Below are positions 1 to 64,000 of a stretch of DNA of 64,000 nucleotides, one piece after another. The translations under genes and the position numbers were made by a program. The notes beneath the pieces are model-generated. The model was not told the DNA's origin. It ran no database searches and was given only the letters and a program-made list of their open reading frames with translations. Positions within the stretch are counted from its first letter, which is position 1. Each line of letters opens with the position of its first letter. The stretch covers positions 1 through 64,000 of the forward strand of contig JAAXXT010000004.1 of the NCBI GenBank assembly GCA_013334325.1. Reading direction: 5' to 3'. The stretch comes from Erysipelotrichaceae bacterium (GTDB lineage Bacteria; Bacillota_I; Bacilli_A; Erysipelotrichales; Erysipelotrichaceae).

Positions 1-24
1 GTAGAGTGATGGATTGGGTACGGT

Positions 25-76
25 TCACTTCCACCATAAGTCGATTAAGCCATCATGAAAATGATGGTTTTATTTT
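25..76 (+). repeat. 50-bp repeat copy 1 (tRNA-tail-like plus terminator hairpin)
   Basis: First of three same-strand copies of a module that starts TCACTTCCACCA, continues AAGTCGATTAAG and ends in a hairpin (GCCATCAT/ATGATGG) followed by T-rich DNA. The others are at 2050-2100 and 2908-2958. The front part resembles a tRNA acceptor end with CCA; the back part is an intrinsic terminator. It lies before the sigma-factor operon. Confidence 0.7.
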
Positions 77-201
77 GAGTTTTAATGTAGAAATAAAATC
101 AATTACTTTAATTCTGTATTGGCTACGATAGTTTGTTAATATATTAAAGATAGTTCGACTTTTTGATTCACAATTTAGTCTAATAAGAGAAAGAGGTAAG
201 C

Positions 202-705
202 ATGGAGAATGAAAAGATAAATAAAGCTATTCATGGTGATGATGATGCTTTGGTAGACTATCTCAAATCGATCTCGTCATTATTACTAAAAACCTCCATG
301 GGATTATTGGGGGATAAAGATCAAGCTAGAGATTGCATCTCTGAAACGATTGCTAAAGTTTATAAACATCGCAAGAAAGTTAAACAGCCAGAGTTCTTTC
401 AAACTTGGATCATTAGAATCCTAATCAATGAATGTAAAGACGAGTTAAAACGATCGAAACGTTATATATCATTGCCAGAAGATTTCGACATCGTAGAACC
501 GATTAAAACTAACTTTTCTTTCGTTAAGGATACGATGGAAAACTTGCCTTTTGAGCTCAAACAAATTATCGTCTTGAAGTTTTATAATCAACTGACATTT
601 AAAGAGATTTCGATGACACTCATCGTTCCAGAAAGTACGATTAAAAGCCGATATGCTTTAGCCCTTAAAAAAATGAAAGTAGAATTGGAGGCACTCTATG
701 ACTAA
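202..705 (+). CDS. ECF-type sigma-70 family RNA polymerase sigma factor
   Basis: A 167-residue protein of typical ECF sigma length. Residues about 12-85 fit region 2 (core and -10 binding), including the FFQTWIIRILINECKD segment. Residues about 110-165 fit region 4, with the helix-turn-helix LTFKEISMTLIVPESTIKSR that would bind the -35 element. An AGAAAGAGG ribosome site precedes the ATG. The last codons overlap the next gene, a DUF4179 membrane protein, by 8 bases. That is the usual sigma/anti-sigma order, so the factor is probably held at the membrane until a surface signal frees it (inference from family and context). The stimulus is unknown. Confidence 0.9.
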   Translation: MENEKINKAIHGDDDALVDYLKSISSLLLKTSMGLLGDKDQARDCISETIAKVYKHRKKVKQPEFFQTWIIRILINECKDELKRSKRYISLPEDFDIVEPIKTNFSFVKDTMENLPFELKQIIVLKFYNQLTFKEISMTLIVPESTIKSRYALALKKMKVELEALYD

Positions 706-1948
706 TAATGAACGATTCAAAGACTGGATGAAAGAGATCAATAAAGAAGATGGTTCCGTGATTGATGAACTGATAGAGCAGAAGGTGAGAAAACTAAAAC
801 GAAATAAACATATCCGTTGGGCAACCATTCCACTTACCTCGTTTATTTCAATGGTTCTAGTCTTTACATTGCTGATTAATTTAAATGATGCATTTTATGC
901 TTATGCAATAAGTAATCCAATCCTAAAACCTTTGACACAGCTGGTTAATAATCGTCAAGACATCCTTAGTGCTTTTGACAGCGGATATGTTCAGTTGATT
1001 GATAAAACGATCACCGTTGGTGATTATACCTTAGAAGTCGATTCGATAATCTCAGATACAAGAAGTATAAATATGTTCTATAAAGTCCGTTATCAAGGGA
1101 AACTCATTGATGAATTTGAGCCATCCTCCAATCCGAGTTTTGATTTTACATCCTTGAGTGGAGATAGTATTGGTTATGCCACCTCGTATCATCACTTCGA
1201 AAATTATCAGTGGGCTGAGATCTCCTTAAAAAGTCTTAACGATTATGAACCTCTTCTCATTAAATTCACTCCTAATAATGATCTTGTGGATCTATACGGT
1301 GAACTACAAGTCAATATTGACCAATCTAAGGTGATTCAACCAGTCTACATTCAAATCAATGAAACCATCATGGTTGGTGGGCAGAAATTGATCATTAAAA
1401 ATCTGGAGATGGGTGCTTTCAGTTCACAACTAACCTACTATCTCGATGCCAAGAACGAAAAAATGCTTGTCTTGATTGTTTTTAAAGATTCAACCAGTGG
1501 TGTTTCTTGGGATGATGAATCAGTTGCGGTTAACTACAAATACGAAAACTTTCCGATTGGACAGCTGAATCATGAGAAAAACATCAGTTTGGAATTAAAA
1601 AATGCATCTGTACTAGACAGAGCTTTTGAGACAATCAACTTCGACCCTGTCTCTAGAACATTTAGTGCATTGCCTGAGCACTTAACACTCAAAGATGTAG
1701 TTGTAATAGATAATAAATATGAAATCATTTTCGAAGAATATCAGAGTGTTGGGAATCAAGGTTTGATGCCAATAATGAACGGATCAGTGGAGGATGTGTC
1801 TTGGTTTAGTGAGGGACCAGCATCGAGTAATCTAAGTGTTCATCATGTAAGCTTTTTCTTGAAAAATGATCAGCTTGTCAAATTCAAAGTATTAGGCGGA
1901 ACTGAACTTGGCGACTTGCCTAAACCAGTTATCATTCAGCTTCCCTAG
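698..1948 (+). CDS. DUF4179-type membrane protein, probable anti-sigma factor
   Basis: A 416-residue protein. The N-terminal ~45 residues are charged and cytoplasmic in character (KDWMKEINKE...KVRKLKRNK). One membrane segment follows at about 46-63 (IPLTSFISMVLVFTLLI), then a long extracellular part. The residues just after the membrane segment (DAFYAYAISNPILKPL) match the start of DUF4179. It is translationally coupled to the upstream sigma factor, with the start inside that gene's 3' end. In this family the N-terminal segment binds the sigma factor and the ectodomain senses envelope conditions. The DUF4179 assignment is by eye; the anti-sigma role is inferred from order and topology. Confidence 0.8.
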   Translation: MTNNERFKDWMKEINKEDGSVIDELIEQKVRKLKRNKHIRWATIPLTSFISMVLVFTLLINLNDAFYAYAISNPILKPLTQLVNNRQDILSAFDSGYVQLIDKTITVGDYTLEVDSIISDTRSINMFYKVRYQGKLIDEFEPSSNPSFDFTSLSGDSIGYATSYHHFENYQWAEISLKSLNDYEPLLIKFTPNNDLVDLYGELQVNIDQSKVIQPVYIQINETIMVGGQKLIIKNLEMGAFSSQLTYYLDAKNEKMLVLIVFKDSTSGVSWDDESVAVNYKYENFPIGQLNHEKNISLELKNASVLDRAFETINFDPVSRTFSALPEHLTLKDVVVIDNKYEIIFEEYQSVGNQGLMPIMNGSVEDVSWFSEGPASSNLSVHHVSFFLKNDQLVKFKVLGGTELGDLPKPVIIQLP

Positions 1949-2049
1949 TACAATTAAACAGGATACTTGCGTAAGCTTAATTTTAAGCGAGTGAAAATCA
2001 TGGAATATTGCAGTTCTATTGGCTTTAGTAAGTGATAAACCAACAAACC

Positions 2050-2100
2050 TCACTTCCACCAAAAGTCGATTAAGCCATCATGAAAATGATGGTTTTATTA
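2050..2100 (+). repeat. 50-bp repeat copy 2 (terminator module)
   Basis: Nearly identical to 25-76: TCACTTCCACCA, AAAGTCGATTAAG, then the hairpin CCATCAT-GAAA-ATGATGG and a T-rich tail. It acts plausibly as the terminator of the sigma/anti-sigma operon. Its upstream part is conserved too, which a plain terminator would not require. Confidence 0.75.
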
Positions 2101-2220
2101 TGATGATTTAGGTGTCAGACTTTGCGAAAGCATGACGAGTTAAATAAAATTCAAAATGAAGGAGATCTAGTAGCAGGAAAGAAATGATTCTTTTTAACAA
2201 GAAAAGAAATCGTATATTGA

Positions 2221-2271
2221 TTGACAAAATGTAAAGTTTACTTTACTATAGAAATGTAAAGCGTGCTTTAC
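2221..2271 (+). promoter_or_regulatory. sigma-A promoter with two matched operators for the XRE repressor
   Basis: A -35 TTGACA (2221-2226) is spaced 17 bp from TACTAT (2244-2249). Two 16-bp palindromes of the form GTAAAG-N4-CTTTAC lie at 2231-2246 (between -35 and -10) and 2256-2271 (just downstream, ending against the ribosome site). Their centres are 25 bp apart, so repressor dimers would sit about 2.4 helical turns from each other. This is a clear autoregulation layout for the XRE protein encoded immediately downstream. Confidence 0.8.
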
Positions 2272-2282
2272 AAGGAGCTGAA

Positions 2283-2489
2283 GTGAAAAACTACGTCAAA
2301 GAATATCGTGAAGACAAGAAATTGACTCAAGAAGCGCTGGCCAATCATTTGAATGTTTCACGTCAAACCATTATCTCTATTGAGAATGGTAAGTATGTCG
2401 CTTCGTTGACGTTGGCCTTAAAACTCTCGATCTTCTTCAATACTTCAGTTGAGAACTTATTTTCACTAAAGGAGGAACATGAAAACTAA
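2283..2489 (+). CDS. small XRE-family (Cro/C1) HTH transcriptional regulator
   Basis: A 68-residue, single-domain DNA-binding protein. The helix-turn-helix covers residues about 12-50 (LTQEALANHLNVSRQTIISIENGKY), the classic HTH_3 pattern. The start is GTG, with AAGGAGC five bases upstream. The gene overlaps the next one by 11 bases, so the pair forms one unit. Small XRE proteins paired with a small multi-pass membrane protein are common in low-G+C Gram-positives and usually repress their own operon. The two GTAAAG-N4-CTTTAC sites in its promoter fit that. The inducing signal is not evident. Confidence 0.88.
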   Translation: MKNYVKEYREDKKLTQEALANHLNVSRQTIISIENGKYVASLTLALKLSIFFNTSVENLFSLKEEHEN

Positions 2490-2838
2490 AGTCGCGTATC
2501 TTATTATGGGAATCTATAGCATACTATTAATCGTAGGTTTGATTTTCACGAATGATTTTTTGATCAATATTTCTACAGCTCTTGCAATCATCAGTGCAAT
2601 TGCCATTCAACAAAACGAGTCAAAGAAAGAACCTGATGAACGGGAAAAGTTTATTGTCGATCGAGCAGCATCTCTTTCATATTTATCTGTAATGACCATT
2701 ATTTTTCTCGGTTATATAGGTAATGACGTGATTGGTTTTGAGAATTACTTAAGTTTCGAACTCGTTTTTCAGATACTAATCGGAATTGGATTTATGACTT
2801 TTGTCTCAATGTATGTTTATCTTATGGAAAAATATTAG
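2479..2838 (+). CDS. small multi-pass membrane protein of an XRE-regulated pair
   Basis: A 119-residue protein with four hydrophobic segments (about 5-23, 27-43, 68-85 and 95-115). A charged cytoplasmic loop (NESKKEPDEREKFIVDRAA) lies between the second and third. That loop is typical of the DUF2178-like membrane partners found beside small XRE regulators. An AAAGGAGG ribosome site lies inside the upstream gene, and the ATG overlaps it by 11 bases. The function is unknown. Context suggests the XRE protein controls its dose. Confidence 0.7.
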   Translation: MKTKVAYLIMGIYSILLIVGLIFTNDFLINISTALAIISAIAIQQNESKKEPDEREKFIVDRAASLSYLSVMTIIFLGYIGNDVIGFENYLSFELVFQILIGIGFMTFVSMYVYLMEKY

Positions 2839-3149
2839 GATTACCTATCACACGTATAGAGTCTAGTTTTTATCTGATGAAACAATTTGAACAGAAGTTC
2901 GACCCCCTCACTTCCACCAAAAGTCGATAAAGCCATCATGAAAATGATGCCTTTTTTATCAGTTAAAAGTACCAGAATATTGAATCCAATAAGAATTGAT
3001 CAGTTCATATCATGTGGTCATGTTGCTATGCTGATAGGAGTAAAATATTCATTACATTTGTTTTAAGATAAAAGCGGTGTAAAATATAGACAGGATATTA
3101 AGTTAAATCAAATTCTAAATTGAAATGATGAACACTTTTGGAGGACCAC
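2839..3149. other. 311-bp intergenic region holding repeat copy 3
   Basis: It contains the third copy of the 50-bp repeat (2908-2958) and, just before it, GTTCGACCCCC, which resembles the T-loop and T-stem of a tRNA. Past 2960 I see only AT-rich leader DNA of the osmoprotectant operon, with no promoter clear enough to call and no ORF. Confidence 0.5.
2908..2958 (+). repeat. 50-bp repeat copy 3 (tRNA-tail-like plus terminator)
   Basis: Same module as at 25 and 2050, with GATAAAG for GATTAAG and CC for GG in the hairpin. Here the preceding bases read GTTCGACCCCC, so the stretch from 2899 to CCA at about 2919 looks like the 3' 23 nt of a tRNA. The 5' T-stem partner and the rest of a tRNA are absent. 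Confidence 0.7.
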
Positions 3150-4082
3150 ATGAATAAATATTTTAAGATGATCGCTGTCGTATTGAGCATTAGTGTTTTA
3201 ACTGCCTGTGCACCTACAGTTAAACAAGAACCTGTCATTGTCGCAACGATGTTGGATTCTGAAGGTGGTATATTGGGTAATATGATCATTTTGATGCTTG
3301 AAGCTGAAGGCATTAAAACAGAAAACAAACTCTATTTTGGAACCCCGGATATTTTGAGGACTGCTTTAGAAAACGATGATGTTGATTTGGTTGTAGACTA
3401 TACTGGATCTGGTCAATACTATCATCCAGAAGATGCTACAGATCCTTCGATTTGGAATGATCCTGAAGATGGCTATGCCTTTACAGAAAAATTAGATCGA
3501 GAAAAAAAGGATCTCTTATGGTTGACACCAGCACCTGCCAATAACACTGAAATGATTGCGGTAACACGTGAATTTGCCAGTACGAATGCTTTGGTTACCA
3601 TGGCTGATTTGGCTGCGTATATCAACGCTGGTAATCCTTTTAAGTTAATAGCATCAGCAGGATTTATCGAAAATACAATGGGTCTTTTGGGCTATGAAGA
3701 GGCTTATGGATTTAAGCTGACCAATGATCAGATCATTTCACTATCCTCTGGAAACACAGCAGAAATGCTACAAGCCTTATCACTAGGAACCAATGGGATC
3801 AATGCTTCGTTGGTCTATGGTACAGATGGAGCTTTGGATCAATTGAATTTGATCGTATTGGAAGATCCAAAACAAATCCCGCCTGTGTATTTACCTGCAC
3901 CTGTTATCCGTAAAGCAGTACTTGAACAGTATCCTGAAATCAGAGATATCCTTAAACCTGTTTTTGAATCATTGGATCTTGAAACACTACAGACATTAAA
4001 TGCGAAAGTCGCTTATGAAGGTCTTGATGCCTTGGATGTTGCGAAAGCCTATTTGATTGAGAAAAAATTCTTAAAACAATGA
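3150..4082 (+). CDS. osmF: osmoprotectant ABC transporter substrate-binding lipoprotein (OsmF/YehZ type)
   Basis: A 310-residue lipoprotein. The signal peptide ends in the lipobox LTAC with Cys at about residue 20, so the protein is membrane-anchored outside the cell. The rest is an OpuAC-like binding domain: VIVATMLDSEGGILGNMI at the front, DVDLVVDYTGSGQYY for the first lobe. I chose the ATG at 3150 because TTTGGAGGACC lies just upstream; an in-frame TTG at 3138 falls within that ribosome site. The four-gene order binding protein, long permease, ATPase, short permease equals E. coli yehZYXW (osmF). The ligand (glycine betaine, choline or a related compound) is inferred from the family. Confidence 0.87.
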   Translation: MNKYFKMIAVVLSISVLTACAPTVKQEPVIVATMLDSEGGILGNMIILMLEAEGIKTENKLYFGTPDILRTALENDDVDLVVDYTGSGQYYHPEDATDPSIWNDPEDGYAFTEKLDREKKDLLWLTPAPANNTEMIAVTREFASTNALVTMADLAAYINAGNPFKLIASAGFIENTMGLLGYEEAYGFKLTNDQIISLSSGNTAEMLQALSLGTNGINASLVYGTDGALDQLNLIVLEDPKQIPPVYLPAPVIRKAVLEQYPEIRDILKPVFESLDLETLQTLNAKVAYEGLDALDVAKAYLIEKKFLKQ

Positions 4083-5242
4083 AGTCTTCTAGACTAAAGA
4101 TCAACCTTGGATATGGCTTAATAGGCTTGGCGAGTTTTGCCTTGCCTTTAGGTGAGTTCAAACCTAATCGAGTCGTAAAAGGAATCTTACTTTACCCCAT
4201 TGATCTTTTTAGTCTATATTTAATCATTGCATTCTTTATTGGGATACTAATGCTTTATATTTTTCAGATGAGAAAGAAGAATCCTGGGTTAGTTACACAA
4301 TGGTTGTTGATCAGTTTGGGTTTATTACCAAGCTTGATCCTTATAGCACTCTCGGCAGTTAAGATAAGTGGAATAGAATTTAATCCAAGTGCCGCTAGGG
4401 TATCTTTAGGTAGTGGTTTCTATGTCTTACTTTTAGGTATATTGATTATCATGAGCCAATTCAAGGCTTTTAAATGGTTATTATTGGGAATGGTATTCTT
4501 GGTTGTGATGAGTGTAATGCTTAATCTAGTACCTAATCTAGGACTTATAAAAGAGTTTAATAATGTTAAAGACTCATTCATCAAAGCCATAGGTACTCAT
4601 CTTACCTTAGCACTAAGCTCTGCATTATTTGCCATCATACCGGGAATTCTATTAGGATATATCAGTTATACTCATAGTCGATGGCGTGAATGGGTGATGG
4701 GTTTTGTGAATCTGTTTCAAGTTGCCCCTACGCTTTCTTTATTGGGCTTGGTGATGATTCCTTTGAGTTTACTTTCAAAAGCTTATCCAATACTGTCTCA
4801 ATGGGGCATCAAAGGTATAGGGTTTGCGCCTGCTTTTATCGTTTTGACTTTGTATTGTTTATTACCAATCGTAGCAAATGCATATGCAGGTTTTCAACAA
4901 GTCGATAAAGCAATATTTAGCAGTGCAAAAGGAATGGGGATGACTCCATTTCAGATATTTTACAAAGTATCTTTTCCTTTAGCAGCTCCTATTATTTTAT
5001 CTGGTATAAGAACCGCTTTGACTCAAAACATTGGGAATACGATCTTAGCTGGATTGGTTGGAGGTGGTGGTTTGGGGGCTTTGATCTTCTTAGGTCTATC
5101 TCAGGCAGCCCCTGATTTAGTTTTACTGGGAACGATACCAGTAGTGATCATGGCTTTGATGTCTGATCAGATCTTCGAATTTTTTGAACATAAATTGAAC
5201 CACATGATGGGGGTAGTCCATGATACAACTCAAACAAGTTAG
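4079..5242 (+). CDS. yehY: osmoprotectant ABC transporter permease, long form (YehY type)
   Basis: A 387-residue inner-membrane protein. The C-terminal ~210 residues form the binding-protein-dependent permease domain, with a GMGMTPFQIFYKVSFPLAAP-like coupling loop that docks on the ATPase. The N-terminal ~165 residues add about four extra membrane segments. OpuCB permeases are only ~210 residues, whereas E. coli YehY is about this length; this is the main reason for calling the system YehZYXW-like rather than OpuC-like. Start and stop overlaps on both sides (4 bases with the binding protein, 23 with the ATPase) show tight coupling. Confidence 0.87.
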   Translation: MKSSRLKINLGYGLIGLASFALPLGEFKPNRVVKGILLYPIDLFSLYLIIAFFIGILMLYIFQMRKKNPGLVTQWLLISLGLLPSLILIALSAVKISGIEFNPSAARVSLGSGFYVLLLGILIIMSQFKAFKWLLLGMVFLVVMSVMLNLVPNLGLIKEFNNVKDSFIKAIGTHLTLALSSALFAIIPGILLGYISYTHSRWREWVMGFVNLFQVAPTLSLLGLVMIPLSLLSKAYPILSQWGIKGIGFAPAFIVLTLYCLLPIVANAYAGFQQVDKAIFSSAKGMGMTPFQIFYKVSFPLAAPIILSGIRTALTQNIGNTILAGLVGGGGLGALIFLGLSQAAPDLVLLGTIPVVIMALMSDQIFEFFEHKLNHMMGVVHDTTQTS

Positions 5243-6182
5243 TAAACGATATGGTGATATCGTAGCATTAGATCATATCGACCTTACAGTTCAAGACGGT
5301 GAATGCGTTGTCTTGATTGGACCTTCAGGTTGTGGTAAATCAACCTTACTTAGAAGCATCAATCGTTTGATAGATACAGATCAAGGTGATATTTTAGTTA
5401 ATGGTCAAAATATCTCTACTTATAAAGCTGAAGATCTGCGTCGTCAATTGGGTTATTGTATCCAAGGTGTAGGTCTTTTTCCTCATCTCAGTGTCTTTGA
5501 CAATATCGCCATCGTTCCCCAACTTTTAAAGTGGGATAAAGTAAAAATCAAAGATCGGATCAATACCCTGATGGATCTCACTGGACTTCCATTAAGTTAT
5601 TTATCGAAAAAGCCGCATGAATTATCGGGTGGTGAAGCTCAACGAGTAGGAGTATGTCGAGCATTAGCGGCTGATCCTTCGATTTTACTAATGGATGAAC
5701 CTTTTGGGGCAGTAGATCCTATGACACGGGAACAGATCCAATTGGCTTTTAGAAAGATTCAACGTGAACTTAAGAAAACAGTGCTCTTTGTGACCCATGA
5801 TATGGAAGAAGCCATCTTATTGGCCGATCGTATCGCGATCATGTATAAGGGTAAGATCCTTTCACTAGAAACTCCAGGTGGATTAATTAATGGTAAACAT
5901 GATCCTTTCGTCAATGAATTCATAGGGGCAGATTATCCATTGCGATTACTTAAACGTTATACCTTGGCTGATCTAAAGGTCATTAACGTGGATTCAAAAT
6001 CTCAACTCAACCAAGTATCTTACCTAAATGAATTCAGTACAGCTAAAGAAATTCTCTCAGAGATCCTAAAAAGCGGATCTCAAGAGATTATGATTCAAAA
6101 AACTGATAAAACGAAAGTGATCGTATCTTATGAAGCATTGATTGAACTTCTACAAAAGGTCCTCAACAATGAGATTGTTTAG
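5220..6182 (+). CDS. yehX: osmoprotectant ABC transporter ATP-binding protein (YehX/OpuCA type)
   Basis: A 320-residue ATPase with Walker A GPSGCGKST, Q-loop CIQGVGLFPH, signature LSGGEAQRVG, Walker B ILLMDEPFGAVDP and the switch histidine in FVTHDMEEA. It couples ATP hydrolysis to the two permeases. About 80 C-terminal residues follow the nucleotide-binding domain. In OpuCA-type proteins this region holds CBS domains that sense ionic strength; here it is short and only remotely CBS-like, so that control may be reduced or absent (inference). The start at 5220 overlaps the previous gene. Confidence 0.9.
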   Translation: MIQLKQVSKRYGDIVALDHIDLTVQDGECVVLIGPSGCGKSTLLRSINRLIDTDQGDILVNGQNISTYKAEDLRRQLGYCIQGVGLFPHLSVFDNIAIVPQLLKWDKVKIKDRINTLMDLTGLPLSYLSKKPHELSGGEAQRVGVCRALAADPSILLMDEPFGAVDPMTREQIQLAFRKIQRELKKTVLFVTHDMEEAILLADRIAIMYKGKILSLETPGGLINGKHDPFVNEFIGADYPLRLLKRYTLADLKVINVDSKSQLNQVSYLNEFSTAKEILSEILKSGSQEIMIQKTDKTKVIVSYEALIELLQKVLNNEIV

Positions 6183-6906
6183 AACTCTTGTTTCACAATT
6201 TAAACGCTGGTGGATCATAGTCCTTTATCTTGGTTTATTTTTATGGTGGATCTTTGATTTCTCTACCATAAAGAACTTGTTTCTTGAGTGGTTAGGACAA
6301 CGTCCAGACTTGATTCAAAGGACAAGTTTAGCAGAATTGGCTCTACAGCATCTCAATATTGTCTTTATCTCAACTTCGATCGCAATCGTGATTGGCTTAG
6401 GATTGGGCATAATCATCCATTATACGCAACTTGAAGATTTGAAAGCACTGACCTTGAAGTTAGCATCAATTGGGGAAACGGTCCCAAGTGCGGCTATCAT
6501 TGCCTTATCTGTTCCTTTGTTTGGATATGGGAATCAACCCATTATATTGGCTTTGATCATCTATGCGATCTTGCCTATCTTGCGTAATACGATCGTAGGT
6601 TTAGAATCGATCTCACGACCAATCATCGAGGCTGCCAAAGGCGTTGGACTTTCTAAGTGGCAACAATTGACTAAAATTGAATTGCCTTTATCACGACCTA
6701 CATTACTCGCAGGGATAAGAACAGCCCTCGTTATCAATATCTCCGCTGCGACCATTGGAGCTACGGTAGGCGCAGGTGGATTTGGGGTGCCCATCATAGC
6801 GGGTATTCGTACTTATGACCCTGTGATGGTGATTCAAGGTTCTGTGCCAGTTATCCTAATGGCTTTGTTTGCGGACCGCTTACTCAGACTTAATAAGCTC
6901 ACATAA
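6169..6906 (+). CDS. yehW: osmoprotectant ABC transporter permease, short form (YehW type)
   Basis: A 245-residue permease with about five or six membrane segments and the coupling loop AAKGVGLSKWQQLTKIELP near residue 158. The ATG at 6169 is preferred because AAAGGTCC lies just ahead; the reading frame is open further upstream from a TTG at 6142 but lacks a ribosome site. The gene overlaps the ATPase gene by 14 bases and closes the operon, with a terminator at 6906-6934. The end of the domain (GATVGAGGFGVPI) matches OpuC/Yeh permeases. Confidence 0.88.
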   Translation: MRLFRTLVSQFKRWWIIVLYLGLFLWWIFDFSTIKNLFLEWLGQRPDLIQRTSLAELALQHLNIVFISTSIAIVIGLGLGIIIHYTQLEDLKALTLKLASIGETVPSAAIIALSVPLFGYGNQPIILALIIYAILPILRNTIVGLESISRPIIEAAKGVGLSKWQQLTKIELPLSRPTLLAGIRTALVINISAATIGATVGAGGFGVPIIAGIRTYDPVMVIQGSVPVILMALFADRLLRLNKLT

Positions 6907-6934
6907 AAAGGACCAAGCTTAAGATGGTCCTTTT
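6906..6934 (+). terminator. intrinsic terminator of the osmoprotectant operon
   Basis: AAAAGGACCA pairs perfectly with TGGTCCTTTT across a 9-nt loop, starting at the stop codon of the last permease gene. The A and T tracts are part of the stem. Confidence 0.85.
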
Positions 6935-7055
6935 AATATGAAAAAATGAACTGGATTGATTCTGATCTATAATTTGTATCATCTTAACCCAACTTGTTTT
7001 ACGAAAACATAAGGGGTATTATTTAAATAGAACTTGCTTTAATGGAGGCAAAACC

Positions 7056-7745
7056 ATGAAAAGATTTTTATTGGTAATATTGGGGATAATAATGGCCATA
7101 ACGCTTACTTCTTGCGCATCAAAACCAAAAGTTGTCGTGTTTAATGATGCAATCCTAGAAGAAAAAATCCGTGAGGTGATGAATAAACCAAGTGGAGATA
7201 TTACCCTAGAAGAAGCTGAAGCTGTAAAGGTTTTAGAGTTAAGCATCGATTGGGATCCAAACAAACCTGATATTGAAAAGATTCAAGATATCAGTGTTCT
7301 CAAGTATTTTATAAACCTTGAATTATTAGATATCCAGTTTCATGCGATTACGGATATAAGCCCTCTCGCAGGACTTACAAAAATACATAGTCTTGGGATA
7401 GGCGGAAATCAAATAGATAATATATCAACACTATCTAATCTAAAAAAATTGCGTTTCTTAAGTATATTCAATTGCCAAGCCAGTGATTATAGTCCACTAG
7501 AGGATTTAACTTATCTACAAACATTGTTTATCTCATGGTCAACAATTGAAGACCTAAGTGTCCTTAGCGATCTAAAAGATCTAACACAATTGTATATCGA
7601 CAATACCCAGGTCAGCGATCTTAGCCCGATTTCAAACTTAAATCTAAAGGCACTTAGATTGAATGGCAGTAAAGTAGTAGACTATACACCTATCCTAGAA
7701 ATATATCCAGATCTAGAAGAAAAGGATTTTGAGATTACGGAATAA
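7056..7745 (+). CDS. leucine-rich-repeat lipoprotein (internalin-like repeats)
   Basis: A 229-residue surface lipoprotein. Residues 1-20 are a lipoprotein signal with lipobox LTSC. From about residue 60 there are five or six repeats of ~22 residues of the form L..L.LLDIQFHAITDISPLAGL, the LRR_4 pattern of internalins (I..DISPL..L). Such repeats make a curved binding surface for proteins or glycans. A GGAGG site precedes the ATG. It is a single gene with its own leader. The binding partner cannot be told from sequence. Confidence 0.85.
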   Translation: MKRFLLVILGIIMAITLTSCASKPKVVVFNDAILEEKIREVMNKPSGDITLEEAEAVKVLELSIDWDPNKPDIEKIQDISVLKYFINLELLDIQFHAITDISPLAGLTKIHSLGIGGNQIDNISTLSNLKKLRFLSIFNCQASDYSPLEDLTYLQTLFISWSTIEDLSVLSDLKDLTQLYIDNTQVSDLSPISNLNLKALRLNGSKVVDYTPILEIYPDLEEKDFEITE

Positions 7746-7859
7746 TACTGTTAAAAGCTAGAATCATTTATCGCTTAAGATTTCATGAATAATCAAAAAT
7801 CATTATCATTCATAATTGGTTTTTATTATGAGCACAACAAACAAAGAAATTTGGATGAA

Positions 7860-8759
7860 TTAGAATTGACTGATCCAAGATTTTCCTTTTCGATCTACTT
7901 TATATATACCCCAATGTTTTTCTGCTTCCATTGGGTCGGTTCCACCTTTCCAAGGTTCATCAAAAGCTTCGAAGATAAACATGGTGACCTTATTCTTCTT
8001 AGACCATTCAATCATTTGATTCAAATAGGATTTATGATAGGTTTCAGTAGCTTGAGTTGGATCCATTTGTTCAGTTGCACTAGTAGTCCATCCAAACTCA
8101 GTAAAGATGATAGGTTTATCAGGAAATGCATCTTTTGTTCTGTGATATTCATCGATGGTTGCATCAACGGCTTGATCATAAGGAATACGTTGCCACAAAG
8201 GATAAACATGTATTGAAATAAAATCTACGATTTTCGCTAATTCGGTTCCTTGAGCCCGCCATTCGTGAGCTCCTTCGCAAAAGGTAATGGGTAAATCAGT
8301 TATAGACTTCAAATATTTCGCATGTTCTACCAAGGTTGCGGCATTCATTTTATTTGGATGCCAAAAGGCTGTGTTTTCATTCCCAATCGAGATCGCTAAA
8401 ACGATTGATTTATATCGATTGGCAAGCAAGGCTACTTTATCAAGTTGTTCAATATTTGTTGATTTATGTTGTTGAATCTCTTCTTCACTATAAATGCCAC
8501 CCCAAGGACAATTCGGATTAGAGATCTCGCCTTTAGGTTCTATACCAAGCATCACTTTTAGAGGTACATGATGTTCTGTTATAACTCTTAAGACAGATTC
8601 AGCGTGTTTTGAGATGTCATACATACGGATGTATCCAAAATGCTTAGAAAGCAAGATAAGATCTTCTAATACCTCAGCATCACTTGGATAAATCTTCGTG
8701 ATTGGGCTTTGGCCATCTCTATAACCTGAGTAACATATGGCTGGTTTATACTGAAACAT
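7860..8759 (-). CDS. GH17-like glycoside hydrolase (beta-1,3-glucanase fold)
   Basis: About 299 residues from the ATG at 8759, chosen because AGAGGACC precedes it; the frame is open 30 codons further upstream without a ribosome site. The TIM-barrel motifs of clan A/GH17 are visible: the acid/base Glu in SIGNENTAFW (about residue 128), the nucleophile Glu in IFTEFGWTT (about 221) and the terminal FEAFDEPWKG (about 263-272). There is no signal peptide, so the enzyme is probably cytoplasmic and would act on imported beta-glucan oligomers or an internal glucan. The family is fairly sure from the motifs; the substrate is inferred. It lies downstream of a TetR gene on the same strand. Confidence 0.8.
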   Translation of the reverse strand: MFQYKPAICYSGYRDGQSPITKIYPSDAEVLEDLILLSKHFGYIRMYDISKHAESVLRVITEHHVPLKVMLGIEPKGEISNPNCPWGGIYSEEEIQQHKSTNIEQLDKVALLANRYKSIVLAISIGNENTAFWHPNKMNAATLVEHAKYLKSITDLPITFCEGAHEWRAQGTELAKIVDFISIHVYPLWQRIPYDQAVDATIDEYHRTKDAFPDKPIIFTEFGWTTSATEQMDPTQATETYHKSYLNQMIEWSKKNKVTMFIFEAFDEPWKGGTDPMEAEKHWGIYKVDRKGKSWISQF

Positions 8760-8876
8760 GTGTGGTCCTCTCTTTATTTTGATGAGTGATTCATCAAATC
8801 TAGTTAACATTATTCTACCATAGCATTTAGAGCACTTTTCAATCTTCAATCCTGCCGTTAGAGATATCTGTACATT

Positions 8877-9452
8877 CTATACTGCATGATTTTCCTGTAA
8901 TATCTTAAGCGATCCTTCTTGCATCAATTTATGAACTAGCGCATATAGTTCATCATTAGGTAAAGGTTTAGGACTACTGATCCAATAGCTCAATATCCCG
9001 ATCATCGCAGAAAGCGTGTATTCAAGTGTATAGTCTAATGAATGATTTATGGGCTTAGTTGATCCAGTAAAAGCCGACATAAGAAGTGGTTTAATGACCT
9101 TCTTCAATCGAGAAGTGAAAGCAGGATCTCCATTTTCACTGAGAAGAACTGCGTAATACTTCTTATTATGTTCAAATAGATCCATAAAGAGATCTGTAGG
9201 TAATCCGAAGTCTTTTGATAGAACAGTGATAGGAGGCAACTCACTTAAATTAGGAATCAATGTTTCTTCCAGTTTATCCAAAACATCATAGGCATCATGA
9301 AAATACTCATAGAAGGTGCTTCTGTTATAACCTGCTTTCTGGGTGATTTCTTTGACAGTGATCTTATCGATGGTCTTCTCACAATAGAGAGACCAGAAAG
9401 CATCTATGATGTTTTGTCTTGTGTGTTGAGTAATTGATTCACGTTGTTTCAT
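8877..9452 (-). CDS. TetR-family transcriptional regulator
   Basis: A 191-residue protein with an N-terminal TetR HTH (ITVKEITQKAGYNRSTFYEYF, residues about 33-53) and a helical ligand-binding C-terminal part. The ATG at 9452 follows TTGGAGAAACTT; an upstream in-frame TTG sits in that site and is rejected. The gene is divergent from a glycosyltransferase gene, and the 114-bp gap between them holds two inverted repeats (9463-9502 and 9534-9546) that are probable operators. It therefore most likely represses itself and the glycosyltransferase. The ligand is unknown. Confidence 0.88.
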   Translation of the reverse strand: MKQRESITQHTRQNIIDAFWSLYCEKTIDKITVKEITQKAGYNRSTFYEYFHDAYDVLDKLEETLIPNLSELPPITVLSKDFGLPTDLFMDLFEHNKKYYAVLLSENGDPAFTSRLKKVIKPLLMSAFTGSTKPINHSLDYTLEYTLSAMIGILSYWISSPKPLPNDELYALVHKLMQEGSLKILQENHAV

Positions 9453-9462
9453 AAGTTTCTCC

Positions 9463-9546
9463 AATACAAACCGACATTCAGTAGATGATTGTTGGTTGTA
9501 TTACCCTAAGGTGATGAATATAATTAAATAATACAACACTGTGTTG
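9463..9546 (+). promoter_or_regulatory. divergent TetR/glycosyltransferase promoter with two inverted repeats
   Basis: The forward promoter is TTGTAT (9496-9501), 17 bp, TATAAT (9519-9524). The -35 overlaps one arm (TGTTGGTTGTATT, 9490-9502) of a spaced inverted repeat whose other arm is AATACAAACCGACA near 9463-9476. A perfect CAACAC-T-GTGTTG palindrome follows at 9534-9546 at the expected transcription start. Both share a CAAC/GTTG core, which fits one TetR dimer on each. Confidence 0.7.
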
Positions 9547-9566
9547 GATTAACCAAGGAGGATTGG

Positions 9567-10814
9567 ATGATTACTATATTATGTACTGGATCACGAGGTG
9601 ATTATCAGCCCTATATCGCATTAGCTCAACAATTGAAGAAACTAGGTAAAGAAGTTCGTATTACAGCGAGTAAGAGCTTTGAGCCTTTTGTAAGTAACTA
9701 TGGGATAGAAGTCTACCCCGTTGAAGCTGATTTATATACATTGGATATCGATCCAAAACTAATGAAGCAGGCAAGTTCTGCGGATAATCCATTGAAGATG
9801 TTATTGGCTTTTAATAAGATGAAAGATTATGGAGTACTTATGACTAGGGATTATTACAATGCCTGTCTAGGAAGTGAACTCATCATTTATCATCCAGGTG
9901 TAACGATCGGATACTTCGCAGCTGAGAAGCTCGGGATTCCTTCTGTTTTAGCGTCTCCTTTTCCAATAAACAAAACAAAGGAAGTTCTTTCTGTAGTTAT
10001 GTATGGGAAGGCTAAGTCAAATCCTTTGTCGATACACTTAAGTTACACTATGATTCAAGGAATGCTATGGATGGCTTCTGGTTCCTCCGTTAAAAGCTTC
10101 TGGAAGAGTGAATTTAAAGTCTTGCCTAAAGGATTCTCAAAACCTTACGAGAAACATAATAATGAAAACCATCCAGCACTTATCTCCTGTAGTGATCATA
10201 TTTTTAAGAGACCAAAGGATTGGAATGAACATATCCACCAATACGGTTATTGGTTCGTTGAAGAAACAAGTGATTATGTACCCTCTAAAGAGTTAGATGA
10301 TTTTCTTAAACAAGGAGATCGTCCTATCTATGTAGGTTTTGGAAGTATGGCTATTAACGGAAAGATAGAAGAACTAGGTGAGATGGCCATCGAAGCACTT
10401 AGGAAGATTGGTAAACGAGGTATCATCTCTGGAATGGGATCGCCGAAGAATATTGGTAATGATATGTTATTGATAGATAATGTGCCTCATACCTGGCTTT
10501 TCGATCATGTGGATGCCGTATGTCATCATGGAGGAGCAGGTACTTCTGCAACGGGCTTTAGGGCAGGTGTTCCTAGTATTATCATTCCTTTCGCCAATGA
10601 TCAATTTGCGTGGGCTTATCGTGCTTATGATCTTGGGATAGGATCAAAACCTCTACCTAAAAAGGAACTCAGTGTTGAGAAATTAGTTTCAGCATTCAAT
10701 GATGCATTGAGTGAACCAATCATTACAAATTCAAAAGAGATGGGAAGAAAAATACGATTAGAAAACGGAGCTTATGATTGTGCTGAAATCATCAAGAAAA
10801 CACTAGAGAATTAA
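9567..10814 (+). CDS. UGT/MGT-type glycosyltransferase (GT1 family)
   Basis: A 415-residue GT-B fold enzyme. The N-terminal motif ILCTGSRGDYQPYIALAQ is the acceptor-domain start of sterol/macrolide glucosyltransferases. The nucleotide-sugar motif HHGGAGTSATGFRAGVPSI, followed by PFANDQFAWA, lies at about residues 319-350. Members move glucose or similar sugars from UDP to lipids, sterols or small toxic molecules. A strong AAGGAGG site lies eight bases ahead of the ATG. Control by the divergent TetR gene suggests an inducible detoxification or glycolipid role (inference). Confidence 0.87.
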   Translation: MITILCTGSRGDYQPYIALAQQLKKLGKEVRITASKSFEPFVSNYGIEVYPVEADLYTLDIDPKLMKQASSADNPLKMLLAFNKMKDYGVLMTRDYYNACLGSELIIYHPGVTIGYFAAEKLGIPSVLASPFPINKTKEVLSVVMYGKAKSNPLSIHLSYTMIQGMLWMASGSSVKSFWKSEFKVLPKGFSKPYEKHNNENHPALISCSDHIFKRPKDWNEHIHQYGYWFVEETSDYVPSKELDDFLKQGDRPIYVGFGSMAINGKIEELGEMAIEALRKIGKRGIISGMGSPKNIGNDMLLIDNVPHTWLFDHVDAVCHHGGAGTSATGFRAGVPSIIIPFANDQFAWAYRAYDLGIGSKPLPKKELSVEKLVSAFNDALSEPIITNSKEMGRKIRLENGAYDCAEIIKKTLEN

Positions 10815-10838
10815 TAATGAGATCTAAAAAATAATGAA

Positions 10839-12638
10839 TTAATTGTTTTGTAAGATTCTCCAAAGCGTTGTTCGACTGATGCCTAGTTGTTTGGCTGTGA
10901 TGCTCTGATTACCATTATTATCTTTTAATGCTTGGGAAATGATTTCCTTTTCAATATCAGCTAATGTTCCTTTTAAGGGGATGCTAGGGGAGACGATAGT
11001 ATTGATGTGACTCTCGACTTTTTCTAAGCTTAAACCATTTCGAACATCTGCTTCTCTTATCACATTATCCTTAGCGGTGATGATGAGTTGAGATAGTATT
11101 CTTTCAAATTGAACGTAGTTATTAGGCCAAGGATACTCAACAAGAATATTCATCGCATTACGATCAAATCTTAGGATATCTTTACCGAATCTAGCATTCT
11201 GATGACTTAGGTATAAATTAGCGATCGCAGGGATTTGTTCTTTGTTTTCTCTAATGGGTCTAAGTTCTATCTCTATACATTGGAATTTATCTTTAATGTA
11301 TGAAATGAATATAGGATCTGAAACACGAGTACGATCATAAGAAAAAATAACCTTATTGTTTTTACATACACCTAGATGATTGATGGTTGATAATAGCTCT
11401 TTCATAAACAACTCAGGATTAGCTTCCATATTTTTAAAATGGACCATATGATTTGAGATGAATAGAGGGGATCTATGATTGTTGAGTAAGAATTCTTTTG
11501 ATTTGGTATTCAAAAGGTCACAATCGATCTCTATAAATGAATGATCATTTTTTTCACTGTTGATGTAAATGTAATTAGCCAGTTCTGTTTTTCCTGTCCC
11601 ATACTCACCTTGAATAATGATGGGGACATTCGTTTTATTGATATCTCTGATGTTGTTTCTGTTTTGATCGATATTGCCGGTGAGATGATAAAAACCATCC
11701 AGGAATTCTTTTTCTAGTTCTTTCATCGAATAAAAACTAACCCCCGAATTACGATTGATCTTGGCTGCTTTACTCTTGGTGAAGAAGAAAGCAACAAGCG
11801 AGTTATTGTAAGTTTCTATGATGTTCGATTTTATGGAATATAGGTAACCATCGATGGATTTGACATAATGTCTTACGCCTTGATCTTTTACTTCGTCGAT
11901 CATTTCTTCGAGTATAGAGAATATCTTTTCATTATCAGAAACAGTGATGGAACTGAAATATAAGGTCCTATCTTTCCCATACAGGACAGTTTCTTCGGTG
12001 TGTTCATCAAGAAGAGTTCTCAGTAATAAATTATCATTTCTTAATAGTTCTCTAGAGTTGATGTCTCTAACTGCATTTGTAATCGCAATATTGATGGATT
12101 CAGCGCTGGAAGTGATCAAAATGGTCAATAAACCAGCTGCTTTGGCTACATTGCCTGAGATAACGTCACATAGTATGATTTTGTAGTTCTCTTTTTCAAG
12201 CTGTTTCATGATGGGATAAACATCATTCTCTTCAATCAAGGTAAATATATCTATATCTATCTGAAGAATATCGCACAATGTTTTAGCATGATCGGTGATG
12301 CTTGAGAACCCAACAATGGCTTTCTTCCCATCCAAATCTTCAGATAAACGAATGGCTTTTAACAAATCTGTGTTGAGCAAAGGGATTTCTATGACAGGAA
12401 TTTCAACACATTCACGCAAGGCATCAGCGGTTCCACCTCTAGAAATGATCGCATCATAATTCGCATGAAAATTCGATTGAACGAGTTTTACTCCTTCTTG
12501 AAGATTCCCTACGACGACTTTGATTTCTACATTCTTATAAGATTTAGCTTCTTTCTCGATTAAGGTCTTCATACCATCGTAGGGAGCAACTCCTAGAATC
12601 TTAATTTTTTTATTTAGATCATAACTGTTGTGTTTCAT
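10839..12638 (-). CDS. PrpR_N/AAA/Fis-type regulator lacking the sigma-54 contact motif
   Basis: About 599 residues from the ATG at 12638; the frame is open 20 codons further, and no start has a good ribosome site. The N-terminal ~190 residues fit PrpR_N, a ligand-binding domain (ILGVAPYDGM; AIISRGGTADALREC). A central AAA domain has an intact Walker A (QGEYGTGKTELA), but no GAFTGA loop and no recognisable Walker B. The C-terminus is a Fis-type HTH (ITAKQLGISRTTLWRIL). It is divergent from the sugar-acid operon and probably controls it in response to a pathway acid. Loss of GAFTGA implies it works with sigma-A, like TyrR. Confidence 0.88.
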   Translation of the reverse strand: MKHNSYDLNKKIKILGVAPYDGMKTLIEKEAKSYKNVEIKVVVGNLQEGVKLVQSNFHANYDAIISRGGTADALRECVEIPVIEIPLLNTDLLKAIRLSEDLDGKKAIVGFSSITDHAKTLCDILQIDIDIFTLIEENDVYPIMKQLEKENYKIILCDVISGNVAKAAGLLTILITSSAESINIAITNAVRDINSRELLRNDNLLLRTLLDEHTEETVLYGKDRTLYFSSITVSDNEKIFSILEEMIDEVKDQGVRHYVKSIDGYLYSIKSNIIETYNNSLVAFFFTKSKAAKINRNSGVSFYSMKELEKEFLDGFYHLTGNIDQNRNNIRDINKTNVPIIIQGEYGTGKTELANYIYINSEKNDHSFIEIDCDLLNTKSKEFLLNNHRSPLFISNHMVHFKNMEANPELFMKELLSTINHLGVCKNNKVIFSYDRTRVSDPIFISYIKDKFQCIEIELRPIRENKEQIPAIANLYLSHQNARFGKDILRFDRNAMNILVEYPWPNNYVQFERILSQLIITAKDNVIREADVRNGLSLEKVESHINTIVSPSIPLKGTLADIEKEIISQALKDNNGNQSITAKQLGISRTTLWRILQNN

Positions 12639-12715
12639 AAATGAACAATATCTCATTTGAGTAAAAAAATCAAGAGAAAATGTTTCAAATCTGCACATAT
12701 ATCAAATTTATAGAA

Positions 12716-12744
12716 TTGTGAAAAAGCGCAATATGATTTAATCT
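12716..12744 (+). promoter_or_regulatory. putative sigma-A promoter of the sugar-acid operon
   Basis: TTGTGA (12716-12721) and TAATCT (12739-12744) are spaced 17 bp, with the ATG of the kinase gene 22 bp further on. No -24/-12 sigma-54 element (TGGC...TTGC) is seen anywhere in the divergent gap, in line with the altered regulator. Confidence 0.45.
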
Positions 12745-12766
12745 GTATGTGTAAGAAGGTTCAAAC

Positions 12767-13981
12767 ATGCTTAAACTACTCATTTTAGCTGACGATCTCA
12801 CAGGCGCACTTGATTCAGGGGTGCAATTAACCAATAAAGGCTATACCGTGCAAGTTTGTACTGACTTCAACGATGCTTTTGAATATACAGATTTATATGA
12901 TGTTTTGGTTATTGATACAGAATCTAGACATATCTCATCAGAATCAGCCTATGATTTGATCCATTTCTTAGCTAAAAAGGCCATTAACTTAGGATTTGAA
13001 CATATCTATAAGAAAACAGACTCTGGATTAAGAGGAAATGTTGGATCTGAATTATCGGCACTAAGAGATGCTACTAAACAGAAGGTTCTTAACTTTGTAC
13101 CAGCTTATCCAAAACTTAATCGTATTACTAAGAATGGTATTCATTATGTAAATGGGGTTCCGTTGGCTGAAAGTGTATTCGCCAATGATGTACTTGATCC
13201 AGTCACAGTATCCTCTGTTGAGGAACTTATTCATCTACAGTCTGATGTAAAAGTATCTAAGAATGAGACAGATGGGATTATCGTTCATGATTGTGAAAGT
13301 GATCCTGAAATGAATCTGATTGCGAAAAAGATATTCAATGAAGGTAAGTATCCTATTTCAGCGGGTTGTGCTGGGCTCTTAGAAGCTTTCCCTATCAATC
13401 CAAATAAACAAGACAATAAAGATTCTGTATGTCTAAACGAAAATCTTATCGTTATCACAGGATCTATGAATGAAGTGAGTTTGAATCAGATCGATCATGC
13501 TGAGAAGAAAGGGGCTACTCGTCATCATGCTCCAATGAATCTCATTGTTAATGAGAAGTGGAGCGAAAGCGACATAGATGTTTATACAGAAGCTTTGGTT
13601 AGAGATATCACGCCATCAACGACGATCATTCTAGATACTCAGCAATCATTTGAAATTGAACAGCCTATTTCAAGTGATCAGATAGGCAAGATTATTGCCA
13701 AGTGTATGGGCTTATTGGTATATAAGATGATTCTAAAATTTCCTGATTATACTTTCATGATTATCGGTGGAGATACCCTTCATGGGTTTATGCAAGAATT
13801 AGGAATACATTCACTATCTCCAGTTAAGGAAATCGTACCTGGTGTCGTTTTGGCAAAATATGTATACAAAGAAAAAGAACATTATCTTGTAACTAAGAGT
13901 GGTGCATTTGGATCTGATAACCTTATTGCACAAGTTGAAAGCTTCATTAAAAAAGAAAGCAGGAAAAGCATATGTCACTAG
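12767..13981 (+). CDS. four-carbon acid sugar kinase family protein (DUF1537, DtnK-like)
   Basis: A 404-residue kinase. The N-terminal domain begins LLILADDLTGALDSGVQL with the ADDLTGA motif. It continues with YKKTDSGLRGNVGSEL (KTDSTLRG motif, substrate and ATP site). The C-terminal domain has FMIIGGDTLHGF (GGDTA motif) and the PGVVLAKY...KSGAFGS end. Characterised members (DtnK, OtnK, DenK) phosphorylate D-threonate, 3-oxo-tetronates or D-erythronate at O4. Together with the PdxA2-like gene three places downstream this points to threonate/erythronate-type catabolism. The exact sugar acid is inferred. It overlaps the next gene by 10 bases. Confidence 0.88.
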   Translation: MLKLLILADDLTGALDSGVQLTNKGYTVQVCTDFNDAFEYTDLYDVLVIDTESRHISSESAYDLIHFLAKKAINLGFEHIYKKTDSGLRGNVGSELSALRDATKQKVLNFVPAYPKLNRITKNGIHYVNGVPLAESVFANDVLDPVTVSSVEELIHLQSDVKVSKNETDGIIVHDCESDPEMNLIAKKIFNEGKYPISAGCAGLLEAFPINPNKQDNKDSVCLNENLIVITGSMNEVSLNQIDHAEKKGATRHHAPMNLIVNEKWSESDIDVYTEALVRDITPSTTIILDTQQSFEIEQPISSDQIGKIIAKCMGLLVYKMILKFPDYTFMIIGGDTLHGFMQELGIHSLSPVKEIVPGVVLAKYVYKEKEHYLVTKSGAFGSDNLIAQVESFIKKESRKSICH

Positions 13982-15138
13982 AAAACTACAGCATTAAAAT
14001 GCCGAAAGCTGTATATAACGGAACGAATTCTCTTAATAGAATTCCGGAAATTATTACGGCGATTCAAGCTAAGAAGATTGCTGCTTTTACAGATAAAGGA
14101 ATAAGAAGCTTAGGTTTATTTGATCTGATAGAAAAGCAAATCAAAGCAGCAGGCGTAGAGTATGTAATTTATGATAATCTCCCAGCTGAACCTACTTATG
14201 GTCAAGTTCAAACGGTTATTGATGAGTTTAAAGGAAGTGGTTGTGATTTGATCATTGCTTGTGGTGGAGGATCCGTTATGGACGCCGCTAAATTGGCAAG
14301 CATCTTAGTTACCGATGAATATGGAGTAAAAGAACTACTGGATGATCCAAAACGAGGGAAGAAATGTATCCCTGTCATTATGATTCCTACAACGGCAGGA
14401 ACAGGGGCAGAATGTACCCCAAATGCAATCGTAGGCGTTCCTGAGAAAGAACTAAAGATCGGTATCGTCAATGATAACCTGATCGCAGATTACGTTATCC
14501 TAGACGCTGAATTGATCAAGAACCTACCAAGGAAATTGGCAGCAGCAACTGGGATAGATGCCTTATGTCACGCCATTGAATGTTACACCTCAAATAAATC
14601 AAACCCGTTCTCTGATACCTTCGCATTAGAAGCATTCGATCTTATCATGAACAATATCGTAAGCGCTTGTGATGATAAAACAGCGATGCTTGAGAAGAAT
14701 AAAATGCAGATTGCTGCCTTCTATGGTGGTGTAGCGATTACATCCTCTGGAACAACAGCTGTACACGCCTTAAGTTATCCATTAGGAGGTAAATATCATA
14801 TCGCTCATGGAGTTTCCAATGCGATGTTATTGATTCCTGTGATGAGATTTAATGAACCAGTATGTAGAGAGAAATTCGCTGCTGCATGGGACAGAGCATA
14901 TCACGGAGAATTGAGATTAATTACCGTTGAAGAAAAGTCTAAAGCATTGATCGATTGGATGGATAAGATCGTAAAACATCTTGAAATTCCAACGAGTTTA
15001 AAAGAATTCGGAGTGGATCCTAAAGATCTAGATACATTGGTTGAAGCTGGTATGGGTGTTACCCGTTTATTGGTAAACAATATGAGAACCGTGACTGCTG
15101 CAGATGCAAGAGCGATATATCAGGAGGTACTAAACTAA
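13972..15138 (+). CDS. iron-containing alcohol dehydrogenase
   Basis: A 388-residue group III (Fe-dependent) dehydrogenase. It shows the NAD motif CGGGSVMDAAK at about residue 97 and IPTTAGTGAE at about 140. The metal ligands are Asp and His in GIDALCHAIE (about 198-206) and two His in AVHALSYPLGG and YHIAHG (about 263-282). Such enzymes reduce small aldehydes, for example glycolaldehyde, lactaldehyde or succinate semialdehyde. Set between a sugar-acid kinase and a DapA-family lyase, it could remove the aldehyde released by the lyase (inference). It overlaps both neighbours. Confidence 0.9.
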   Translation: MSLENYSIKMPKAVYNGTNSLNRIPEIITAIQAKKIAAFTDKGIRSLGLFDLIEKQIKAAGVEYVIYDNLPAEPTYGQVQTVIDEFKGSGCDLIIACGGGSVMDAAKLASILVTDEYGVKELLDDPKRGKKCIPVIMIPTTAGTGAECTPNAIVGVPEKELKIGIVNDNLIADYVILDAELIKNLPRKLAAATGIDALCHAIECYTSNKSNPFSDTFALEAFDLIMNNIVSACDDKTAMLEKNKMQIAAFYGGVAITSSGTTAVHALSYPLGGKYHIAHGVSNAMLLIPVMRFNEPVCREKFAAAWDRAYHGELRLITVEEKSKALIDWMDKIVKHLEIPTSLKEFGVDPKDLDTLVEAGMGVTRLLVNNMRTVTAADARAIYQEVLN

Positions 15139-16034
15139 TGGTTGATATCAAAGGCATTATCGTTGCGATCTGTACTCCATTGAATAGTGATGAATCCTTG
15201 AATCTTAATGAATTAAGAAATCAGATTGAACGACAAATTGAAAGTGGTATAGATGGGATATTTACGACCGGAACAAATGGTGAAGGTTATATCCTAAACG
15301 GATCAGAAAAGCGTCAAATCTTAGCGACAGCGATCGATCAAGTCAAAGGAAGAGTTCCTGTCTATGCGGGTACTGGTTGTATCTCAACGAAAGAAACAAT
15401 CGAGCAATCCTTGGTTGCGAAAGAGTTAGGCGCAGATGTCATCAGTATCATTACACCATCCTTTGCGACAGCGAGCCAAGAAGAATTGTATATTCATTTC
15501 AAGACCGTCGCAGAAGCAGTTGATCTACCTATACTTCTCTACAATATCCCTGCTCGTACAGGCAATACACTAGAACCTGAAACCGTTAGTCGTTTAGCAC
15601 AAATAAAGAACATCGTTGGGATCAAAGATTCCAGTGGTAAGTGGGATAGCTTAAAAGCTTATCTCGAGATCATAAAAGAACGTCCTGACTTTGTCGTATT
15701 ATCAGGCAATGATAGTTTGATCCTTGATGCGTTGATTGAAGGTGGTAAAGGTGGTATTGCTGGTTGTGCTAATGTCTATCCTGCACTTCTCTCATCCATC
15801 TATGATCTGTATATAGAAGGAAAGATCGATGAGGCAAGAGTTGCTCAAAACAGTATTGCCTCATTCAGAGCTGTATTCAAATATGGTAATTCAAATACCA
15901 TTGTCAAAAAAGCAGTTGAGCTACTAGGTTATCCTGTAGGACCATGCAGAGCACCGTTTAATGGTTTAAGTGAAGAAGGTCTAGTAGCTTTAAAAGCTGT
16001 CCTTGAAGAAAACAAACTAAAAGGGCTGCGCTAA
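15138..16034 (+). CDS. DapA-family (class I) aldolase/dehydratase
   Basis: A 298-residue TIM-barrel lyase. Motifs: GTNGEGYILNGSEK (about 43-56), the tyrosine in LLYNIPARTGN (about 135-145), and the Schiff-base lysine in VGIKDSSGKWD (about 162-172). The family includes dihydrodipicolinate synthase, N-acetylneuraminate lyase and 2-keto-3-deoxy-sugar-acid aldolases. The location in a sugar-acid operon favours a 2-keto-3-deoxy acid aldolase over lysine synthesis. The TAATG overlap with the preceding gene shows coupling. Substrate not determinable by eye. Confidence 0.87.
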   Translation: MVDIKGIIVAICTPLNSDESLNLNELRNQIERQIESGIDGIFTTGTNGEGYILNGSEKRQILATAIDQVKGRVPVYAGTGCISTKETIEQSLVAKELGADVISIITPSFATASQEELYIHFKTVAEAVDLPILLYNIPARTGNTLEPETVSRLAQIKNIVGIKDSSGKWDSLKAYLEIIKERPDFVVLSGNDSLILDALIEGGKGGIAGCANVYPALLSSIYDLYIEGKIDEARVAQNSIASFRAVFKYGNSNTIVKKAVELLGYPVGPCRAPFNGLSEEGLVALKAVLEENKLKGLR

Positions 16035-16035
16035 T

Positions 16036-17088
16036 ATGAAAGATCTTAAACCTATTATTGGGATCAGTATGGGAGATCCTGCTGGTAATGGTCCTGAGAT
16101 TACAGTAAAAGCCTTATGTGATAAAAGTGTCTATGATCGATGCAAACCTCTAGTTGTAGGGGACGCTAAAATGATCGAGCAGGCTAAAAAGTTTGTTCAT
16201 CAGACTCAGATCAAAATTAACCCTGTTCATTCAGTATCAGATGCTAAATTCGAATATGGAACCATCGACGTATATCAACTTGATCTAATCAAAGATGTTG
16301 ATTCCTTCAAGATCGGTGAAATTAGTGTTGAAGGTGGAATGGCTGCCTTTGAATCCGTTAGAAAAGTGATTGAGCTTGCCTTGAATAAAGAAGTGGATGC
16401 GACGGTAACGAATGCTCTAAATAAAGAGGCTATGAATCTAGCTCTAGAGCCTAAAGGTATGCATTTTGATGGTCATACCGAGATATACGCCACCTATACC
16501 AACACAAAGAAGTATTCGATGATGCTTGCTCATAATGACTTCAGAGTTGTCCATGTAAGTACGCATTGTTCCTTAGTTGAGGCATGTAGAAGAGTTAAAA
16601 AAGATCGAGTCCTAGAAGTCATCAACCTTGCTTATCAAGCAATGAAAGACCTAGGAATCAATGAACCAAAAATAGCAGTGGCAGGATTGAATCCACATGC
16701 TGGTGAGAATGGACTATTTGGAAGAGAAGAAATCGATGAGATCATCCCAGCGATCAATGCTGCGAAAGAAAAAGGTATTAACGCTATAGGACCACTTCCT
16801 GCTGACAGTATCTTTTCGAAGATGTTGGGCGGTTGGTACGACATCGTAGTTTGTATGTATCACGATCAGGGTCATATCCCTGTTAAGACTTTAGGTTTTG
16901 TCTATGATCGTGAAAAGCAGAGATGGAAAGCAGTAGAAGGTGTGAATATCACGTTGGGATTACCGATCATCCGTACATCAGTTGATCACGGAACCGGATT
17001 TGAAAATGCAGGTAATGGAACAAGCAATGAACTAAGCCTTGTTAATGCAATTGATTATGCTATTCGAATGGCCAAAGGTCAAAAATAA
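16036..17088 (+). CDS. PdxA2-like 4-phosphate dehydrogenase (4-hydroxythreonine-4-P dehydrogenase family)
   Basis: A 350-residue PdxA-family oxidoreductase with ISMGDPAGNGPEI at the start, the FDGHTEIYA metal-ligand histidine region, GLNPHAGENGLFGREE, and MYHDQGHIPVKTLGF near the C-terminus. PdxA proper makes vitamin B6. PdxA2 proteins that neighbour DUF1537 kinases oxidise and decarboxylate D-threonate-4-P or D-erythronate-4-P to dihydroxyacetone phosphate and CO2. No other B6 gene is nearby, so the catabolic role is favoured. It is the fourth gene of the operon and starts right after the lyase stop. Confidence 0.87.
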   Translation: MKDLKPIIGISMGDPAGNGPEITVKALCDKSVYDRCKPLVVGDAKMIEQAKKFVHQTQIKINPVHSVSDAKFEYGTIDVYQLDLIKDVDSFKIGEISVEGGMAAFESVRKVIELALNKEVDATVTNALNKEAMNLALEPKGMHFDGHTEIYATYTNTKKYSMMLAHNDFRVVHVSTHCSLVEACRRVKKDRVLEVINLAYQAMKDLGINEPKIAVAGLNPHAGENGLFGREEIDEIIPAINAAKEKGINAIGPLPADSIFSKMLGGWYDIVVCMYHDQGHIPVKTLGFVYDREKQRWKAVEGVNITLGLPIIRTSVDHGTGFENAGNGTSNELSLVNAIDYAIRMAKGQK

Positions 17089-17219
17089 TCAAGGAGTTAA
17101 GTTCGAGAAAGGAGATCAATTAAGTAGAAGATAATAAAAAATGATGTAGGTTTATTGAAACTTTATCGTATAGATTTAACTAAAAAAGAGTCAAAACATG
17201 ACTTAAAAGGAGAAGGATT

Positions 17220-18497
17220 ATGACTTTATCAATGATTATCACACTAGCGATTATCATTCTAATGGTTGTTGTTATCATAAGTGACAAGCTTCCATTTGGT
17301 GCTCCTGCACTAATCGCAGCAGCATTGTTGGTTATTACAAATCAGGCTAACGTTGCGACAGCTTTTGGGGGATTTGTCGATAAGAACGTTATTATGATCA
17401 TGGGCTTCCTTGTATTGATGGTTGGACTAGACAAAACTGAAATGATCTATAAGACCAAAAAGGCTTTAGCCAAATTCGCTACCACAGGCGGAGTTAAAGG
17501 CTTAATTCTTTTGATGCTTGCCATTATGGTTGTAGGTAACTTTGTTACTGGTACTGCATTTTATGTATTAGTATTGGGCATTGTTTCAACAATTCCTAAT
17601 AATAAGAAACTTCCTACTTCTAGAATTATCTTGCCTGCTGCTATCGCAACAACAGCGAGCGGTTGGTTACCAACTGGTGTCGTCTTCTTTGCATCACTCG
17701 CTGGAGGCTTACTTAAAACTGCTGGCATTACTGCCACTATTGATCCTATAAAGATCGTTTATATTAACGTTATATTCTCAGTTTTATATTTAGCTTGGGT
17801 ATTAGTTGGACATAAACTGTTACCAGCTAATAATACAAACGATGCTTCGGAAGCTGAAGTTAAAGAAGAAAAGCCGTTTGTTGCAACGTTAACTAAGACA
17901 CAACAAAATGTAGTTTATGTTGGTTATCTTACTGTTTTAGTTTCAATGCTCTTCTTATCCAAATTCCCTGGTGAAGTTGGTTACTCAATTCCGTTAGTTA
18001 TTGCTTCTGTATTCTTGATTTTTAAAGCTATTACCTTTAAAGAATTGCTGTCTAATATGTTCTCCCCGTTAACAATCATGATGGCTTCAGTCATTGGGGT
18101 TGCTGCAACGATGAGTAATACAGGACTATCAGCTTATATCGGTGGCCAGGTTGCTGGCTTATTGGGAGCTGCTCCTAGCTTAATGTTAGTTGTATTTGTC
18201 TTCGCTTTCTTGACCAGTATCTTTGCGACATTCACAGGCGCCAGCTTTGGTTCCTTGTTTGTTACAGCTCCTATTGGGATCGCATTATGTGTACAATACG
18301 GATATAGTGCAGTTCCTCTGGCTGTTGCTTGTATCTTGGCGGCTTGGGTCAACTATATTATGCCGATCGATGGAATGCCTGCTCTTGCGTTTGGAATGGG
18401 CAAATACAAATTGATCAACTTCTGGGCATTCGTTATTCCTGCTTGGATCATCAGAATAGTTGTTATCTGTGTAGCTTGTGTTGTCTTCTTTGCTTAA
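17220..18497 (+). CDS. SLC13/DASS-like membrane permease, probable organic acid importer
   Basis: A 425-residue integral membrane protein with about 11-12 segments and no soluble domain. The AFGGFVDKNVIMIMGFLVLMVGL region and the repeated small-residue hairpins (TGTAFYVLVLG; FTGASFGSLFVTAPIG) fit the ion-transporter superfamily of dicarboxylate and citrate carriers. An AAAAGGAGAAGG site precedes the ATG. It follows the sugar-acid enzymes by 131 bp with no terminator between, and a strong hairpin follows it, so it probably brings in the acid the operon degrades (inference). Confidence 0.75.
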   Translation: MTLSMIITLAIIILMVVVIISDKLPFGAPALIAAALLVITNQANVATAFGGFVDKNVIMIMGFLVLMVGLDKTEMIYKTKKALAKFATTGGVKGLILLMLAIMVVGNFVTGTAFYVLVLGIVSTIPNNKKLPTSRIILPAAIATTASGWLPTGVVFFASLAGGLLKTAGITATIDPIKIVYINVIFSVLYLAWVLVGHKLLPANNTNDASEAEVKEEKPFVATLTKTQQNVVYVGYLTVLVSMLFLSKFPGEVGYSIPLVIASVFLIFKAITFKELLSNMFSPLTIMMASVIGVAATMSNTGLSAYIGGQVAGLLGAAPSLMLVVFVFAFLTSIFATFTGASFGSLFVTAPIGIALCVQYGYSAVPLAVACILAAWVNYIMPIDGMPALAFGMGKYKLINFWAFVIPAWIIRIVVICVACVVFFA

Positions 18498-18522
18498 TTA
18501 AGTAATTTAGTAAAAATATGCT

Positions 18523-18545
18523 GGGGGCTTCTTTAAGCCCCCTAG
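18523..18545 (+). terminator. GC-rich hairpin after the permease gene
   Basis: GGGGGCTT-CTTT-AAGCCCCC is a perfect 8-bp stem with a 4-nt loop, followed by TAGCGTTTATTT. The T-run is imperfect, so it may be a partial terminator or an mRNA-stabilising element separating the permease from the esterase cluster. It ends 20 bp before the next start codon. Confidence 0.65.
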
Positions 18546-18564
18546 CGTTTATTTGGAGGACTAC

Positions 18565-20178
18565 ATGTCAGAACGTTTCTATTCTTATGTTTCAACTAAA
18601 TGTGGTGCAGACTGTGTTCAAACGATTTTCTTATGTGCACCTGAGAAATATGCGATCAATGAAGAGAAAGCTAGAGAGTTTGCTGTGCTTTCTGGTTGGA
18701 TTGATCAAGTAGAAAAGAATGCGGCATTACTGATCATGTTGATAGTACCTAATGGATGGAATGATTTCTCAAGTGACGCATTATTGATTTTTTATAACAA
18801 GTATAAAAATGAGTTTAAATCACCTACAGGAATCAGTATTCCTGGAAGAGATGGAATTATCTGGTTATGGGAAACCATGATCTATGCGGTAGGATATGAT
18901 GAAGGTGCAGATTATCTAGGAAACGTATTGGTTAAACATTCGAATTTCTTCGCAGGGGCTGCATTGATCAATGGTGGAGCGAGTGATTTCTCTCCTATGA
19001 ATGAGAAAACTGACCATTGGTTTGTAGCTCAACCAACGAGTGATTACTGTGTTCTTAATAAGGAAGTTCCTGTCCCAGTTTGGTTGTTTGGGTATACTAA
19101 AAATACAGAGGCAAGCTCAAGATATTTCTCTGAAATCAATCATACGGATCACATACTTACCGATACCATTAATAGTATTGATGTTGAGATCCATTACAAT
19201 TTAAAAGAACCAGCACAACAGGTTCGTACTTCATTTGAAAACTCTAGAGTTGATCTAGTTATTGCTAAGACAATAATGAATGAACTCTTTAATAAAAGTA
19301 TACGTTGGAAAAATAGTCCTGATGGAACCATAAAACGCTACTTAGGTAGAAATGAGTATCTTACTTCACAACGATTCAAACACTACAGTGTAAAGTGTGG
19401 AAACTTCGATTATCCCTATTCAGTACATATTCCAAACGGATTGAATATTGATGATATAAAAGGATATCCTTTGGTTATAAGTCTACATGGTCGAGGAGAA
19501 CCGACTTGGGTCTTCGCTGAGAAGAATGGATGGGATAAGTTGGCAGATGAAACAAAAGAATTCATCGTTGTCTTTCCGGATTCAAAATTTAACATTTGGC
19601 AAATTGAAAGAGATTATGACGCACTAGAAACCATTCTGAATGATCTAAAGAAGACCTATGAATATGAGCCTGAACGTGTTTATCTAACTGGTTTCTCTAA
19701 TGGAGCCATATATACCTGTCAACAAGCTTCTACTCATCCTTGGTTATTTGCGGCTGCTTCTCCTTGGAATGGACCTGATATGGAAACATGTAAGAAGGGC
19801 AATATAGCCTCTTATGTCTATCATCCTGATTTCATCGATTCTGATTATGAGTTACCTTTCTTTATCATCGTTGGAGACAATGATTCAAAAGCTATCGCTG
19901 ATCGGCATGATGAACTAGAAATAGTCCTTCCTATCAATGGATGCTCATTTCTAAATGAAGAAGAATTGAAGAATTATTATACAAATGAGAACAAATTTGA
20001 AGAAGGTCATCGATTTAAAACAAGACTTTATCTTAATAAGAATCTAAGTCCTAGAGTAGGACTTACTGTCATGAAAAATATGCCTCACGGTGCTATTTTT
20101 GATGAAAGTAGAGCAGCATGGAATTTTATGAAACGATTCCGTAGACCAAATAGAAATAAACATATTGAGGAGGTATAA
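18565..20178 (+). CDS. two-domain alpha/beta-hydrolase (esterase D/PHB-depolymerase-like), paralogue 1
   Basis: A 537-residue protein from the ATG at 18565 (TTTGGAGGACT ahead; the in-frame TTG at 18553 lies in that site). The C-terminal half, from about residue 285, is a catalytic alpha/beta-hydrolase: oxyanion LVISLHGRGEP, nucleophile Ser in LTGFSNGAIY, acid Asp in IIVGDNDSKA, His in NMPHGAIFDE. The N-terminal half looks like a second, degenerate hydrolase fold without GxSxG. No signal peptide, so cytoplasmic. It is the most divergent of three tandem paralogues. Substrate unknown; ester cleavage is inferred from the motifs. Confidence 0.8.
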   Translation: MSERFYSYVSTKCGADCVQTIFLCAPEKYAINEEKAREFAVLSGWIDQVEKNAALLIMLIVPNGWNDFSSDALLIFYNKYKNEFKSPTGISIPGRDGIIWLWETMIYAVGYDEGADYLGNVLVKHSNFFAGAALINGGASDFSPMNEKTDHWFVAQPTSDYCVLNKEVPVPVWLFGYTKNTEASSRYFSEINHTDHILTDTINSIDVEIHYNLKEPAQQVRTSFENSRVDLVIAKTIMNELFNKSIRWKNSPDGTIKRYLGRNEYLTSQRFKHYSVKCGNFDYPYSVHIPNGLNIDDIKGYPLVISLHGRGEPTWVFAEKNGWDKLADETKEFIVVFPDSKFNIWQIERDYDALETILNDLKKTYEYEPERVYLTGFSNGAIYTCQQASTHPWLFAAASPWNGPDMETCKKGNIASYVYHPDFIDSDYELPFFIIVGDNDSKAIADRHDELEIVLPINGCSFLNEEELKNYYTNENKFEEGHRFKTRLYLNKNLSPRVGLTVMKNMPHGAIFDESRAAWNFMKRFRRPNRNKHIEEV

Positions 20179-20182
20179 CAAT

Positions 20183-21970
20183 ATGAAAGACACAATGAAT
20201 GAATTGATTCAGTTCTCTCCATTTGGAGGTCAGTTGATCCTTGAAGAGGTTAAAGGTAATACATCAGGAAAGCTCAATCCAGAAAACAATATTGTTACTG
20301 TGATTGGTGTTGATCGTAGTATGGTTGCCTATATCCCTAAGAGTGGATGTCCTCACGCAAAACAGACCCAAGTTCTTATGGTATTACGTGATAGTAACAC
20401 CCTTGAAAGTGCTGAAAAGCTTATGAAGGAATTAGAACTTGATCAATTGGCTGATGCAAATCACTTTATATTGTTGTTTCCTAATCCTACTGATGATGGA
20501 TGGAATTATCAAGAAGATGTAAACAAAGATAATGATATCCAATATCTTGCCCGTTGTTTTGCTGCATTAACAAAATCAAAAGGAAGAGTTTCAGGTTTTA
20601 ATGGATTGATTTTCTATATTGGAACTACTCCAAATTCCTCCGCAATGGTTACAACCTTAGCGATCAAATCTCCATTGGATGCTGCAGCGATTATGGTTAC
20701 AGAATTCCCTAAAACTTATCAGTTACCTACAGGAAAATCAGCACAGCAAGTTGCATGGATCTGTGGTAAAAATGTTCAACTAGAAGCTTATTTAGCGATA
20801 GTCAATAAAGCAAATAATATTAGCCAAGATGGTGATGTTACGGTCCATGTGAATTCTCAAAATGAATGTGTTAAACATTTCGTATCAAAAGAAGGAATAT
20901 CTGCCAAAACTGTTGAGAACGCTTGGGATAAAATGTTTTCTGAAACAAGACGTTGGCGTAATGATACATTTGGGACTTATCAACCAAGAATAGACTTTGC
21001 TTCCAAAGGTTTCACTAAACATTATGAGGATGATTCTTTAGGTACCAATAGGGGATTTAAGCATACTTGGTATGAATATGTTCCTGAACAATTAAGAGGA
21101 ACAAATAAGAAAGTACCCCTTGTTCTATATTTCCATGGGATCAATTGTGTTGGTCTATATGGAGCTGAGCAAAGTGGATTAGCGAGTATCGCTGATAAAG
21201 AAGGATTTGTCGTTGTATTCCCAGATCCAGCCATTGAAGAAAGATGGAATATCTGGGATGATCCTCGTTTACCAAGTGATGTGGAGTATATCATGGCTTT
21301 GATCAAACATATGAAGAAGGTTCATCCAATTGATGAATCCAGAATCTATATCGCAGGATTCTCTATGGGATCAATGTTTACCAATGCCTTGGCATGTTCA
21401 TATCCTGAAATATTTGCTGCAGCTTGTGCCTTTAATGGACCTCATACAGGTTATTTATCGACACTAGACTTTTCCAAAAAAGGTATGGCTCAATTTAGAC
21501 CAAATACTGTAATCAACGACTTACCAGTATGGGATAAAGCAACATCCCAAATCCATGATTTAGCGGATGAAAAGAAATCACTGTATGATTATCGACTACC
21601 TTTTGTTCAATTTGTTGGATTATTGGATGGGGTAGGTTTTGACCCTGATAGAATATGGCCAGTAAATGGACCTAATGATGGAACTTGGCCACTAGGAATT
21701 GCTTATTGGAAGAAATTCAATAATATTCAACAGGAAAACATTTTTAGTACCGAGTATATCTCAGGTATTGCTTCCCCAGTATGCATAAAAGAAGGCGAAA
21801 GATTTATTCATCAGGTATGGAATTCAGCCGATGAGAATCTGGATACACTTTATCATTTGATAAGTGTTGAATGTATGCCTCACGCAGTCGATTTGAAAGG
21901 TTTTGAAATAGGTTGGAATATCATAAAGCATTATTCTCGAAATAATGATGGATCACTTACAAAAAGATAA
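20183..21970 (+). CDS. two-domain alpha/beta-hydrolase (esterase-like), paralogue 2
   Basis: About 595 residues from the ATG at 20183, which follows GAGGAGGT. It starts with QFSPFGGQLILEEV, a sequence shared with the next gene. The C-terminal half carries VLYFHGINCVG (oxyanion loop), Ser in IAGFSMGSMFT, Asp in FVGLLDGVGFD and His in CMPHAVDLKG. The N-terminal ~240 residues hold the segment VLMVLRDSNTLESAEKLM and a pseudo-elbow TTPNSSAM where a nucleophile would sit. No signal peptide. About half identical by eye to paralogue 3, showing a recent duplication. Confidence 0.8.
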   Translation: MKDTMNELIQFSPFGGQLILEEVKGNTSGKLNPENNIVTVIGVDRSMVAYIPKSGCPHAKQTQVLMVLRDSNTLESAEKLMKELELDQLADANHFILLFPNPTDDGWNYQEDVNKDNDIQYLARCFAALTKSKGRVSGFNGLIFYIGTTPNSSAMVTTLAIKSPLDAAAIMVTEFPKTYQLPTGKSAQQVAWICGKNVQLEAYLAIVNKANNISQDGDVTVHVNSQNECVKHFVSKEGISAKTVENAWDKMFSETRRWRNDTFGTYQPRIDFASKGFTKHYEDDSLGTNRGFKHTWYEYVPEQLRGTNKKVPLVLYFHGINCVGLYGAEQSGLASIADKEGFVVVFPDPAIEERWNIWDDPRLPSDVEYIMALIKHMKKVHPIDESRIYIAGFSMGSMFTNALACSYPEIFAAACAFNGPHTGYLSTLDFSKKGMAQFRPNTVINDLPVWDKATSQIHDLADEKKSLYDYRLPFVQFVGLLDGVGFDPDRIWPVNGPNDGTWPLGIAYWKKFNNIQQENIFSTEYISGIASPVCIKEGERFIHQVWNSADENLDTLYHLISVECMPHAVDLKGFEIGWNIIKHYSRNNDGSLTKR

Positions 21971-21979
21971 GGAGAAACT

Positions 21980-23749
21980 ATGAACGACAGAATGAACGAA
22001 GTAACTGTATTTTCACCTTTTGGTGGTCAATTGATCCTTGAAGAAGTGCTTGGATCAAACAATGAATTTAAGATCCCCGAAAACTCTATATCAACTAAAA
22101 AAGGATCTGATAGAAGCATGTTTTCATATGTTCCTGTATCGGGTTGTTATGACGCCAAACAAGAACAAGTGTTAATGGTTCTTCGTGATGAAACTAATGA
22201 AGTGAGTGCTGAGAAATTGATGAAGGAGTTGAAGTTGGACGAATTGGCAGAAGAGAAACATCTGATTCTACTTTTCCCTAACCCTAGCAATCAAGGATGG
22301 AATTATCAAGGTGATGCTCTAAGAGAAGATGATTTATCTTTCTTAGTTCGTTGTTTTGCGGCACTACCAAAATCAAAAGGAAAAGCTTCTGGATTCAATG
22401 GGATGATTTTCTACATTGCAACTTCGAATAGTTCTAGCGCCTTATTATCTTTACTGTCTGAAAAACAACCAATTGATTGTTCAGCGATGATGCTTGGTGC
22501 TTATCCAAAGGACTATCATATTGCGCAAGGTGGGTTAAGACAATCAGTTAATGCTTGGGTCTATGAAGAAAACAAAGAACTCCAAGAATATCTTATTGAA
22601 GTGAATCATATCGGGTCAAAGAGCGTAAGCGATGGCTTAAGTAAATATACTTCAAAACTCAATGAGAATAATATGCATTTTGTATCGAGCACAGGATTAA
22701 ACGCTAATGAAATAAAGAATGCTTGGGAATTATTGTTTTCTGAAACTAGACGTTGGAGAAATGATACCTATGGTACTTATCAGAAGCGTACTAATTTTAC
22801 CGAATGGGGTTTTGTAGGGCATGTAAACGATGATTATTTAACTGTAAACAATGGTTTTAAACATACTTGGTATGAGTATGTGCCTGAACAATTACGAGGC
22901 ACAGAAGAAAAAGTACCACTTGTGTTTTACTTCCATGGTGGAGCTTGTGTTCCACTTTATGGTGCAGAACAAAGTGATTGGCATGAGATCGCTAAAAAAG
23001 AGAACTTCATCGTTGTATACCCAAAAGCCTCTATTGGGAAGATGTGGAATGCCTTCGATGATCTAAATCAACCTAGTGATTTCGCTTTTGTCTTAGCTTT
23101 GATTGAGCACATGAAAAAAGTTCATCCGATTGATGAAACAAGAATTTATTTATCGGGTTTCTCAATGGGATCCATGATGTCAAATGCTATGGCATGTGCC
23201 TATCCACAACTTTTTGCAGCGACTGCACCTTTGAATGCTCAACATCTAGGATATTTATCCAATCGAGCTAAGTTAATGTCATCTCCTGCGTTAGGTAATA
23301 AACCAACAGATGATCTATTGAATGAGATTAGTCACACGAAGATCTTGGCAGATGAAGCTAAAAAGAGAATGGATTATCGTATGCCTGTATTTCAATGTAG
23401 TGGTTTATTGGATGATTTGTTTAATACTTGGCCAATAGACAAAGAAGAAAATCTTTGGATACCAACCTTTAATTATTGGAAAGCATATAATCATATTCCA
23501 GTAACTAAATTTGAATACAATAGTAAATATGAAACAGGTTTATACTCTGACGAAACTCGTTATGTCTGTGTTGATGAACGATTCATACATCATACGTGGT
23601 ATACCAGTGATACTCATTTGCCTTTGTATCAATTCTTGGTTGCGAAGAGAATGCCTCATGCTGTAGATCTAAGAGAAATTAGATTGGCCTGGCAATTTAT
23701 GAAGCACTATTCAAGATATTCAGATGGTACACTAGAGTATAAAGAGTAA
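21980..23749 (+). CDS. two-domain alpha/beta-hydrolase (esterase-like), paralogue 3
   Basis: A 589-residue protein, close to paralogue 2 along its whole length (VFSPFGGQLILEEV start; ETRRWRNDTYGTYQ linker; FKHTWYEYVPEQLRGT). Catalytic residues: Ser in LSGFSMGSMMSN, Asp in CSGLLDDLFNT, His in RMPHAVDLREI. The oxyanion region is FYFHGGACVPLYG. The ribosome site AAGGAGAAA starts two bases before the preceding gene's end region, so the genes are co-transcribed. Cytoplasmic by lack of a signal sequence. The linker motif WRND.YGTYQ is conserved between the two and may mark a domain boundary. Confidence 0.8.
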   Translation: MNDRMNEVTVFSPFGGQLILEEVLGSNNEFKIPENSISTKKGSDRSMFSYVPVSGCYDAKQEQVLMVLRDETNEVSAEKLMKELKLDELAEEKHLILLFPNPSNQGWNYQGDALREDDLSFLVRCFAALPKSKGKASGFNGMIFYIATSNSSSALLSLLSEKQPIDCSAMMLGAYPKDYHIAQGGLRQSVNAWVYEENKELQEYLIEVNHIGSKSVSDGLSKYTSKLNENNMHFVSSTGLNANEIKNAWELLFSETRRWRNDTYGTYQKRTNFTEWGFVGHVNDDYLTVNNGFKHTWYEYVPEQLRGTEEKVPLVFYFHGGACVPLYGAEQSDWHEIAKKENFIVVYPKASIGKMWNAFDDLNQPSDFAFVLALIEHMKKVHPIDETRIYLSGFSMGSMMSNAMACAYPQLFAATAPLNAQHLGYLSNRAKLMSSPALGNKPTDDLLNEISHTKILADEAKKRMDYRMPVFQCSGLLDDLFNTWPIDKEENLWIPTFNYWKAYNHIPVTKFEYNSKYETGLYSDETRYVCVDERFIHHTWYTSDTHLPLYQFLVAKRMPHAVDLREIRLAWQFMKHYSRYSDGTLEYKE

Positions 23750-23753
23750 GTGT

Positions 23754-24206
23754 ATGATCATAGGCCAAATTACACATATTAATGAATATGCTTCACTTGT
23801 TCCTAATTTAGAGAAAGGTTTAGACGCCATTAAGAATTCAGAGTCCTTGGTTGTTGGTAAATATACATTTGATGGAGGTTATTATTTGATTCAAGAAGGC
23901 ATCACCAAGTCGTTTAAAGAGGGCACTTTTGAAGCTCATAGAAACTATATTGATGTCCAGATCATCGTCAAAGGTTCTGAAGAGATCGCATGGTTTGATT
24001 ATGATCAATTGAAGAGTATCGTTCCTTATGATGAGTTAACTGATAAAGAGAGATTGATAGGGCCAACATCGCACACTGTGTTGATCAAAGAAGGTATGTT
24101 TTGGATCGCATTTCCAAGTGATGGGCATCTCGCAGTCTCTCATACAAATAAACCGTATAGTTACCGAAAAATCGTACTTAAATTACCGATAAATACAGGA
24201 GGTTAA
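23754..24206 (+). CDS. YhcH/YjgK/YiaL family cupin-like protein
   Basis: A 150-residue single-domain protein with the family pattern EAHRNYIDVQIIVKGSEEIAWFDY (about residues 61-84) and a late FPSDGHLAV, giving the metal-binding His/Glu set of this beta-barrel family (TIGR00022). Members sit in sugar-acid and sialic-acid operons; E. coli YhcH acts on sialic acid forms, and others are proposed sugar mutarotases. It begins 4 bp after the third hydrolase, and the BNR gene starts 3 bp after it. A role in converting a sugar tautomer or anomer is inferred. Confidence 0.87.
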   Translation: MIIGQITHINEYASLVPNLEKGLDAIKNSESLVVGKYTFDGGYYLIQEGITKSFKEGTFEAHRNYIDVQIIVKGSEEIAWFDYDQLKSIVPYDELTDKERLIGPTSHTVLIKEGMFWIAFPSDGHLAVSHTNKPYSYRKIVLKLPINTGG

Positions 24207-24209
24207 GAA

Positions 24210-25370
24210 ATGAGTATAAAAAGATTACCAGGATTAACACTTGATGGACAAGTCTATTTCAATGAAGAAATGAGTATTATAGAGGCAGCACTTCCTCCTG
24301 GACCTTGGAAAACAGCTCATGCTCCTGCTTTACTAGAAACAAAAGCAGGAACATTATTATGTACTTGGTTCGCTGGCACTTTTGAAGGTGGAACAGACAT
24401 CAATGTTGTTGTTTCTCGACTACCTAAAGGATCTGATCGATGGGAAGAACCACAATACATTACAAACGATGATGATTTTTCTAATCAAAACCCTTCATTG
24501 TTTTTAGCTCCCAATGGTGAGATCTGGGCTCTATATACAGCTCAACTTGGTCGTATTCCGGGAAAAGACAATATGCAGTATACATCAATCATTAAGAAAC
24601 AAGTCAGTATCGATGATGGAAAAACTTGGTCTAAGCCTGAAGTTATTTTTCCTGAAGAAGGTACTTTCGCTCGTCAACCTATTCAAATCTTGTCGAATGG
24701 TCGATGGATCATAGGCAATTGGATCTGTACAGATGGAGAAAAAGGATTAGCTGGAGATCCTAGTGCATTTAGAATCTCTGATGATCAAGGGAATAGTTGG
24801 AGAAGGGTTGATATGCCAAGATCCAATGGACGTGTACATCCTAATGTCGTTGAACTAGATGATGGTCATCTTATCGCCTTAATGCGTTCACGTGAAGCGG
24901 ATTATATCTATATAAGTGAATCATATAATTATGGGGATACATGGAGTGAACCAGTTCCTACTGTTTTACCAAACAACAATTCTAGTATCAGTGCATTGAA
25001 GCTAAAGAGTGGTAGATTGGCAGTTGCCTATAATCATTCAAGTGCACCGACTACATATACTAAAAAAGGTGCTTGGCCTGGTTTAAGATGCCCTGTCACT
25101 ATTGCGTTGAGTGAAGATGGTGGAAAGACATTCCCATTTATTCGACACATCGAAAGAGGTGAAGGTTACTCAGGTGATCTAAACCGTTCAAACAATAAAC
25201 AATATGAGTATCCATATTTAATGCAATCTACTGATGGAATGCTTCATCTTGCCTATGCCTATAAAACAAGAATTGGTGTTAAATGGGTTACGTTAAGAGA
25301 AGAAGATGTTATTGGAACACATTTAGGAATTGGTACTTATAATCCTACTTCTGGCGAGATCAGTAAGTAA
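24210..25370 (+). CDS. BNR-repeat (sialidase-fold) protein, possible exo-glycosidase
   Basis: A 386-residue beta-propeller with several Asp-box-like turns: SIDDGKTWSKPEV, SDDQGNSWRRV, NYGDTWSEPV and SEDGGKTFPF. The start HAPALLETKAGTLLCTWFAGTFEGG is typical of the BNR_2 'sialidase-like' family. No signal peptide, so it acts inside the cell, unlike true secreted sialidases. With the YhcH and DapA-like genes it recalls a sialic-acid cluster, but nanE, nanK, nagA and nagB are missing. It more likely cleaves another acidic glycoside or works as a lyase on one (inference). Confidence 0.82.
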   Translation: MSIKRLPGLTLDGQVYFNEEMSIIEAALPPGPWKTAHAPALLETKAGTLLCTWFAGTFEGGTDINVVVSRLPKGSDRWEEPQYITNDDDFSNQNPSLFLAPNGEIWALYTAQLGRIPGKDNMQYTSIIKKQVSIDDGKTWSKPEVIFPEEGTFARQPIQILSNGRWIIGNWICTDGEKGLAGDPSAFRISDDQGNSWRRVDMPRSNGRVHPNVVELDDGHLIALMRSREADYIYISESYNYGDTWSEPVPTVLPNNNSSISALKLKSGRLAVAYNHSSAPTTYTKKGAWPGLRCPVTIALSEDGGKTFPFIRHIERGEGYSGDLNRSNNKQYEYPYLMQSTDGMLHLAYAYKTRIGVKWVTLREEDVIGTHLGIGTYNPTSGEISK

Positions 25371-25458
25371 GTCTATCTAGTTTGCCTATCCTATAACATA
25401 AGATGTCACATGCTAAGTAAGCAATGACTCTTTTGATTATGCTTATTAGATCATGTTT

Positions 25459-25480
25459 AGTTTGAAATACCGATCAAACT
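25459..25480. promoter_or_regulatory. inverted repeat upstream of the MFS gene
   Basis: AGTTTGA and TCAAACT are perfect inverted arms with an 8-nt spacer, ending 17 bp before the start codon of the MFS gene. It could be an operator or a small leader hairpin; nothing tells which. Confidence 0.35.
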
Positions 25481-25497
25481 GACACTTTGGAGAAGAT

Positions 25498-26688
25498 ATG
25501 AATCAAAACGAAACGATATTTAATCGCAGTTTCAGTCTTATGCTATTTACAGGTTTTCTTCTTTTCTTATCGATCACTATGGTTTCTCCTATTATGGCCA
25601 GTTACGCTATTTCGTTGAATGTTACTGGTGGTTTAGTAGGTTTTTTAGCGGGCCTTTTTTCGATGTCATCGTTGATCATTCGTCCAATTTGTGGAAAAGC
25701 GGTGGATCTAAAGAACAAGAAAAAAATACTAATGGGTTCATATTTTGTGGTCTTTTTGGCGATGCTTGGCTATGCATTCAGTGTATCCATCCAAATGCTT
25801 TTCTTCTTTAGAATCCTACATGGATTGGCTTGGGGTTTTGCGTCTACAACGAGTATGACCGTTGCGATCGATTCGCTACCGCATAAAAGAATTGCTTCAG
25901 GTATTGGTTTCTATGCGATGATGCAAACAACTGCTACAGCGATAGCTCCTATGGTGGGTTTATATATTGCAGGGCATTATGGGTATAGAGCAACTTACTT
26001 AACTGGAGCTATGATGGCCTTATTAGGATTGATGATGACGCCTTTTGTTTTAACCACACCTCCTAAGAATAGTCATTTATCCTTATTGAGATCTGTAAAA
26101 TTTAGTGAACTAATAGAAAAGAAAGCGATGCTTCCTGCTTTATTGACTTGTTGTAATGCGATGACTGGTGCTGCTATAGGAACCTTCTTAGCTCTGTATG
26201 CAAAGAAGTTAGGTATCGAAGGCATTGGTCTATATTTCACTGTGAATGCGATCGCTATGTTAGCATCTAGACCTCTATTGGGATATATGACAGAGCGTTT
26301 TGGATTAATGAAAATCATACTTCCATGTGAGGGTTTAATGGCGCTTTCCGTTATTGGTTTGGCTTTTTCAACTTCCTTAACTTCAATTCTTATCGTGGCC
26401 ATTGTAATGGGGATCGGTTCTTCAGGAGCATCACCTGCATTGATTGCAGCGTGCATCAACTCTACAACCAAAGATAAGCGAGGAGTCGCAACGTCTACGA
26501 ATTATGTTGGTTTAGATAGTGGTCTCTTCTTAGGTGCCTTTATTGCGGGTCTATTAGTCAATTGGGTAGGTTATTTTGGAGCCTTTGCCTTCTTTTCGAT
26601 ACCTATCCTTGTGACTTCAACGATATATGCTTTCTCAAAGAATGGAAATACTAAAATACAGACCTTAACTGAAACAGATTTGGTTTGA
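25498..26688 (+). CDS. MFS transporter
   Basis: A 396-residue, 12-segment major facilitator. The loop 2-3 signature is RPICGKAVDLKNKKKIL (about residues 62-78), an RxxxGxxxDxxxxKK type. A second RPLLGYMTERFG motif in the second half shows the internal duplication. An ACTTTGGAGAAG site precedes the ATG. It lies 127 bp after the BNR gene, on the same strand, without a clear terminator between, so it may serve the catabolic locus, but an independent efflux role is equally possible. Confidence 0.87.
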   Translation: MNQNETIFNRSFSLMLFTGFLLFLSITMVSPIMASYAISLNVTGGLVGFLAGLFSMSSLIIRPICGKAVDLKNKKKILMGSYFVVFLAMLGYAFSVSIQMLFFFRILHGLAWGFASTTSMTVAIDSLPHKRIASGIGFYAMMQTTATAIAPMVGLYIAGHYGYRATYLTGAMMALLGLMMTPFVLTTPPKNSHLSLLRSVKFSELIEKKAMLPALLTCCNAMTGAAIGTFLALYAKKLGIEGIGLYFTVNAIAMLASRPLLGYMTERFGLMKIILPCEGLMALSVIGLAFSTSLTSILIVAIVMGIGSSGASPALIAACINSTTKDKRGVATSTNYVGLDSGLFLGAFIAGLLVNWVGYFGAFAFFSIPILVTSTIYAFSKNGNTKIQTLTETDLV

Positions 26689-26937
26689 AAATATTAAAGG
26701 TTTTGATGAACTCATATATTTCCTTAGATTAGATTCATACAAATTATATTCACATCATATCAACTACGCCACTCTTGAATGATTGGCCTTTTAATGCATC
26801 TGTACTGTACAATATGTATGCATTTATTAACAATAACTAGTTCTTTTAATGAATAAACTGAAAACATGAACTATAAATAGCCATGTTTAAAATGATATGG
26901 CTAATGATCACTTGACTACGTAAAAGAAGGAAACTCG

Positions 26938-27810
26938 ATGAACAAGCATCAAAAAGCGATAGTATATGCATTATTAGCGGCGCTTTTATACGCCGTCAGT
27001 TCGCCTTTATCGAAAATGCTCCTTAATAAAATACATCCAGCACTATTGGCGTCTCTTTTGTACTTAGGTGCTGGGATTGGTTTATCTATTATTGCTTTGA
27101 TTCAACGAAGTTTCTTTAAAGATAATAACCAAGAAAAACATCTCACAAAAAAAGAACTCCCTTATATATTTGGGATGGTCCTTCTTGATGTATTGGCACC
27201 TATTCTAATGATGATAGGACTGAATCTTACCACCGCTGCGAATGCTTCTCTTTTAAATAATTTCGAGATCGTAGCGACCAGTATCATTGCCTTATTTTTC
27301 TTTAAAGAAAAAATATCTTCTAAACTATGGTTTGCGATATTTTTAGTAACGATCTCAAGTGTTATCTTAAGTATCGAAGATGTCAATAGTTTTTCATTCT
27401 CACTAGGTTCATTGTTTGTTTTATTGGCCTGTACGTGTTGGGGTCTAGAAAACAATTTTACCCGAAGACTATCAAGTAAGAATCCTCTTCAAATCGTCAT
27501 CATAAAAGGATTTGGGGCAGGATTTGGATCTTTGTTGATTGCGACTCTTGTTGGTGATTTATTCGTTGATCCTCAATATATCCTTATGGCCTTAGTTGTA
27601 GGTTTTCTTGCTTATGGACTTAGTATCTTCTTCTATGTGTATGCACAACGTAATTTAGGTGCTTCTAGAACAAGTGCCTATTATGCATTTGCACCTTTCT
27701 TAGGTACTGCAATATCCCTGATTATCTTTAAACAAATTCCATCAATTATTTTCATTGGTGCTTTTATAGTCATGTTGATTGGGGCTTATCTGGTGTATCA
27801 AGATGATTAG
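26938..27810 (+). CDS. EamA/DMT-family transporter
   Basis: A 290-residue protein with ten membrane segments arranged as two EamA repeats; the first ends with the AANASLLNNFEIVATSIIALF segment and the second with ASRTSAYYAFAPFLGTAIS. Both carry the usual P/G-rich re-entrant pattern. These carriers move amino acids, nucleotide sugars or metabolites, usually outward. AAGGAAACTCG precedes the ATG. It is a single gene, with a terminator at 27841-27870. The 250 bp upstream show no feature that I can name. Confidence 0.87.
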   Translation: MNKHQKAIVYALLAALLYAVSSPLSKMLLNKIHPALLASLLYLGAGIGLSIIALIQRSFFKDNNQEKHLTKKELPYIFGMVLLDVLAPILMMIGLNLTTAANASLLNNFEIVATSIIALFFFKEKISSKLWFAIFLVTISSVILSIEDVNSFSFSLGSLFVLLACTCWGLENNFTRRLSSKNPLQIVIIKGFGAGFGSLLIATLVGDLFVDPQYILMALVVGFLAYGLSIFFYVYAQRNLGASRTSAYYAFAPFLGTAISLIIFKQIPSIIFIGAFIVMLIGAYLVYQDD

Positions 27811-27840
27811 AAGTTAATTTACTCTTTTTGATAAATAGGT

Positions 27841-27870
27841 AAAGCCATCATAAAAATGATGGCTTTTTTT
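27841..27870. terminator. bidirectional terminator between EamA and DsrE genes
   Basis: AAAGCCATCAT-AAAA-ATGATGGCTTT is a perfect 11-bp stem with T-runs on both strands. It separates the converging EamA and DsrE genes. The hairpin core CCATCAT/ATGATGG is the same as in the 50-bp repeats of the first 3 kb, but the flanking TCACTTCCACCA part is absent. Confidence 0.85.
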
Positions 27871-27879
27871 AAAATGAGT

Positions 27880-28224
27880 TTAAGGTTTGATGTAAGAAAA
27901 ACCTTGGTGTTGTTTGATGGTGAGTTCAGCAACTCCCGAAGGTACCACTTTCACGAAGTCATATAAGTCCTTAGGATCTATCTTTAAAGCTTTCAAAGAA
28001 TTGTTGCATGCAGAAAATTGAACTGATTTACTTAGGTTAAGAAGTGTATCTTTATATTCATTTGACTCAACTGAAATCAAGTTCTTAACTGCGATTGAAT
28101 TCGCTAAAATTTCAATTTCAAGTTTAGAATCCTTTAAAGCTTCCAATAGATTTCTTGTGTTGGTGATAAGCAGAGGCCATTTATCCATCTCATCCACATG
28201 AAATATAACTTTATAGTGTGTCAT
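27880..28224 (-). CDS. DsrE/DsrF-like family protein
   Basis: A 114-residue protein from the ATG at 28224 (AAAGGAAAG ahead). It matches the COG1416-type DsrE family: VIFHVDEMDKWPLLITNTRN at the start, a conserved single cysteine in FSACNNSLKALKI (about 72), and VVPSGVAELTIKQHQGFSYIKP at the end. Such small trimeric or hexameric proteins take part in sulfur or persulfide transfer and redox sensing. It follows an AhpD/CMD-like gene by 96 bp on the same strand, which suggests a shared redox role (inference). Confidence 0.87.
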   Translation of the reverse strand: MTHYKVIFHVDEMDKWPLLITNTRNLLEALKDSKLEIEILANSIAVKNLISVESNEYKDTLLNLSKSVQFSACNNSLKALKIDPKDLYDFVKVVPSGVAELTIKQHQGFSYIKP

Positions 28225-28320
28225 GATCTTTCCTTTCGAGATAGTAGAATCCATAAATATTGAATTCTTCTCGACTACTTACAGTATAGTCATTCATCCT
28301 AAGTAAATATCAGTTTTTAT

Positions 28321-28911
28321 TTACAAATCGCATTGATCCATAAAACCTTCTGGAGGAACACCTAATCCTTGGATTAGTCTCGCCCAATAATCTACTTGAG
28401 CGACAGTGCTCGCTAAGATAACGATTTCTCTAGGGGTGAAATTACGAATGATCCGATCAGATACTTCTTTAGGCATGACAATGGGACTACGAGTAAGGTG
28501 TTTGACGTAATCTAAAGTTGCGCTTTCTCTTTCACTAAAACTATGGATTTCATTTTCAGATTTTCTTCCTTTAAGGACTTCCAATTCATCATTAGTAATC
28601 CCGTCTTTCTGATAATCAAAAGTATTCATATCGATACAGAAGGGACATGAAACTGAAAGAGAAGTTTGGATACGAATGAGCTTTAGTAATCTACGATCTA
28701 AATCATGATTCCCATGAGCCACCAATGACTCTAGTACACCTGAACTGATCGCAACCTTAGGAGCCCAAGCGAGTAGTTTAGGAACCAATAGGTCCTTACC
28801 TGTGATTTTATGAGAAATATTGATCCCAATCTTAAGAAAAAAATTGATTCTTTTTGGTTGATCGATAAATGCTTTTTTAGCTTGATCTAAAACTAAGTTA
28901 TTGCTTGTCAT
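28321..28911 (-). CDS. carboxymuconolactone decarboxylase/AhpD-like family protein
   Basis: A 196-residue all-helical protein. The core motif SVSCPFCIDMNTFDYQ (about residues 95-110) has the CxxC of AhpD-like disulfide reductases. The family's more usual spacing of downstream histidine (CxxCxxxH) is replaced by Asn/Thr, so peroxidase function is not assured. An AGGAGAAAAAC site precedes the ATG. It is divergent from a TetR gene across 200 bp and upstream of DsrE. It may reduce peroxides or act as a small-molecule disulfide reductase (inference from family). Confidence 0.82.
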   Translation of the reverse strand: MTSNNLVLDQAKKAFIDQPKRINFFLKIGINISHKITGKDLLVPKLLAWAPKVAISSGVLESLVAHGNHDLDRRLLKLIRIQTSLSVSCPFCIDMNTFDYQKDGITNDELEVLKGRKSENEIHSFSERESATLDYVKHLTRSPIVMPKEVSDRIIRNFTPREIVILASTVAQVDYWARLIQGLGVPPEGFMDQCDL

Positions 28912-29049
28912 GTTTTTCTCCTATGAGATTTATTCAAACACAGTGTAGTCTTGAAATCTAGATTTTCAAAGATTAATGCTTATTTATATGGGGGTATTTT
29001 TCTTAATCTCAAATGTTTAATAATTTATCTCGTTATTTTCCTAATCTTA

Positions 29050-29095
29050 TTGACAGGTTGTTTTAATCATTGTAAGATAAGTAAGTGCTTACTTA
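29050..29095 (+). promoter_or_regulatory. TetR autoregulated promoter with 18-bp palindrome
   Basis: TTGACA (29050-29055), 17 bp, TAAGAT (29073-29078). A palindrome with 8-bp arms, TAAGTAAG-TG-CTTACTTA, occupies 29078-29095 immediately downstream of the -10, where it would cover the transcription start. This is a typical TetR operator position. The core GTAAG-N2-CTTAC recurs at the mglB promoter (58681-58692). Confidence 0.8.
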
Positions 29096-29111
29096 CATAA
29101 GGAAGGGTACT

Positions 29112-29660
29112 ATGAAAGAAGAAGTCGGTAAAAGATTAAGTCGAGATGATCGACGTGAACAGATTATTCAAGCTGCCTTAGGTGTTTTCATAGAGAAAGG
29201 CTTTGCCTCTACCACCACTTCTGAAATCGCTAAAGCAGCGGATATTTCAGAAGTAACCCTCTTTAGGAATTTTAGTTCTAAAAAGGAAATCTTCTATGCA
29301 GGTATAGAACCTATTCTATTGAAAGCGATGGATAAAGACATCACGCCAGGTAATGAGAACTTCGATTCAAAACAGATCGAACAGATCATCTTCAATAGAA
29401 TTAAATTTCTAGAAGACAATCGAGGTATTGTGAAGTTGATCTTGAATGAGAATATGTTGAATCAAAAGGATGAGAACTACATCCATAAGATGGTCTTCAG
29501 TTTAAAAGAATTGCTAGAGAAAAATAAAGTAGTTTGTGATGAGTTTACGATTAGGCTCTTAATGGGATCCTTCCTATCCTTTCTGTATCAACCAGAATCT
29601 AAAGAAGAACTCGTAAAAGAGTACGCTAAACGACTATCAGAATTGATGTTGAAGAAGTAG
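29112..29660 (+). CDS. TetR-family regulator of an MMPL exporter operon
   Basis: A 182-residue protein from the ATG at 29112, after GGAAGGGTAC; the frame is open from 29085 but that start lies inside the operator. The N-terminal HTH reads [20 protein letters not shown] (about residues 31-50), a standard TetR recognition region. The C-terminal half is helical and variable. The MMPL gene begins 24 bp downstream. With the palindrome over the promoter this is a self-repressing efflux operon. The ligand is probably a hydrophobic compound carried by the pump (inference). Confidence 0.9.
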
Positions 29661-29684
29661 TCCTAAAGAAAGAGGAAAAATAAT

Positions 29685-32537
29685 ATGACCAAGATTTTTA
29701 TTTTCATTGGTTCTCTAATCCAGAGAAAACCTTTTAAGTCGCTCTTGTTGACCTTATTGATCGTAGCGGCCATGATTGCAGGAGCCAGTCAAATGAGACT
29801 AGCGACTGGTAATGAGACCCTAGTTCAATCAGACAATTCTGTTTTGATCTCAAATAAAGCAATGGAAGAAACCTTTGGGGGAGATTCCATTTTGATTTTA
29901 TTAGAATCAAAAGACAACACAGATTTGCTTTTATTAGATAACATTACAAAGCTCTATACGATTGAACAAGAACTTAGTTATGAGGAGAATATCTTCTCGA
30001 TTGTAAGTCCTGCGACTGTGGTTCATCAAATCACCACCAAACAATCCATAGAGATCATTAAACAACTTAAAGTCATTGCGAGCGGTTTATCTGAAATGGG
30101 CACCAATATGACCACTTTAGGCAATGAACTACTCTCTAAAGACATCAAGGATCCAGCCGTAATCTTAACCAAACTTAATAGTTTAACTTCGATGACCAGT
30201 ACTTTTGGACAACTCATCGCAGCACAGAATTCGATGTCTACTGGAGCAGGTCAAATCAGTTCAGGATTATCTACTGTTGCAGATGGTTTATTGACCCTGT
30301 CTCAACAATTATCCAACTTAGCTTCTGCTCAACCTGCAGGTAGTTTACAAACCACGCTCAATGCGATGGCAGCTAATCTAAGCGTTACTTCTAATGGGGT
30401 TAAGACGATAGGAACCAACTCAGGAAATCTTCAAACTGGGACTTCCAATACAGCCACAGCCTTAACCAATATCAGTAATAAACTTGCTTCTGAATTGAGT
30501 TCTATGAAAGATGGCTTAGACCAAGGTCTAACACCTGATCAATTAAAAACGATGGCAGATAACTTCGTTTTAATGGGAGATAAACTTCAATCGATTTCAG
30601 AAGGACTCACAATGTTTGGGGTCAAGAGTTCGATGATGATTCCTGCGGTGCCTACAATAGATACAGAACTAACAGCTATGATCTATGACACCAATAACGT
30701 GATGAGAAGTGCTTTCTCTGAAGTCGTCCTTAATGATCATCAAGCACTTATGGTCATTCGTTTAGCGGGTAACTTAAAAGATACAGAAAAAGATCGCTTA
30801 ACTGCGAATATTGCGAAAGTCATCGATAAGGCCAACTTCACTCAATTGACCACCACCATGTCTGGAAAGACAGTCTTGGATGCAGCTTTAAGAGCTGAAA
30901 TGAAATCCAGTATGATGATGATGATCGGATTGGCAGTATTGGTTATGTTTGGGGTCTTACTCTTAGTATTTAAAGTAAAGTGGAGAATGTTAAGTTTAGC
31001 AGTGGTATTTATCTCTGTTATTGCAACCTTAGGCTTTATGGGTTGGATCAAAGTGCCTGTCACAATGGTATCGATGGCGGTATTCCCCATCATCATTGGC
31101 TTAGGTATTGATTATTCCATTCAATTCCATAATCGCTATGAAGAAGAAAAATCAGTCAAAGAAACCACAGAAAAGATAGGGAAAGCCATTGCGATCGCGG
31201 TCTTTGCGACCATCTTAGGATTCATTTCCTTGTATGCATCACCTGTTCCTATGATCCAAGACTTTGGGAAGATGCTTACGATTGGGGTCATCATCAGTTT
31301 CTTAGGTAGTATCTTCTTATTATTCCCTATCCTACATATTGGATCTCAAAATGAGAAACCAAAAAAGATCACAAAGGTTGAAGATAAATTAAACAACGCA
31401 GGCGTCATGGATAAATTCTTAGCAGCTACAACAAGACTTATGATCAAGTTAACGGTCCCTGTATTATTGTTGTTTGTATTGGTTGCGGGAGCAGGTTTTG
31501 CGGTGGATCAATATGTCGCAGTTGAGACAGACATCGAAAAATTCATGCCTCAAGATCTACAAGCCCTTACCGATATCCATACCATTCGTGCTGCAGTTGG
31601 GACAACCGATCAAATCGTTGTCTACATCACCACAGACAATGTCTTAAAAGAATCTAATCTTACTTGGATCAAAAATAGCTCTGAAAATATCATAGCTAAG
31701 TATCCAGAATCCGTTGTATCCATCAAATCTATAGATTCATTGATTCAGTTGATAACCGATGGGAAAGAGACAGCGTATACAGATGTCTTGACCATGCTGA
31801 ATGATCTACCTGATACCCAACGCTCTATGTTTGTAAGTGTTGATCATAAAGAAACAGTCTTACTGATCAATACGAAACATCTTTCTACCCAAGCCTATAA
31901 AGATCTCATCGCCAATCTTAAATCTGATCTATCCAACACAACGATGAAACTTGAGATCACAGGTAAGAGTGTCTTGGATGTTGAAATGGTCAATGGATTA
32001 ACTTCAGGAAGAATCAATATGACTTTATTGGGTTTAGGTCTAGTATTTATGGCTTTACTATTAATCTATCGTAATCTCATCAAGGCGATCTTACCAATCA
32101 TTCCTGTCATATTGATCATTGGGATATCCAGTGGTGTCATGTATCTAACCGGAATCAAATTTACCCCCATTACCGCAACATTAGGTGCTCTTGTCTTAGG
32201 TATGGGAACTGAAATGACAGTTATGTTGATGGAGAGATATGTTGAAGAACGTCATGCAGGTTTACCTAAAATCGAAGCTATGGTTGTTTCAGTTACAATG
32301 ATCGGTAAAGCCATCGTTGCTTCTGGTTTAACCACAGTTGGTGGATTCGCAGTGCTCTTGTTCTCTAATTTTATGATCCTAAAAGACTTTGGATTTATGA
32401 CCGTCATCAATATCAGTTTGGCTTTATTGAGTACCTTCATCATCTTGCCACCACTGATTGTCTTAGTAGATAGAGCCATCGTAAAGAAGACAAGAAAAGA
32501 GAAGAAAGCAGATAAGCTCAAAGTTGACCAAGCCTAA
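29685..32537 (+). CDS. MMPL/RND-superfamily exporter with helical ectodomain insertion
   Basis: A 950-residue membrane protein with two homologous halves. Each has one membrane segment, an external domain and a five-segment block with the sterol-sensing-like pattern (FPIIIGLGIDYSIQFHNRYEEE near residue 478; LGALVLGMGTEMTVMLMERYVEE near 845). The Asp of GIDYSIQ is the proton-relay residue; the second half has GTEMTVM. The first external domain carries a long Ser/Thr/Leu-rich insertion (about 165-300: SGLSTVADGLLTLSQQL), likely a coiled-coil hairpin. Controlled by the preceding TetR gene. Substrates are probably lipids or hydrophobic drugs. Confidence 0.9.
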   Translation: MTKIFIFIGSLIQRKPFKSLLLTLLIVAAMIAGASQMRLATGNETLVQSDNSVLISNKAMEETFGGDSILILLESKDNTDLLLLDNITKLYTIEQELSYEENIFSIVSPATVVHQITTKQSIEIIKQLKVIASGLSEMGTNMTTLGNELLSKDIKDPAVILTKLNSLTSMTSTFGQLIAAQNSMSTGAGQISSGLSTVADGLLTLSQQLSNLASAQPAGSLQTTLNAMAANLSVTSNGVKTIGTNSGNLQTGTSNTATALTNISNKLASELSSMKDGLDQGLTPDQLKTMADNFVLMGDKLQSISEGLTMFGVKSSMMIPAVPTIDTELTAMIYDTNNVMRSAFSEVVLNDHQALMVIRLAGNLKDTEKDRLTANIAKVIDKANFTQLTTTMSGKTVLDAALRAEMKSSMMMMIGLAVLVMFGVLLLVFKVKWRMLSLAVVFISVIATLGFMGWIKVPVTMVSMAVFPIIIGLGIDYSIQFHNRYEEEKSVKETTEKIGKAIAIAVFATILGFISLYASPVPMIQDFGKMLTIGVIISFLGSIFLLFPILHIGSQNEKPKKITKVEDKLNNAGVMDKFLAATTRLMIKLTVPVLLLFVLVAGAGFAVDQYVAVETDIEKFMPQDLQALTDIHTIRAAVGTTDQIVVYITTDNVLKESNLTWIKNSSENIIAKYPESVVSIKSIDSLIQLITDGKETAYTDVLTMLNDLPDTQRSMFVSVDHKETVLLINTKHLSTQAYKDLIANLKSDLSNTTMKLEITGKSVLDVEMVNGLTSGRINMTLLGLGLVFMALLLIYRNLIKAILPIIPVILIIGISSGVMYLTGIKFTPITATLGALVLGMGTEMTVMLMERYVEERHAGLPKIEAMVVSVTMIGKAIVASGLTTVGGFAVLLFSNFMILKDFGFMTVINISLALLSTFIILPPLIVLVDRAIVKKTRKEKKADKLKVDQA

Positions 32538-32589
32538 TCTTAGGTCATTATAGAAAGCGAAAGAACGAGAAATCGTCGAGGAAACCGTA

Positions 32590-33174
32590 GTGTTAAGTCC
32601 TGTCATTATCTTATTATTGATCTTGCTTGCCTATGTTTATACTGCTCAGATTCTTAAACAGAAGAAGATATGGTATACGGTAGCTTGGATCGTAATGGTT
32701 TTGGTTGTCGTGTTTAAAGACCTTGTATTTCTAACGCCTTTGGTTAAAGGATATGTAGGATTCGCATTCTTCTATGTGGTCATGATCACAGGAGCATTAG
32801 ATCCTAAATGGACTTTGACTAAGAGACTGAGAAGTGTAAGGACCTCTTATTCAATCCTAGGATTTACGCTACTTATCGCTCATCCTTTATCCTATTCTAT
32901 CAAGGTCCTAAGTGGTACAATCGCAATCCCTTGGTTTGGATTAGGTGCTTTCTTAGTGATGATTCCGCTCTTTATCACCAGCTATATCAGCATTAGAAAG
33001 AAAATGAAAGCGAAGACATGGTCTAGTCTACAGAAATGGGCTTACTTATCTTATGGATTGATCCTGATCCATTTGATTGTGAATGCCTCTACAGTCCCAA
33101 ACAGAATCGTAGCGATAGGATTGTTTATTCCTTATATTGTTCTTAAATTACTTAAAGAACTGAAGAAAAAGTAG
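32590..33174 (+). CDS. six-segment membrane protein, ferric-reductase-like transmembrane domain
   Basis: A 194-residue protein with about six hydrophobic segments. GFTLLIAHPLSY and LILIHLIVNA place histidines within membrane helices, and TWSSLQKWAYLSY recalls the loop of MsrQ/ferric-reductase-like b-type cytochrome domains. Haem binding is thus possible but not shown. The start is GTG with GAGGAAACC ahead. It lies 52 bp after the MMPL gene and before a terminator at 33191, so it is the last gene of the TetR operon. Why an exporter would travel with a cytochrome-like protein is unclear. Confidence 0.6.
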   Translation: MLSPVIILLLILLAYVYTAQILKQKKIWYTVAWIVMVLVVVFKDLVFLTPLVKGYVGFAFFYVVMITGALDPKWTLTKRLRSVRTSYSILGFTLLIAHPLSYSIKVLSGTIAIPWFGLGAFLVMIPLFITSYISIRKKMKAKTWSSLQKWAYLSYGLILIHLIVNASTVPNRIVAIGLFIPYIVLKLLKELKKK

Positions 33175-33190
33175 ACAGATAAGGTCTGAA

Positions 33191-33215
33191 GCCATCCAAT
33201 GTGGATGGCTTTTTC
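33191..33215 (+). terminator. intrinsic terminator of the TetR-MMPL operon
   Basis: GCCATCC-AATGT-GGATGGC (7-bp stem) is followed by TTTTTCTATTC. Confidence 0.85.
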
Positions 33216-33314
33216 TATTCTTATAGGAAAAGTACAGATGCCCGAGTAAATTTAAATACTTCAAATTCACTTCACAATACAGTTATAGACTACAAAGGTC
33301 AAAGGAGACACAGT

Positions 33315-35645
33315 ATGTTAGAACTAAGAAATATTAAAAAATCCTACAAATTGGCAGGTCAATGGATTCCTGCTTTAAAGGGCATAGATTTAGAGTTTAA
33401 AGCTCAAGAATTTGTTTCGATATTAGGACCTTCTGGTTGTGGTAAAACAACCCTACTCAATCTTATTGGTGGTTTAGATCGCTATACCTCAGGAGATCTT
33501 TTAGTTGAAGGAAAATCTACTAAAGATTTTAGTGATGCGGAATGGGATGCTTATCGAAACTCAACGATAGGTTTTGTCTTTCAAAGCTACAACCTTATCT
33601 CACATCTATCAGTATTAGATAATGTTGAGATGTCTTTACGCTTATCTGGTGTATCTTCTAAAGAGCGTCGTGAAAGAGCTGTTAAAGTATTGACCCAAGT
33701 TGGTCTAGCGGATCAGCTTCATAAGAAACCAAATCAGATGTCTGGAGGACAGATGCAAAGAGTGGCCATTGCGAGAGCTTTGGTCAATAATCCCAAGGTC
33801 CTCTTAGCAGATGAACCAACAGGGGCCATTGATAGCAAGACCAGTGATCAAATCATGGATCTCATCAAAGAAATCGCTAAGGATCGCTTGGTAATCATGG
33901 TTACCCATAATTCTGAGATCGCAGAGAAATACAGTGATCGAATCATTCGTTTACTCGATGGAGAAGTCATTTCTGATTCTAATCCTACTGAACTCAAAAA
34001 GGATTCTGAAGCACATGCTAAACTAAAAACAAAGCGCACGACGATGCCATATCTTACCGCCATCAAAACAAGCATGATGAATCTACTGACTAAAAAAGGT
34101 AGAACTATCATCACAGCCTTTGCGGGTAGTATTGGGATCATTGGGATTGCCTTAGTCCTTTCGATTTCCAGTGGTATGACGACTTATGTGAATAGTATGC
34201 AAAGTGATACCTTAGCAGGATTTCCACTGGTGATCAATCAAAATGTATCTACCAGTATCTTCGCTCAAAGACAAGATACAGCTACTGGAGCAATCAACGG
34301 AACAACCAATGATTTCCCAACGGAATCTTTGATCTACTCTTTTGATCGACAAGCCAGTACGATTATTCATACTAATATACTAGATGATGATTTCTTAGCT
34401 TATCTAGATGCAATGGATCCTACATTATCCAACTCAATCTCGACCACCAGTGGAATCGCATTGAATATCTTAGCAAGGACCAGTTCAGGTGAAGTAATTA
34501 AAACCTCGACTGGAAATACTGGGGCCTTATCAGGTATGGGATTAACCTCATCTAGTGTGTTTTCATCGATTCCTAACAATCCTGAATTTATTCAATCTCA
34601 ATATGATGTTTTGTATGGTGTATATCCAAGTACTGCTTATGATTTAGTACTTGTCATTGATTCACAGAATCAACTGGATGTATCTGTATTAAATGCTTTA
34701 GGTATTTCAATCGATGAAAAGTATACTTTTGAATCTTTGATTGGAACTGAGGTTAAAGTCATTCCGAATGATTTGAATTATTCAGAGTTTTATGGGGCTT
34801 ATTTGCCTAATACGGATATTGCGTCTCTTTATGAATCAACAGAGGCGATCACTTTGAAAGTCGTTGGAATCTTAAGAGTTAATCCTGAAGCTTCAAGTGA
34901 AGTTCTAAGCACTGGTATTGGTTATACCACAATGTTGACAGAGATGATGTTAGATTCTGCCCAAGGCTCACAGATTGTTTTAGCTCAGATTGCAACACCT
35001 GACATCAATGTCTTAACAGGAAAGCCCTTCAATACACAAATCAGTTATCAAAGCGTGATGCAGAATATTGGTGGCGATGTTACACCTACTACGATTGAGA
35101 TCTATCCAACATCCTTTGAATCCAAAGATGCTATCAAAGCTTATCTAGATGCTTATAATATTGATAAAGCAGATGAACAAACCATCGTTTATAGTGATTT
35201 AGCTGAAACTATCTCTTCTACAATTTCTTCCTTGATCAATACCATTACTTTGATCTTGGCTGCTTTTGCGGGTATTTCATTGGTTGTCTCATCGATCATG
35301 ATAGGAATCATTACTTATGTGTCTGTCATTGAACGTACAAAAGAAATCGGGATCATGAGAAGCTTAGGTGCTCGTAAACGTGATATCTCTCGTATCTTCA
35401 ACGCTGAAACGGTATTGATTGGATTAAGTGCTGGTTTCTTAGGTGTTGGGTTATCTTTACTCTTAATGATCCCCATCAATATGGTGATCAATAATATGAT
35501 CAGTGTTCCTAATTTCGCCTATCTGTCCTTCACCAATGGAGCATCCTTGTTAGTTCTAAGTACAGCGTTGACTTTAGTCGCGGGTTTGATCCCAAGCAGA
35601 GTCGCCGCCAATCAAGATCCTGTTATTGCCTTGCGTACTGAATAA
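33315..35645 (+). CDS. MacB-type ABC transporter, ATPase fused to FtsX-like permease
   Basis: A 776-residue protein from the ATG at 33315 (AAAGGAGACACAGT ahead). Residues 1-230 are a LolD/MacB-type ATPase (GPSGCGKTTLL; MSGGQMQRVAIARAL; VLLADEPTGAIDS). A membrane segment follows at about 285, then a ~310-residue external domain, then three C-terminal segments with the FtsX signature (VSVIERTKEIGIMRSLGARKRDI). No membrane-fusion partner is nearby, as expected for a Gram-positive. Such mechanotransducing ABC proteins expel peptides or antibiotics. The next two genes, a two-component system, probably control it. Confidence 0.9.
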   Translation: MLELRNIKKSYKLAGQWIPALKGIDLEFKAQEFVSILGPSGCGKTTLLNLIGGLDRYTSGDLLVEGKSTKDFSDAEWDAYRNSTIGFVFQSYNLISHLSVLDNVEMSLRLSGVSSKERRERAVKVLTQVGLADQLHKKPNQMSGGQMQRVAIARALVNNPKVLLADEPTGAIDSKTSDQIMDLIKEIAKDRLVIMVTHNSEIAEKYSDRIIRLLDGEVISDSNPTELKKDSEAHAKLKTKRTTMPYLTAIKTSMMNLLTKKGRTIITAFAGSIGIIGIALVLSISSGMTTYVNSMQSDTLAGFPLVINQNVSTSIFAQRQDTATGAINGTTNDFPTESLIYSFDRQASTIIHTNILDDDFLAYLDAMDPTLSNSISTTSGIALNILARTSSGEVIKTSTGNTGALSGMGLTSSSVFSSIPNNPEFIQSQYDVLYGVYPSTAYDLVLVIDSQNQLDVSVLNALGISIDEKYTFESLIGTEVKVIPNDLNYSEFYGAYLPNTDIASLYESTEAITLKVVGILRVNPEASSEVLSTGIGYTTMLTEMMLDSAQGSQIVLAQIATPDINVLTGKPFNTQISYQSVMQNIGGDVTPTTIEIYPTSFESKDAIKAYLDAYNIDKADEQTIVYSDLAETISSTISSLINTITLILAAFAGISLVVSSIMIGIITYVSVIERTKEIGIMRSLGARKRDISRIFNAETVLIGLSAGFLGVGLSLLLMIPINMVINNMISVPNFAYLSFTNGASLLVLSTALTLVAGLIPSRVAANQDPVIALRTE

Positions 35646-35685
35646 GTTTGATTATGGTATAGTAAACCTAGAAAAGGGTAAGCCC

Positions 35686-36354
35686 ATGACTAAGATCCTA
35701 TTGTGTGAAGATGATGCTCATATTCGTAAACTGATTGTCACTTATCTATCCTCTCAAGGATTCAATGTCCTTGAGAGTGATAATGGGATGAGTGCCTGGT
35801 CAATTTTTCAAAGTGAAAAAATAGATGTGGTTATCACTGATCTTATGATGCCTAAAATGGATGGGTTTTCCTTAACTCAAAAAATAAGAAGTTCTCAAAA
35901 AGATGTGCCTATTTTAATATTAAGTGCCTTAGAAAGTATGGAAGATAAAGAAAAGGGTTTTATCAGTGGAACCGATGATTATATGGTTAAACCAATTGAT
36001 CTAAAAGAACTCTTGATGAGAATCAAAGCTTTGATCAGACGATATAAAATCATCATGGAAGACAAGATTGTATTAAAGAGCCTTCTTCTAGATCAAGCCA
36101 ACAATTTGTGTTTGGTCTCCGGTATATCCATAGAGCTTACTAAAAAGGAACTAAAATTATTGTTTAAACTCTTGTCTTATCCCAATATAATTTTTACACG
36201 AGAACAGTTGATGAATGACATTTGGGGTTATGATTCTCAAAGCTACGATAGAACAGTAGATACTCATATTAAAAGATTACGTGATTTGGTAAACTGTGAT
36301 GATTTTGAAATCATTACCGTACGTGGTTTAGGTTATAAGGCGGTACTCAAATGA
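35686..36354 (+). CDS. OmpR-family response regulator
   Basis: A 222-residue protein from the ATG at 35686 (AAAAGGGTAAGCCC ahead); the frame runs back into the ABC gene, but those starts are not supported. The receiver domain holds the acidic pocket LLCEDDAH and the phospho-Asp in VVITDLMMPKMDG (about residue 52), with Lys in DDYMVKPID. The C-terminal winged helix contains SYDRTVDTHIKRLRDLV. It lies 40 bp after the MacB-like gene and is joined to the kinase gene by an ATGA overlap. It probably induces the ABC transporter. Confidence 0.92.
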   Translation: MTKILLCEDDAHIRKLIVTYLSSQGFNVLESDNGMSAWSIFQSEKIDVVITDLMMPKMDGFSLTQKIRSSQKDVPILILSALESMEDKEKGFISGTDDYMVKPIDLKELLMRIKALIRRYKIIMEDKIVLKSLLLDQANNLCLVSGISIELTKKELKLLFKLLSYPNIIFTREQLMNDIWGYDSQSYDRTVDTHIKRLRDLVNCDDFEIITVRGLGYKAVLK

Positions 36355-37376
36355 ACAAACTCAGTGCTAAGATTATCCTTATTCTATTTCTGACGTTAGT
36401 GACGACTTCCTTGTTTCCCAGATTGTTTATTTTCTTCGTAGGAGCCAATGATGTATCCAGTATGATAGGTTCTAATGAATTTTTCATTGGGATGATCATT
36501 ACTACAGCTTGTTCACTTTTACTATTTGGTTTTGGGATAAATGTCCTGATTATAAAACGTTTGAGAAAGATTGCCCAAGCTACGAAAAAGATAGCCCAGG
36601 GTGATTTTGAAGTAAGTATACCGGTTCGTGGTAAAGATGAAATTAGTGCCTTGACTCAAAATTTCAACATCATGACTGAGACCCTTAAAGCCAATGATTA
36701 TCTTCATAAAGACTTTATTCGAAATTTCTCTCACGAGATCAAAACACCGATCAGTTCGATCAAAGGTTATGCAGAACTGATCGAAGCCTCCGAAAGTAGT
36801 CCAGAGAATAAAGAATATCTAAGGATCATCATCGATGAATCATCACGTTTATCTCGACTAAGTCAAAGTATGCTTCAGCTTTCTCAAATAGATTCTACTA
36901 TGATCATTAAACGAGATGAGCCTTATAAAGTAGCTGAACAAATAAGAAACATCATCCAACTTCATCAACAAGATTGGGAACGAAAAAACTTAGAGTTCAA
37001 TCTACAACTCGATGAAGTGTCTACTTCATTAAACAAAGATTGGTTACATCTTCTATGGCAAAACCTCATCACCAATGCGATCAGATTCTCAAAGCAAGAT
37101 GGGGTAATCGATATTACTTTAAATGAAATAGAAAATGAATTGATCTTTAAGATCACTGATCATGGATTAGGTATCGCTGATCAAGATAAGGAAAGCATCT
37201 TTAAACTCTTCTTCGTTGCGGATCGTTCTAGAAGTAGTCAAAGCAGTGGTTTAGGTTTATCGATCTGTAAAACGATCGTAGATAAATTAGAAGGGAATAT
37301 TTCTTTTGAAAGCGAAGAGTCTTTTTTTACGACCTTTACTGTGTCTATCCCTATAAATAAAAGTGAAACAATCTAA
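36351..37376 (+). CDS. HAMP-containing sensor histidine kinase
   Basis: A 341-residue membrane kinase. Two segments (about 7-26 and 46-66) frame only ~20 external residues, so it likely senses within the membrane or through the ABC partner rather than by its own ligand domain. HAMP at about 67-120, phospho-acceptor His in NFSHEIKTPISSIKGY (about 127), N-box HLLWQNLITNAIRFS, G-boxes DHGLGIAD and GLGLSICK. The short-loop layout with a neighbouring ABC exporter is the pattern of intramembrane-sensing stress systems (Bce-like; inference). Confidence 0.92.
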   Translation: MNKLSAKIILILFLTLVTTSLFPRLFIFFVGANDVSSMIGSNEFFIGMIITTACSLLLFGFGINVLIIKRLRKIAQATKKIAQGDFEVSIPVRGKDEISALTQNFNIMTETLKANDYLHKDFIRNFSHEIKTPISSIKGYAELIEASESSPENKEYLRIIIDESSRLSRLSQSMLQLSQIDSTMIIKRDEPYKVAEQIRNIIQLHQQDWERKNLEFNLQLDEVSTSLNKDWLHLLWQNLITNAIRFSKQDGVIDITLNEIENELIFKITDHGLGIADQDKESIFKLFFVADRSRSSQSSGLGLSICKTIVDKLEGNISFESEESFFTTFTVSIPINKSETI

Positions 37377-37389
37377 ACTATTCTCAAAA

Positions 37390-37426
37390 TTAGTAAAGGC
37401 CATCACTCAGTGATGGCCTTTACTAA
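37390..37426. terminator. 16-bp perfect bidirectional terminator hairpin
   Basis: TTAGTAAAGGCCATCA and its exact complement TGATGGCCTTTACTAA flank a 5-nt loop. It stands between the converging kinase gene and the GGDEF/LuxR gene. The T-runs are short and built into the stem. Confidence 0.8.
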
Positions 37427-37434
37427 TGGATTTC

Positions 37435-38535
37435 TTAAACAGGTTTTCGACTAAACTTAGAAATAAACTCTGCTCTTGATCGTACAAGTGATTTCTCAAA
37501 AATCTTAGAGATGTGTTTTTTAACGGTAGGTTCGCTGATGTATAACTTATGCGAGATCTCACTGTTTCCCATACCTGATAAGACAAGATCCGCCACATCT
37601 TTCTCTCTTAATGTTAAGAAAGTAGTGTCGTGATGTTGAAGTTGCTTTGGTTCAATTAAAGTTTCGGCGACTGCCTCACTATTGATGTAGACATTGTTTT
37701 GAGCTTTCTTTATAAAATCTGCAGCGGTGATGTTTTCGTTTTCATTGGTATAGGAACCAATATTGATTGAGAATTTAACATCTGTATTTCCGATGATGAG
37801 CTTTGTAGAGGTAATTTTCTTAAATAATCGTCGGGTAGTTTTATAAGCTTCTTTTTCATCTGTATTATTAAGTACTAAAATAAAACGTAATCCATGATAT
37901 CTGGCAAGAAAATCTTCTTGATGTAGACAAAAGGGAATCATAAGTCTTCCAACATGTTTTAAGACATCATCGCCGATCTTAAATCCATAGGTCTTATTGA
38001 TGGCGAGAATATTGTTGATGCTGACGAAGATCAAAGATATAGGTAGTTTTTGTTTATGTGAAGTCTTAATAAGCATAGGAAGTTGTTCCATCGCATAGCG
38101 TCCATTAAAGGCGCCTGTTAGAGAATCTCGATTTGCTTTAGAATGCATCTCTTCGATGACTTGAACTATGAGGCCTTCGCTTTTCTTCTCGATTTCAACA
38201 AGACCTGTATTGGTGATGTCTTTAAAAAGCTCAATGACCATCTTCTTACCATCTTTAACAATAGGCAAAGCAGTCACCATCGAAGCTTTTCCATTATGAT
38301 AAACAATCTTAGAGTAACTTTTATCTTCGGTGTAAGCTTTCTTAGAAATACAATTAATACAACTTAACTCATTTGACCAGATCTCATAACAATGATGAGC
38401 TTTTGAAGCTTTAGTGTCATCATGTCCAAAATCACCTTCGATGAGGATATGTTTCTCAGGATCAACAAAACGATAATGGTCAAACAGTTGTTTGAAGAGT
38501 TCTTCGGTGATTTTAGAATCAAGTTCTTTATCCAT
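37435..38535 (-). CDS. degenerate GGDEF-domain protein with C-terminal LuxR HTH
   Basis: A 366-residue cytoplasmic regulator. N-terminal ~110 residues: PAS-like with a cysteine cluster (HHCYEIW...SCINCISKKAY, about 42-65) that could bind a metal or sense redox. Middle, about 135-290: a GGDEF fold (DSLTGAFNGRYAMEQ; GDDVLKHVGRL) whose signature is replaced by YHGLRF, so no cyclase activity is expected. C-terminus, about 300-360: LuxR HTH (LTLREKDVADLVLSGMGNSEIS; SEPTVKKHISKIF). CAGGAGT precedes the ATG. Divergent from the surface-protein operon, with palindromes between, so a direct regulator of it is likely. Confidence 0.85.
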   Translation of the reverse strand: MDKELDSKITEELFKQLFDHYRFVDPEKHILIEGDFGHDDTKASKAHHCYEIWSNELSCINCISKKAYTEDKSYSKIVYHNGKASMVTALPIVKDGKKMVIELFKDITNTGLVEIEKKSEGLIVQVIEEMHSKANRDSLTGAFNGRYAMEQLPMLIKTSHKQKLPISLIFVSINNILAINKTYGFKIGDDVLKHVGRLMIPFCLHQEDFLARYHGLRFILVLNNTDEKEAYKTTRRLFKKITSTKLIIGNTDVKFSINIGSYTNENENITAADFIKKAQNNVYINSEAVAETLIEPKQLQHHDTTFLTLREKDVADLVLSGMGNSEISHKLYISEPTVKKHISKIFEKSLVRSRAEFISKFSRKPV

Positions 38536-38571
38536 AAATACTCCTGTTTTATATAATTACATTACTCGTAA

Positions 38572-38583
38572 AAAGTATACTTT
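38572..38583. promoter_or_regulatory. 12-bp perfect palindrome in the divergent gap
   Basis: AAAGTATACTTT lies 37 bp upstream of the GGDEF/LuxR start codon. A second palindrome is 30 bp away. Both may be operators; this one is AT-rich and short enough for chance. Confidence 0.4.
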
Positions 38584-38613
38584 AGTACCATATTATTTAG
38601 TTGCTAAGTTATA

Positions 38614-38628
38614 TATGATAGTATCATA
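38614..38628. promoter_or_regulatory. 15-bp palindrome upstream of the surface-protein operon
   Basis: TATGATA-G-TATCATA is a perfect inverted repeat ending 31 bp before the start of the first DUF1102-like gene. A possible -35 TTGCTA is at 38601. The position suits activation or repression by the divergent LuxR-type protein. Confidence 0.5.
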
Positions 38629-38659
38629 AGTTGAATACAAAAGAAAGGTGGTTTACCAC

Positions 38660-39136
38660 ATGAAACTCAAACTTACCGTATTAGCATTCTTAGCTGTATT
38701 ATTGATCTCTAGCTTATCAGCAGCAGCATTGACTTCCCTTAGCATTGACAGAACAGTTGAATCAGGCACCGTCTTGGCCGATACAAACGCCAATGTCGCA
38801 GTTAAATTCGCAGCCGGAACAGGTTACGCTAGTGTATTGTCTGAAAGCGCCGATGGAAAGGTTGCCTTCGATCTAAGCAAATTGCTCGTTAACTCCGCAA
38901 ATGGATTTAACACCGATGCTCAATTCCAAATCGGAACTGCATTATTACCTGTATTTGTTCTAACCAACAATTCTGATGACGCTGTTACTGTCGCACTAAG
39001 CGGCGCTACTGGTGGCTTGGTATTGGTTGGTAGTGCATCTGTTGCTTCTGGCGCCTCTGCTAACTATTACTTCACCATTGATAGCACAGGGATCGCTAAG
39101 AGTACCGCTATTGGCGGAACGATCCAAGTTCGTTAA
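38660..39136 (+). CDS. secreted DUF1102-like surface protein 1
   Basis: A 158-residue protein from the ATG at 38660 (AAAGGTGG ahead). The signal peptide is residues 1-21 (LAFLAVLLISSLSAAALT), in which the late Ala-rich stretch suits a SipW/ER-type peptidase. The mature part starts with SLSIDRTVESGTVLADTNAN, typical of DUF1102 proteins common in archaea, and is rich in Ala, Ser, Thr and Val with predicted beta structure (VFVLTNNSDDAVTVALSG). Cysteine-free. By position and fold it may be a TasA-like polymerising surface protein, made with its own signal peptidase (inference). No sorting or anchor motif. Confidence 0.75.
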   Translation: MKLKLTVLAFLAVLLISSLSAAALTSLSIDRTVESGTVLADTNANVAVKFAAGTGYASVLSESADGKVAFDLSKLLVNSANGFNTDAQFQIGTALLPVFVLTNNSDDAVTVALSGATGGLVLVGSASVASGASANYYFTIDSTGIAKSTAIGGTIQVR

Positions 39137-39148
39137 TCTAGTAAACTT

Positions 39149-40252
39149 ATGAAGAAATTGATGTTAGGAGCACTAGTGGTAATAGGGATTGTACTCGCGA
39201 TTTTAGGGGTTGGATCTGTATCACAGAGTGCCCCTAACATCTCTTACGTTTATTCCGGTAGTATGGAACCAGTCATTCATACAGGTGATGGTTTCATCGT
39301 TATCCCAGTCAGTCAAATCAAATTAGGTGACATTGTGTTGTATCGACCCTTAAAGCTCGAGGCAGCACTTATTACCCATAGAATCATCAGTATCGATTCT
39401 AACGGTTATGGAACTAAAGGTGATGCCTCGCTTTCTTCAGATCAAGAAGCAGGAGAACCCTTAGTCACATCTGATCGGATCATCGGTAAAGTCCTCATTT
39501 TAAATGGTTCAGTATTTACGATTTCTAAATTAGGTTTATTTGTTTCAGGTCTACAAGAACTTATCGGATCCAATACGGCCCTTGTTTCATCAACATTGAT
39601 CAGTAGTGGAGTCATGATCATCTTATGGAACCTACTATTTCCTAAGAAGAAACGTAAAAGTAGAAGACGTTGGAGATTGCGCGATGTCTATCAAGGCGCA
39701 GCCATCCTCATCTCTGGAATCTTGGTCTTAAGTATCTTAATGGGCTCCTCGATGCAGACTGTAAACTATTTGGTCAGTGATAGTCCCGGCACAGATGGTC
39801 TACAAGTCACCACCAATCAAGCGGGTGAAGTCATAGGTACTGTAAAAAACTCAAGCTTATTTCCAGTTGCGAATTATGTATCAGGAATCCTTCCTCTTAA
39901 AACCACTTTAAAATCGGAAATCATAAGTCCGTTCTCCTCAAGAACCTTTACGATTTCAGTAGATCCTCAAAAAGATATCGGTTGGTTTCAAGGTTATGTA
40001 CGTGTGTACAATATCCCTACAGTCCTACCACTAAAAGTATTAGATGTTTTATTTCAAATGAGTCCCTATATCGCATTAGGTGCAGTAGCCATCGCAAGTT
40101 ATCTGTGGTTATTACTCATCATAAAGATCTTTGAATATCTATTCAAAGTAGAATCTTGGATACCTCTTCATGCGTTAAAAGACAAAGCTTTGTTTAGAAG
40201 AGTAAATATATTTCTTAATTCGATGTTTGGTAGAAGGAGGTCTCGATCATGA
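39149..40252 (+). CDS. sipW: SipW/ER-type signal peptidase I with added ectodomain
   Basis: A 367-residue membrane peptidase. First segment about 5-24. Catalytic Ser in YSGSMEPVIHTGDG (about 39); the general base is His, in LITHRIISID (about 77), not Lys, the mark of the archaeal/ER/SipW class. GTKGDASLS is the third box. Unlike ~190-residue SipW, it continues with a segment (about 150-170), a basic linker (KKKRKSRRRWR), another segment, a ~100-residue beta-rich external domain and a last segment. That domain (QVTTNQAGEVIGTVKNSS) resembles the cargo proteins. No ribosome site is visible 12 bp after the cargo gene. Confidence 0.85.
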   Translation: MKKLMLGALVVIGIVLAILGVGSVSQSAPNISYVYSGSMEPVIHTGDGFIVIPVSQIKLGDIVLYRPLKLEAALITHRIISIDSNGYGTKGDASLSSDQEAGEPLVTSDRIIGKVLILNGSVFTISKLGLFVSGLQELIGSNTALVSSTLISSGVMIILWNLLFPKKKRKSRRRWRLRDVYQGAAILISGILVLSILMGSSMQTVNYLVSDSPGTDGLQVTTNQAGEVIGTVKNSSLFPVANYVSGILPLKTTLKSEIISPFSSRTFTISVDPQKDIGWFQGYVRVYNIPTVLPLKVLDVLFQMSPYIALGAVAIASYLWLLLIIKIFEYLFKVESWIPLHALKDKALFRRVNIFLNSMFGRRRSRS

Positions 40253-40824
40253 AGATAAAATCTGCAATAGTACTTATTATCATCGGGTCGATGATCGCGA
40301 TTTTGAATTTGAATGGAAGCGCAGCTCTTAGTACCCTCAACATCAATAGAAGCAGCGTTGGTAGTACAACCATCATCGATGATTCATCCGTTTTGGCTCC
40401 TATTGGTTTCAATAACACCAGCTTTGTGTTGACATCGACTTATATGAATATTGGAACCATAAAAAACAACAGTAATCAGACTTTAAGCTTAAGAATCTAT
40501 ATCGATCCCAATATTACAAAAACAAACAAAAGCTCTACGACTTGGACATTAACATTTAGAATACTGAATCAAAGTAACACTTCATTGACCACCAAAACAT
40601 TCTCAGGTACAGGAGTAAACAATCCTGGAGCTCAATGGACAACCGCAGTATCGTTAGCTTCTGGAGTTACGTATACAGTACAGGCAAGACTCTCAGTAGG
40701 GTCTACATCGAATTTTCAAGCCCCTACATCCTTTAGGTTTGAAGGCATAAAAACAAACATCTTAAACATTGTGATTGCGGATAGCGCAAACTCTCCTCGT
40801 AGGCAATCGTATACAGCTCGATAA
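40249..40824 (+). CDS. secreted DUF1102-like surface protein 2
   Basis: A 191-residue protein with an N-terminal signal (SAIVLIIIGSMIAILNLNGSAA, about 5-26) and mature start LSTLNINRSSVGSTTIIDDSS, parallel to protein 1 (SLSIDRTVESGTVLADTN). The rest is Ser/Thr/Asn-rich beta-type sequence ending RRQSYTAR. It overlaps the peptidase gene by ATGA and has a near-perfect AGAAGGAGG site, so it should be translated strongly. Presumed second substrate of the linked peptidase, perhaps a minor subunit or cap of a surface fibre (inference). No sortase motif. Confidence 0.7.
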   Translation: MKIKSAIVLIIIGSMIAILNLNGSAALSTLNINRSSVGSTTIIDDSSVLAPIGFNNTSFVLTSTYMNIGTIKNNSNQTLSLRIYIDPNITKTNKSSTTWTLTFRILNQSNTSLTTKTFSGTGVNNPGAQWTTAVSLASGVTYTVQARLSVGSTSNFQAPTSFRFEGIKTNILNIVIADSANSPRRQSYTAR

Positions 40825-40835
40825 AGGCGGATCTT

Positions 40836-42773
40836 ATGAAAACTTGGATAAAGAAAAACGGAATACTTACTCTCTTGATGATTGCCTTAATCGCTTCATC
40901 TTTTTACAGTTATACCACGTATAAACCACTACCTGAATCTATCTACGATGAGGTAACGCTTCAAGTGGATCCTGATTATCAAATTAAGACAACCAAAGCC
41001 AGTATATTATGGCCTGAAAATACGATCCTTGATCAAGGTAATAAGGCTTATTTCTACGCAGTTGAACCAATGGTTCATTATACGCCCAGTTTAACTTTGA
41101 TTGGAGCCAATAGCGCTGGTTTAAATGGGACTGCTCAAATCACATTAACCATTCAAGCTGTTAATGATAAACAAGAAGTCTATTGGACCACAGTGTATCT
41201 TCAAAACCCTAGTGAAAACTTTCAGATCACTGCGGGTAACCAATCCATCGATTTGGGAAGTGTCGATATCAAGATCTCAGAGATCACAGCCATCATCGAT
41301 TCAATCAGTTCAGAGCTTAACTTCACCAATGCGATTTTTCAATTGATCGTTAATGTGCAAGTTCAATACACAGGTAAAGTAAACAATGTTTCTCTAAACA
41401 ATACCTTAAATTCACCATTAGTACTTAGCTTTGATGGAGTTGGTTTCAACGTCCCAAAAACATCTGACAGTATCACAAAGATTAGCCTCTCTGTGAATCC
41501 TGTGGGAACTTCCTATAACTTGGTTCAAGAGATCCAAACCACTCCTCTCCCTTTCGGATTAGTTTCATTAAGTGTATTATCTTTACTTATCATTGTTTAT
41601 TTAAGAAACAGAAGTGTTAGTGAAAACAAACGTCAACATCGTAAATATAAAGAATGGATCACTGATGGGAGTGTCTCTACAAAAGATCACATCAACATCA
41701 ACGTCAACACTTTAGAAGGCTTGGTTGATTTAGCCATCGACTTGGATAAACGTGTTATCTATGATGCGGATAAAGAAAAGTATCATGTCTTAGAAGAAAC
41801 ACTTATCTATACTTTTGATCCTCAACGTAAGAAGAATAGATCTAAAGGTGAGAAGAAATTGTTAGGTAAGATCCTACTAGAATCCAATGCGATCCTTCCT
41901 GAACAACTCGAAGTTGGCTTACTCTATCAACAGAAGTTCGATCGTCAATTGGGCATCAGCTTAATGGAGTTGGGTTTTATCGATGAGACGACCCTCTATA
42001 GTACCTTAGCTGCTCAAGCCAATATTAGATTCCTTCATCTAGATTCTTCATCGCTTATGATCGATGAAGAACTCTTGAAGAAGTTTACCTTAAACAGAGC
42101 TCGTGCTTTAGAAGCACTTCCTTTAGGACTTAAGAAAGATGGTAAGCTGGTCGTAGTATGTGCTAACCCATCTCGAAAAGGCATCGCAGAAGCTTGTGCA
42201 GAAGTGTATAAAGTAGAAGTAGAATTGGTTGTGACCTTACCTTCAACGATCTATCAAACGATTGAACACTTATCAAAAGTAGAAAAAGAACGCTTAAACC
42301 CTCAAAAGGAAGCATCCTTATCCCAACAGAATCTAAACAAGGATGAACAAGATGCCTTCTTAAAGAATTATGTCTTGGGAAATATCGATCTAGAACTGCT
42401 GCTTAAAGGTTGTGGTTTAGTAGGCGATCAGATCCTAGACAATGTCCCTGATAAAGACCTGTTGATGCAATCTTTGGTTAATAATCACTTCATCTCATCC
42501 CAAACAGCTCATATCCTAAATGGAATAAAAGCAGCTGTATTGAAAATGAATCGTAGTGATCTTGAGATGCTTGATTGTCCTAAACTAGAAGATGTTTTGA
42601 TTAAATCCAATTATTTAACTCAAAAAGATTTTGATTGGGCTAGAAGAGAATCCATCAGAGAAGGTGTAGGCATAGAAAAGATTCTCTTGAGTAATTATTT
42701 GGTTTCTCAAGATAGCTTAAATGATGTGAAGAGTTTATTGGATAAACTATCACTCTTATTAAAATCAGAGTAG
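40836..42773 (+). CDS. DUF5305-MshEN transmembrane fusion protein
   Basis: A 645-residue protein. TM1 about 9-27; external DUF5305 domain about 30-235; TM2 about 238-256; then a cytoplasmic DUF5305 tail (LEGLVDLAIDLDKRVIYD, 293-310). Residues 342-394 form two 24-residue MshEN motifs spaced by 5 (LLGKILLESN..., QLGISLMELG...), followed by a GspE N-terminal domain to about 480 (EALPLGLKKDGKLVVVCANP). A second degenerate 24-5-24 pair is at 583-635. No ATPase domain. MshEN binds c-di-GMP in secretion ATPases; here the RLG arginines are Leu and Gln, so binding is uncertain. Probable bridge between surface fibre and cytoplasmic signal. Confidence 0.8.
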   Translation: MKTWIKKNGILTLLMIALIASSFYSYTTYKPLPESIYDEVTLQVDPDYQIKTTKASILWPENTILDQGNKAYFYAVEPMVHYTPSLTLIGANSAGLNGTAQITLTIQAVNDKQEVYWTTVYLQNPSENFQITAGNQSIDLGSVDIKISEITAIIDSISSELNFTNAIFQLIVNVQVQYTGKVNNVSLNNTLNSPLVLSFDGVGFNVPKTSDSITKISLSVNPVGTSYNLVQEIQTTPLPFGLVSLSVLSLLIIVYLRNRSVSENKRQHRKYKEWITDGSVSTKDHININVNTLEGLVDLAIDLDKRVIYDADKEKYHVLEETLIYTFDPQRKKNRSKGEKKLLGKILLESNAILPEQLEVGLLYQQKFDRQLGISLMELGFIDETTLYSTLAAQANIRFLHLDSSSLMIDEELLKKFTLNRARALEALPLGLKKDGKLVVVCANPSRKGIAEACAEVYKVEVELVVTLPSTIYQTIEHLSKVEKERLNPQKEASLSQQNLNKDEQDAFLKNYVLGNIDLELLLKGCGLVGDQILDNVPDKDLLMQSLVNNHFISSQTAHILNGIKAAVLKMNRSDLEMLDCPKLEDVLIKSNYLTQKDFDWARRESIREGVGIEKILLSNYLVSQDSLNDVKSLLDKLSLLLKSE

Positions 42774-42778
42774 CACCT

Positions 42779-42827
42779 AAACTGTAAGAAACTTAATCAT
42801 AAGATTGAGTCAGCTTACAGTTTTTTA
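42779..42827 (+). terminator. intrinsic terminator of the surface-protein operon
   Basis: AAACTGTAAG (42779-42788) pairs with CTTACAGTTT (from 42814) around a 25-nt loop, followed by TTTTTTATTT. Confidence 0.75.
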
Positions 42828-42835
42828 TTTAAATA

Positions 42836-42876
42836 TTGACAAGTCTAACTCTAATCATTATAATAAGCATTAGATT
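42836..42876 (+). promoter_or_regulatory. consensus psu promoter with operator-like CTAAT/ATTAG repeats
   Basis: TTGACA (42836-42841), 17 bp, TATAAT (42859-42864): a full consensus sigma-A promoter. The -10 is flanked by TCTAACTCTAATC (42844-42856) upstream and CATTAGATTAGA (42868-42879) downstream, inverted with respect to each other. Each arm holds two CTAAN units. A repressor bound here would cover the whole promoter; the HTH-bearing PsuK encoded next is the natural candidate. Confidence 0.8.
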
Positions 42877-42904
42877 AGAACATAAGCATAAATAAAGGAG
42901 ATTT

Positions 42905-43999
42905 ATGACTCAGAGAGAACAAGAAATCTTAAACATCTTAAAAAAGAACCCTGCGATATCTCAACAAGAACTGGCAGATTCTTTAGGGATCACACGATCC
43001 TCAGTCGCTGTTCATATCACCAATCTATTAAAGAAAGGTCACATCTTAGGTAAAGGCTACATCGTAAAAGATAATCCTTATGTCTGTGTGATCGGTGGTT
43101 CCAACATCGATATCCAAGGTTTTCCTCAAAACAAGCTCATCATGGCTGATTCCAATATTGGGAAAGTAAAGATTTCACTAGGTGGAGTAGGTAGAAACAT
43201 CGCTGAAAACTTAGCTCGCTTAGGCATAGAAACACGTCTTATCAGCGCTGTAGGCGATGATCCTTATGGACATAAGATTCTAGATGAAGCACGCTCCATC
43301 GGCTTAGATATGTCTGAGAGCTTAGTGCTTAAAGGTGAAGCAACTTCAACTTATTTAAGTATCCTCGATGAGACCCATGATATGGCTGTCGCCATAGCCC
43401 ATATGGATTCTATTGAACGAATGACTTCTACTTATATACGTTCTAAAAGACAACTCATCGAAAACGCTGAAGTAGTCATCCTCGATACGAATCTTCCTTA
43501 TGAGGTCATAGAGACCTTAGTCACGACCTTTAGAAAAACAGATTTCTTTCTAGATACTGTCTCTACCGCAAAGGCACTAAAAGTTAAACCATTGATTGGG
43601 AAGTTCCATACGATCAAACCCAATAAGCTAGAAGCAGAGATCTTATCTGGCATCAAGATAAAAAACGATGAAGACCTGATAAAGGCTTCTACGATCCTTC
43701 ACGCTCAAGGCGTTCAAAGAATCTTTATCAGTTGTGGTTCAGAAGGTGTCTTCGTCAGTGACCAAGGTAAGAGTGCTCGATATCCAGCTCCACCAGTTCA
43801 AATTATCAACGCCACAGGGGCAGGAGATGCGTTTATGGCGGGTTTGGCTTACGCCTATATTCAAGGCAAGCCAACCAAAGAAGCTTCACAGATAGCGATG
43901 GCGTGTTCATCTATTGCCTTAGCTCATGAAGATACGATCAATCCTAGCTTATCTCAAGAAACACTAAATGAAAAACTCAAGGAGAAAACACATGTTTGA
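42905..43999 (+). CDS. psuK: pseudouridine kinase (PfkB family) with N-terminal winged HTH
   Basis: A 364-residue fusion. Residues 1-55 are a MarR/AsnC-like HTH ([28 protein letters not shown]). From about 58 to the end is a PfkB sugar kinase: [26 protein letters not shown], and the catalytic [17 protein letters not shown] (about 300-316). Linked to psuG by an 8-base overlap, it phosphorylates pseudouridine to pseudouridine-5'-phosphate. The HTH fusion makes it a likely self-regulating enzyme that reads its own substrate. AAAGGAGATTT precedes the ATG. Confidence 0.88.
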
Positions 44000-44909
44000 A
44001 AAATACCTCGATATTAACCTAGAAGTCGCAGCCGCTTTAAAAAACGGTAAAGCTGTAGTAGCCTTAGAATCCACAATCATCTCTCATGGGATGCCTTATC
44101 CTAAAAACGTAGAAACAGCGCTCAACGTAGAAAAAATCGTTAGAGAAAACGGAGCCATACCCGCAACGATCGCAATCTTAAAAGGAAGACTTAAAGTAGG
44201 ACTCACCGCTGATGAGATCGAATACTTAGGCAAAGCTAAAGATGTGGTCAAGTGTTCTAGAAGAGATATACCTTTCATTATCGCTAAAAAGCTCGATGGG
44301 GCAACCACAGTAGCTTCAACGATGATTCTTGCCTCTATGGCAGGCATCAAGATCTTTGCGACAGGTGGTGTAGGTGGTGTTCATCGTGGAGCTCAAGAAA
44401 CGTTTGATATCTCTGCTGATCTATTAGAACTCGCTCAAACGGATGTTGCAGTAGTATGCGCAGGTGCGAAATCTATATTGGATATTGGTTTAACTTTAGA
44501 ATATCTAGAAACCAATGGGGTTCCAGTAGTTGGTTATCAAACCGATGAATTACCAGCTTTCTATACACGTAAAAGTGGATTTGGGGTAGATTATAGAATC
44601 GATAGTCCAGAAGAAATGGCTCAAACATTAAAAGCGAAATGGGATCTTAAACTAAAAGGTGGACTCATCATCGCCAATCCTATTCCTGAAGCCTATGCGA
44701 TGGATCTCGATACGATCACTAAAGCGATCGAAGAAGCCCTTAAACAAGCTCAAAGAGATGGGATCAAAGGAAAAGAATCAACGCCTTATCTCTTAGCGAA
44801 AGTAAAAGAATTAACAGGTGGTGATTCACTAGATTCCAATATCCAACTCGTCTACAATAACGCTAAAGTAGGTGCCCAAGTCGCTGTTGCCTTAGCGAAG
44901 ATATCTTAG
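43992..44909 (+). CDS. psuG: pseudouridine-5'-phosphate glycosidase
   Basis: A 305-residue enzyme from the ATG at 43992 (CAAGGAGAAAACAC ahead). It contains the family motifs [15 protein letters not shown] (about 23-37), the Lys in [31 protein letters not shown] and [13 protein letters not shown] (about 122-134). It splits the C-glycosidic bond of pseudouridine-5'-phosphate to uracil and ribose-5-phosphate. With the adjacent kinase it forms the complete two-step salvage of pseudouridine. The length matches the family, and no residue seems to be missing. Confidence 0.93.
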
Positions 44910-44945
44910 TAAAAACCGTTATAATAAAGGCATATGGAGAACACT

Positions 44946-45371
44946 ATGTTGACAAAAGAAAAAGCGCTTAGACTAAGCATTGCCTATTTATGGTTTCTAG
45001 CGATCTTAGATCTCGTGAGAGGATTTCTTCATACGTTCAATATCTTATGGGCCAATGAGACTTTCGCTCAAATGGTCCCAAATCCTGATTCACTGATGAT
45101 GTTGGGAGCCTTTGGGATTTCAAATATCCTCACAGGATTAATCTATCTACTTATATTAAAGAAGGCAAAACATCTAGCACCTTATGTATTAGGTATTATC
45201 CCAATTGCGTATCTCTCAGGAAGTCTCGGATTAAAACTTCAAGGTATTCAAGGTGAATCTTCGTTTTATGGGAAATACATGATGCTTGTTTATTTAGCCT
45301 TATGTATCCTGTGTGCACTCTATTATTTAATTTCATCACTAAAAGAGAAATCAATTTCTAAAATAAACTAA
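44946..45371 (+). CDS. small four-segment membrane protein of unknown function
   Basis: A 141-residue protein from the ATG at 44946; ATGGAGAAC upstream acts as the ribosome site, so the in-frame ATG at 44934 is rejected. Four hydrophobic segments at about 13-30, 45-70, 76-93 and 105-128. A TATAAT at 44920-44925 might give it a leader of its own, though no -35 is clear. It follows psuG by 36 bp and is closed by a terminator. I recognise no family. Transport of pseudouridine is conceivable from position only. Confidence 0.6.
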   Translation: MLTKEKALRLSIAYLWFLAILDLVRGFLHTFNILWANETFAQMVPNPDSLMMLGAFGISNILTGLIYLLILKKAKHLAPYVLGIIPIAYLSGSLGLKLQGIQGESSFYGKYMMLVYLALCILCALYYLISSLKEKSISKIN

Positions 45372-45399
45372 GGTCATCACGAAAGTGATGACTTTTTTT
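45371..45399 (+). terminator. intrinsic terminator after the psu operon
   Basis: GTCATCAC-GAAA-GTGATGAC, a perfect 8-bp stem with a GNRA tetraloop, followed by seven T residues. Confidence 0.9.
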
Positions 45400-45538
45400 C
45401 TAATTGTTTAATCGAGAGAACCATAAATATCTCTATAAATCATAAACAAACCTTGATAAATCTAAGTCTATAGAATACTATATTAATAGTTATTTGTGAA
45501 ATAAAAAATAATTCAGATTGAATTTAGAAGGAGCTCAT

Positions 45539-46327
45539 TTGAGAAGAGTATTATATAAAAAAGGCTTTACTTTACTAGAATTAATCATCGTCATAGCTAT
45601 TATGGCTGTTTTAGCTACGATTCTTATTCCAACAGTTACTGGGTATATTGAGAAAGCCAATACAGCCACTGATATCGCCAATCTTAGATCATTAAATAGT
45701 GTTAGCCAACTCTATCGTTTTGAATCAAATCCCATCCAAGAGGATCTGTTTACTGGTCTAACGACTGATTCTGATCGTATGAATGCTTTGATTACACATA
45801 ATTATTTATCAGAAGCAGTGGTTCCTAAACAAAAAAATGTATATTTTACTTGGAAAACGGATACTCAACAATGGATGATGGCGAATTCTAAAGTACCAAG
45901 CGATTTAAATGGAGTCACCATGGGAACAGGTGGTCATAAAGGTTACATCAAGGGATCATATTCAGGATCTACGCTTGATCTTGTTATGCCGCTTACCTTA
46001 AACAATGTTAATATAACTCATGTTTATCAAGATGTCTTTAATGGTAAAGGATTAACCTCACTTTATTTTGATCCAGCATGTGTTATTACAGAGATTCATG
46101 CGCGTGCTTTCAATAACAATAATCTCACCGAAGTGACCATTCCTAACACTGTCACAAAACTAGATTACGCCGCCTTTAATAACAATCCTATCACAAAAAT
46201 TACAATAGGACCTAATGTGACCTTTGAGACCAATGTCTTTAGAAACAACAATGCCTTTAGAGATACTTATCTCGCTCAAGGTGCAGGAACTTACCTATTT
46301 ATTGGTGGATCTTGGGTCAAACAATAA
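45539..46327 (+). CDS. orphan pseudopilin fused to BspA-like leucine-rich repeats
   Basis: A 262-residue protein. The TTG at 45539 is the likely start because AGAAGGAG lies 5 bp upstream. Residues 1-8 are a basic type IV prepilin leader (MRRVLYKKG), cut before FTLLELIIVIAIMAVLATILIP, with Glu at mature position 5. A helical stalk and ~80-residue head follow. From about residue 150 the chain has LRR_5/BspA repeats (LTSLYFDPACVITEIHARAF; LTEVTIPNTVTKLDYAAF). Pilin with LRR tail is unusual: the LRRs could bind a surface ligand. No assembly ATPase, platform protein or prepilin peptidase is in the window. Confidence 0.83.
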   Translation: MRRVLYKKGFTLLELIIVIAIMAVLATILIPTVTGYIEKANTATDIANLRSLNSVSQLYRFESNPIQEDLFTGLTTDSDRMNALITHNYLSEAVVPKQKNVYFTWKTDTQQWMMANSKVPSDLNGVTMGTGGHKGYIKGSYSGSTLDLVMPLTLNNVNITHVYQDVFNGKGLTSLYFDPACVITEIHARAFNNNNLTEVTIPNTVTKLDYAAFNNNPITKITIGPNVTFETNVFRNNNAFRDTYLAQGAGTYLFIGGSWVKQ

Positions 46328-46335
46328 ACTTCATT

Positions 46336-46368
46336 AAAAAAGCAGAGATCTAAATGATCTCTGTTTTT
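46336..46368. terminator. terminator hairpin overlapping the end of the thioesterase gene
   Basis: CAGAGATC-TAAAT-GATCTCTG (46343-46363) has A-rich and T-rich sides for both strands. It serves the pseudopilin gene on the plus strand. The thioesterase stop codon lies in its loop, so the last few codons of that gene form one arm. Confidence 0.8.
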
Positions 46369-46790
46369 AATATATATTGATTCAATAGGTTTCGTGTTTC
46401 TTGAGATAAAGGTTTAGATCTTTTTGTAGTATTGTCTACATGAACGATGATGGTTTCTGCGGTTGCGACAAGTTGATTGTTTTGATAAAGACCTTGAACG
46501 AAATTGATCGAACTATTTCCTAGTTTAGAAACGGCTGAACCGATCTCAACGGTTCCTGGCCATTTGATTTCAGATAGTAAACTGAGATTGATATTTACGA
46601 TGACGAAAGAGGAGTCCTTGTCATATAAAGGTTTCTCAGGATTATAAAGCAATTCTACTCTTCCTGTTTCTAAGAAAACCGAGAAAACAGCATTGTTGAT
46701 ATGGCCTTGTCGATCTGTATCGCTATATCTAACTTTATCGAAAGTTCTAATGGGATAATCCTCAAATCTTAAGCTTTTTAGTTGACTCAT
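46350..46790 (-). CDS. acyl-CoA thioesterase, hot-dog fold (4HBT/YbgC-like)
   Basis: A 146-residue hot-dog protein. The motif RYSDTDRQGHINNAVFSVFLETGR (about 21-44) has the Asp and His typical of 4-hydroxybenzoyl-CoA-type thioesterases. It hydrolyses acyl-CoA or a related thioester; the chain is not known. GAGGTAC stands ahead of the ATG. It is a single gene converging on the pseudopilin gene. The length is slightly above the usual 130-140 residues. Confidence 0.87.
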   Translation of the reverse strand: MSQLKSLRFEDYPIRTFDKVRYSDTDRQGHINNAVFSVFLETGRVELLYNPEKPLYDKDSSFVIVNINLSLLSEIKWPGTVEIGSAVSKLGNSSINFVQGLYQNNQLVATAETIIVHVDNTTKRSKPLSQETRNLLNQYILKTEII

Positions 46791-47015
46791 TTAAGTACCT
46801 CGTTCAATATAATCATAATCTATCAAAAAAGAGATATCTGTTCAAGTAGAAGATTCTAGAATAACCATATTTATCTTAAGAGGGTTTCTTAACTCCTAAT
46901 AGTATAGCAATTATCTCACTGAGCTCTTCTTGATTAATTGAGTGAAATCAGTTAAGATTTTTATGGACGTTAAGCAGAGTCCCTGACTTTGCTTTTTTTA
47001 TCTCAAAGAGGAAAC

Positions 47016-49157
47016 ATGGAAAAACTAATAGCCCCTATTGCGAAAACCTTAAGTATCAGTTTCGCTCAAGTTAAGAATACTTTAGATCTTTTAGCGGAAG
47101 GAAATACGATTCCTTTTATTGCGCGTTATCGCAAAGAAATAACGAAAGATCTCGATGAAGAACAAATCAGATACATCGATGAACAATACCAATACCAAAA
47201 GAACCTCGCCAAACGAAAAGAAGACGTGAAACGTTTGATTGAAACCCAAGGGAAGTTAACTCCTGAACTTATCGCTCAGATCGATGCTTGTGAGACCTTA
47301 TCTTTGGTTGAAGATATTTATCGTCCATATCAACAGAAACGTAAAACAAGGGCTACTGATGCGATCGCCAATGGCTTAAAACCTTTAGCGGAATGGATCT
47401 TGTCTTGTCCTAAAACTGGAGACATCCAAGCAGAAGCGACGAAGTATCTTACTGAAAAAGTAAAGACAATAGAAGAAGCCCTTCAAGGCGCAAAAGACAT
47501 CATCGCAGAAGGTGTCTCTGATGAGGCAGCTCTACGTAAACTCATTCGTGATCATATGATGTCTGAAGCTAAGATCATCGTTAAACTAATGAAGAATGCG
47601 GTCGATGAGATGAAGACCTATCGTGTTTATTATGCCTATAGTGAACGGTGTTCTAGTTTAGCACCTCATAGAATCATGGCTATAAATCGTGGTGAACGTG
47701 AGAAGATCTTAGATGTCAGTATGGAATATAATCGTGAACGTTTCGCAACCTATCAATTTAATAGACTAACGAAGAATCAAACTTCCATCGTCAATACTTT
47801 GATCGATGAAGCCGTTCGTGATGGGCTCAAGCGCTTGGTTTATCCTTCTATTGAACGAGAAATAAGAGCGATGCTTACTGAGAAAGCTCAAGAGAAATCG
47901 ATCGATGTTTTCTCATCCAATCTAGAACGTTTATTGTCTCAAGTACCTATGAAAGGATCCATCATCTTAGGTTTGGATCCTGCTTATAGAACAGGTTGTA
48001 AATTAGCCGTCATTGATGGGACAGGTAAGTTATGCCACATCGATGTGATCTATCCTCATCAACCAGTCAATAAAAAGGAAGAAGCTTTAAAGAAAACCAT
48101 AGAACTTATCGAGAAATATAAGGTCAATTTGATTGCGATCGGGAATGGGACAGCGAGTAGAGAATCAGAAGCTTTTATCGCTGAGATCTTAAGAAACAAT
48201 CCTAAGATCGAAGCTCGATATGTGATCGTTTCAGAAGCAGGAGCTTCAGTGTATAGTGCAGGTGATCTCGCACGTGAAGAATTCCCTGATCTCCACGTTG
48301 AACAAAGATCAGCTGTATCGATCGCAAGACGTCTATTAGATCCTTTGTCAGAACTCATCAAGATAGATCCTAAGAGTATTGGAGTAGGTCAGTATCAACA
48401 CGATCTAGCCCCAGCTCGTCTTCAAGAAAGATTAGATTTCGCAGTAGTAAAAACAGTCAATAGAGTTGGAGCTGATGTGAATACAGCCAGTGAAGAACTC
48501 TTAAGACACATCGCTGGATTAAACAAAACAGTTGCGAAATCTTTGGTTGCTTATCGTAATGAGAATGGTTTATTTAACTCTAGAGCTCAACTCAATAAAG
48601 TAAAAGGTATGGGTGCCAAAGCTTATCAACAAGCTGCAGGTTTCTTACGTATTCCTTTAGCGAAAGATGAATTGGATCGTACAGCCATACATCCTGAATC
48701 TTATGACTTAGCCCATAAGATCATGAAGGAATGTGGCATTAGTTCACTTCTTGATGAACATCGTTCATTGGCTTTAGCGAGTGCCAACGCAAGCGATTTA
48801 GCGATGAAGCTAAACTCAGATATCTATACAGTAAAAGACATCCTAGGGATACTCGCTGTGCCTTTTAGAGACTATAGAGATCGTTTCGATGCGCCTTTAT
48901 TACACAGCGATATCGTAAAGATCGAAGATCTAAAAGTAGGCATCTCTTTAGAAGGTACTGTAAGAAACGTAACTGATTTCGGAGCTTTCGTCGATATCGG
49001 ATTAAAGAATGATGGCTTGGTCCATATCTCCAAACTCAGTAAGGATCGTATCTCTTCCCCTTATGAGAAGGTTGCGGTAGGAGATATCGTCACCGTAACT
49101 GTTCTGGAAGTTGATTTAGAGCGTCATAAAGTATCGCTCAGTATGATTGAACAATAA
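47016..49157 (+). CDS. tex: Tex-family S1 RNA-binding protein
   Basis: A 713-residue protein, the normal length for Tex. Start at 47016 after AAGAGGAAAC. Order: N-terminal helical domain with TIPFIARYRKEIT (about 34-46), YqgF-like RNase H fold around LGLDPAYRTGCKLAVIDGTG (about 318-337), helix-hairpin-helix region (HIAGLNKTVAKSLV), and a C-terminal S1 domain (GTVRNVTDFGAFVDIGLKNDGLVH). Tex affects transcription termination and RNA metabolism and binds single-stranded nucleic acid. Single gene with a terminator directly after it. Confidence 0.95.
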   Translation: MEKLIAPIAKTLSISFAQVKNTLDLLAEGNTIPFIARYRKEITKDLDEEQIRYIDEQYQYQKNLAKRKEDVKRLIETQGKLTPELIAQIDACETLSLVEDIYRPYQQKRKTRATDAIANGLKPLAEWILSCPKTGDIQAEATKYLTEKVKTIEEALQGAKDIIAEGVSDEAALRKLIRDHMMSEAKIIVKLMKNAVDEMKTYRVYYAYSERCSSLAPHRIMAINRGEREKILDVSMEYNRERFATYQFNRLTKNQTSIVNTLIDEAVRDGLKRLVYPSIEREIRAMLTEKAQEKSIDVFSSNLERLLSQVPMKGSIILGLDPAYRTGCKLAVIDGTGKLCHIDVIYPHQPVNKKEEALKKTIELIEKYKVNLIAIGNGTASRESEAFIAEILRNNPKIEARYVIVSEAGASVYSAGDLAREEFPDLHVEQRSAVSIARRLLDPLSELIKIDPKSIGVGQYQHDLAPARLQERLDFAVVKTVNRVGADVNTASEELLRHIAGLNKTVAKSLVAYRNENGLFNSRAQLNKVKGMGAKAYQQAAGFLRIPLAKDELDRTAIHPESYDLAHKIMKECGISSLLDEHRSLALASANASDLAMKLNSDIYTVKDILGILAVPFRDYRDRFDAPLLHSDIVKIEDLKVGISLEGTVRNVTDFGAFVDIGLKNDGLVHISKLSKDRISSPYEKVAVGDIVTVTVLEVDLERHKVSLSMIEQ

Positions 49158-49162
49158 CCCCT

Positions 49163-49190
49163 AAGTCATTCATTTTGAATGACTTTTATT
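49163..49190 (+). terminator. intrinsic terminator after tex
   Basis: AAGTCATTC-ATTTT-GAATGACTT, 9-bp perfect stem, then TTATTTAAA. Confidence 0.85.
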
Positions 49191-49213
49191 TAAATTCTTA
49201 AGAAAGGAAACAT

Positions 49214-50623
49214 ATGACATCCAATCAAAATAAGATTCCCTATCGATCAGAAGTCATCGTCATAGGTTCTGGATTCGCAGGACTTACAGCGGCTATAGAA
49301 TGCAGAATGAAAGGTGGCCAAGTCATCGTTTTAGAGAAGATGAAAGCCATCGGTGGTAACTCCATCATCAGTGATGGGGGAATCGCTGCGCCTAATACTC
49401 CTGAACAAGAACTATTAGGAATCCATGATTCTGCGGAGTTGATGTTTGAAGATATGATGAAGTCTGCGGAAGGCTTAAGTGATCCTAAGATTACGAGAAC
49501 CATTTGCGAGAAGGCGAGTGATACTTATCAATGGTCAAAAGACATCGTAGGAATAAACTATATGCCTAGGGTCGATATTTTTGGAGGTCATCAAGTACCT
49601 CGTTGTTACACCCCAGATCCTTTCTCTGGTTCAACCATCATTCTTAAGATGAGAGAAAAGTGTGAAGCACTAGGTATTAAGATTCTTTGTGGTGTATCCG
49701 TTTTATCATTTATCCAAGATGAAAACAAAAGTGTTATTGGATTAAATGTGGATAGTAACTATAGCCTAGATCCTGATCATAAAAAAGAACTCCAACAGAT
49801 ATATGCCTCAAAAGGTGTCATCGTTGCGTCAGGTGGTTACGCAGCTGATGTGGCTTTTAGAAGACAAGCTCATTCTGATATCAATGATGAGATTCAAACA
49901 ACGAATAAACGCTTTACCAGTGCTGAAGTCCTACAAGCGTGTATGGACATCAACGCTCAGACAGCTAATTTAGATTTGATCCAATGGATGCCTTGGACTA
50001 CGAATGATGAGATAGGATATGGACGAGGTGGTTTATTTGGAGATTATATTGTATCTTCCTATGGGATCTTAATTGATTCTAAAACAGGACAACGCTTCAT
50101 CAATGAACAAGCCAATCGAAAAGAATTGGCGGAAAAGATACTTCATGTAAAAGATGTAGTAGGGATCGCAGACGAAAGAAGTGTTCTTGCTTCTGGATGG
50201 GATCTAAAGAGTGCTCTTCAAAAAGGCATCATCAAGAAACATGAGTCAATTAGTGACTTGGCAGATATGTATACAATACCTAAGGATCATTTAAGAGAAA
50301 CTCTGGATCACTATAATCAAACGATCATCTCAAAGAAAGATGAACAGTTTAATAAACATATTGAAGACTGGATGTCTTCTTTGAGTGCGCCTTTTTATTC
50401 GATGAGAATTAATCCTAAGACACATTACTCGTTAGGGGGTGTAGTGACCAATGTGGATACACAGGTCCTTGATCATCAAGGTCAAATCCTACAAGGACTA
50501 TATGCGGTTGGGGAAGTAACTGGATTGACCCATGGGGCCAATCGTTTGGGTAGTTGTTCAGTCACAGAGTGCCTTGTGATGGGAAGAATCGCAGGCAAAA
50601 AAGTGATAGAAGGTGTTAATTAA
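49214..50623 (+). CDS. FAD-dependent oxidoreductase, fumarate reductase/flavocytochrome-c type
   Basis: A 469-residue flavoprotein. FAD-binding start VIGSGFAGLTAAIECRMKGG (about 15-34) and VLEKMKAIGGNSIISDGGIAAP with the family's GGN motif. The C-terminal FAD site is LQGLYAVGEVTGLTHGANRLGSCSVTECLV (split over about 423-452). It lacks both the FMN-attachment domain and a haem domain, and has no signal peptide, so it needs another electron donor. Family members reduce fumarate, methacrylate or steroids. AGAAAGGAAAC precedes the ATG. Substrate not determinable. Confidence 0.85.
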   Translation: MTSNQNKIPYRSEVIVIGSGFAGLTAAIECRMKGGQVIVLEKMKAIGGNSIISDGGIAAPNTPEQELLGIHDSAELMFEDMMKSAEGLSDPKITRTICEKASDTYQWSKDIVGINYMPRVDIFGGHQVPRCYTPDPFSGSTIILKMREKCEALGIKILCGVSVLSFIQDENKSVIGLNVDSNYSLDPDHKKELQQIYASKGVIVASGGYAADVAFRRQAHSDINDEIQTTNKRFTSAEVLQACMDINAQTANLDLIQWMPWTTNDEIGYGRGGLFGDYIVSSYGILIDSKTGQRFINEQANRKELAEKILHVKDVVGIADERSVLASGWDLKSALQKGIIKKHESISDLADMYTIPKDHLRETLDHYNQTIISKKDEQFNKHIEDWMSSLSAPFYSMRINPKTHYSLGGVVTNVDTQVLDHQGQILQGLYAVGEVTGLTHGANRLGSCSVTECLVMGRIAGKKVIEGVN

Positions 50624-50687
50624 ATACTTAATATTGAAAGCAGGTGGATTTGATCTACTCATCTTATCTCAATAAATCTCTTAACGT

Positions 50688-50709
50688 AAGCCATCACCTT
50701 GATGGTTTT
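50688..50709 (+). terminator. short hairpin before the PHP gene
   Basis: CCATC-ACCTT-GATGG inside AAG...TTTTA. A 5-bp core, extended by A-T pairs, followed by TTTTAATTAT; a modest terminator for the flavoprotein gene. Confidence 0.55.
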
Positions 50710-50796
50710 AATTATAATCCCAGTTTGAGAAAAGTGTTGAAGTGTTATATGATAAAGAGGCTTAAGACCATCATCAAAAATAAAGGAAATACAATC

Positions 50797-51705
50797 ATGC
50801 GACTCAATAAAATAGATCTACATTTGCATTCAAGTGTCAGTAATGATGCGCAGTTTTCTCCCAATCAGGTTATGAAAATGTGCGCCGAAAGTGGATTAGA
50901 GATCATCGCGATCGCGGATCATAATTCAATAGGAGCTTTTCATATCGCTCAACAAGCCATCAGTGATCAAAAATTAGATCTTAAGTTGATTCCTGCGATC
51001 GAACTAGATTGTACACACAAAGGTGTTAATCTTCATATCCTAGGTTATGGGATAGATCCTGATGAACCATGGTTTTCAAAATACAGTCAAACCATCGATG
51101 AGGAAGACCGCAATTTATCTGATCTAAGAGCGAATAAGATTCGAGAGCTAGGAATATTCTTAGAAGATGATGAACTCAATAAACATAGAATCAATGGTAT
51201 CTTAACTGGAGAAATGATAGGAGAAGTCGCGTTAGAGGATAAACGTAACGATGACAATGTCTTTCTAAAAGCTTATCGTAGTGGCGGAAGCAGATCTGAT
51301 AATCCTTTCGTAAACTTTTATTGGGATTTTATGGCCCAAGGCAAGATCGCTTATGTGGAAGTAAATTTTATAAGCGCCGAGGAAGCGATCCAAAGAATCA
51401 AGGCTGCTGGGGGATTTGCGGTGTTCGCTCATCCTGGAAACAACATTGGGATGGATGAAGAGCTTCTAAAAGACATCCTAGATTTAGGACTCGAAGGTAT
51501 TGAAGTTTATAGTTCTTATCATGATGTGATAAAGACTCAATTCTATCGAGAAAAAGCGTTGTCTAGAAATTTACTTATGACCTTGGGTAGTGATTTCCAT
51601 GGGAAATCAAAACCTTCCATAAAACTTGGAAACTTCAATTGTGTCGATGAGAAAGAACTCACCAAAGCTTTCTTGAATCGAAAAGAAATCCAAACGTATC
51701 TCTAA
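50797..51705 (+). CDS. PHP-domain phosphoesterase (YciV/TrpH-like)
   Basis: About 302 residues from the ATG at 50797, chosen for AAAGGAAAT upstream and because the frame's open extension crosses the terminator at 50688. The PHP metal sites are visible: IDLHLHSSVSND (about 4-15), IAIADHNSIGAF (about 37-48), AIELDCTH (Glu), FAVFAHPGNN and LGSDFHGKSKP near the C-terminus. Such enzymes remove phosphate from 3',5'-bisphosphonucleotides or trim 5' ends of short RNA. A ~55-residue insertion with charged helices sits between the second and third sites, as in TrpH/YciV. Confidence 0.85.
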   Translation: MRLNKIDLHLHSSVSNDAQFSPNQVMKMCAESGLEIIAIADHNSIGAFHIAQQAISDQKLDLKLIPAIELDCTHKGVNLHILGYGIDPDEPWFSKYSQTIDEEDRNLSDLRANKIRELGIFLEDDELNKHRINGILTGEMIGEVALEDKRNDDNVFLKAYRSGGSRSDNPFVNFYWDFMAQGKIAYVEVNFISAEEAIQRIKAAGGFAVFAHPGNNIGMDEELLKDILDLGLEGIEVYSSYHDVIKTQFYREKALSRNLLMTLGSDFHGKSKPSIKLGNFNCVDEKELTKAFLNRKEIQTYL

Positions 51706-51727
51706 TTTTTCTTTATTAAAATCAAAT

Positions 51728-51760
51728 AAAATGGATGCCTATGAAGGCATCCATTGTTTT
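51728..51760. terminator. bidirectional terminator after the PHP gene
   Basis: ATGGATGCC-TATGAA-GGCATCCAT, 9-bp perfect stem, A-tract before and TGTTTT after. Confidence 0.8.
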
Positions 51761-51821
51761 AAATCTAGATAAAGACTTGTGTGTAATATTAAGCTACTAT
51801 CTTATGCACTGCTTCAATTGA

Positions 51822-52736
51822 CTATTTATTTTCCCAAAGATCAAAAGGATACATATTTTGATTTTTGAATTCTAAGAAACGAGATACCACATAAGGTTTA
51901 TCTTCGAGATAGGTAACTCCAAACCATTCACTTTCAGAAGCTAATACTTTAATCGTGAAAGTGTTTGATTTAATGGTTTCTCCTATCATCGTTGGGATGA
52001 CGTGTTCACATTTAAGCGGATTATTTAAAAGTTCCCTTTGAAGAAATGAAGTCAGTTGTTTTTCAGCAAGATCGAAGATCTTTGGGGTAAATCCCCAGAA
52101 ATTCATAGACACGAAAGCATCTTGATTTAGAGCTTTCCATCCATTTTCGTCCGATCCGCTCGATATCACCCCATCGACTTTTTTAATTTTTGCGTATTCA
52201 TTCACATCGATAAGGATCTCATCTGAGACATCACAAACACCTCTACTTACAGTGCCAGAATCAGAAAGGGTCTTGCTTAGGCGATATCCAACCATACTAT
52301 AAAGATCATCTTTGACTTCATGGTTCAAGAAATCAAACATTTTCTTAAAGGCATCTTTTCCATAATAATCATCAGCATTACAGATCATAAAAGGTTCTTT
52401 AACTTGATGACGACAGATCCATAAGGCATGGGTCGTTCCCCAAGGTTTTTCTCTTCCCTCAGGAGCACTAAAACCTTGAGGCAATTCTTTCATATCTTGA
52501 AAAATGAACTCAACATCGACAAAGCGACGAACCTGATCAACCAAAGCTTTCTTAAAAGCTTCCTCATGTTCCTTACGAATAATCAAATACACTTTTTTAA
52601 ATCCTGCTTGTATCGCATCATAGATTGAAAAGTCAATGATCGACTCACCATTATTGCCTACTGTATCGATTTGTTTCAATCCGCCATAACGACTTCCCAT
52701 ACCCGCTGCTAAGATGACTAAACTTGGATTTTTCAT
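51822..52736 (-). CDS. sugar nucleotidyltransferase (NTP-transferase fold)
   Basis: A 304-residue protein. It opens with VILAAGMGSRYGGLKQIDTVG, the GxGxRxxxxxxK nucleotide-binding signature (here ending in GGLKQ), continues with PWGTTHALWICR and has the metal-binding Asp in MICNADDYYGKDAF. It resembles hexose-1-P uridylyl or thymidylyl transferases but differs from GalU. AAGAGG lies ahead of the ATG. The galK gene is 130 bp upstream on the same strand, so it likely acts on galactose-1-phosphate or glucose-1-phosphate. Since no galT is in the window it may replace that step (inference). Confidence 0.78.
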   Translation of the reverse strand: MKNPSLVILAAGMGSRYGGLKQIDTVGNNGESIIDFSIYDAIQAGFKKVYLIIRKEHEEAFKKALVDQVRRFVDVEFIFQDMKELPQGFSAPEGREKPWGTTHALWICRHQVKEPFMICNADDYYGKDAFKKMFDFLNHEVKDDLYSMVGYRLSKTLSDSGTVSRGVCDVSDEILIDVNEYAKIKKVDGVISSGSDENGWKALNQDAFVSMNFWGFTPKIFDLAEKQLTSFLQRELLNNPLKCEHVIPTMIGETIKSNTFTIKVLASESEWFGVTYLEDKPYVVSRFLEFKNQNMYPFDLWENK

Positions 52737-52866
52737 AGAATACCTCTTTGTTTCTTTTGTATAGAGATGTATATTGACAAACGATAATCTTAAGAATTGT
52801 TTATCGAATAAGACATAGACATATAAGATGATTTCAAATGTACTTATAAATAAGTAAGAACTAACT

Positions 52867-54138
52867 CTAGAAAACTTGTATTTCTCCAGCTTCTCTTAGT
52901 CTGATCTGAATGAAACTACCTTCTCCAAATACACTGTTGTATTTGGATTTTAATGTGGGTGTTAGTGCTTTAGGAACAAAGAGTAAGATAGTTCCTGCGA
53001 ATCCTCCACCGTGTACCCTGAAGGCTCCTTTTCCACCTAATGCTTCTTCAGCCATCATTAAAGCTAAAGCGAGACCTTGTTTAGAGGAATGCTTATTCCA
53101 GACATTTTGAAGATGAATATGAGAGGATCTTCCAGAAGCTAAAATCAGATTTAGAAAGGCATCAATATTTGATGTATTAAGTGCTTCCATTAGATCCAAT
53201 ACTCTTTTGTTTTCTTGGAAGAAATGATGACCTCTTAGAATGATGCGAGTATCGAAAAGATCATTCAATCTTGGTAGTTGAGCATAAAAATCATCTGGGT
53301 TTACTCTAGATAAAGTGCTTTGATTAAAAGCCCCAGATAAAAGTTTACAGTCTTCAAATATCTCAGCATAATCACTAGACAGATCAGCGTGAGATCCTCC
53401 GCTTTGAACCAAGCAGATGTCATAGGGATCAAAGAGATTGTGACTGTCGATCTTATTTACTACTGGATTATTTTTATCGAAAAAATCAATGGCGCAAAAC
53501 CCTCCATGAGCGATGACCATTTGATCCATAAGTCCACAAGGTTTATTGAAATAATTGTTTTCTGTTTTCTGAGAAATAATCGCATAATCACTTGCGCTCA
53601 ATGTGCCCGATCCGTAATAGCTGTCTAAAATCTTGACCAGTAGAACTTCAATAGAAGCTGATGAGGATAAGCCTGAACCTGAAAAGACCGTGCTTTCTAT
53701 GTAGGCATCGAAACCTCCTACTTTACCAGTTGCCTCTTTGAAATAATGTGCTATCCCTCTAATCAATCCCATAGTAGTATAGTATTCATTCTCATCAATA
53801 CTAAGATCAAATAAATCGATAGGTTCAATCTCATAATCTTTAGATCTCACTCTGATGACGTTCTCATTGTTTCTTGAGGCGAAAGCGACACTATCCAGAT
53901 CAACTGTCATGGCTAAAACACGGCCTAATTGATGATCGGTGTGATTACCACCTACTTCTATTCGACCAGATGCACTGAATACATCTAGGGAGTCATGATT
54001 AAAAAGCGTCTCAAAATGAGTTGCCATCGATGAATATCGATTTTTTTGAAAAGAGACTTGTTCACTGCCATATAACTCAGTGAGTTGTTTAGTAGAGGCA
54101 TTACTTTGGATATAAGAGAGAAATTCTTTAGTTTTCAT
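52867..54138 (-). CDS. galK: galactokinase (GHMP kinase family)
   Basis: A 423-residue kinase. The galactokinase signature appears as SGRIEVGGNHTDHQLGRVLA (about 60-79), the variant with GGNHTDHQ rather than GEHTDYN that is common in low-G+C Gram-positives. The ATP loop is VFSGSGLSSSASIEVL (about 158-173), and the third motif is HGGGFAGTILLF near the C-terminus. It phosphorylates alpha-D-galactose at O1. AAGGTAAGGG precedes the ATG. Divergent from the response-regulator gene of the galactose sensor system. Confidence 0.9.
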   Translation of the reverse strand: MKTKEFLSYIQSNASTKQLTELYGSEQVSFQKNRYSSMATHFETLFNHDSLDVFSASGRIEVGGNHTDHQLGRVLAMTVDLDSVAFASRNNENVIRVRSKDYEIEPIDLFDLSIDENEYYTTMGLIRGIAHYFKEATGKVGGFDAYIESTVFSGSGLSSSASIEVLLVKILDSYYGSGTLSASDYAIISQKTENNYFNKPCGLMDQMVIAHGGFCAIDFFDKNNPVVNKIDSHNLFDPYDICLVQSGGSHADLSSDYAEIFEDCKLLSGAFNQSTLSRVNPDDFYAQLPRLNDLFDTRIILRGHHFFQENKRVLDLMEALNTSNIDAFLNLILASGRSSHIHLQNVWNKHSSKQGLALALMMAEEALGGKGAFRVHGGGFAGTILLFVPKALTPTLKSKYNSVFGEGSFIQIRLREAGEIQVF

Positions 54139-54324
54139 GGGTTACCCTTACCTTATGGTGATTGAAATCAGTATACCATTGAGAGCGCTATCAATAATTT
54201 ACGAAAAGTGAGACAAATGATATAAAATCTTGGGATGGTCCTTGTCCTTACTATCTAATCAGAGTCATTCATATTATAATGAGAATGATATAGCTAACCT
54301 TAGTGTTAGAAAACGGTGAATCAA

Positions 54325-55914
54325 ATGGATAGAGATTACACCATCCTTTTAGTGGATGATGAAGAAGAAGTTAGAAAGCGCATCATATCTAAAATCCATC
54401 CTGAATCAGGTTTTGAAGTCATTGGTCAAGCTGCCAATGGTTATGATGCGATCGATCTGATCGAAAAACTCAAACCGGATGTAGTCATTACGGATATTCG
54501 TATGCCTTTCGTAAATGGTATGGAGTTGGCTAAGATCATAAGTAAAGAACATCCTAAAACCAAGGTTGCTTTTATATCAGGATATGATGAATTTGAATAT
54601 GCAAAAGAAGCCATTGAACTCAATGTAGTCAGTTATCTTTCTAAACCAATCACTCAAGAAGAAGTGAATCATTTTCTTTCGAAACTGAAGTCAAGAATGG
54701 ATGAAGAATACCAAGCACTATTCAACCAAGAACGATTGGATGAAGTATATCAAGCTAATCTTCCAGCCTTGATAGAAAATCAATTCAACTCATTGCTTCA
54801 TTATTCCAACATCACTGAACAAGATCTACAGCGTTTTAAAGTTTTTGATATTGATCTTAGTATCGGATCTTTTACAGTTGGGATCATTGAAATCGATGCA
54901 GATGCAGATTTTCTAGAGATTGAATATTTACGAATCTTTTTACTGAACCTACTAAAGAAAAAATTTGAAGACTATAAAGATCTCTACTATATCAATAGTG
55001 GATTTGGGCTTATATTTATCATTCATCAAATGAGCATGAATGTAAAAGACATAGAGTCCAAGCTTTATGAAGTCGTTCTCACTAAGAAGCAATATTCAAA
55101 TATTCGGGTCCAAATTGGGGTGTCTGAAACTTTTGAGGATTTTAAATTGGTTTCTAGTAAGGTACTACAAGCTAAAAAGGCACTCTCCTATAGTAATTAC
55201 CTCAACATCGGAACCATCATTTACTATAAAGACATCACCACGAAAAAGAAGGTAGATTTGAAGCTTTCTAAAAGTGAAATCGATGAGATCAGTTATGTTA
55301 TTAAGTTTGGAACTGTAAAAGAAGTGGATGATCTGTTCGTAAACTTACTTAAGAATAAAGATATGCGTCAAGATTATCTTCTTAATAAACAATATTACCT
55401 GGTAAATCTAGCCCATATTTTTATAGAATTCGCCAATGGTCTTAATGTAGAGTTGGATGATATCCTAGAAGGAAACTTTTTTGATAAATTATCGGGATTT
55501 ACACAACTTCAAGATATGTTTAATTTCCTAAAGAAAATGGTCTTTGATTGTCGTGAAATGAACCTACATCGATCTAAGACATCAGCCAATCTACTCTTAG
55601 AAGAAGCGCTTTTGTATTTAAATACGAACTATACAAATCCAAATATTTCGATGGAGTTTGTATGTGATGATCTTGGCATCAGTATATCTTATCTAAGTAA
55701 TCTCTTTAAGAAGATAGAGGATACCACTTTCAACAAGTATTTGGTTAAGACTCGAATGGAAAAAGCAATGGAACTTTTAAAGTTCAGCGATGATAAGATC
55801 TATGAAGTTGCCAATCAAGTCGGCTACAATGACATCTATTATTTTAGCTACAGTTTTAAGAAATATACGGGGCTTTCTCCAAAGGAGTATCGTCATGATC
55901 AAAAGACTGAATGA
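54325..55914 (+). CDS. YesN-type AraC-family response regulator
   Basis: About 530 residues; the ATG at 54325 is taken, though a GTG at 54316 is possible, and neither has a strong ribosome site. The receiver domain has LLVDDEEEVRKR, phospho-Asp in VVITDIRMPFVNG (about 54) and Lys in VSYLSKPIT. A long middle region (about 130-420) links to two AraC helix-turn-helix units (VCDDLGISISYLSNLFKKI; VGYNDIYYFSYSFKKYTG). First gene of a regulator-kinase-binding protein unit that precedes mglBAC; it presumably activates that promoter when galactose is bound outside. Confidence 0.92.
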   Translation: MDRDYTILLVDDEEEVRKRIISKIHPESGFEVIGQAANGYDAIDLIEKLKPDVVITDIRMPFVNGMELAKIISKEHPKTKVAFISGYDEFEYAKEAIELNVVSYLSKPITQEEVNHFLSKLKSRMDEEYQALFNQERLDEVYQANLPALIENQFNSLLHYSNITEQDLQRFKVFDIDLSIGSFTVGIIEIDADADFLEIEYLRIFLLNLLKKKFEDYKDLYYINSGFGLIFIIHQMSMNVKDIESKLYEVVLTKKQYSNIRVQIGVSETFEDFKLVSSKVLQAKKALSYSNYLNIGTIIYYKDITTKKKVDLKLSKSEIDEISYVIKFGTVKEVDDLFVNLLKNKDMRQDYLLNKQYYLVNLAHIFIEFANGLNVELDDILEGNFFDKLSGFTQLQDMFNFLKKMVFDCREMNLHRSKTSANLLLEEALLYLNTNYTNPNISMEFVCDDLGISISYLSNLFKKIEDTTFNKYLVKTRMEKAMELLKFSDDKIYEVANQVGYNDIYYFSYSFKKYTGLSPKEYRHDQKTE

Positions 55915-57622
55915 GTTATCGATTGGGAAGTCTATCTTCATAACGATCCTCATTTTTACAGGTTTTTTGACCATATCTACAATTCTCTCAAATCAACTGA
56001 TTTTCGATAGAACGGATCGTCTTATTGAGAGCACTTCTAAAGAAATCAATAAGCAAGTTATTATGAACTATGAGAATTATTTAAGTAATATGATTGGGAT
56101 ATCGAATTCATTACAGGAATACATCATCGATACAACACAGGCCAATGACTTTGAGGAATTGTCTCGTTTGTTTGTATTGACCACAAATATTGAAAAAAAT
56201 ATTCTTAATGTGGCTTTGATCTCAGATGATGGACTATTGGTAGCCTCAAGCGTTGACGTTAAAATCAATCCTAATATTTTAGATATCGAATGGTTTCTTG
56301 AAGCTAAGAAAACACCAGACATCCATCATTTTAGTGGTTTACACACTGAAAACTTCTTTATGTTAGGGAAGAAAGAAGTATTTACTGTTTCTAAAAGCGT
56401 TCAGTATTTTGTGAATAATGTTGCCACCAGAGGGGTATTGATGATAGACATCGATACCAGTAATTTTAAGACCTTGGCTCAACAAACCAATCTAGGTGAA
56501 AAGGGTCATATCGTAATCGCATCTCAAGGAGAAAAGGTTATTTATTCCTCTGATCCTTTATGTTATGGAGATGATTGTACCTCTGCAGAGATACTTAAGG
56601 AAATAGGCTTAGGTGGTCGCTTGGTTAAATGGAATAATCTAAACATGTATGTCAATGTGAATACTATAAGAGATACTCGATGGAAGATCGCCACCTTTAT
56701 CAACGTCAATGAGATAGTTTCTACCAAAGCAGACATCCTAATTCGTTTGATTTTGATTTTTGCTTTAACTTTACTTACGACCTCACTTATTTCTTCATAT
56801 TTCACCCGAAGAATCACACTTCCTATGAATACCCTGAAAAGTCATATTGCTTTGATAGAAAAAGGTGATTTTGAATCCAGAGTTCATGTCTCAGGCTTAA
56901 AAGAAGTTACACTTTTAGCTGAAGCATTCAATACAATGAGTAATCGTATTAGAGAACTGATGGATAAGGTGTTTACTGAACAAAATGAAAAACGAAAGAC
57001 CCAATTCATTGCCTTACAGAATCAGATCAATCCTCATTTTCTATATAATACTTTAGATTCTATTGTCTCTTTAAGTGAAAACAATCGAAACAAAGATGTA
57101 GAAAATGCCATTATCGCGTTATCTAAATTCTTTAGGATGAGTATTTCCAATGAGATGAATTTGGTAGAGTTAAAAGATGAGATTGAGCACGTTAGAAACT
57201 ATTTACTGATTCAACAGATCCGTTATCAAAATACCTTCGTCTTTGATTTTGAGATCGATGAGGAGATCCTTCATCACAAAGTCATCAAGCTATCGCTTCA
57301 ACCTTTAGTAGAGAACGCCATCTTGCATGGTATTCATCCAGATGATGAGTATTCAACCATATTGATCAAAGGCTACGCCAAAGATAATTTCCTTTATATT
57401 GAAGTATTCAATGAAGGATATGGTATCTCTAAAGAACGTATTCAAGAGATCCATTCTATGATCCAATCCAATCAGAATACTTCCAGTATGGGGCTTAAGA
57501 ATGTCTATCAACGATTAAAACTATACTATGGTGATCAAGCAGATCTTATCTTAGAAAGTGAATTGGATGAATATACAAAAGTCATTATGAAGATGCCTTT
57601 GGGAATGGAGGAATCACTATGA
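55895..57622 (+). CDS. YesM-type sensor histidine kinase with dCache-like ectodomain
   Basis: A 575-residue kinase from the ATG at 55895 (AAAGGAGTATC ahead, within the regulator gene, 20-base overlap). Segments at about 11-32 and 285-305 enclose a ~250-residue sensor domain of Cache type (VALISDDGLLVASS; HFSGLHTENFF). HAMP follows, then His_kinase with the phospho-His in NQINPHFLYNTLDS (about 385) and HATPase (LQPLVENAILHGI; SMGLKNVYQRL). It overlaps the binding-protein gene by 4 bases. A periplasmic-type protein encoded next may deliver the sugar signal to its ectodomain. Confidence 0.92.
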   Translation: MIKRLNELSIGKSIFITILIFTGFLTISTILSNQLIFDRTDRLIESTSKEINKQVIMNYENYLSNMIGISNSLQEYIIDTTQANDFEELSRLFVLTTNIEKNILNVALISDDGLLVASSVDVKINPNILDIEWFLEAKKTPDIHHFSGLHTENFFMLGKKEVFTVSKSVQYFVNNVATRGVLMIDIDTSNFKTLAQQTNLGEKGHIVIASQGEKVIYSSDPLCYGDDCTSAEILKEIGLGGRLVKWNNLNMYVNVNTIRDTRWKIATFINVNEIVSTKADILIRLILIFALTLLTTSLISSYFTRRITLPMNTLKSHIALIEKGDFESRVHVSGLKEVTLLAEAFNTMSNRIRELMDKVFTEQNEKRKTQFIALQNQINPHFLYNTLDSIVSLSENNRNKDVENAIIALSKFFRMSISNEMNLVELKDEIEHVRNYLLIQQIRYQNTFVFDFEIDEEILHHKVIKLSLQPLVENAILHGIHPDDEYSTILIKGYAKDNFLYIEVFNEGYGISKERIQEIHSMIQSNQNTSSMGLKNVYQRLKLYYGDQADLILESELDEYTKVIMKMPLGMEESL

Positions 57623-58626
57623 AGCGTTTCATTATTATTGTCCTATTTTTATTAAATGGTTGTAGTAGTCCAATAGAAACCGTACCTTTATTCATCTATG
57701 ATGGCAATGATGCCTACATCAAAGAATTTGAGAAGAAGATCCAAAGCGTAGATCAAGATGATTTCCTCATCAAGACCTATGTGAGTCAAAACTCTCAGAT
57801 CATCCAGAATGAACAAATCGATCAAGCTTTTAAAGAAAAACATCCTCTATTGATCATCAATCCAGTAGATAGATTAAGTGTATACGCCATCATTGAGAAG
57901 GCTAAACAATCCAATACCACGATTATTTTCTTTAATCGTGAACCTTTAGCTTCTGACTTAGCAGCCTATGATAAAGCATTTTATGTAGGTGCAGATGCTA
58001 CCCAATCCGCTGAGCTTCAAGCCAGTCTAATCATGGATCTGTTTGGGAATGATCCAAAAAATCTAAACAAATTTGATAAGAACCATGATGGGATCATCCA
58101 AGCCTTGATTCTAAAAGGTGAACAAGGTCATCAAGATGCGGAAGCCAGAACGAAGTTCGTTATAGAACGATTGACCGTTGCTGGATATCAAGTTGAAGTC
58201 TTAGACATCGTCATCGCCAATTGGGATAGAGACATCGCTTATGGTTTGATGGATGGATTATTGGATGAGTATAGAGAATCTATGGAACTATTGATTTCCA
58301 ATAATGATGCGATGGCACTTGGTGCCATTCAACGAATGAAAGAAAAATTAGTGTTTGATGACACCAATAAAAATGGGGTCATTGATCGCGATAGTGAACC
58401 ATGGGTACCTGTCGTTGGGATAGATGGGATCACTGCAGCCATAGACTCGATCAAATCAGGTTATCTTTATGGTACTGTCAAAAACGATTCTCAAAATATG
58501 GCCTTGATCATCATTGAGTTATCGAAGTGGTTATTAGAAGAGAAATCACTCGTTGACTTTCCTTATGAGATCACCAACGGTAAATATGTGTGGGTTAATT
58601 ATCAAAAAATGACCCTTGATGAATAG
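57619..58626 (+). CDS. galactose-binding-like lipoprotein of a three-component sensor
   Basis: A 335-residue lipoprotein. Signal peptide 1-16 with lipobox LNGC. The type I periplasmic-binding fold matches the galactose/glucose-binding MglB group, including the calcium loop DKNHDGIIQ (about 152-160), GEQGHQDAEART and NNDAMALGAIQ. A further DTNKNGVIDRD loop near residue 248 is EF-hand-like. Its start overlaps the kinase stop (ATGA), and no permease or ATPase is in this unit, so it is likely a sensory receptor rather than a transport protein. The actual transport protein, MglB, is encoded 108 bp downstream. Confidence 0.85.
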   Translation: MKRFIIIVLFLLNGCSSPIETVPLFIYDGNDAYIKEFEKKIQSVDQDDFLIKTYVSQNSQIIQNEQIDQAFKEKHPLLIINPVDRLSVYAIIEKAKQSNTTIIFFNREPLASDLAAYDKAFYVGADATQSAELQASLIMDLFGNDPKNLNKFDKNHDGIIQALILKGEQGHQDAEARTKFVIERLTVAGYQVEVLDIVIANWDRDIAYGLMDGLLDEYRESMELLISNNDAMALGAIQRMKEKLVFDDTNKNGVIDRDSEPWVPVVGIDGITAAIDSIKSGYLYGTVKNDSQNMALIIIELSKWLLEEKSLVDFPYEITNGKYVWVNYQKMTLDE

Positions 58627-58634
58627 ATTTTGAA

Positions 58635-58654
58635 TTGTGAGTAATATTTCACAA
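58635..58654. promoter_or_regulatory. TTGTGA-N8-TCACAA inverted repeat upstream of mglB
   Basis: Perfect 6-bp arms spaced by 8 bp, just past the stop codon of the binding-protein gene and 44 bp before the mglB -10. It looks like a CRP/FNR-type site with a widened spacer. It may equally be a binding site for the AraC-type regulator or a weak hairpin. Confidence 0.4.
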
Positions 58655-58674
58655 AAACAGTATCGTTTATTCAA

Positions 58675-58729
58675 TGTTATGTAAGGGCTTACTTTTCTAT
58701 AATGAAAATGTGTAATCTACACAGGAGGA
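58675..58729 (+). promoter_or_regulatory. mglB promoter with GTAAG-GG-CTTAC palindrome
   Basis: TATAAT (58698-58703) has a poor -35 (TGTTAT, 58675-58680) at 17-bp spacing, the expected form for an activator-dependent promoter. GTAAG-GG-CTTAC (58681-58692) fills the spacer. A strong CAGGAGG follows at 58722-58728 ahead of the mglB ATG. Confidence 0.65.
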
Positions 58730-58733
58730 ATAA

Positions 58734-59717
58734 ATGAAAAAGTTTTTGCTCTTAGTCGCATTAACCGCATTGGTTTTGGGCAGTTTCACTGCTTGTACTG
58801 CTAAACCAAAAGGACCAGTCAAAGTAGGTATCGCCATCTATAAGTTTGATGACACCTTCATGACAAATTATCGTACCGAAATGGGAACCTATTTGAAATC
58901 ATTGGAAACAACTGATACCAAATATGAAATCACCGTTACCGACGGTAAGAATGATCAAGCAACACAAACTGAACAAATCGACAGTTTCATTGCTCAATCT
59001 TATGATGTATTGATTATCAATTTAGTAGATTTAACTGCAGCCGGCGCTATTATTGCTAAGGTAAAAGCAGCAGGTATCCCTACTGTATTCATTAATCGTC
59101 AACCTTCCGTAGCTGATATGGCCCTTTGGGACAAGATCACTTACGTTGGTGCAAAAGCTGAAGATTCAGGGACCTATCAAGGCGAAATCGCTTTGGACCT
59201 CTGGAATGCTGCTGGATCAACAATGGACAAAAATGGTGATGGTATCCTTCAATATGTAATGTTGATGGGCCAAGCTATCCACCAAGATGCTGCTTTACGT
59301 ACAGAATATTCAATCAAAAAATTAGTAGATGCTGGCGTTAAAGTTGAAAAATTGTTTGAAGAACGTGCTAACTGGAACCGTGACGAAGGTCAGGTCCAAA
59401 TGGCTTCCGCTATTGCTCAATACGGAGACAAGATTGAAGTTGTCTTTGGAAACAATGATGACATGGCTTTAGGTGCTATCCAAGCATTAAAGGCTGCCAA
59501 TATGGTCGTTCCTGTAATCGGTGTTGATGCTACTGCTCCTGCATTGGATTCTATTGGATTGGGTGATTTGGCTGGAACTGTCTTGAATGACAGCGTTGGT
59601 CAGGCACACACTTCAGTCGACAAAGCGTTAGCCTTGTTAAAGGGTGATACTCTTGTTAAAGAATACTGGGTTCCTTATGTTAAGGTTACTCCAGAAAATT
59701 TCGAAGATTTTAAATAA
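58734..59717 (+). CDS. mglB: galactose/methyl-galactoside ABC transporter substrate-binding lipoprotein
   Basis: A 327-residue lipoprotein with lipobox FTAC (Cys about 21). The mature part starts VKVGIAIYKFDDTFM, close to MglB. Calcium loop DKNGDGILQ (about 163-171), sugar-site motifs VTDGKNDQATQ, RQPSVADMALW, NNDDMALGAIQAL and PVIGVDATAPALD. Codon use here is richer in highly used codons than in the neighbouring regulator genes, as expected for an abundant protein. CAGGAGGAATAA precedes the ATG. A 15-bp hairpin after the stop likely protects this transcript end. Confidence 0.92.
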   Translation: MKKFLLLVALTALVLGSFTACTAKPKGPVKVGIAIYKFDDTFMTNYRTEMGTYLKSLETTDTKYEITVTDGKNDQATQTEQIDSFIAQSYDVLIINLVDLTAAGAIIAKVKAAGIPTVFINRQPSVADMALWDKITYVGAKAEDSGTYQGEIALDLWNAAGSTMDKNGDGILQYVMLMGQAIHQDAALRTEYSIKKLVDAGVKVEKLFEERANWNRDEGQVQMASAIAQYGDKIEVVFGNNDDMALGAIQALKAANMVVPVIGVDATAPALDSIGLGDLAGTVLNDSVGQAHTSVDKALALLKGDTLVKEYWVPYVKVTPENFEDFK

Positions 59718-59730
59718 GCTTAACTGATCC

Positions 59731-59766
59731 AGAAAATCAAGTGTGGTCAAACACACTTGATTTTCT
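59731..59766 (+). terminator. 15-bp mglB-mglA intercistronic hairpin
   Basis: AGAAAATCAAGTGTG and its exact complement CACACTTGATTTTCT enclose a 6-nt loop, ending 22 bp before the mglA start. T-run absent after the stem, so it may be a partial terminator or 3'-end protector that keeps mglB mRNA above mglAC. Confidence 0.8.
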
Positions 59767-59787
59767 ATCTCGTTAGAAAGAGGTTAT

Positions 59788-61305
59788 ATGCAACATCTCG
59801 ATATTATATTAGCCATGAATCATGTCAGTAAAAGTTTTCCTGGGGTAAAAGCATTGGATGATGTGTCTTTTCACGTTAGACGTGGCACAGTACATGCTTT
59901 AATGGGTGAAAACGGAGCTGGAAAATCCACATTAATGAAATGTCTCTTTGGGATCTACTCCTTAGATGAGGGTGAGATTCTATTTGACGGTAAACAAGTT
60001 CATTTTCATAATCCTGAAGATGCTCTCAAAGCTGGGATTTCTATGATTCATCAAGAACTACAACCGATACCTTATCGAAACATCGCAGAAAACCTTTGGG
60101 TAGGACGTTATCCAACCAAAAAGATTCTAGGTTTATTCTCTATTGTCGATCACAAGCAAATGAAAAAGAGTTCAGAAGATCTGTTAAAGAGAGTTGGGCT
60201 AAATCTTAATCCAAATACCTTACTAAAAGAACTCTCTGTATCTCAAATCCAGTCGATCGAAATTGCGAAAGCCATTTCATATAATGCCAAAGTCATTATT
60301 ATGGATGAACCTACATCATCCTTAACTCAAGCTGAAGTTAATCAGTTGTTTGAGATCATTACTACCTTAAAGAATCTTGGTGTATCCATTATCTATATCT
60401 CTCATAAGATGGAAGAGATTTTAAAGATCTCAGATGAAGTAACCATCATGAGAGATGGGAAGTACATTGGAACATGGTTGTCTAAGGAATTAACGATGGA
60501 GAAAATCATTAAGAGTATGGTTGGACGTGAATTGACTAATCTATATCCTCCTAAAACAAATGTACCAGGCGAAGTCTCTTTTGAAGTCAAGGACTTAAGT
60601 TCTACAAATCCAAAGTCTTTTAAGAATATTTCGTTTAGTGCCCATCGAGGTGAAATATTTGGTATTGGAGGCTTGGTTGGAGCGCAAAGAACTGAACTCG
60701 TTGAAGGGATATTCGGTCTTCGATCCATCAAGTCAGGTGAAATATATTTACATAACAAAAAGATAGATATCAAACAACCTCACAGTGCTGTTAAGCAGGG
60801 TCTCGCTTTGGTTACAGAAGATCGTAGAGGCAATGGAATCTTTGGCGTATTATCGGTAAGAGATAATGTCGCTGTGGCTTCTTTAGATGAATTCGTCCAA
60901 TTTCACTTCATGCTTAATAATGCTAAACTCAACCAATTGGCTGAAACCAACATTAAGAAGCTAAGCATTAAAACCCCTAGCACAAAAACTAAAATTCAAA
61001 CCCTATCAGGGGGTAATCAACAAAAGGTTATCATCTCAAGATGGTTGGCAGTCAATCCAGATATCTTCATTCTTGATGAACCTACTCGAGGAATTGATGT
61101 TGGTGCCAAATACGAAATCTACAGCATCATGCTAGATCTTGCCAACCAAGGTAAGACCATCATCATGATCAGCTCAGAGATGTCAGAGTTATTGGGAATC
61201 AGTGATAGGATCATGGTTATGTGTGAAGGTAGATTAAGTGGAATACTCGATCGTTCAGATGCAAATCAAGAAAAGATCATGGCTCTGGCGACAGCGTACA
61301 TGTAA
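59788..61305 (+). CDS. mglA: galactose ABC transporter ATP-binding protein (two ATPase domains)
   Basis: A 505-residue ATPase with two nucleotide-binding domains. The first has the full set: GENGAGKSTLMK Walker A, LSVSQIQSIEIAKA signature, VIIMDEPTSSLT Walker B and YISHKMEEI. The second has a weaker Walker A (GGLVGAQRTELVEG) but a good signature (LSGGNQQKVIISRWL) and Walker B (IFILDEPTRGIDVG). This asymmetry is normal for the sugar class (MglA/RbsA). AAAGAGG precedes the ATG. It energises uptake through MglC. Confidence 0.93.
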   Translation: MQHLDIILAMNHVSKSFPGVKALDDVSFHVRRGTVHALMGENGAGKSTLMKCLFGIYSLDEGEILFDGKQVHFHNPEDALKAGISMIHQELQPIPYRNIAENLWVGRYPTKKILGLFSIVDHKQMKKSSEDLLKRVGLNLNPNTLLKELSVSQIQSIEIAKAISYNAKVIIMDEPTSSLTQAEVNQLFEIITTLKNLGVSIIYISHKMEEILKISDEVTIMRDGKYIGTWLSKELTMEKIIKSMVGRELTNLYPPKTNVPGEVSFEVKDLSSTNPKSFKNISFSAHRGEIFGIGGLVGAQRTELVEGIFGLRSIKSGEIYLHNKKIDIKQPHSAVKQGLALVTEDRRGNGIFGVLSVRDNVAVASLDEFVQFHFMLNNAKLNQLAETNIKKLSIKTPSTKTKIQTLSGGNQQKVIISRWLAVNPDIFILDEPTRGIDVGAKYEIYSIMLDLANQGKTIIMISSEMSELLGISDRIMVMCEGRLSGILDRSDANQEKIMALATAYM

Positions 61306-61315
61306 GGAGAAAATC

Positions 61316-62317
61316 ATGAAAAAATTCTTAAATAATTTCAAAGGTCCTAACTTAAAGAACACCTTAGTAGACAATGCCATGTATCTCATTTTGTTAAGCA
61401 TATTGGTGTCGGTATCAATTGCTCAACCATTGTTTCTATCAGCAAATAATCTCACCAATATTTTAATGAACTCATCGATCCGAATCCTTATCGCCTTAGG
61501 CGTCAGCGGTGCCCTTATTACGCGTGGTACTGACTTATCCGCGGGGAGAATCGTAGGTGTAGGGGCTGTTATAGGGGGGACCTTGTTGCAACGTCCTGAC
61601 TATGCGGCTAAGTTTTTTCCAGGATTGGCAGATATGCCCGTCTTAGGCATACTATTGCTCGCTGTAACGATCACAGCCCTTATCGGTTTAGTGAATGGAT
61701 TGGTCATCTCTTATCTGCATGTACCTCCGTTTATCGCAACCTTAGGGATGCAATCTATATTGTATGGGTTGGCATTGATCTATACCAAATCTCAACCGAT
61801 TGGGGGCTTGAAAGATGATTATACTTATCTTGCCTCTGGAAGAATTGCTAATATACCTATCCTGATTATAATAGCTATTGCGATGATTGTGGTTATGTGG
61901 TTCTTATTGAATATGACCAAATTTGGTAAATATATCTATGCCATTGGTGGTAATGAATCCGCTGCTGAAGTCGCAGGGGTCAACATCAAATGGACAAAGA
62001 TTAGAGTTTATATCCTCGCAGGTTTGTTTTATGGTTTGGCTGGTTTCTTGCTTGCTGCAAAAAGCGGTGGGGCTACAGCCAACTATGGTATCGGATATGA
62101 ATTGGAAGCCATTGCTGCATGTACGATCGGTGGTGTAAGTACCGCTGGTGGTGTAGGTAAGATCCAAGGTATCGTATCTGGGGTCTTGGTCTTCGAAATG
62201 TTGAAAACAAGTTTACAGTTCTTACGTGTACCTTCAGATCTACAATATGTTGCGATCGGTACAGTCATCGTTATCGCTGTTGCCATAGATATTCGTAAGT
62301 ATCTTGCAAAGAAATAA
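61316..62317 (+). CDS. mglC: galactose ABC transporter permease
   Basis: A 333-residue membrane protein from the ATG at 61316, which follows TAAGGAGAAAATC ten bases after the mglA stop; the frame is open inside mglA without a better start. About ten segments. Family motifs: ALGVSGALITRGTDLSAGRIVG (about 62-83), YAIGGNESAAEVAGVN (about 206-221) and TIGGVSTAGGVGKIQGI (about 265-281). It closes the mglBAC set, followed by a terminator. Confidence 0.93.
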   Translation: MKKFLNNFKGPNLKNTLVDNAMYLILLSILVSVSIAQPLFLSANNLTNILMNSSIRILIALGVSGALITRGTDLSAGRIVGVGAVIGGTLLQRPDYAAKFFPGLADMPVLGILLLAVTITALIGLVNGLVISYLHVPPFIATLGMQSILYGLALIYTKSQPIGGLKDDYTYLASGRIANIPILIIIAIAMIVVMWFLLNMTKFGKYIYAIGGNESAAEVAGVNIKWTKIRVYILAGLFYGLAGFLLAAKSGGATANYGIGYELEAIAACTIGGVSTAGGVGKIQGIVSGVLVFEMLKTSLQFLRVPSDLQYVAIGTVIVIAVAIDIRKYLAKK

Positions 62318-62324
62318 AAACATG

Positions 62325-62353
62325 AGCAAGTGTGTCAACCACACTTGCTTTAT
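62325..62353 (+). terminator. hairpin after mglC, related to the mglB hairpin
   Basis: AGCAAGTGTG-TCAAC-CACACTTGCT, 10-bp stem, then TTATC. Its CAAGTGTG...CACACTTG core is the same as in the mglB-mglA hairpin at 59731-59766. Confidence 0.7.
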
Positions 62354-62363
62354 CTAAGGAACC

Positions 62364-63260
62364 ATGGAAACCATCACAATATCACCTGAACTAAAACTAT
62401 CTAGAGTCATTCAAGGATTCTGGCGTCTACAAAGCTGGCATTTTACCCCTATACAACTTTGCGATTTCATTCATGAAGCGATAAAACTAGGGGTCACTAC
62501 TTTTGATACAGCGGAGATCTATGGAGACTATGAGGCAGAAGCTCAATTAGGGGCAGCTCTAAGATTAGATCCAAGCTTAAGATCAAAGATCCAAATCATC
62601 ACTAAGACTGGAATCAATAAGCCTCATCCTGATTATCCATATCGAACCAAACACTATGAGACGAGTTATGAGAAGATCATCTCATCGTGTAATAAGAGTT
62701 TAGAGAAACTAAATACAGATTATATTGATGTTTATTTGATTCATCGTGAAGATCCTTTCTTTGATCATCATGGAGCTGCGAAAGCATTCGCAGAACTAAA
62801 AGCTCAAGGAAAAATCAGAGCTTATGGGGTATGTAATTATGATCCAATAAAGTTCCATGCGTTTAATGAAGTAACCGATCATGCCTTGGTGACCAATCAA
62901 ATTGAAGTATCTCCATTACAGTTTGAGCATTTCAATTCTGGAATGATGGATCTTCTTCAAATGGAAAATGTTCATCCTATGTTTTGGTCTCCTTTAGCTG
63001 GAGGATCCATCTTCACTTCAGATGATCCTGCGTGTGCTGAAGTTCGACAAGTCTTAAGCAGAATTGCCCAAAACCATCATTGTGAGATGGATACCGTTGT
63101 GTATGCCTGGTTACTAATGCATCCTGTCAAAGGGATGGTGATCAGTGGTAGTCAAAAGATCGATCGACTAAAAAATGCGGTCGATGCTTTATCACTTCGT
63201 TTAGATCTAGAGGAATGGTATGAAATATATCTAGCTTCAGGCAAGCAAGTCTTGCGCTGA
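62364..63260 (+). CDS. aldo/keto reductase (YdhF-like)
   Basis: A 298-residue TIM-barrel reductase. The catalytic set is Asp and Tyr in TFDTAEIYGDYEAEAQLG (about 45-62), Lys in IITKTGIN (about 79) and His in VYLIHREDP (about 124). NADPH site near VISGSQKIDRLKNAVDAL (about 257-274). The overall sequence fits the YdhF/AKR11-like 'oxidoreductase' group. A TAAGGA site is five bases before the ATG. It lies between mglC and galE, so it may act on galactose or a derived aldehyde (inference). Confidence 0.87.
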   Translation: METITISPELKLSRVIQGFWRLQSWHFTPIQLCDFIHEAIKLGVTTFDTAEIYGDYEAEAQLGAALRLDPSLRSKIQIITKTGINKPHPDYPYRTKHYETSYEKIISSCNKSLEKLNTDYIDVYLIHREDPFFDHHGAAKAFAELKAQGKIRAYGVCNYDPIKFHAFNEVTDHALVTNQIEVSPLQFEHFNSGMMDLLQMENVHPMFWSPLAGGSIFTSDDPACAEVRQVLSRIAQNHHCEMDTVVYAWLLMHPVKGMVISGSQKIDRLKNAVDALSLRLDLEEWYEIYLASGKQVLR

Positions 63261-63273
63261 AAAAGGGAGAAAT

Positions 63274-64000
63274 ATGTCTATTTGTGTATGTGGTGGAGCA
63301 GGTTATATAGGAAGTCACGCTGTAAGATGTCTTTTTGATCATGGATTAGATATTATCGTCATAGATAATCTGTCCAAAGGTCATCGCTTATCTGTGGATC
63401 CTAATATTCCTTTCTATCAAGGTGATTTAAGAGACCGAGTTTTTTTAGATAAGGTCTTCTCAGAAAATAAAATTGAAGGTGTTATCCATTTCGCTGCGGA
63501 TTCTTTGGTGGGTGAAAGTGTATTAGAGCCCCTAAAGTATTACCAAAACAACGTAATGGGCACACTAACACTCTTAGAAGTCATGAATCAACACAAGGTA
63601 AAAACCATCATCTTTTCATCTACTGCGGCTACATATGGGGAACCTGTCTCAACACCTATTCTTGAAGAAGATCCCACGATACCCACAAGCCCTTATGGGG
63701 AATCTAAATTGGCTGTGGAGAAATTATTAAAGTGGTGTGATCATGCGTATGGGATAAAATACATCGCTTTGCGTTACTTCAATGTGGCAGGTGCTCATCC
63801 TAGTGGAGACATAGGAGAAGACCATCAACCTGAATCCCATCTCATTCCTTTGATTCTAAATGTTGCTTTAGGTAAGTCTCCATCTCTCAAGATCTTTGGG
63901 ACAGACTATCCAACGAAAGATGGAACCTGTATACGAGATTATATTCATGTCATGGATCTGGCTGAAGCTCATTTCTTAGCGCTAAACAAGGTTCAAGAAA
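63274..64000 (+). CDS. galE: UDP-glucose 4-epimerase, truncated by the window edge
   Basis: The first 242 residues are present; the rest lies beyond base 64000, so this is an edge effect and not a broken gene. NAD motif CVCGGAGYIGSHAVRCL at the start, the catalytic Ser in IIFSSTAATYGEP (about 111-123) and the YxxxK pair in PYGESKLAVEKLL (about 139-151), then NVAGAHPSGDIGEDH. It interconverts UDP-galactose and UDP-glucose. AGGGAGAAAT precedes the ATG. Third visible part, with mgl and galK, of galactose use. Confidence 0.93.
   Translation, partial: MSICVCGGAGYIGSHAVRCLFDHGLDIIVIDNLSKGHRLSVDPNIPFYQGDLRDRVFLDKVFSENKIEGVIHFAADSLVGESVLEPLKYYQNNVMGTLTLLEVMNQHKVKTIIFSSTAATYGEPVSTPILEEDPTIPTSPYGESKLAVEKLLKWCDHAYGIKYIALRYFNVAGAHPSGDIGEDHQPESHLIPLILNVALGKSPSLKIFGTDYPTKDGTCIRDYIHVMDLAEAHFLALNKVQE

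Follow-up and report, generated by a model that had tools for sequence, protein, structure and literature searches.

A putative operon for catabolism of the plant acid sugar Dha in an Erysipelotrichaceae bacterium

The window analysed here is a stretch of 64,000 nucleotides from an Erysipelotrichaceae bacterium (contig JAAXXT010000004.1, positions 1 to 64,000). Between positions 12767 and 26688 it carries eleven genes on the + strand, from a DUF1537 kinase to an MFS gene, which overlap or leave gaps of 1-131 bases, and a regulator gene with PrpR_N and AAA+ domains (10839-12698) lies on the opposite strand, divergent from them. The operon is real, and consists of the regulator, the kinase, an iron-containing alcohol dehydrogenase (Fe-ADH), a DapA-type aldolase, PdxA2, a permease, three hydrolases, a YhcH protein and a BNR protein. 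All the genes named in a previous sequence-only reading were found in place, nearly all packed on the + strand. Its view of a single acid-sugar catabolic unit, in which DUF1537 and PdxA2 lead to DHAP and a 2-keto-3-deoxy acid step takes part, is supported. The MFS gene (25498-26688, + strand) had no match in the related loci L062, L063 or L064, and is therefore only provisionally included in the unit.

The regulator (10839-12638, - strand) combines PrpR_N (154 bits in Pfam), a partial Sigma54_activat match and a Fis-type HTH (HTH_8); its likely start codon is at 12638, the listed ORF extending to 12698. The AAA+ domain is apparently a degenerate form of the sigma-54-interaction type. L063, L064 and L073 have a homologue in the same divergent arrangement with the kinase, and the protein is the likely regulator of the pathway. 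Sigma-54 was not found in the genome (PF04552), so a sigma-54 promoter was rejected. As no palindrome was common to the regulator-kinase gaps of the window and these three loci, no operator is claimed. Scans for control signals gave 33 promoter-like sites, fewer than the 53.6 in shuffled sequences, and 9 terminator-like sites against 7.4, and were not used as evidence. A GC-rich hairpin between the permease and the first hydrolase (18523-18542, + strand) is not a clear terminator, since it lacks a clear T run on that strand.

The DUF1537 kinase (12767-13981, + strand; SBD_N 145 bits, NBD_C 65 bits) adjoins PdxA2 (16036-17088, + strand; PdxA 338 bits), the pairing of the D-threonate pathway, and the two are predicted to be a D-threonate kinase and a D-threonate-4-phosphate dehydrogenase. 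D-threonate catabolism by a DUF1537 kinase (DtnK) plus PdxA2 is attributed to Zhang et al. 2016 in an excerpt of PMC9997740. The best NCBIfam model for the window kinase is D-threonate kinase, at 185.7 bits against a cut-off of 450, and its PdxA2 reaches 297.1 bits of the 583 demanded by NF002891, generic PdxA models scoring higher. In related clusters, the Klebsiella kinase (507.8 bits) and the PdxA2 proteins of Klebsiella (667.3) and Pantoea (668.2) pass these curated D-threonate cut-offs.

The aldolase (15138-16034, + strand; DHDPS 257 bits) is nearest to DHDPS by sequence similarity and passes TIGR00674 (228.3, cut-off 206.15). A search of the genome for PF00701 gave this gene alone, with no second DapA; DapB was also absent (DapB_C, PF05173, with no match here and matches in 11 of 14 controls), and a lysine-pathway DHDPS role was rejected on the absence of DapB from the genome. 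The second Tyr of the PYYN motif, which we take to be catalytic in DHDPS, aligns to S108-F109 in the window aldolase and is thus not kept. In 12 of the 16 cluster aldolases a basic residue is retained where DHDPS has Arg, and Phe replaces the DHDPS Tyr; four alphaproteobacterial clusters carry an aldolase of another subfamily, 27-31% identical, with T47, Y109 and no basic residue at 140. The neighbouring Fe-ADH (13972-15138, + strand; Fe-ADH 154 bits, ADH_Fe_C 151 bits) passed no NCBIfam equivalog model and is predicted to be a C4 aldehyde acid reductase. For the aldolase the predicted role is that of a Dha lyase. Dha is a rare C7 acid sugar, chemically a 2-keto-3-deoxy diacid, of side chain D of the pectin rhamnogalacturonan-II (RG-II), which is a conserved component of primary cell walls in plants, and to our knowledge is found in plants in RG-II only; the product of DHDPS is a C7 keto-hydroxy diacid too. 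In an excerpt of PMC12168206, Dha is named 3-deoxy-D-lyxo-hept-2-ulosaric acid.

The BNR protein (24210-25370, + strand; BNR_2 209.9 bits) is predicted to be a Dha-releasing glycosidase. Its model (mean pLDDT 65.7) has the sialidase beta-propeller fold, both in Foldseek (E 6e-15) and in VIA (Z 29.6-31.6 over 309-331 residues), which upholds the earlier call of a sialidase-fold protein. Nine marked positions are invariant in 15 of 15 homologues; D63, R226, R293 and Y334, invariant in the same 15, were put on sialidase positions by eye. At the position of the first sialidase Arg, also read by eye, the protein has H37, which makes its glycosidase activity uncertain. The YhcH/YiaL protein (23754-24206, + strand; DUF386 101 bits), a predicted ulosonic acid anomerase, passes TIGR00022 (74.9, cut-off 45.5) and stays below the N-acetylneuraminate anomerase model (61, cut-off 160). 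Together, the modelled sialidase fold and the YhcH family point to a 2-keto-3-deoxy ulosonic acid as the probable substrate type.

A sialidase fold, YhcH and a lyase of the NanA superfamily would also be expected in a pathway for Neu5Ac, Kdn, Kdo or a similar sugar. We consider such a pathway very improbable, because the aldolase failed both NanA cut-offs in NCBIfam (154.3 against 382, and 177.1 against 281), on which the sialate pathway was rejected, because neither NanK nor NanE is among the genes identified in the locus, and because lyase cleavage of Neu5Ac, Kdn or Kdo gives neutral or amino sugars, not C4 acids. The mixture of genes fits neither the sialate nor the known threonate/erythronate routes, as had been noticed from the sequence.

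The permease (17220-18497, + strand; CitMHS 69.8 bits), CitMHS/DASS-like and a predicted importer, is followed by three alpha/beta hydrolases on the + strand. Hydrolase 1 (18565-20178) probably starts at ATG 18565 rather than at the listed TTG 18553, and matches an NCBIfam PHB-depolymerase-like model at 85.5 bits, below its cut-off; hydrolase 2 (20165-21970, likely start ATG 20183) and hydrolase 3 (21980-23749) match Esterase_PHB at 37.9 and 28.6 bits, and are 52% identical. Hydrolase 3 has an N-terminal extra region and a CE1/PHB-depolymerase-like C-terminal domain (model pLDDT 78.7), with the PHB esterase 9byu as the best Foldseek match and acetyl xylan and feruloyl esterases next. A Ser-Asp-His triad (S395, D478, H560) is conserved in 9 of 9 hydrolases. 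By the triad, and by the modelled fold of hydrolase 3, the three are assigned to the CE1/PHB-depolymerase-like enzymes, a class whose NCBIfam PHB models they match below cut-off. The three hydrolases were found in the window and in three gut Firmicute loci, and in none of the 21 neighbourhoods opened via BNR or DapA, so they are an add-on to the core, and not the core part that had been proposed from the sequence. Their role is a guess, and the weakest step of the scheme below.

The core itself is formed by BNR, DapA, Fe-ADH, DUF1537 and PdxA2. The same gene block occurs again in L063 and L064, and in L062, where it is cut by the contig end, a recurrence that is beyond chance. All five genes are present in 13 of the 18 plasmid regions opened via BNR, mostly from plant-associated Proteobacteria and without esterases, as well as in L063 and L064 and in 2 of 3 regions chosen via DapA, a set that leaves out the DapA matches H25, H26 (C. 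difficile plasmid) and H27. In Caballeronia the kinase and PdxA are fused, and the Pantoea clusters have no intact kinase nearby. The kinase/PdxA2 half and BNR are together in most of the relatives opened, against the constant separation from an esterase/BNR half that had been named as counter-evidence. The transporter differs between clusters (CitMHS, also in L062-L064 and L073, SSS or peptide-type ABC), as would be expected if the five enzymes make up one pathway. Among 392 genomes of the phylum, BNR at E 1e-30 matched in the window's own genome only; DapA at E 1e-75 gave six matches in 395 genomes of the class, its own included, and the other five loci, of 3.8-3.9 kb each, had DapA as the sole query matched. 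Of the 294 genomes searched in the order, 54 carry PF07005, without a match in any of the six listed genomes from the same genus.

This pattern bears on the substrate. A rather unlikely scheme, that of the sequence-only reading, starts with import and de-esterification of an acylated acidic glycoside, whose parts then enter a C4-acid branch (kinase, PdxA2) and a second, 2-keto-3-deoxy acid/aldehyde branch (DapA, Fe-ADH). In the window, L063 and L064 the esterases lie together with BNR and both pairs of enzymes, which agrees with it. However, the pairs stay together without any esterase, in Niallia (L084) even without BNR, and a composite substrate would be needed in all loci, whereas a single C7 acid accounts for both. 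The gene set fits a single linear route that leads from the aldolase product, by reduction, to the C4 acid, and this is more economical than two parallel branches. Plain use of D-threonate or D-erythronate, with extra genes, with acyl-threonates (plant or diet esters) as substrates and with DapA and Fe-ADH acting on unrelated side products, appears quite improbable; it would suit the three esterases and the description of PdxA2 as acting in organic acid catabolism (in an excerpt of PMC9997740), but conservation with the kinase/PdxA2 pair across phyla holds for DapA, Fe-ADH and BNR and does not hold for the esterases.

We conclude that the locus is probably an operon for the breakdown of Dha, or of a small conjugate of this sugar. 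The pectin-type oligomers proposed as test substrates in the sequence-only reading come close to this, in our view. From the gene content, the conservation of the core, the BNR fold and a stereochemical fit on paper, we infer every reaction, the substrate and the direction as follows. The permease would import Dha, a dicarboxylic sugar, or its small conjugate, the hydrolases of this lineage would strip acyl groups or open lactones, the BNR protein would release Dha from its linkage partner, and YhcH would accelerate ring opening or anomer exchange. The aldolase would then cleave the C3-C4 bond, with pyruvate and a tetruronate (a C4 aldehyde acid) as products, and Fe-ADH with NADH would reduce the tetruronate to D-threonate; this would be phosphorylated by the kinase, and oxidised and decarboxylated by PdxA2 with NAD+ to DHAP and CO2. 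In sum, Dha would give pyruvate, DHAP and CO2 with one ATP spent and redox neutrality. On paper, C3-C4 cleavage of the D-lyxo sugar and reduction yield D-threonate, not erythronate or L-threonate. GH28, acting on the pectin backbone, had no matches in the genome, so the host would live on released sugar and could not open pectin via GH28.

The D-xylo epimer would also yield D-threonate, because cleavage abolishes the configuration at C4. Another C7 acid, either this epimer or a further 3-deoxy-heptulosarate of plant or microbial origin, could thus take the same route, and plant or plant-eating hosts are no proof of RG-II. We regard this as unlikely, since Dha is the one such sugar known to us from plants, and since an RG-II-type locus contains a BNR homologue: a Bacteroides finegoldii plasmid encodes a protein that joins a BNR_2 homologue to a GH78 rhamnosidase, with an apiosidase next to it and GH28 nearby. 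The match is weak (28% identity), and the B. finegoldii protein that holds it seems to be an enzyme of chain C (Kdo) rather than one for Dha. BT1020, presumably the Dha hydrolase of B. thetaiotaomicron, did not appear in the Foldseek and VIA lists, an absence that carries no weight, and no link to it is claimed. According to an excerpt of PMC12282258, chain C ends in rhamnose on Kdo.

In the literature searched, mostly open-access and without preprints, no Dha catabolic pathway was found, and a published one is possible; these papers name RG-II side chains and some polymer-cutting enzymes, not the intracellular fate of Dha. With little more than even confidence, we see here the first recognised intracellular pathway for Dha, a widespread five-enzyme module that would convert a 3-deoxy-heptulosaric acid to pyruvate and, via D-threonate, DHAP. 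If true, it would point to a major natural supply of D-threonate for DUF1537/PdxA2, give a function to a large group of "exo-alpha-sialidase" proteins in rhizobia and Pantoea, and explain the very presence of a D-threonate route in gut Firmicutes and plant-associated bacteria. Five gene families whose present names (exo-alpha-sialidase, DapA, PdxA, four-carbon acid sugar kinase and Fe-ADH) are vague or misleading would gain one testable job. The prediction is narrowly defined, with a single sugar, a single aldolase product and a single stereoisomer.

The RG-II degradation locus of B. thetaiotaomicron, reportedly described by Ndeh et al. in 2017, resembles these clusters in that the B. finegoldii plasmid has a BNR_2 domain joined to GH78 and next to an apiosidase, but serves polymer breakdown, whereas the window genome has only the predicted intracellular end. 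With sialate catabolism (NanA lyase, YhcH anomerase and sialidase) the locus shares the logic of a sialidase-fold glycosidase, an anomerase and a pyruvate lyase; unlike there, the lyase is nearest to DHDPS, and its predicted product is a C4 aldehyde acid, followed by a reductase, a kinase and PdxA2. The "aldolase-DUF1537" pathway for L-threonate/D-erythronate consists of LtnD, OtnI, OtnK and OtnC, as given in excerpts of PMC12540250 and PMC10580937, and it likewise takes a C4 sugar acid to DHAP with a DUF1537 kinase; here PdxA2 is used instead, and no OtnC-type aldolase/decarboxylase, OtnI or LtnD is among the genes of 9567-27810. Finally, D-threonate catabolism shares with our locus the kinase and PdxA2 families and, by prediction, the two final steps that yield DHAP and CO2, but here an aldolase, a reductase, a sialidase-fold protein, YhcH and hydrolases precede them and would make the D-threonate from a C7 sugar.

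Gene calls and family searches bore out the gene list of the sequence-only reading. On the plus strand from position 12767, genes for a DUF1537 kinase, an iron alcohol dehydrogenase (Fe-ADH), a DapA-type aldolase, PdxA and a CitMHS permease are followed by those for three alpha/beta hydrolases (Est1, Est2 and Est3, in gene order), YhcH and a BNR_2 protein, with neighbours overlapping or 1-131 bases apart; an MFS gene lies 127 bases past the BNR_2 gene. By eye, no signal peptide was seen on the hydrolases, YhcH or the BNR protein. A perfect 8-pair hairpin (GGGGGCTT/AAGCCCCC) at 18523-18542 separates the permease gene from the first hydrolase gene and might control the relative amounts of the transcript's two halves. 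The divergent PrpR_N/AAA+/Fis regulator (10839-12638) carries a sigma-54-interaction-type AAA+ domain despite the absence of sigma-54 from the genome (1.95 Mb, 98.8% complete) in a search positive in 4 of 14 control genomes, and it probably works without this factor. Elsewhere in the window, positions 3138-6906 encode an ABC transporter of the glycine betaine type, made up of an OpuAC binding protein, an ATPase and two permeases, and one protein at 40836-42773 shows an odd pairing of DUF5305 and MshEN domains.

The conservation of the locus was studied by searching a plasmid collection with the BNR protein. At E 1e-20, 307 records matched, among them Rhizobium (128), Sinorhizobium (78), Pantoea (27) and Agrobacterium (17), these being counts of records, not events, with many rhizobial near-copies. 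Eighteen were opened, a non-random set made of the best ones and an even spread, and their genes were mapped by tblastn. Kinase, PdxA2, Fe-ADH, DapA and BNR all fell inside the stretch in 13 of the 18, namely Enterococcus (L073), Roseomonas (L075, kinase split in two pieces), Rhizobium (L076, L077, L078, L089), Paracoccus (L080), Klebsiella (L083, several genes in pieces), Agrobacterium (L086), Sinorhizobium (L088, L091, L092) and Pararhizobium (L090), with the kinase at the extreme end of the stretch in L088 and L090. Two Pantoea loci have four of the five, L082 without a kinase and L074 (P. ananatis PA13) with a 58-bit kinase remnant at 7970-8430 adjoining an intact PdxA2; in PA13 the kinase of the cluster may be lost, or be supplied from elsewhere. 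In Streptomyces (L081) BNR is accompanied by a distant DapA alone, and in the two weakest BNR matches, Bacteroides (L079) and Pandoraea (L093), the other four genes are all missing. Three matches of a DapA search were also opened: Caballeronia (L085) and Cupriavidus (L087) carry all five genes, and Niallia (L084) four, BNR being missing. Importers (CitMHS, SSS symporter, peptide-type ABC) and regulator families vary among loci, whereas the five enzymes are constant. In Caballeronia sp. SBC2, kinase and PdxA are fused in a single 768-residue protein (L085:10078-12381), a direct link of the two steps.

Window-type hydrolases were found in none of these 21 loci (18 via BNR, three via DapA), in such a way that the esterases, previously taken as part of the pathway, do not belong to its wide core. 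Their most plausible role is therefore that of a front end, particular to this lineage, that acts on esterified or lactonised forms, which is the least certain step of the reading. A scan of an 84,980-species collection with the pair of paralogous hydrolases yielded two loci. L063 (Erysipelotrichaceae MAG, goat) keeps the window's order without YhcH; by eye, genes for L-rhamnose isomerase, rhamnulose aldolase and rhamnulokinase lie about 5 kb downstream of its BNR gene (17863-21234). L062 (Solobacterium MAG, cattle) begins within PdxA2 and retains permease, three hydrolases, YhcH and BNR; the interval from its permease to its first hydrolase (1941-6705) is a second, related acid-sugar module, with two divergent DapA-family proteins, a flavoprotein resembling FrdA/NadB, another YhcH and what looks by eye like an MBL-fold protein. 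A Subdoligranulum variabile plasmid (L064) has the same families in a different order, with two hydrolases. Each Est protein has its own best counterpart in L062 and L063 (51-61% identity versus 22-49% to the other two). The oxyanion HG, GFSxG, Asp and MPH are kept in all nine hydrolases compared; Est1-Est3 bear an N-terminal extra region, and the Est3 model (pLDDT 78.7) matches PHB, acetyl xylan and feruloyl esterases. The DUF1537 gene, single in the window's genome, was found in none of six same-genus genomes listed, so the locus has a patchy distribution, perhaps through acquisition.

The earlier interpretation was partly right: its two branches (C4-acid and 2-keto-3-deoxy acid/aldehyde) from an imported conjugate, perhaps an acylated acidic glycoside, are replaced here by a linear route, one step per enzyme. 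A C7 2-keto-3-deoxy diacid would be cleaved by the aldolase into pyruvate and a C4 aldehyde bearing a carboxylate, Fe-ADH would reduce the latter to a tetronate, and tetronate kinase and then PdxA2 would give DHAP and CO2, PdxA2 recovering the NADH used by Fe-ADH. To our knowledge, the sole plant sugar with this skeleton is 3-deoxy-D-lyxo-hept-2-ulosaric acid (Dha). According to PMC12282258, Dha stands in chain D of rhamnogalacturonan-II (RG-II), beta-2,3-linked to the backbone and capped by beta-1,5-Araf. When the Fischer formula is turned on paper, C2 and C3 of D-threonate derive from carbons 6 and 5, respectively, of D-lyxo Dha; the D-xylo epimer also gives D-threonate, and D-ribo and D-arabino give L-erythronate. 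Independently of this, NCBI curated models call the Klebsiella kinase a D-threonate kinase (507.8, cut-off 450), and they name PdxA2 of Klebsiella and of Pantoea D-threonate-4-phosphate dehydrogenase (667.3 and 668.2, cut-off 583). The window kinase has D-threonate kinase as its top model, below cut-off; with the window PdxA2, the D-threonate model is outscored by two generic PdxA ones. A Dha catabolic operon is the most likely reading of the locus, held with moderate confidence.

The top models of the window aldolase are DHDPS and "HpaI-NOT-DapA", not NanA; enzymes of both types act on C7 diacids. It is the only DapA-family gene of its genome, where no DapB C-domain was found in a search positive in 11 of 14 controls, making a role in lysine biosynthesis unlikely. 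Lys163 and Tyr135, which by alignment we take to be the Schiff-base Lys and the Tyr of DHDPS, are kept in 16/16 cluster aldolases. Twelve of them have Asn47 and Phe109 together with a basic residue at position 140 (Arg in 10, Lys in 2); the alphaproteobacterial four (L075, L076, L077, L080), only 27-31% identical to the window's, have Thr47, Tyr109 and no basic residue at 140, and form another DapA subfamily. Two subfamilies thus appear to have been drawn into one gene set, the alphaproteobacterial one in an apparent second recruitment. Any argument from a single motif loses force as a result, and a simple story becomes less likely, although both subfamilies can catalyse the same reaction.

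Confidence in the BNR model is modest (pLDDT 65.7, built on three sequences), but its predicted sialidase fold is plain: Foldseek placed sialidases on top (6mnj, 1eur; E 6e-15), and VIA gave Z of 29.6-31.6 across 309-331 residues among the 50 matches listed. H37, E59, D63, R155, H210, R226, R228, R293 and Y334 are invariant in 15/15 homologues. Judged by eye, D63 appears to correspond to the acid of sialidases, R226 and R293 to two of their three arginines that bind the carboxylate, and Y334 to the nucleophile; in the place of the first Arg there seems to be a His. In a Bacteroides finegoldii plasmid record, an RG-II-type locus (L079:754-6092), the homologous BNR_2 domain (283 bits) makes up the C-terminal portion of a GH78 rhamnosidase that adjoins an apiosidase, near GH28 and GH78 genes, and the fusion is consistent with an enzyme acting on chain C (rhamnose-Kdo) of RG-II. 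On these grounds, the window BNR protein is read as a putative hydrolase of a ketosidic Dha bond. GH28 was not found in the window's genome by a search positive in 4 of 14 controls.

The upstream part of the route was not found in the literature searched, whose scope excluded most subscription papers and all preprints. By contrast with that part, the final two steps proposed here are the known DUF1537/PdxA2 route, reportedly described by Zhang in 2016 and cited in PMC9997740, PMC12540250 and PMC10580937. The front-end logic resembles that of sialate catabolism, and by analogy the locus may be described as a D-threonate back end fed by a sialate-like front end.

Follow-up and report, generated by a model that had tools for sequence, protein, structure and literature searches.

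A DUF5305 membrane protein with a C-terminal MshEN domain, a candidate c-di-GMP receptor encoded in a SipW-type operon

The last of four genes in an operon within the window (the whole 64 000-nucleotide stretch of Erysipelotrichaceae DNA that was analysed) encodes a protein in which DUF5305 is fused to an MshEN module. The order of the genes is secreted protein, SipW-like signal peptidase, secreted protein and DUF5305-MshEN. On balance, the fusion is best regarded as a transmembrane protein that probably partners a SipW-dependent (TasA-like) fibre on the cell surface, with a cytosolic tail that would act as an MshEN-type receptor for c-di-GMP. A further proposal, put forward tentatively, is that cytosolic c-di-GMP may switch the assembly of a TasA-like fibre directly and post-translationally, without an ATPase, MshEN having been grafted onto an archaeal-type fibre operon.

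Domain organization of the fusion protein

The ORF list and its translations place the fusion gene at 40836–42773 on the forward strand, as a single frame of 645 amino acids. DUF5305 (PF17231) was matched above its gathering score at residues 141–327 (41256–41816, +; Pfam E 4.5e-27), the match beginning at model position 23 and taking in the remaining ectodomain, a transmembrane (TM) segment and a juxtamembrane cytosolic segment. The original prediction had a TM segment joining an external DUF5305 domain to the tail. The segment itself was located at residues 238–256 (41547–41603, +; hydropathy 2.38), but DUF5305 as delimited by Pfam is not purely external, as it also spans the TM segment and ∼70 cytosolic residues. 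The TM segment is followed by a strongly basic, Arg/Lys-rich flank (NRSVSENKRQHRKYK), which places the MshEN tail in the cytosol. When compared with haloarchaeal proteins by tblastn and alignment, the most conserved part of DUF5305 was residues 258–329 (W-I...LEGLVDLAID..KRVI.D; 41607–41822, +), and haloarchaeal DUF5305 sequences were 36–44% identical to residues 260–335 by tblastn.

The MshEN module begins with two 24-residue motifs separated by exactly five residues, in agreement with the arrangement originally described. Motif I occupies residues 342–365 (LLGKILLESNAILPEQLEVGLLYQ; 41859–41930, +; PSSM score 19.3 bits) and motif II residues 371–394 (QLGISLMELGFIDETTLYSTLAAQ; 41946–42017, +; 19.2 bits), and the 53-residue NCBIfam model NF053729 (c-di-GMP_motif) was matched at residues 343–394 with 50.4 bits, above its cut-off of 38. 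A strict pattern for the motif pair had a single match when the window was translated in six frames, and 20 000 shuffled versions of the ORF yielded none. The C-terminal (GspE_N) subdomain follows at residues 401–483 (42036–42284, +; PF05157 MshEN, 39 bits, cut-off 23). A GspE N-terminal domain lacking its ATPase had been predicted at this point and was found; Pfam and NCBIfam detected no ATPase (T2SSE) domain in the 645-amino-acid frame, the NCBIfam PilB model covering the N-terminal part only, while the NCBIfam NfrB model aligned over residues 340–557.

The nearest PDB sequences detected with phmmer were PilF (6f8l, E 1e-8) and MshE (5htl, E 7e-8), and the PDB matches include the c-di-GMP complexes 5htl and 8pdk. 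Profile–profile comparison with the MshEN domains of PilB proteins of the same bacterial family gave an E value of 9e-13. AlphaFold2 models had a pLDDT of 32.6 at full length and 46 for residues 336–489, with only a 98% identical homologue in the alignment, and two scans of viral contigs yielded no homologues to deepen it. Both values are too low to judge the fold; the predicted secondary structure was in agreement, and the first seven Foldseek matches of the model of residues 336–489 were GspE_N/MshEN domains (best E 0.016), Foldseek making use of sequence too. The fold and architecture predicted for DUF5305-MshEN appear well supported by the sequence comparisons.

A second pair of motifs, overlooked in the original prediction, is probably present in degenerate form (24+5+24) at residues 583–635 (42582–42740, +), where Gly3 and the terminal Gln are missing. 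A PSSM made from PilB, MshE and PilF motifs, with the pair scored at a gap of 5, gave a score there that was equalled by none of 2000 shuffles of the C-terminal region. The pair was not detected by phmmer or by hhalign (E 0.04, one motif). Residues 583–635 are probably a decayed copy of the motif pair.

Distribution and selection

The fusion was present in 2 of the 316 genomes of the order, which represent two species of one genus. Such rarity might be taken to indicate an assembly error, or a frameshift read-through joining two unrelated genes. An independently assembled metagenome bin of the same genus (contigs L004 and L005), the second genome to carry the fusion, refutes this explanation: its ORF is intact and 98% identical, with a synonymous rate ∼12 times the nonsynonymous rate. 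Omega was 0.08 for the whole ORF, 0.04 for MshEN and 0.07 for the C-terminal region, and the fusion is under purifying selection. A further fusion candidate, selected by frame length (G024, L007), proved to be an unrelated protein.

DUF5305 was matched in 28 of the 395 genomes of the class, mostly in frames of ∼340–450 amino acids. One DUF5305 gene of the same class (L077:3489–6185), which scored slightly below the cut-off, encodes the cytosolic segment followed by three DUF285 repeat stretches. In another genome a contig of 60% GC (L062; G248 contig C49) carries a haloarchaeal-looking DUF5305 gene, a signal peptidase gene and Taf-like fimbrial genes within a bacterial-class genome, and this contig is probably contamination. 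Taf fimbriae were rejected as an identity for the system, the NCBIfam TafE/TafA models matching a protein on L062 and not the genes of the window; a literature search on Taf found no paper.

The four-gene operon and its haloarchaeal counterparts

Gene 1 (38660–39136, +), with AAAGGTGG before the ATG at 38660, encodes a small secreted protein, a likely fibre subunit, that matched gene 1 of the Halarchaeum operon in a phmmer comparison of a 13-sequence set (E 2e-8). Gene 2 (39149–40252, +) encodes a signal peptidase of the SipW/archaeal type (Ser38/His77) with an extra C-terminal ectodomain. It scored 62.6 bits against TIGR02228 (cut-off 51.9) and matched haloarchaeal homologues with an E value of 1e-27, and fell far under the cut-off of NF046067, the NCBIfam equivalog for Bacillus SipW. 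Gene 3 (40249–40824, +) encodes a second small secreted protein with an N-terminal hydrophobic segment; a haloarchaeal gene for a small secreted protein lies in the same place, the agreement being one of place and size, without significant similarity. Neither gene 1 nor gene 3 matched TasA/camelysin or another named fibre family above the cut-off in Pfam or NCBIfam. It is fairly likely that both would provide fibre subunits.

A signal peptidase gene adjoins DUF5305 in most of the loci examined, including those of Natrialba, Halocatena and Halostagnicola. The catalytic site is near the N-terminus in the peptidases of the window and the haloarchaea, but near the C-terminus in the DUF5305-adjoining peptidases of other members of the class. 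On plasmids of Halobaculum and Halarchaeum the order of the operon is identical (secreted/signal peptidase/secreted/DUF5305), and the first gene, the peptidase and DUF5305 are homologous to those of the window. The haloarchaeal operons share the SipW architecture, with the C-terminal ectodomain behind the catalytic site, and the conserved cytosolic segment of DUF5305; however, their DUF5305 proteins end at about 335–425 amino acids and carry no MshEN. This absence suggests that, in this lineage, a bacterial receptor for a second messenger was added to a kind of operon that archaea also have.

The divergent neighbour of the operon (37435–38535, −) encodes a degenerate GGDEF domain (YHGLRF, with HxxD for RxxD) and a LuxR-type HTH, as identified by Pfam, and is a possible regulator. 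The protein resembles a conserved non-cyclase regulator, which is unusual for a GGDEF protein. This gene next door, and the signalling genes that flank or follow some haloarchaeal DUF5305 genes (STAS/anti-sigma/response regulator, GAF and PAS/HalX), might point to signalling from the outside inwards, in which the state of the fibre or cell surface is sensed by the DUF5305 ectodomain and passed on to the cytosolic MshEN, making the protein a signalling sensor or c-di-GMP sink rather than an assembly gate. We consider this improbable, as the fusion has no recognised output domain beyond MshEN and the GGDEF-LuxR gene is also conserved at a locus that lacks the fibre operon. Its homologue in another species (G006), 38% identical and with the same degenerate site, adjoins an Rnf-type operon, and the gene was rejected as a conserved part of the fibre system.

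Three other features of the window were recorded. A perfect 12/12 sigma-70 promoter (TTGACA-17-TATAAT; 42836–42864, +) lies ahead of a pseudouridine kinase-like gene, and 45518–46327 (+) encodes a type IV prepilin-like (N_methyl) protein with a BspA-type leucine-rich repeat C-terminus in Pfam. The ORF list also contains three consecutive large esterase/polyhydroxybutyrate-depolymerase-like genes (18553–23749, +) beside genes for sugar-acid catabolism.

Ligand contacts in the MshEN motifs

In MshE and PilF, three leucines per side hold c-di-GMP, together with the backbone NH groups near Gly3, the terminal Gln of each motif and the residue that stacks at position 1 (PMC11731258). The loss of the nucleotide contact residues had been named as fatal to the original prediction, and they are retained: all six stacking leucines (L343/L358/L362 and L372/L387/L391), Gly3 (G344/G373) and the Gln at position 24 (Q365/Q394) are kept in both motifs. 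The arginine of each RLG is, as had been pointed out, replaced by Leu342 in motif I and Gln371 in motif II, with Lys341 and Arg370 standing one residue ahead of each motif. The extended consensus is (R/K/L)LG, Leu at position 1 favouring high affinity (PMC11731258), and Gln371 lies outside it. The missing arginine is not fatal, because GSPII-B of PilF, which has Lys/Leu there instead, still binds c-di-GMP with an affinity of 6 nM (PMC11731258), and GSPII-C binds despite a Pro opening motif II (PMC11731258). The worry over the absent arginine is largely settled by this published work on PilF.

Other positions deviate. Position 10 is Gly380 in motif II and Asn351, in place of Gly, in motif I, and Asn444 stands at the place of MshE D108. 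PilF GSPII-A, which carries His/Arg for Gln, does not bind even with the consensus restored, its helix 1 being capped (PMC12002112); in the fusion Ser336-Lys-Gly-Glu339 could form such a helix-1 cap, without a hydrophobic staple. In most MshEN-type PilB proteins of the same bacterial family the second Gln, at the end of motif II, is Arg instead, which makes the fusion the better-looking receptor. Judged from these residues, c-di-GMP binding between motifs I and II appears likely, the remaining doubts attaching to Gln371, Asn351, Asn444 and the possible helix cap.

The main rival explanation is that MshEN no longer binds nucleotide and is a docking or scaffold domain, perhaps serving to tether DUF5305 either to itself or to the machinery of type IV pili, in the manner of the N-domains of GspE and XpsE that dock to platform proteins. 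MshEN domains that do not bind exist, namely XpsE (PMC5013675) and PilF GSPII-A (PMC12002112). Three contact positions of the fusion deviate, the second pair of motifs is plainly degenerate and type IV pilus ATPases are encoded in the genome. However, both Gln residues, both Gly3 residues and all six leucines are conserved, unlike in GSPII-A and most same-family MshEN-type PilBs, and omega is very low in MshEN. A docking domain is rather unlikely on this evidence, and a c-di-GMP receptor is the preferred reading of the tail.

The c-di-GMP network of the genome

Of the 21 GGDEF domains encoded in the genome, at least 16 retain the GG[DE]EF motif intact, and an RxxD I-site is present in most of those. 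The genome also has three EAL domains with E-A-L-L-R and six c-di-GMP-I riboswitches (contigs C20, C22, C25 and C28; L137–L142). From this complement it is very likely that c-di-GMP is made and used in the cell. Two of the riboswitches stand in tandem on C20, 65 bases apart, and one on C25 precedes, by ∼4 kb, a PilB gene of the same orientation; a riboswitch ahead of the operon was considered, but none was found in the window. No PilZ domain was found in the genome, and MshEN is encoded by three genes, two for PilB-type (type IV pilus) ATPases and the fusion. The fusion is one of the few recognised candidate protein receptors for c-di-GMP in this genome.

Proposed mechanism

In the model that we favour, genes 1 and 3 would provide the secreted subunits, the product of gene 2 would cleave their signal peptides and DUF5305 would anchor, nucleate or gate assembly at the membrane. 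At high c-di-GMP the nucleotide would be bound between motifs I and II (residues 342–394) and the two MshEN subdomains would re-orient. The conserved juxtamembrane segment would then relay this change, by way of the single TM helix, to the ectodomain, and fibre formation would be favoured. The idea of control from inside to outside is strengthened by the SipW-type peptidase and two secreted proteins in the operon, and by the large c-di-GMP network. The coupling across the membrane, and its sign, are put forward as a possibility about which we are somewhat doubtful. Control of the assembly or anchoring of a fibre is proposed by analogy with sipW fibre operons (BsaA of C. perfringens) and with the MshEN tail of NfrB.

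Comparison with known systems

MshE of V. cholerae and PilF GSPII-B of T. thermophilus share with the fusion the 24+5+24 motifs and GspE_N subdomain, the stacking leucines, Gly3 and the terminal Gln, and Leu342 has its counterpart in the Leu/Lys known to work at position 1 of PilF. The fusion differs from them in lacking the ATPase, in having MshEN as the tail of a membrane protein that also carries an extracellular domain, and in Gln371, Asn351 and Asn444. In the literature read, MshEN is placed in secretion and pilus ATPases, a glycosyltransferase, other signalling domains and various fusions (PMC5013675). The MshEN tail of E. coli NfrB, a membrane glycosyltransferase, controls a membrane enzyme and turns on a surface product (PMC8669469). 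NfrB and the fusion both have C-terminal MshEN behind a membrane segment, a surface product being controlled; however, the partner of MshEN is a cytosolic enzyme in NfrB and an extracellular domain, encoded in a protein-fibre operon, in the fusion.

The sipW operon of C. perfringens (sipW-bsaABCRSD) produces protein fibres (BsaA) for biofilm and is regulated through transcription (PMC7395162). It resembles the operon of the window, as does tapA-sipW-tasA of B. subtilis, in that secreted fibre proteins come with their own signal peptidase of the ER/archaeal type, but genes 1 and 3 of the window have no TasA/BsaA family match. Within the literature searched, neither DUF5305 nor a direct c-di-GMP receptor is reported for these two fibre operons, no fibre operon in which MshEN is coupled to an extracellular domain came up, and no paper on DUF5305 was found. 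A membrane protein of a fibre operon that carries a c-di-GMP receptor in the cytosol would provide a direct route from a second messenger to the extracellular matrix. The fusion also offers an initial clue to DUF5305, a family common to archaea and bacteria, as it suggests the cytosolic segment of the family as the place of assembly control. LapD exerts inside-out control by c-di-GMP through a degenerate GGDEF-EAL receptor with HAMP and a protease partner; although this arrangement is different and not homologous to the fusion, in both a cytosolic c-di-GMP receptor would be coupled across the membrane to a function outside the cell.
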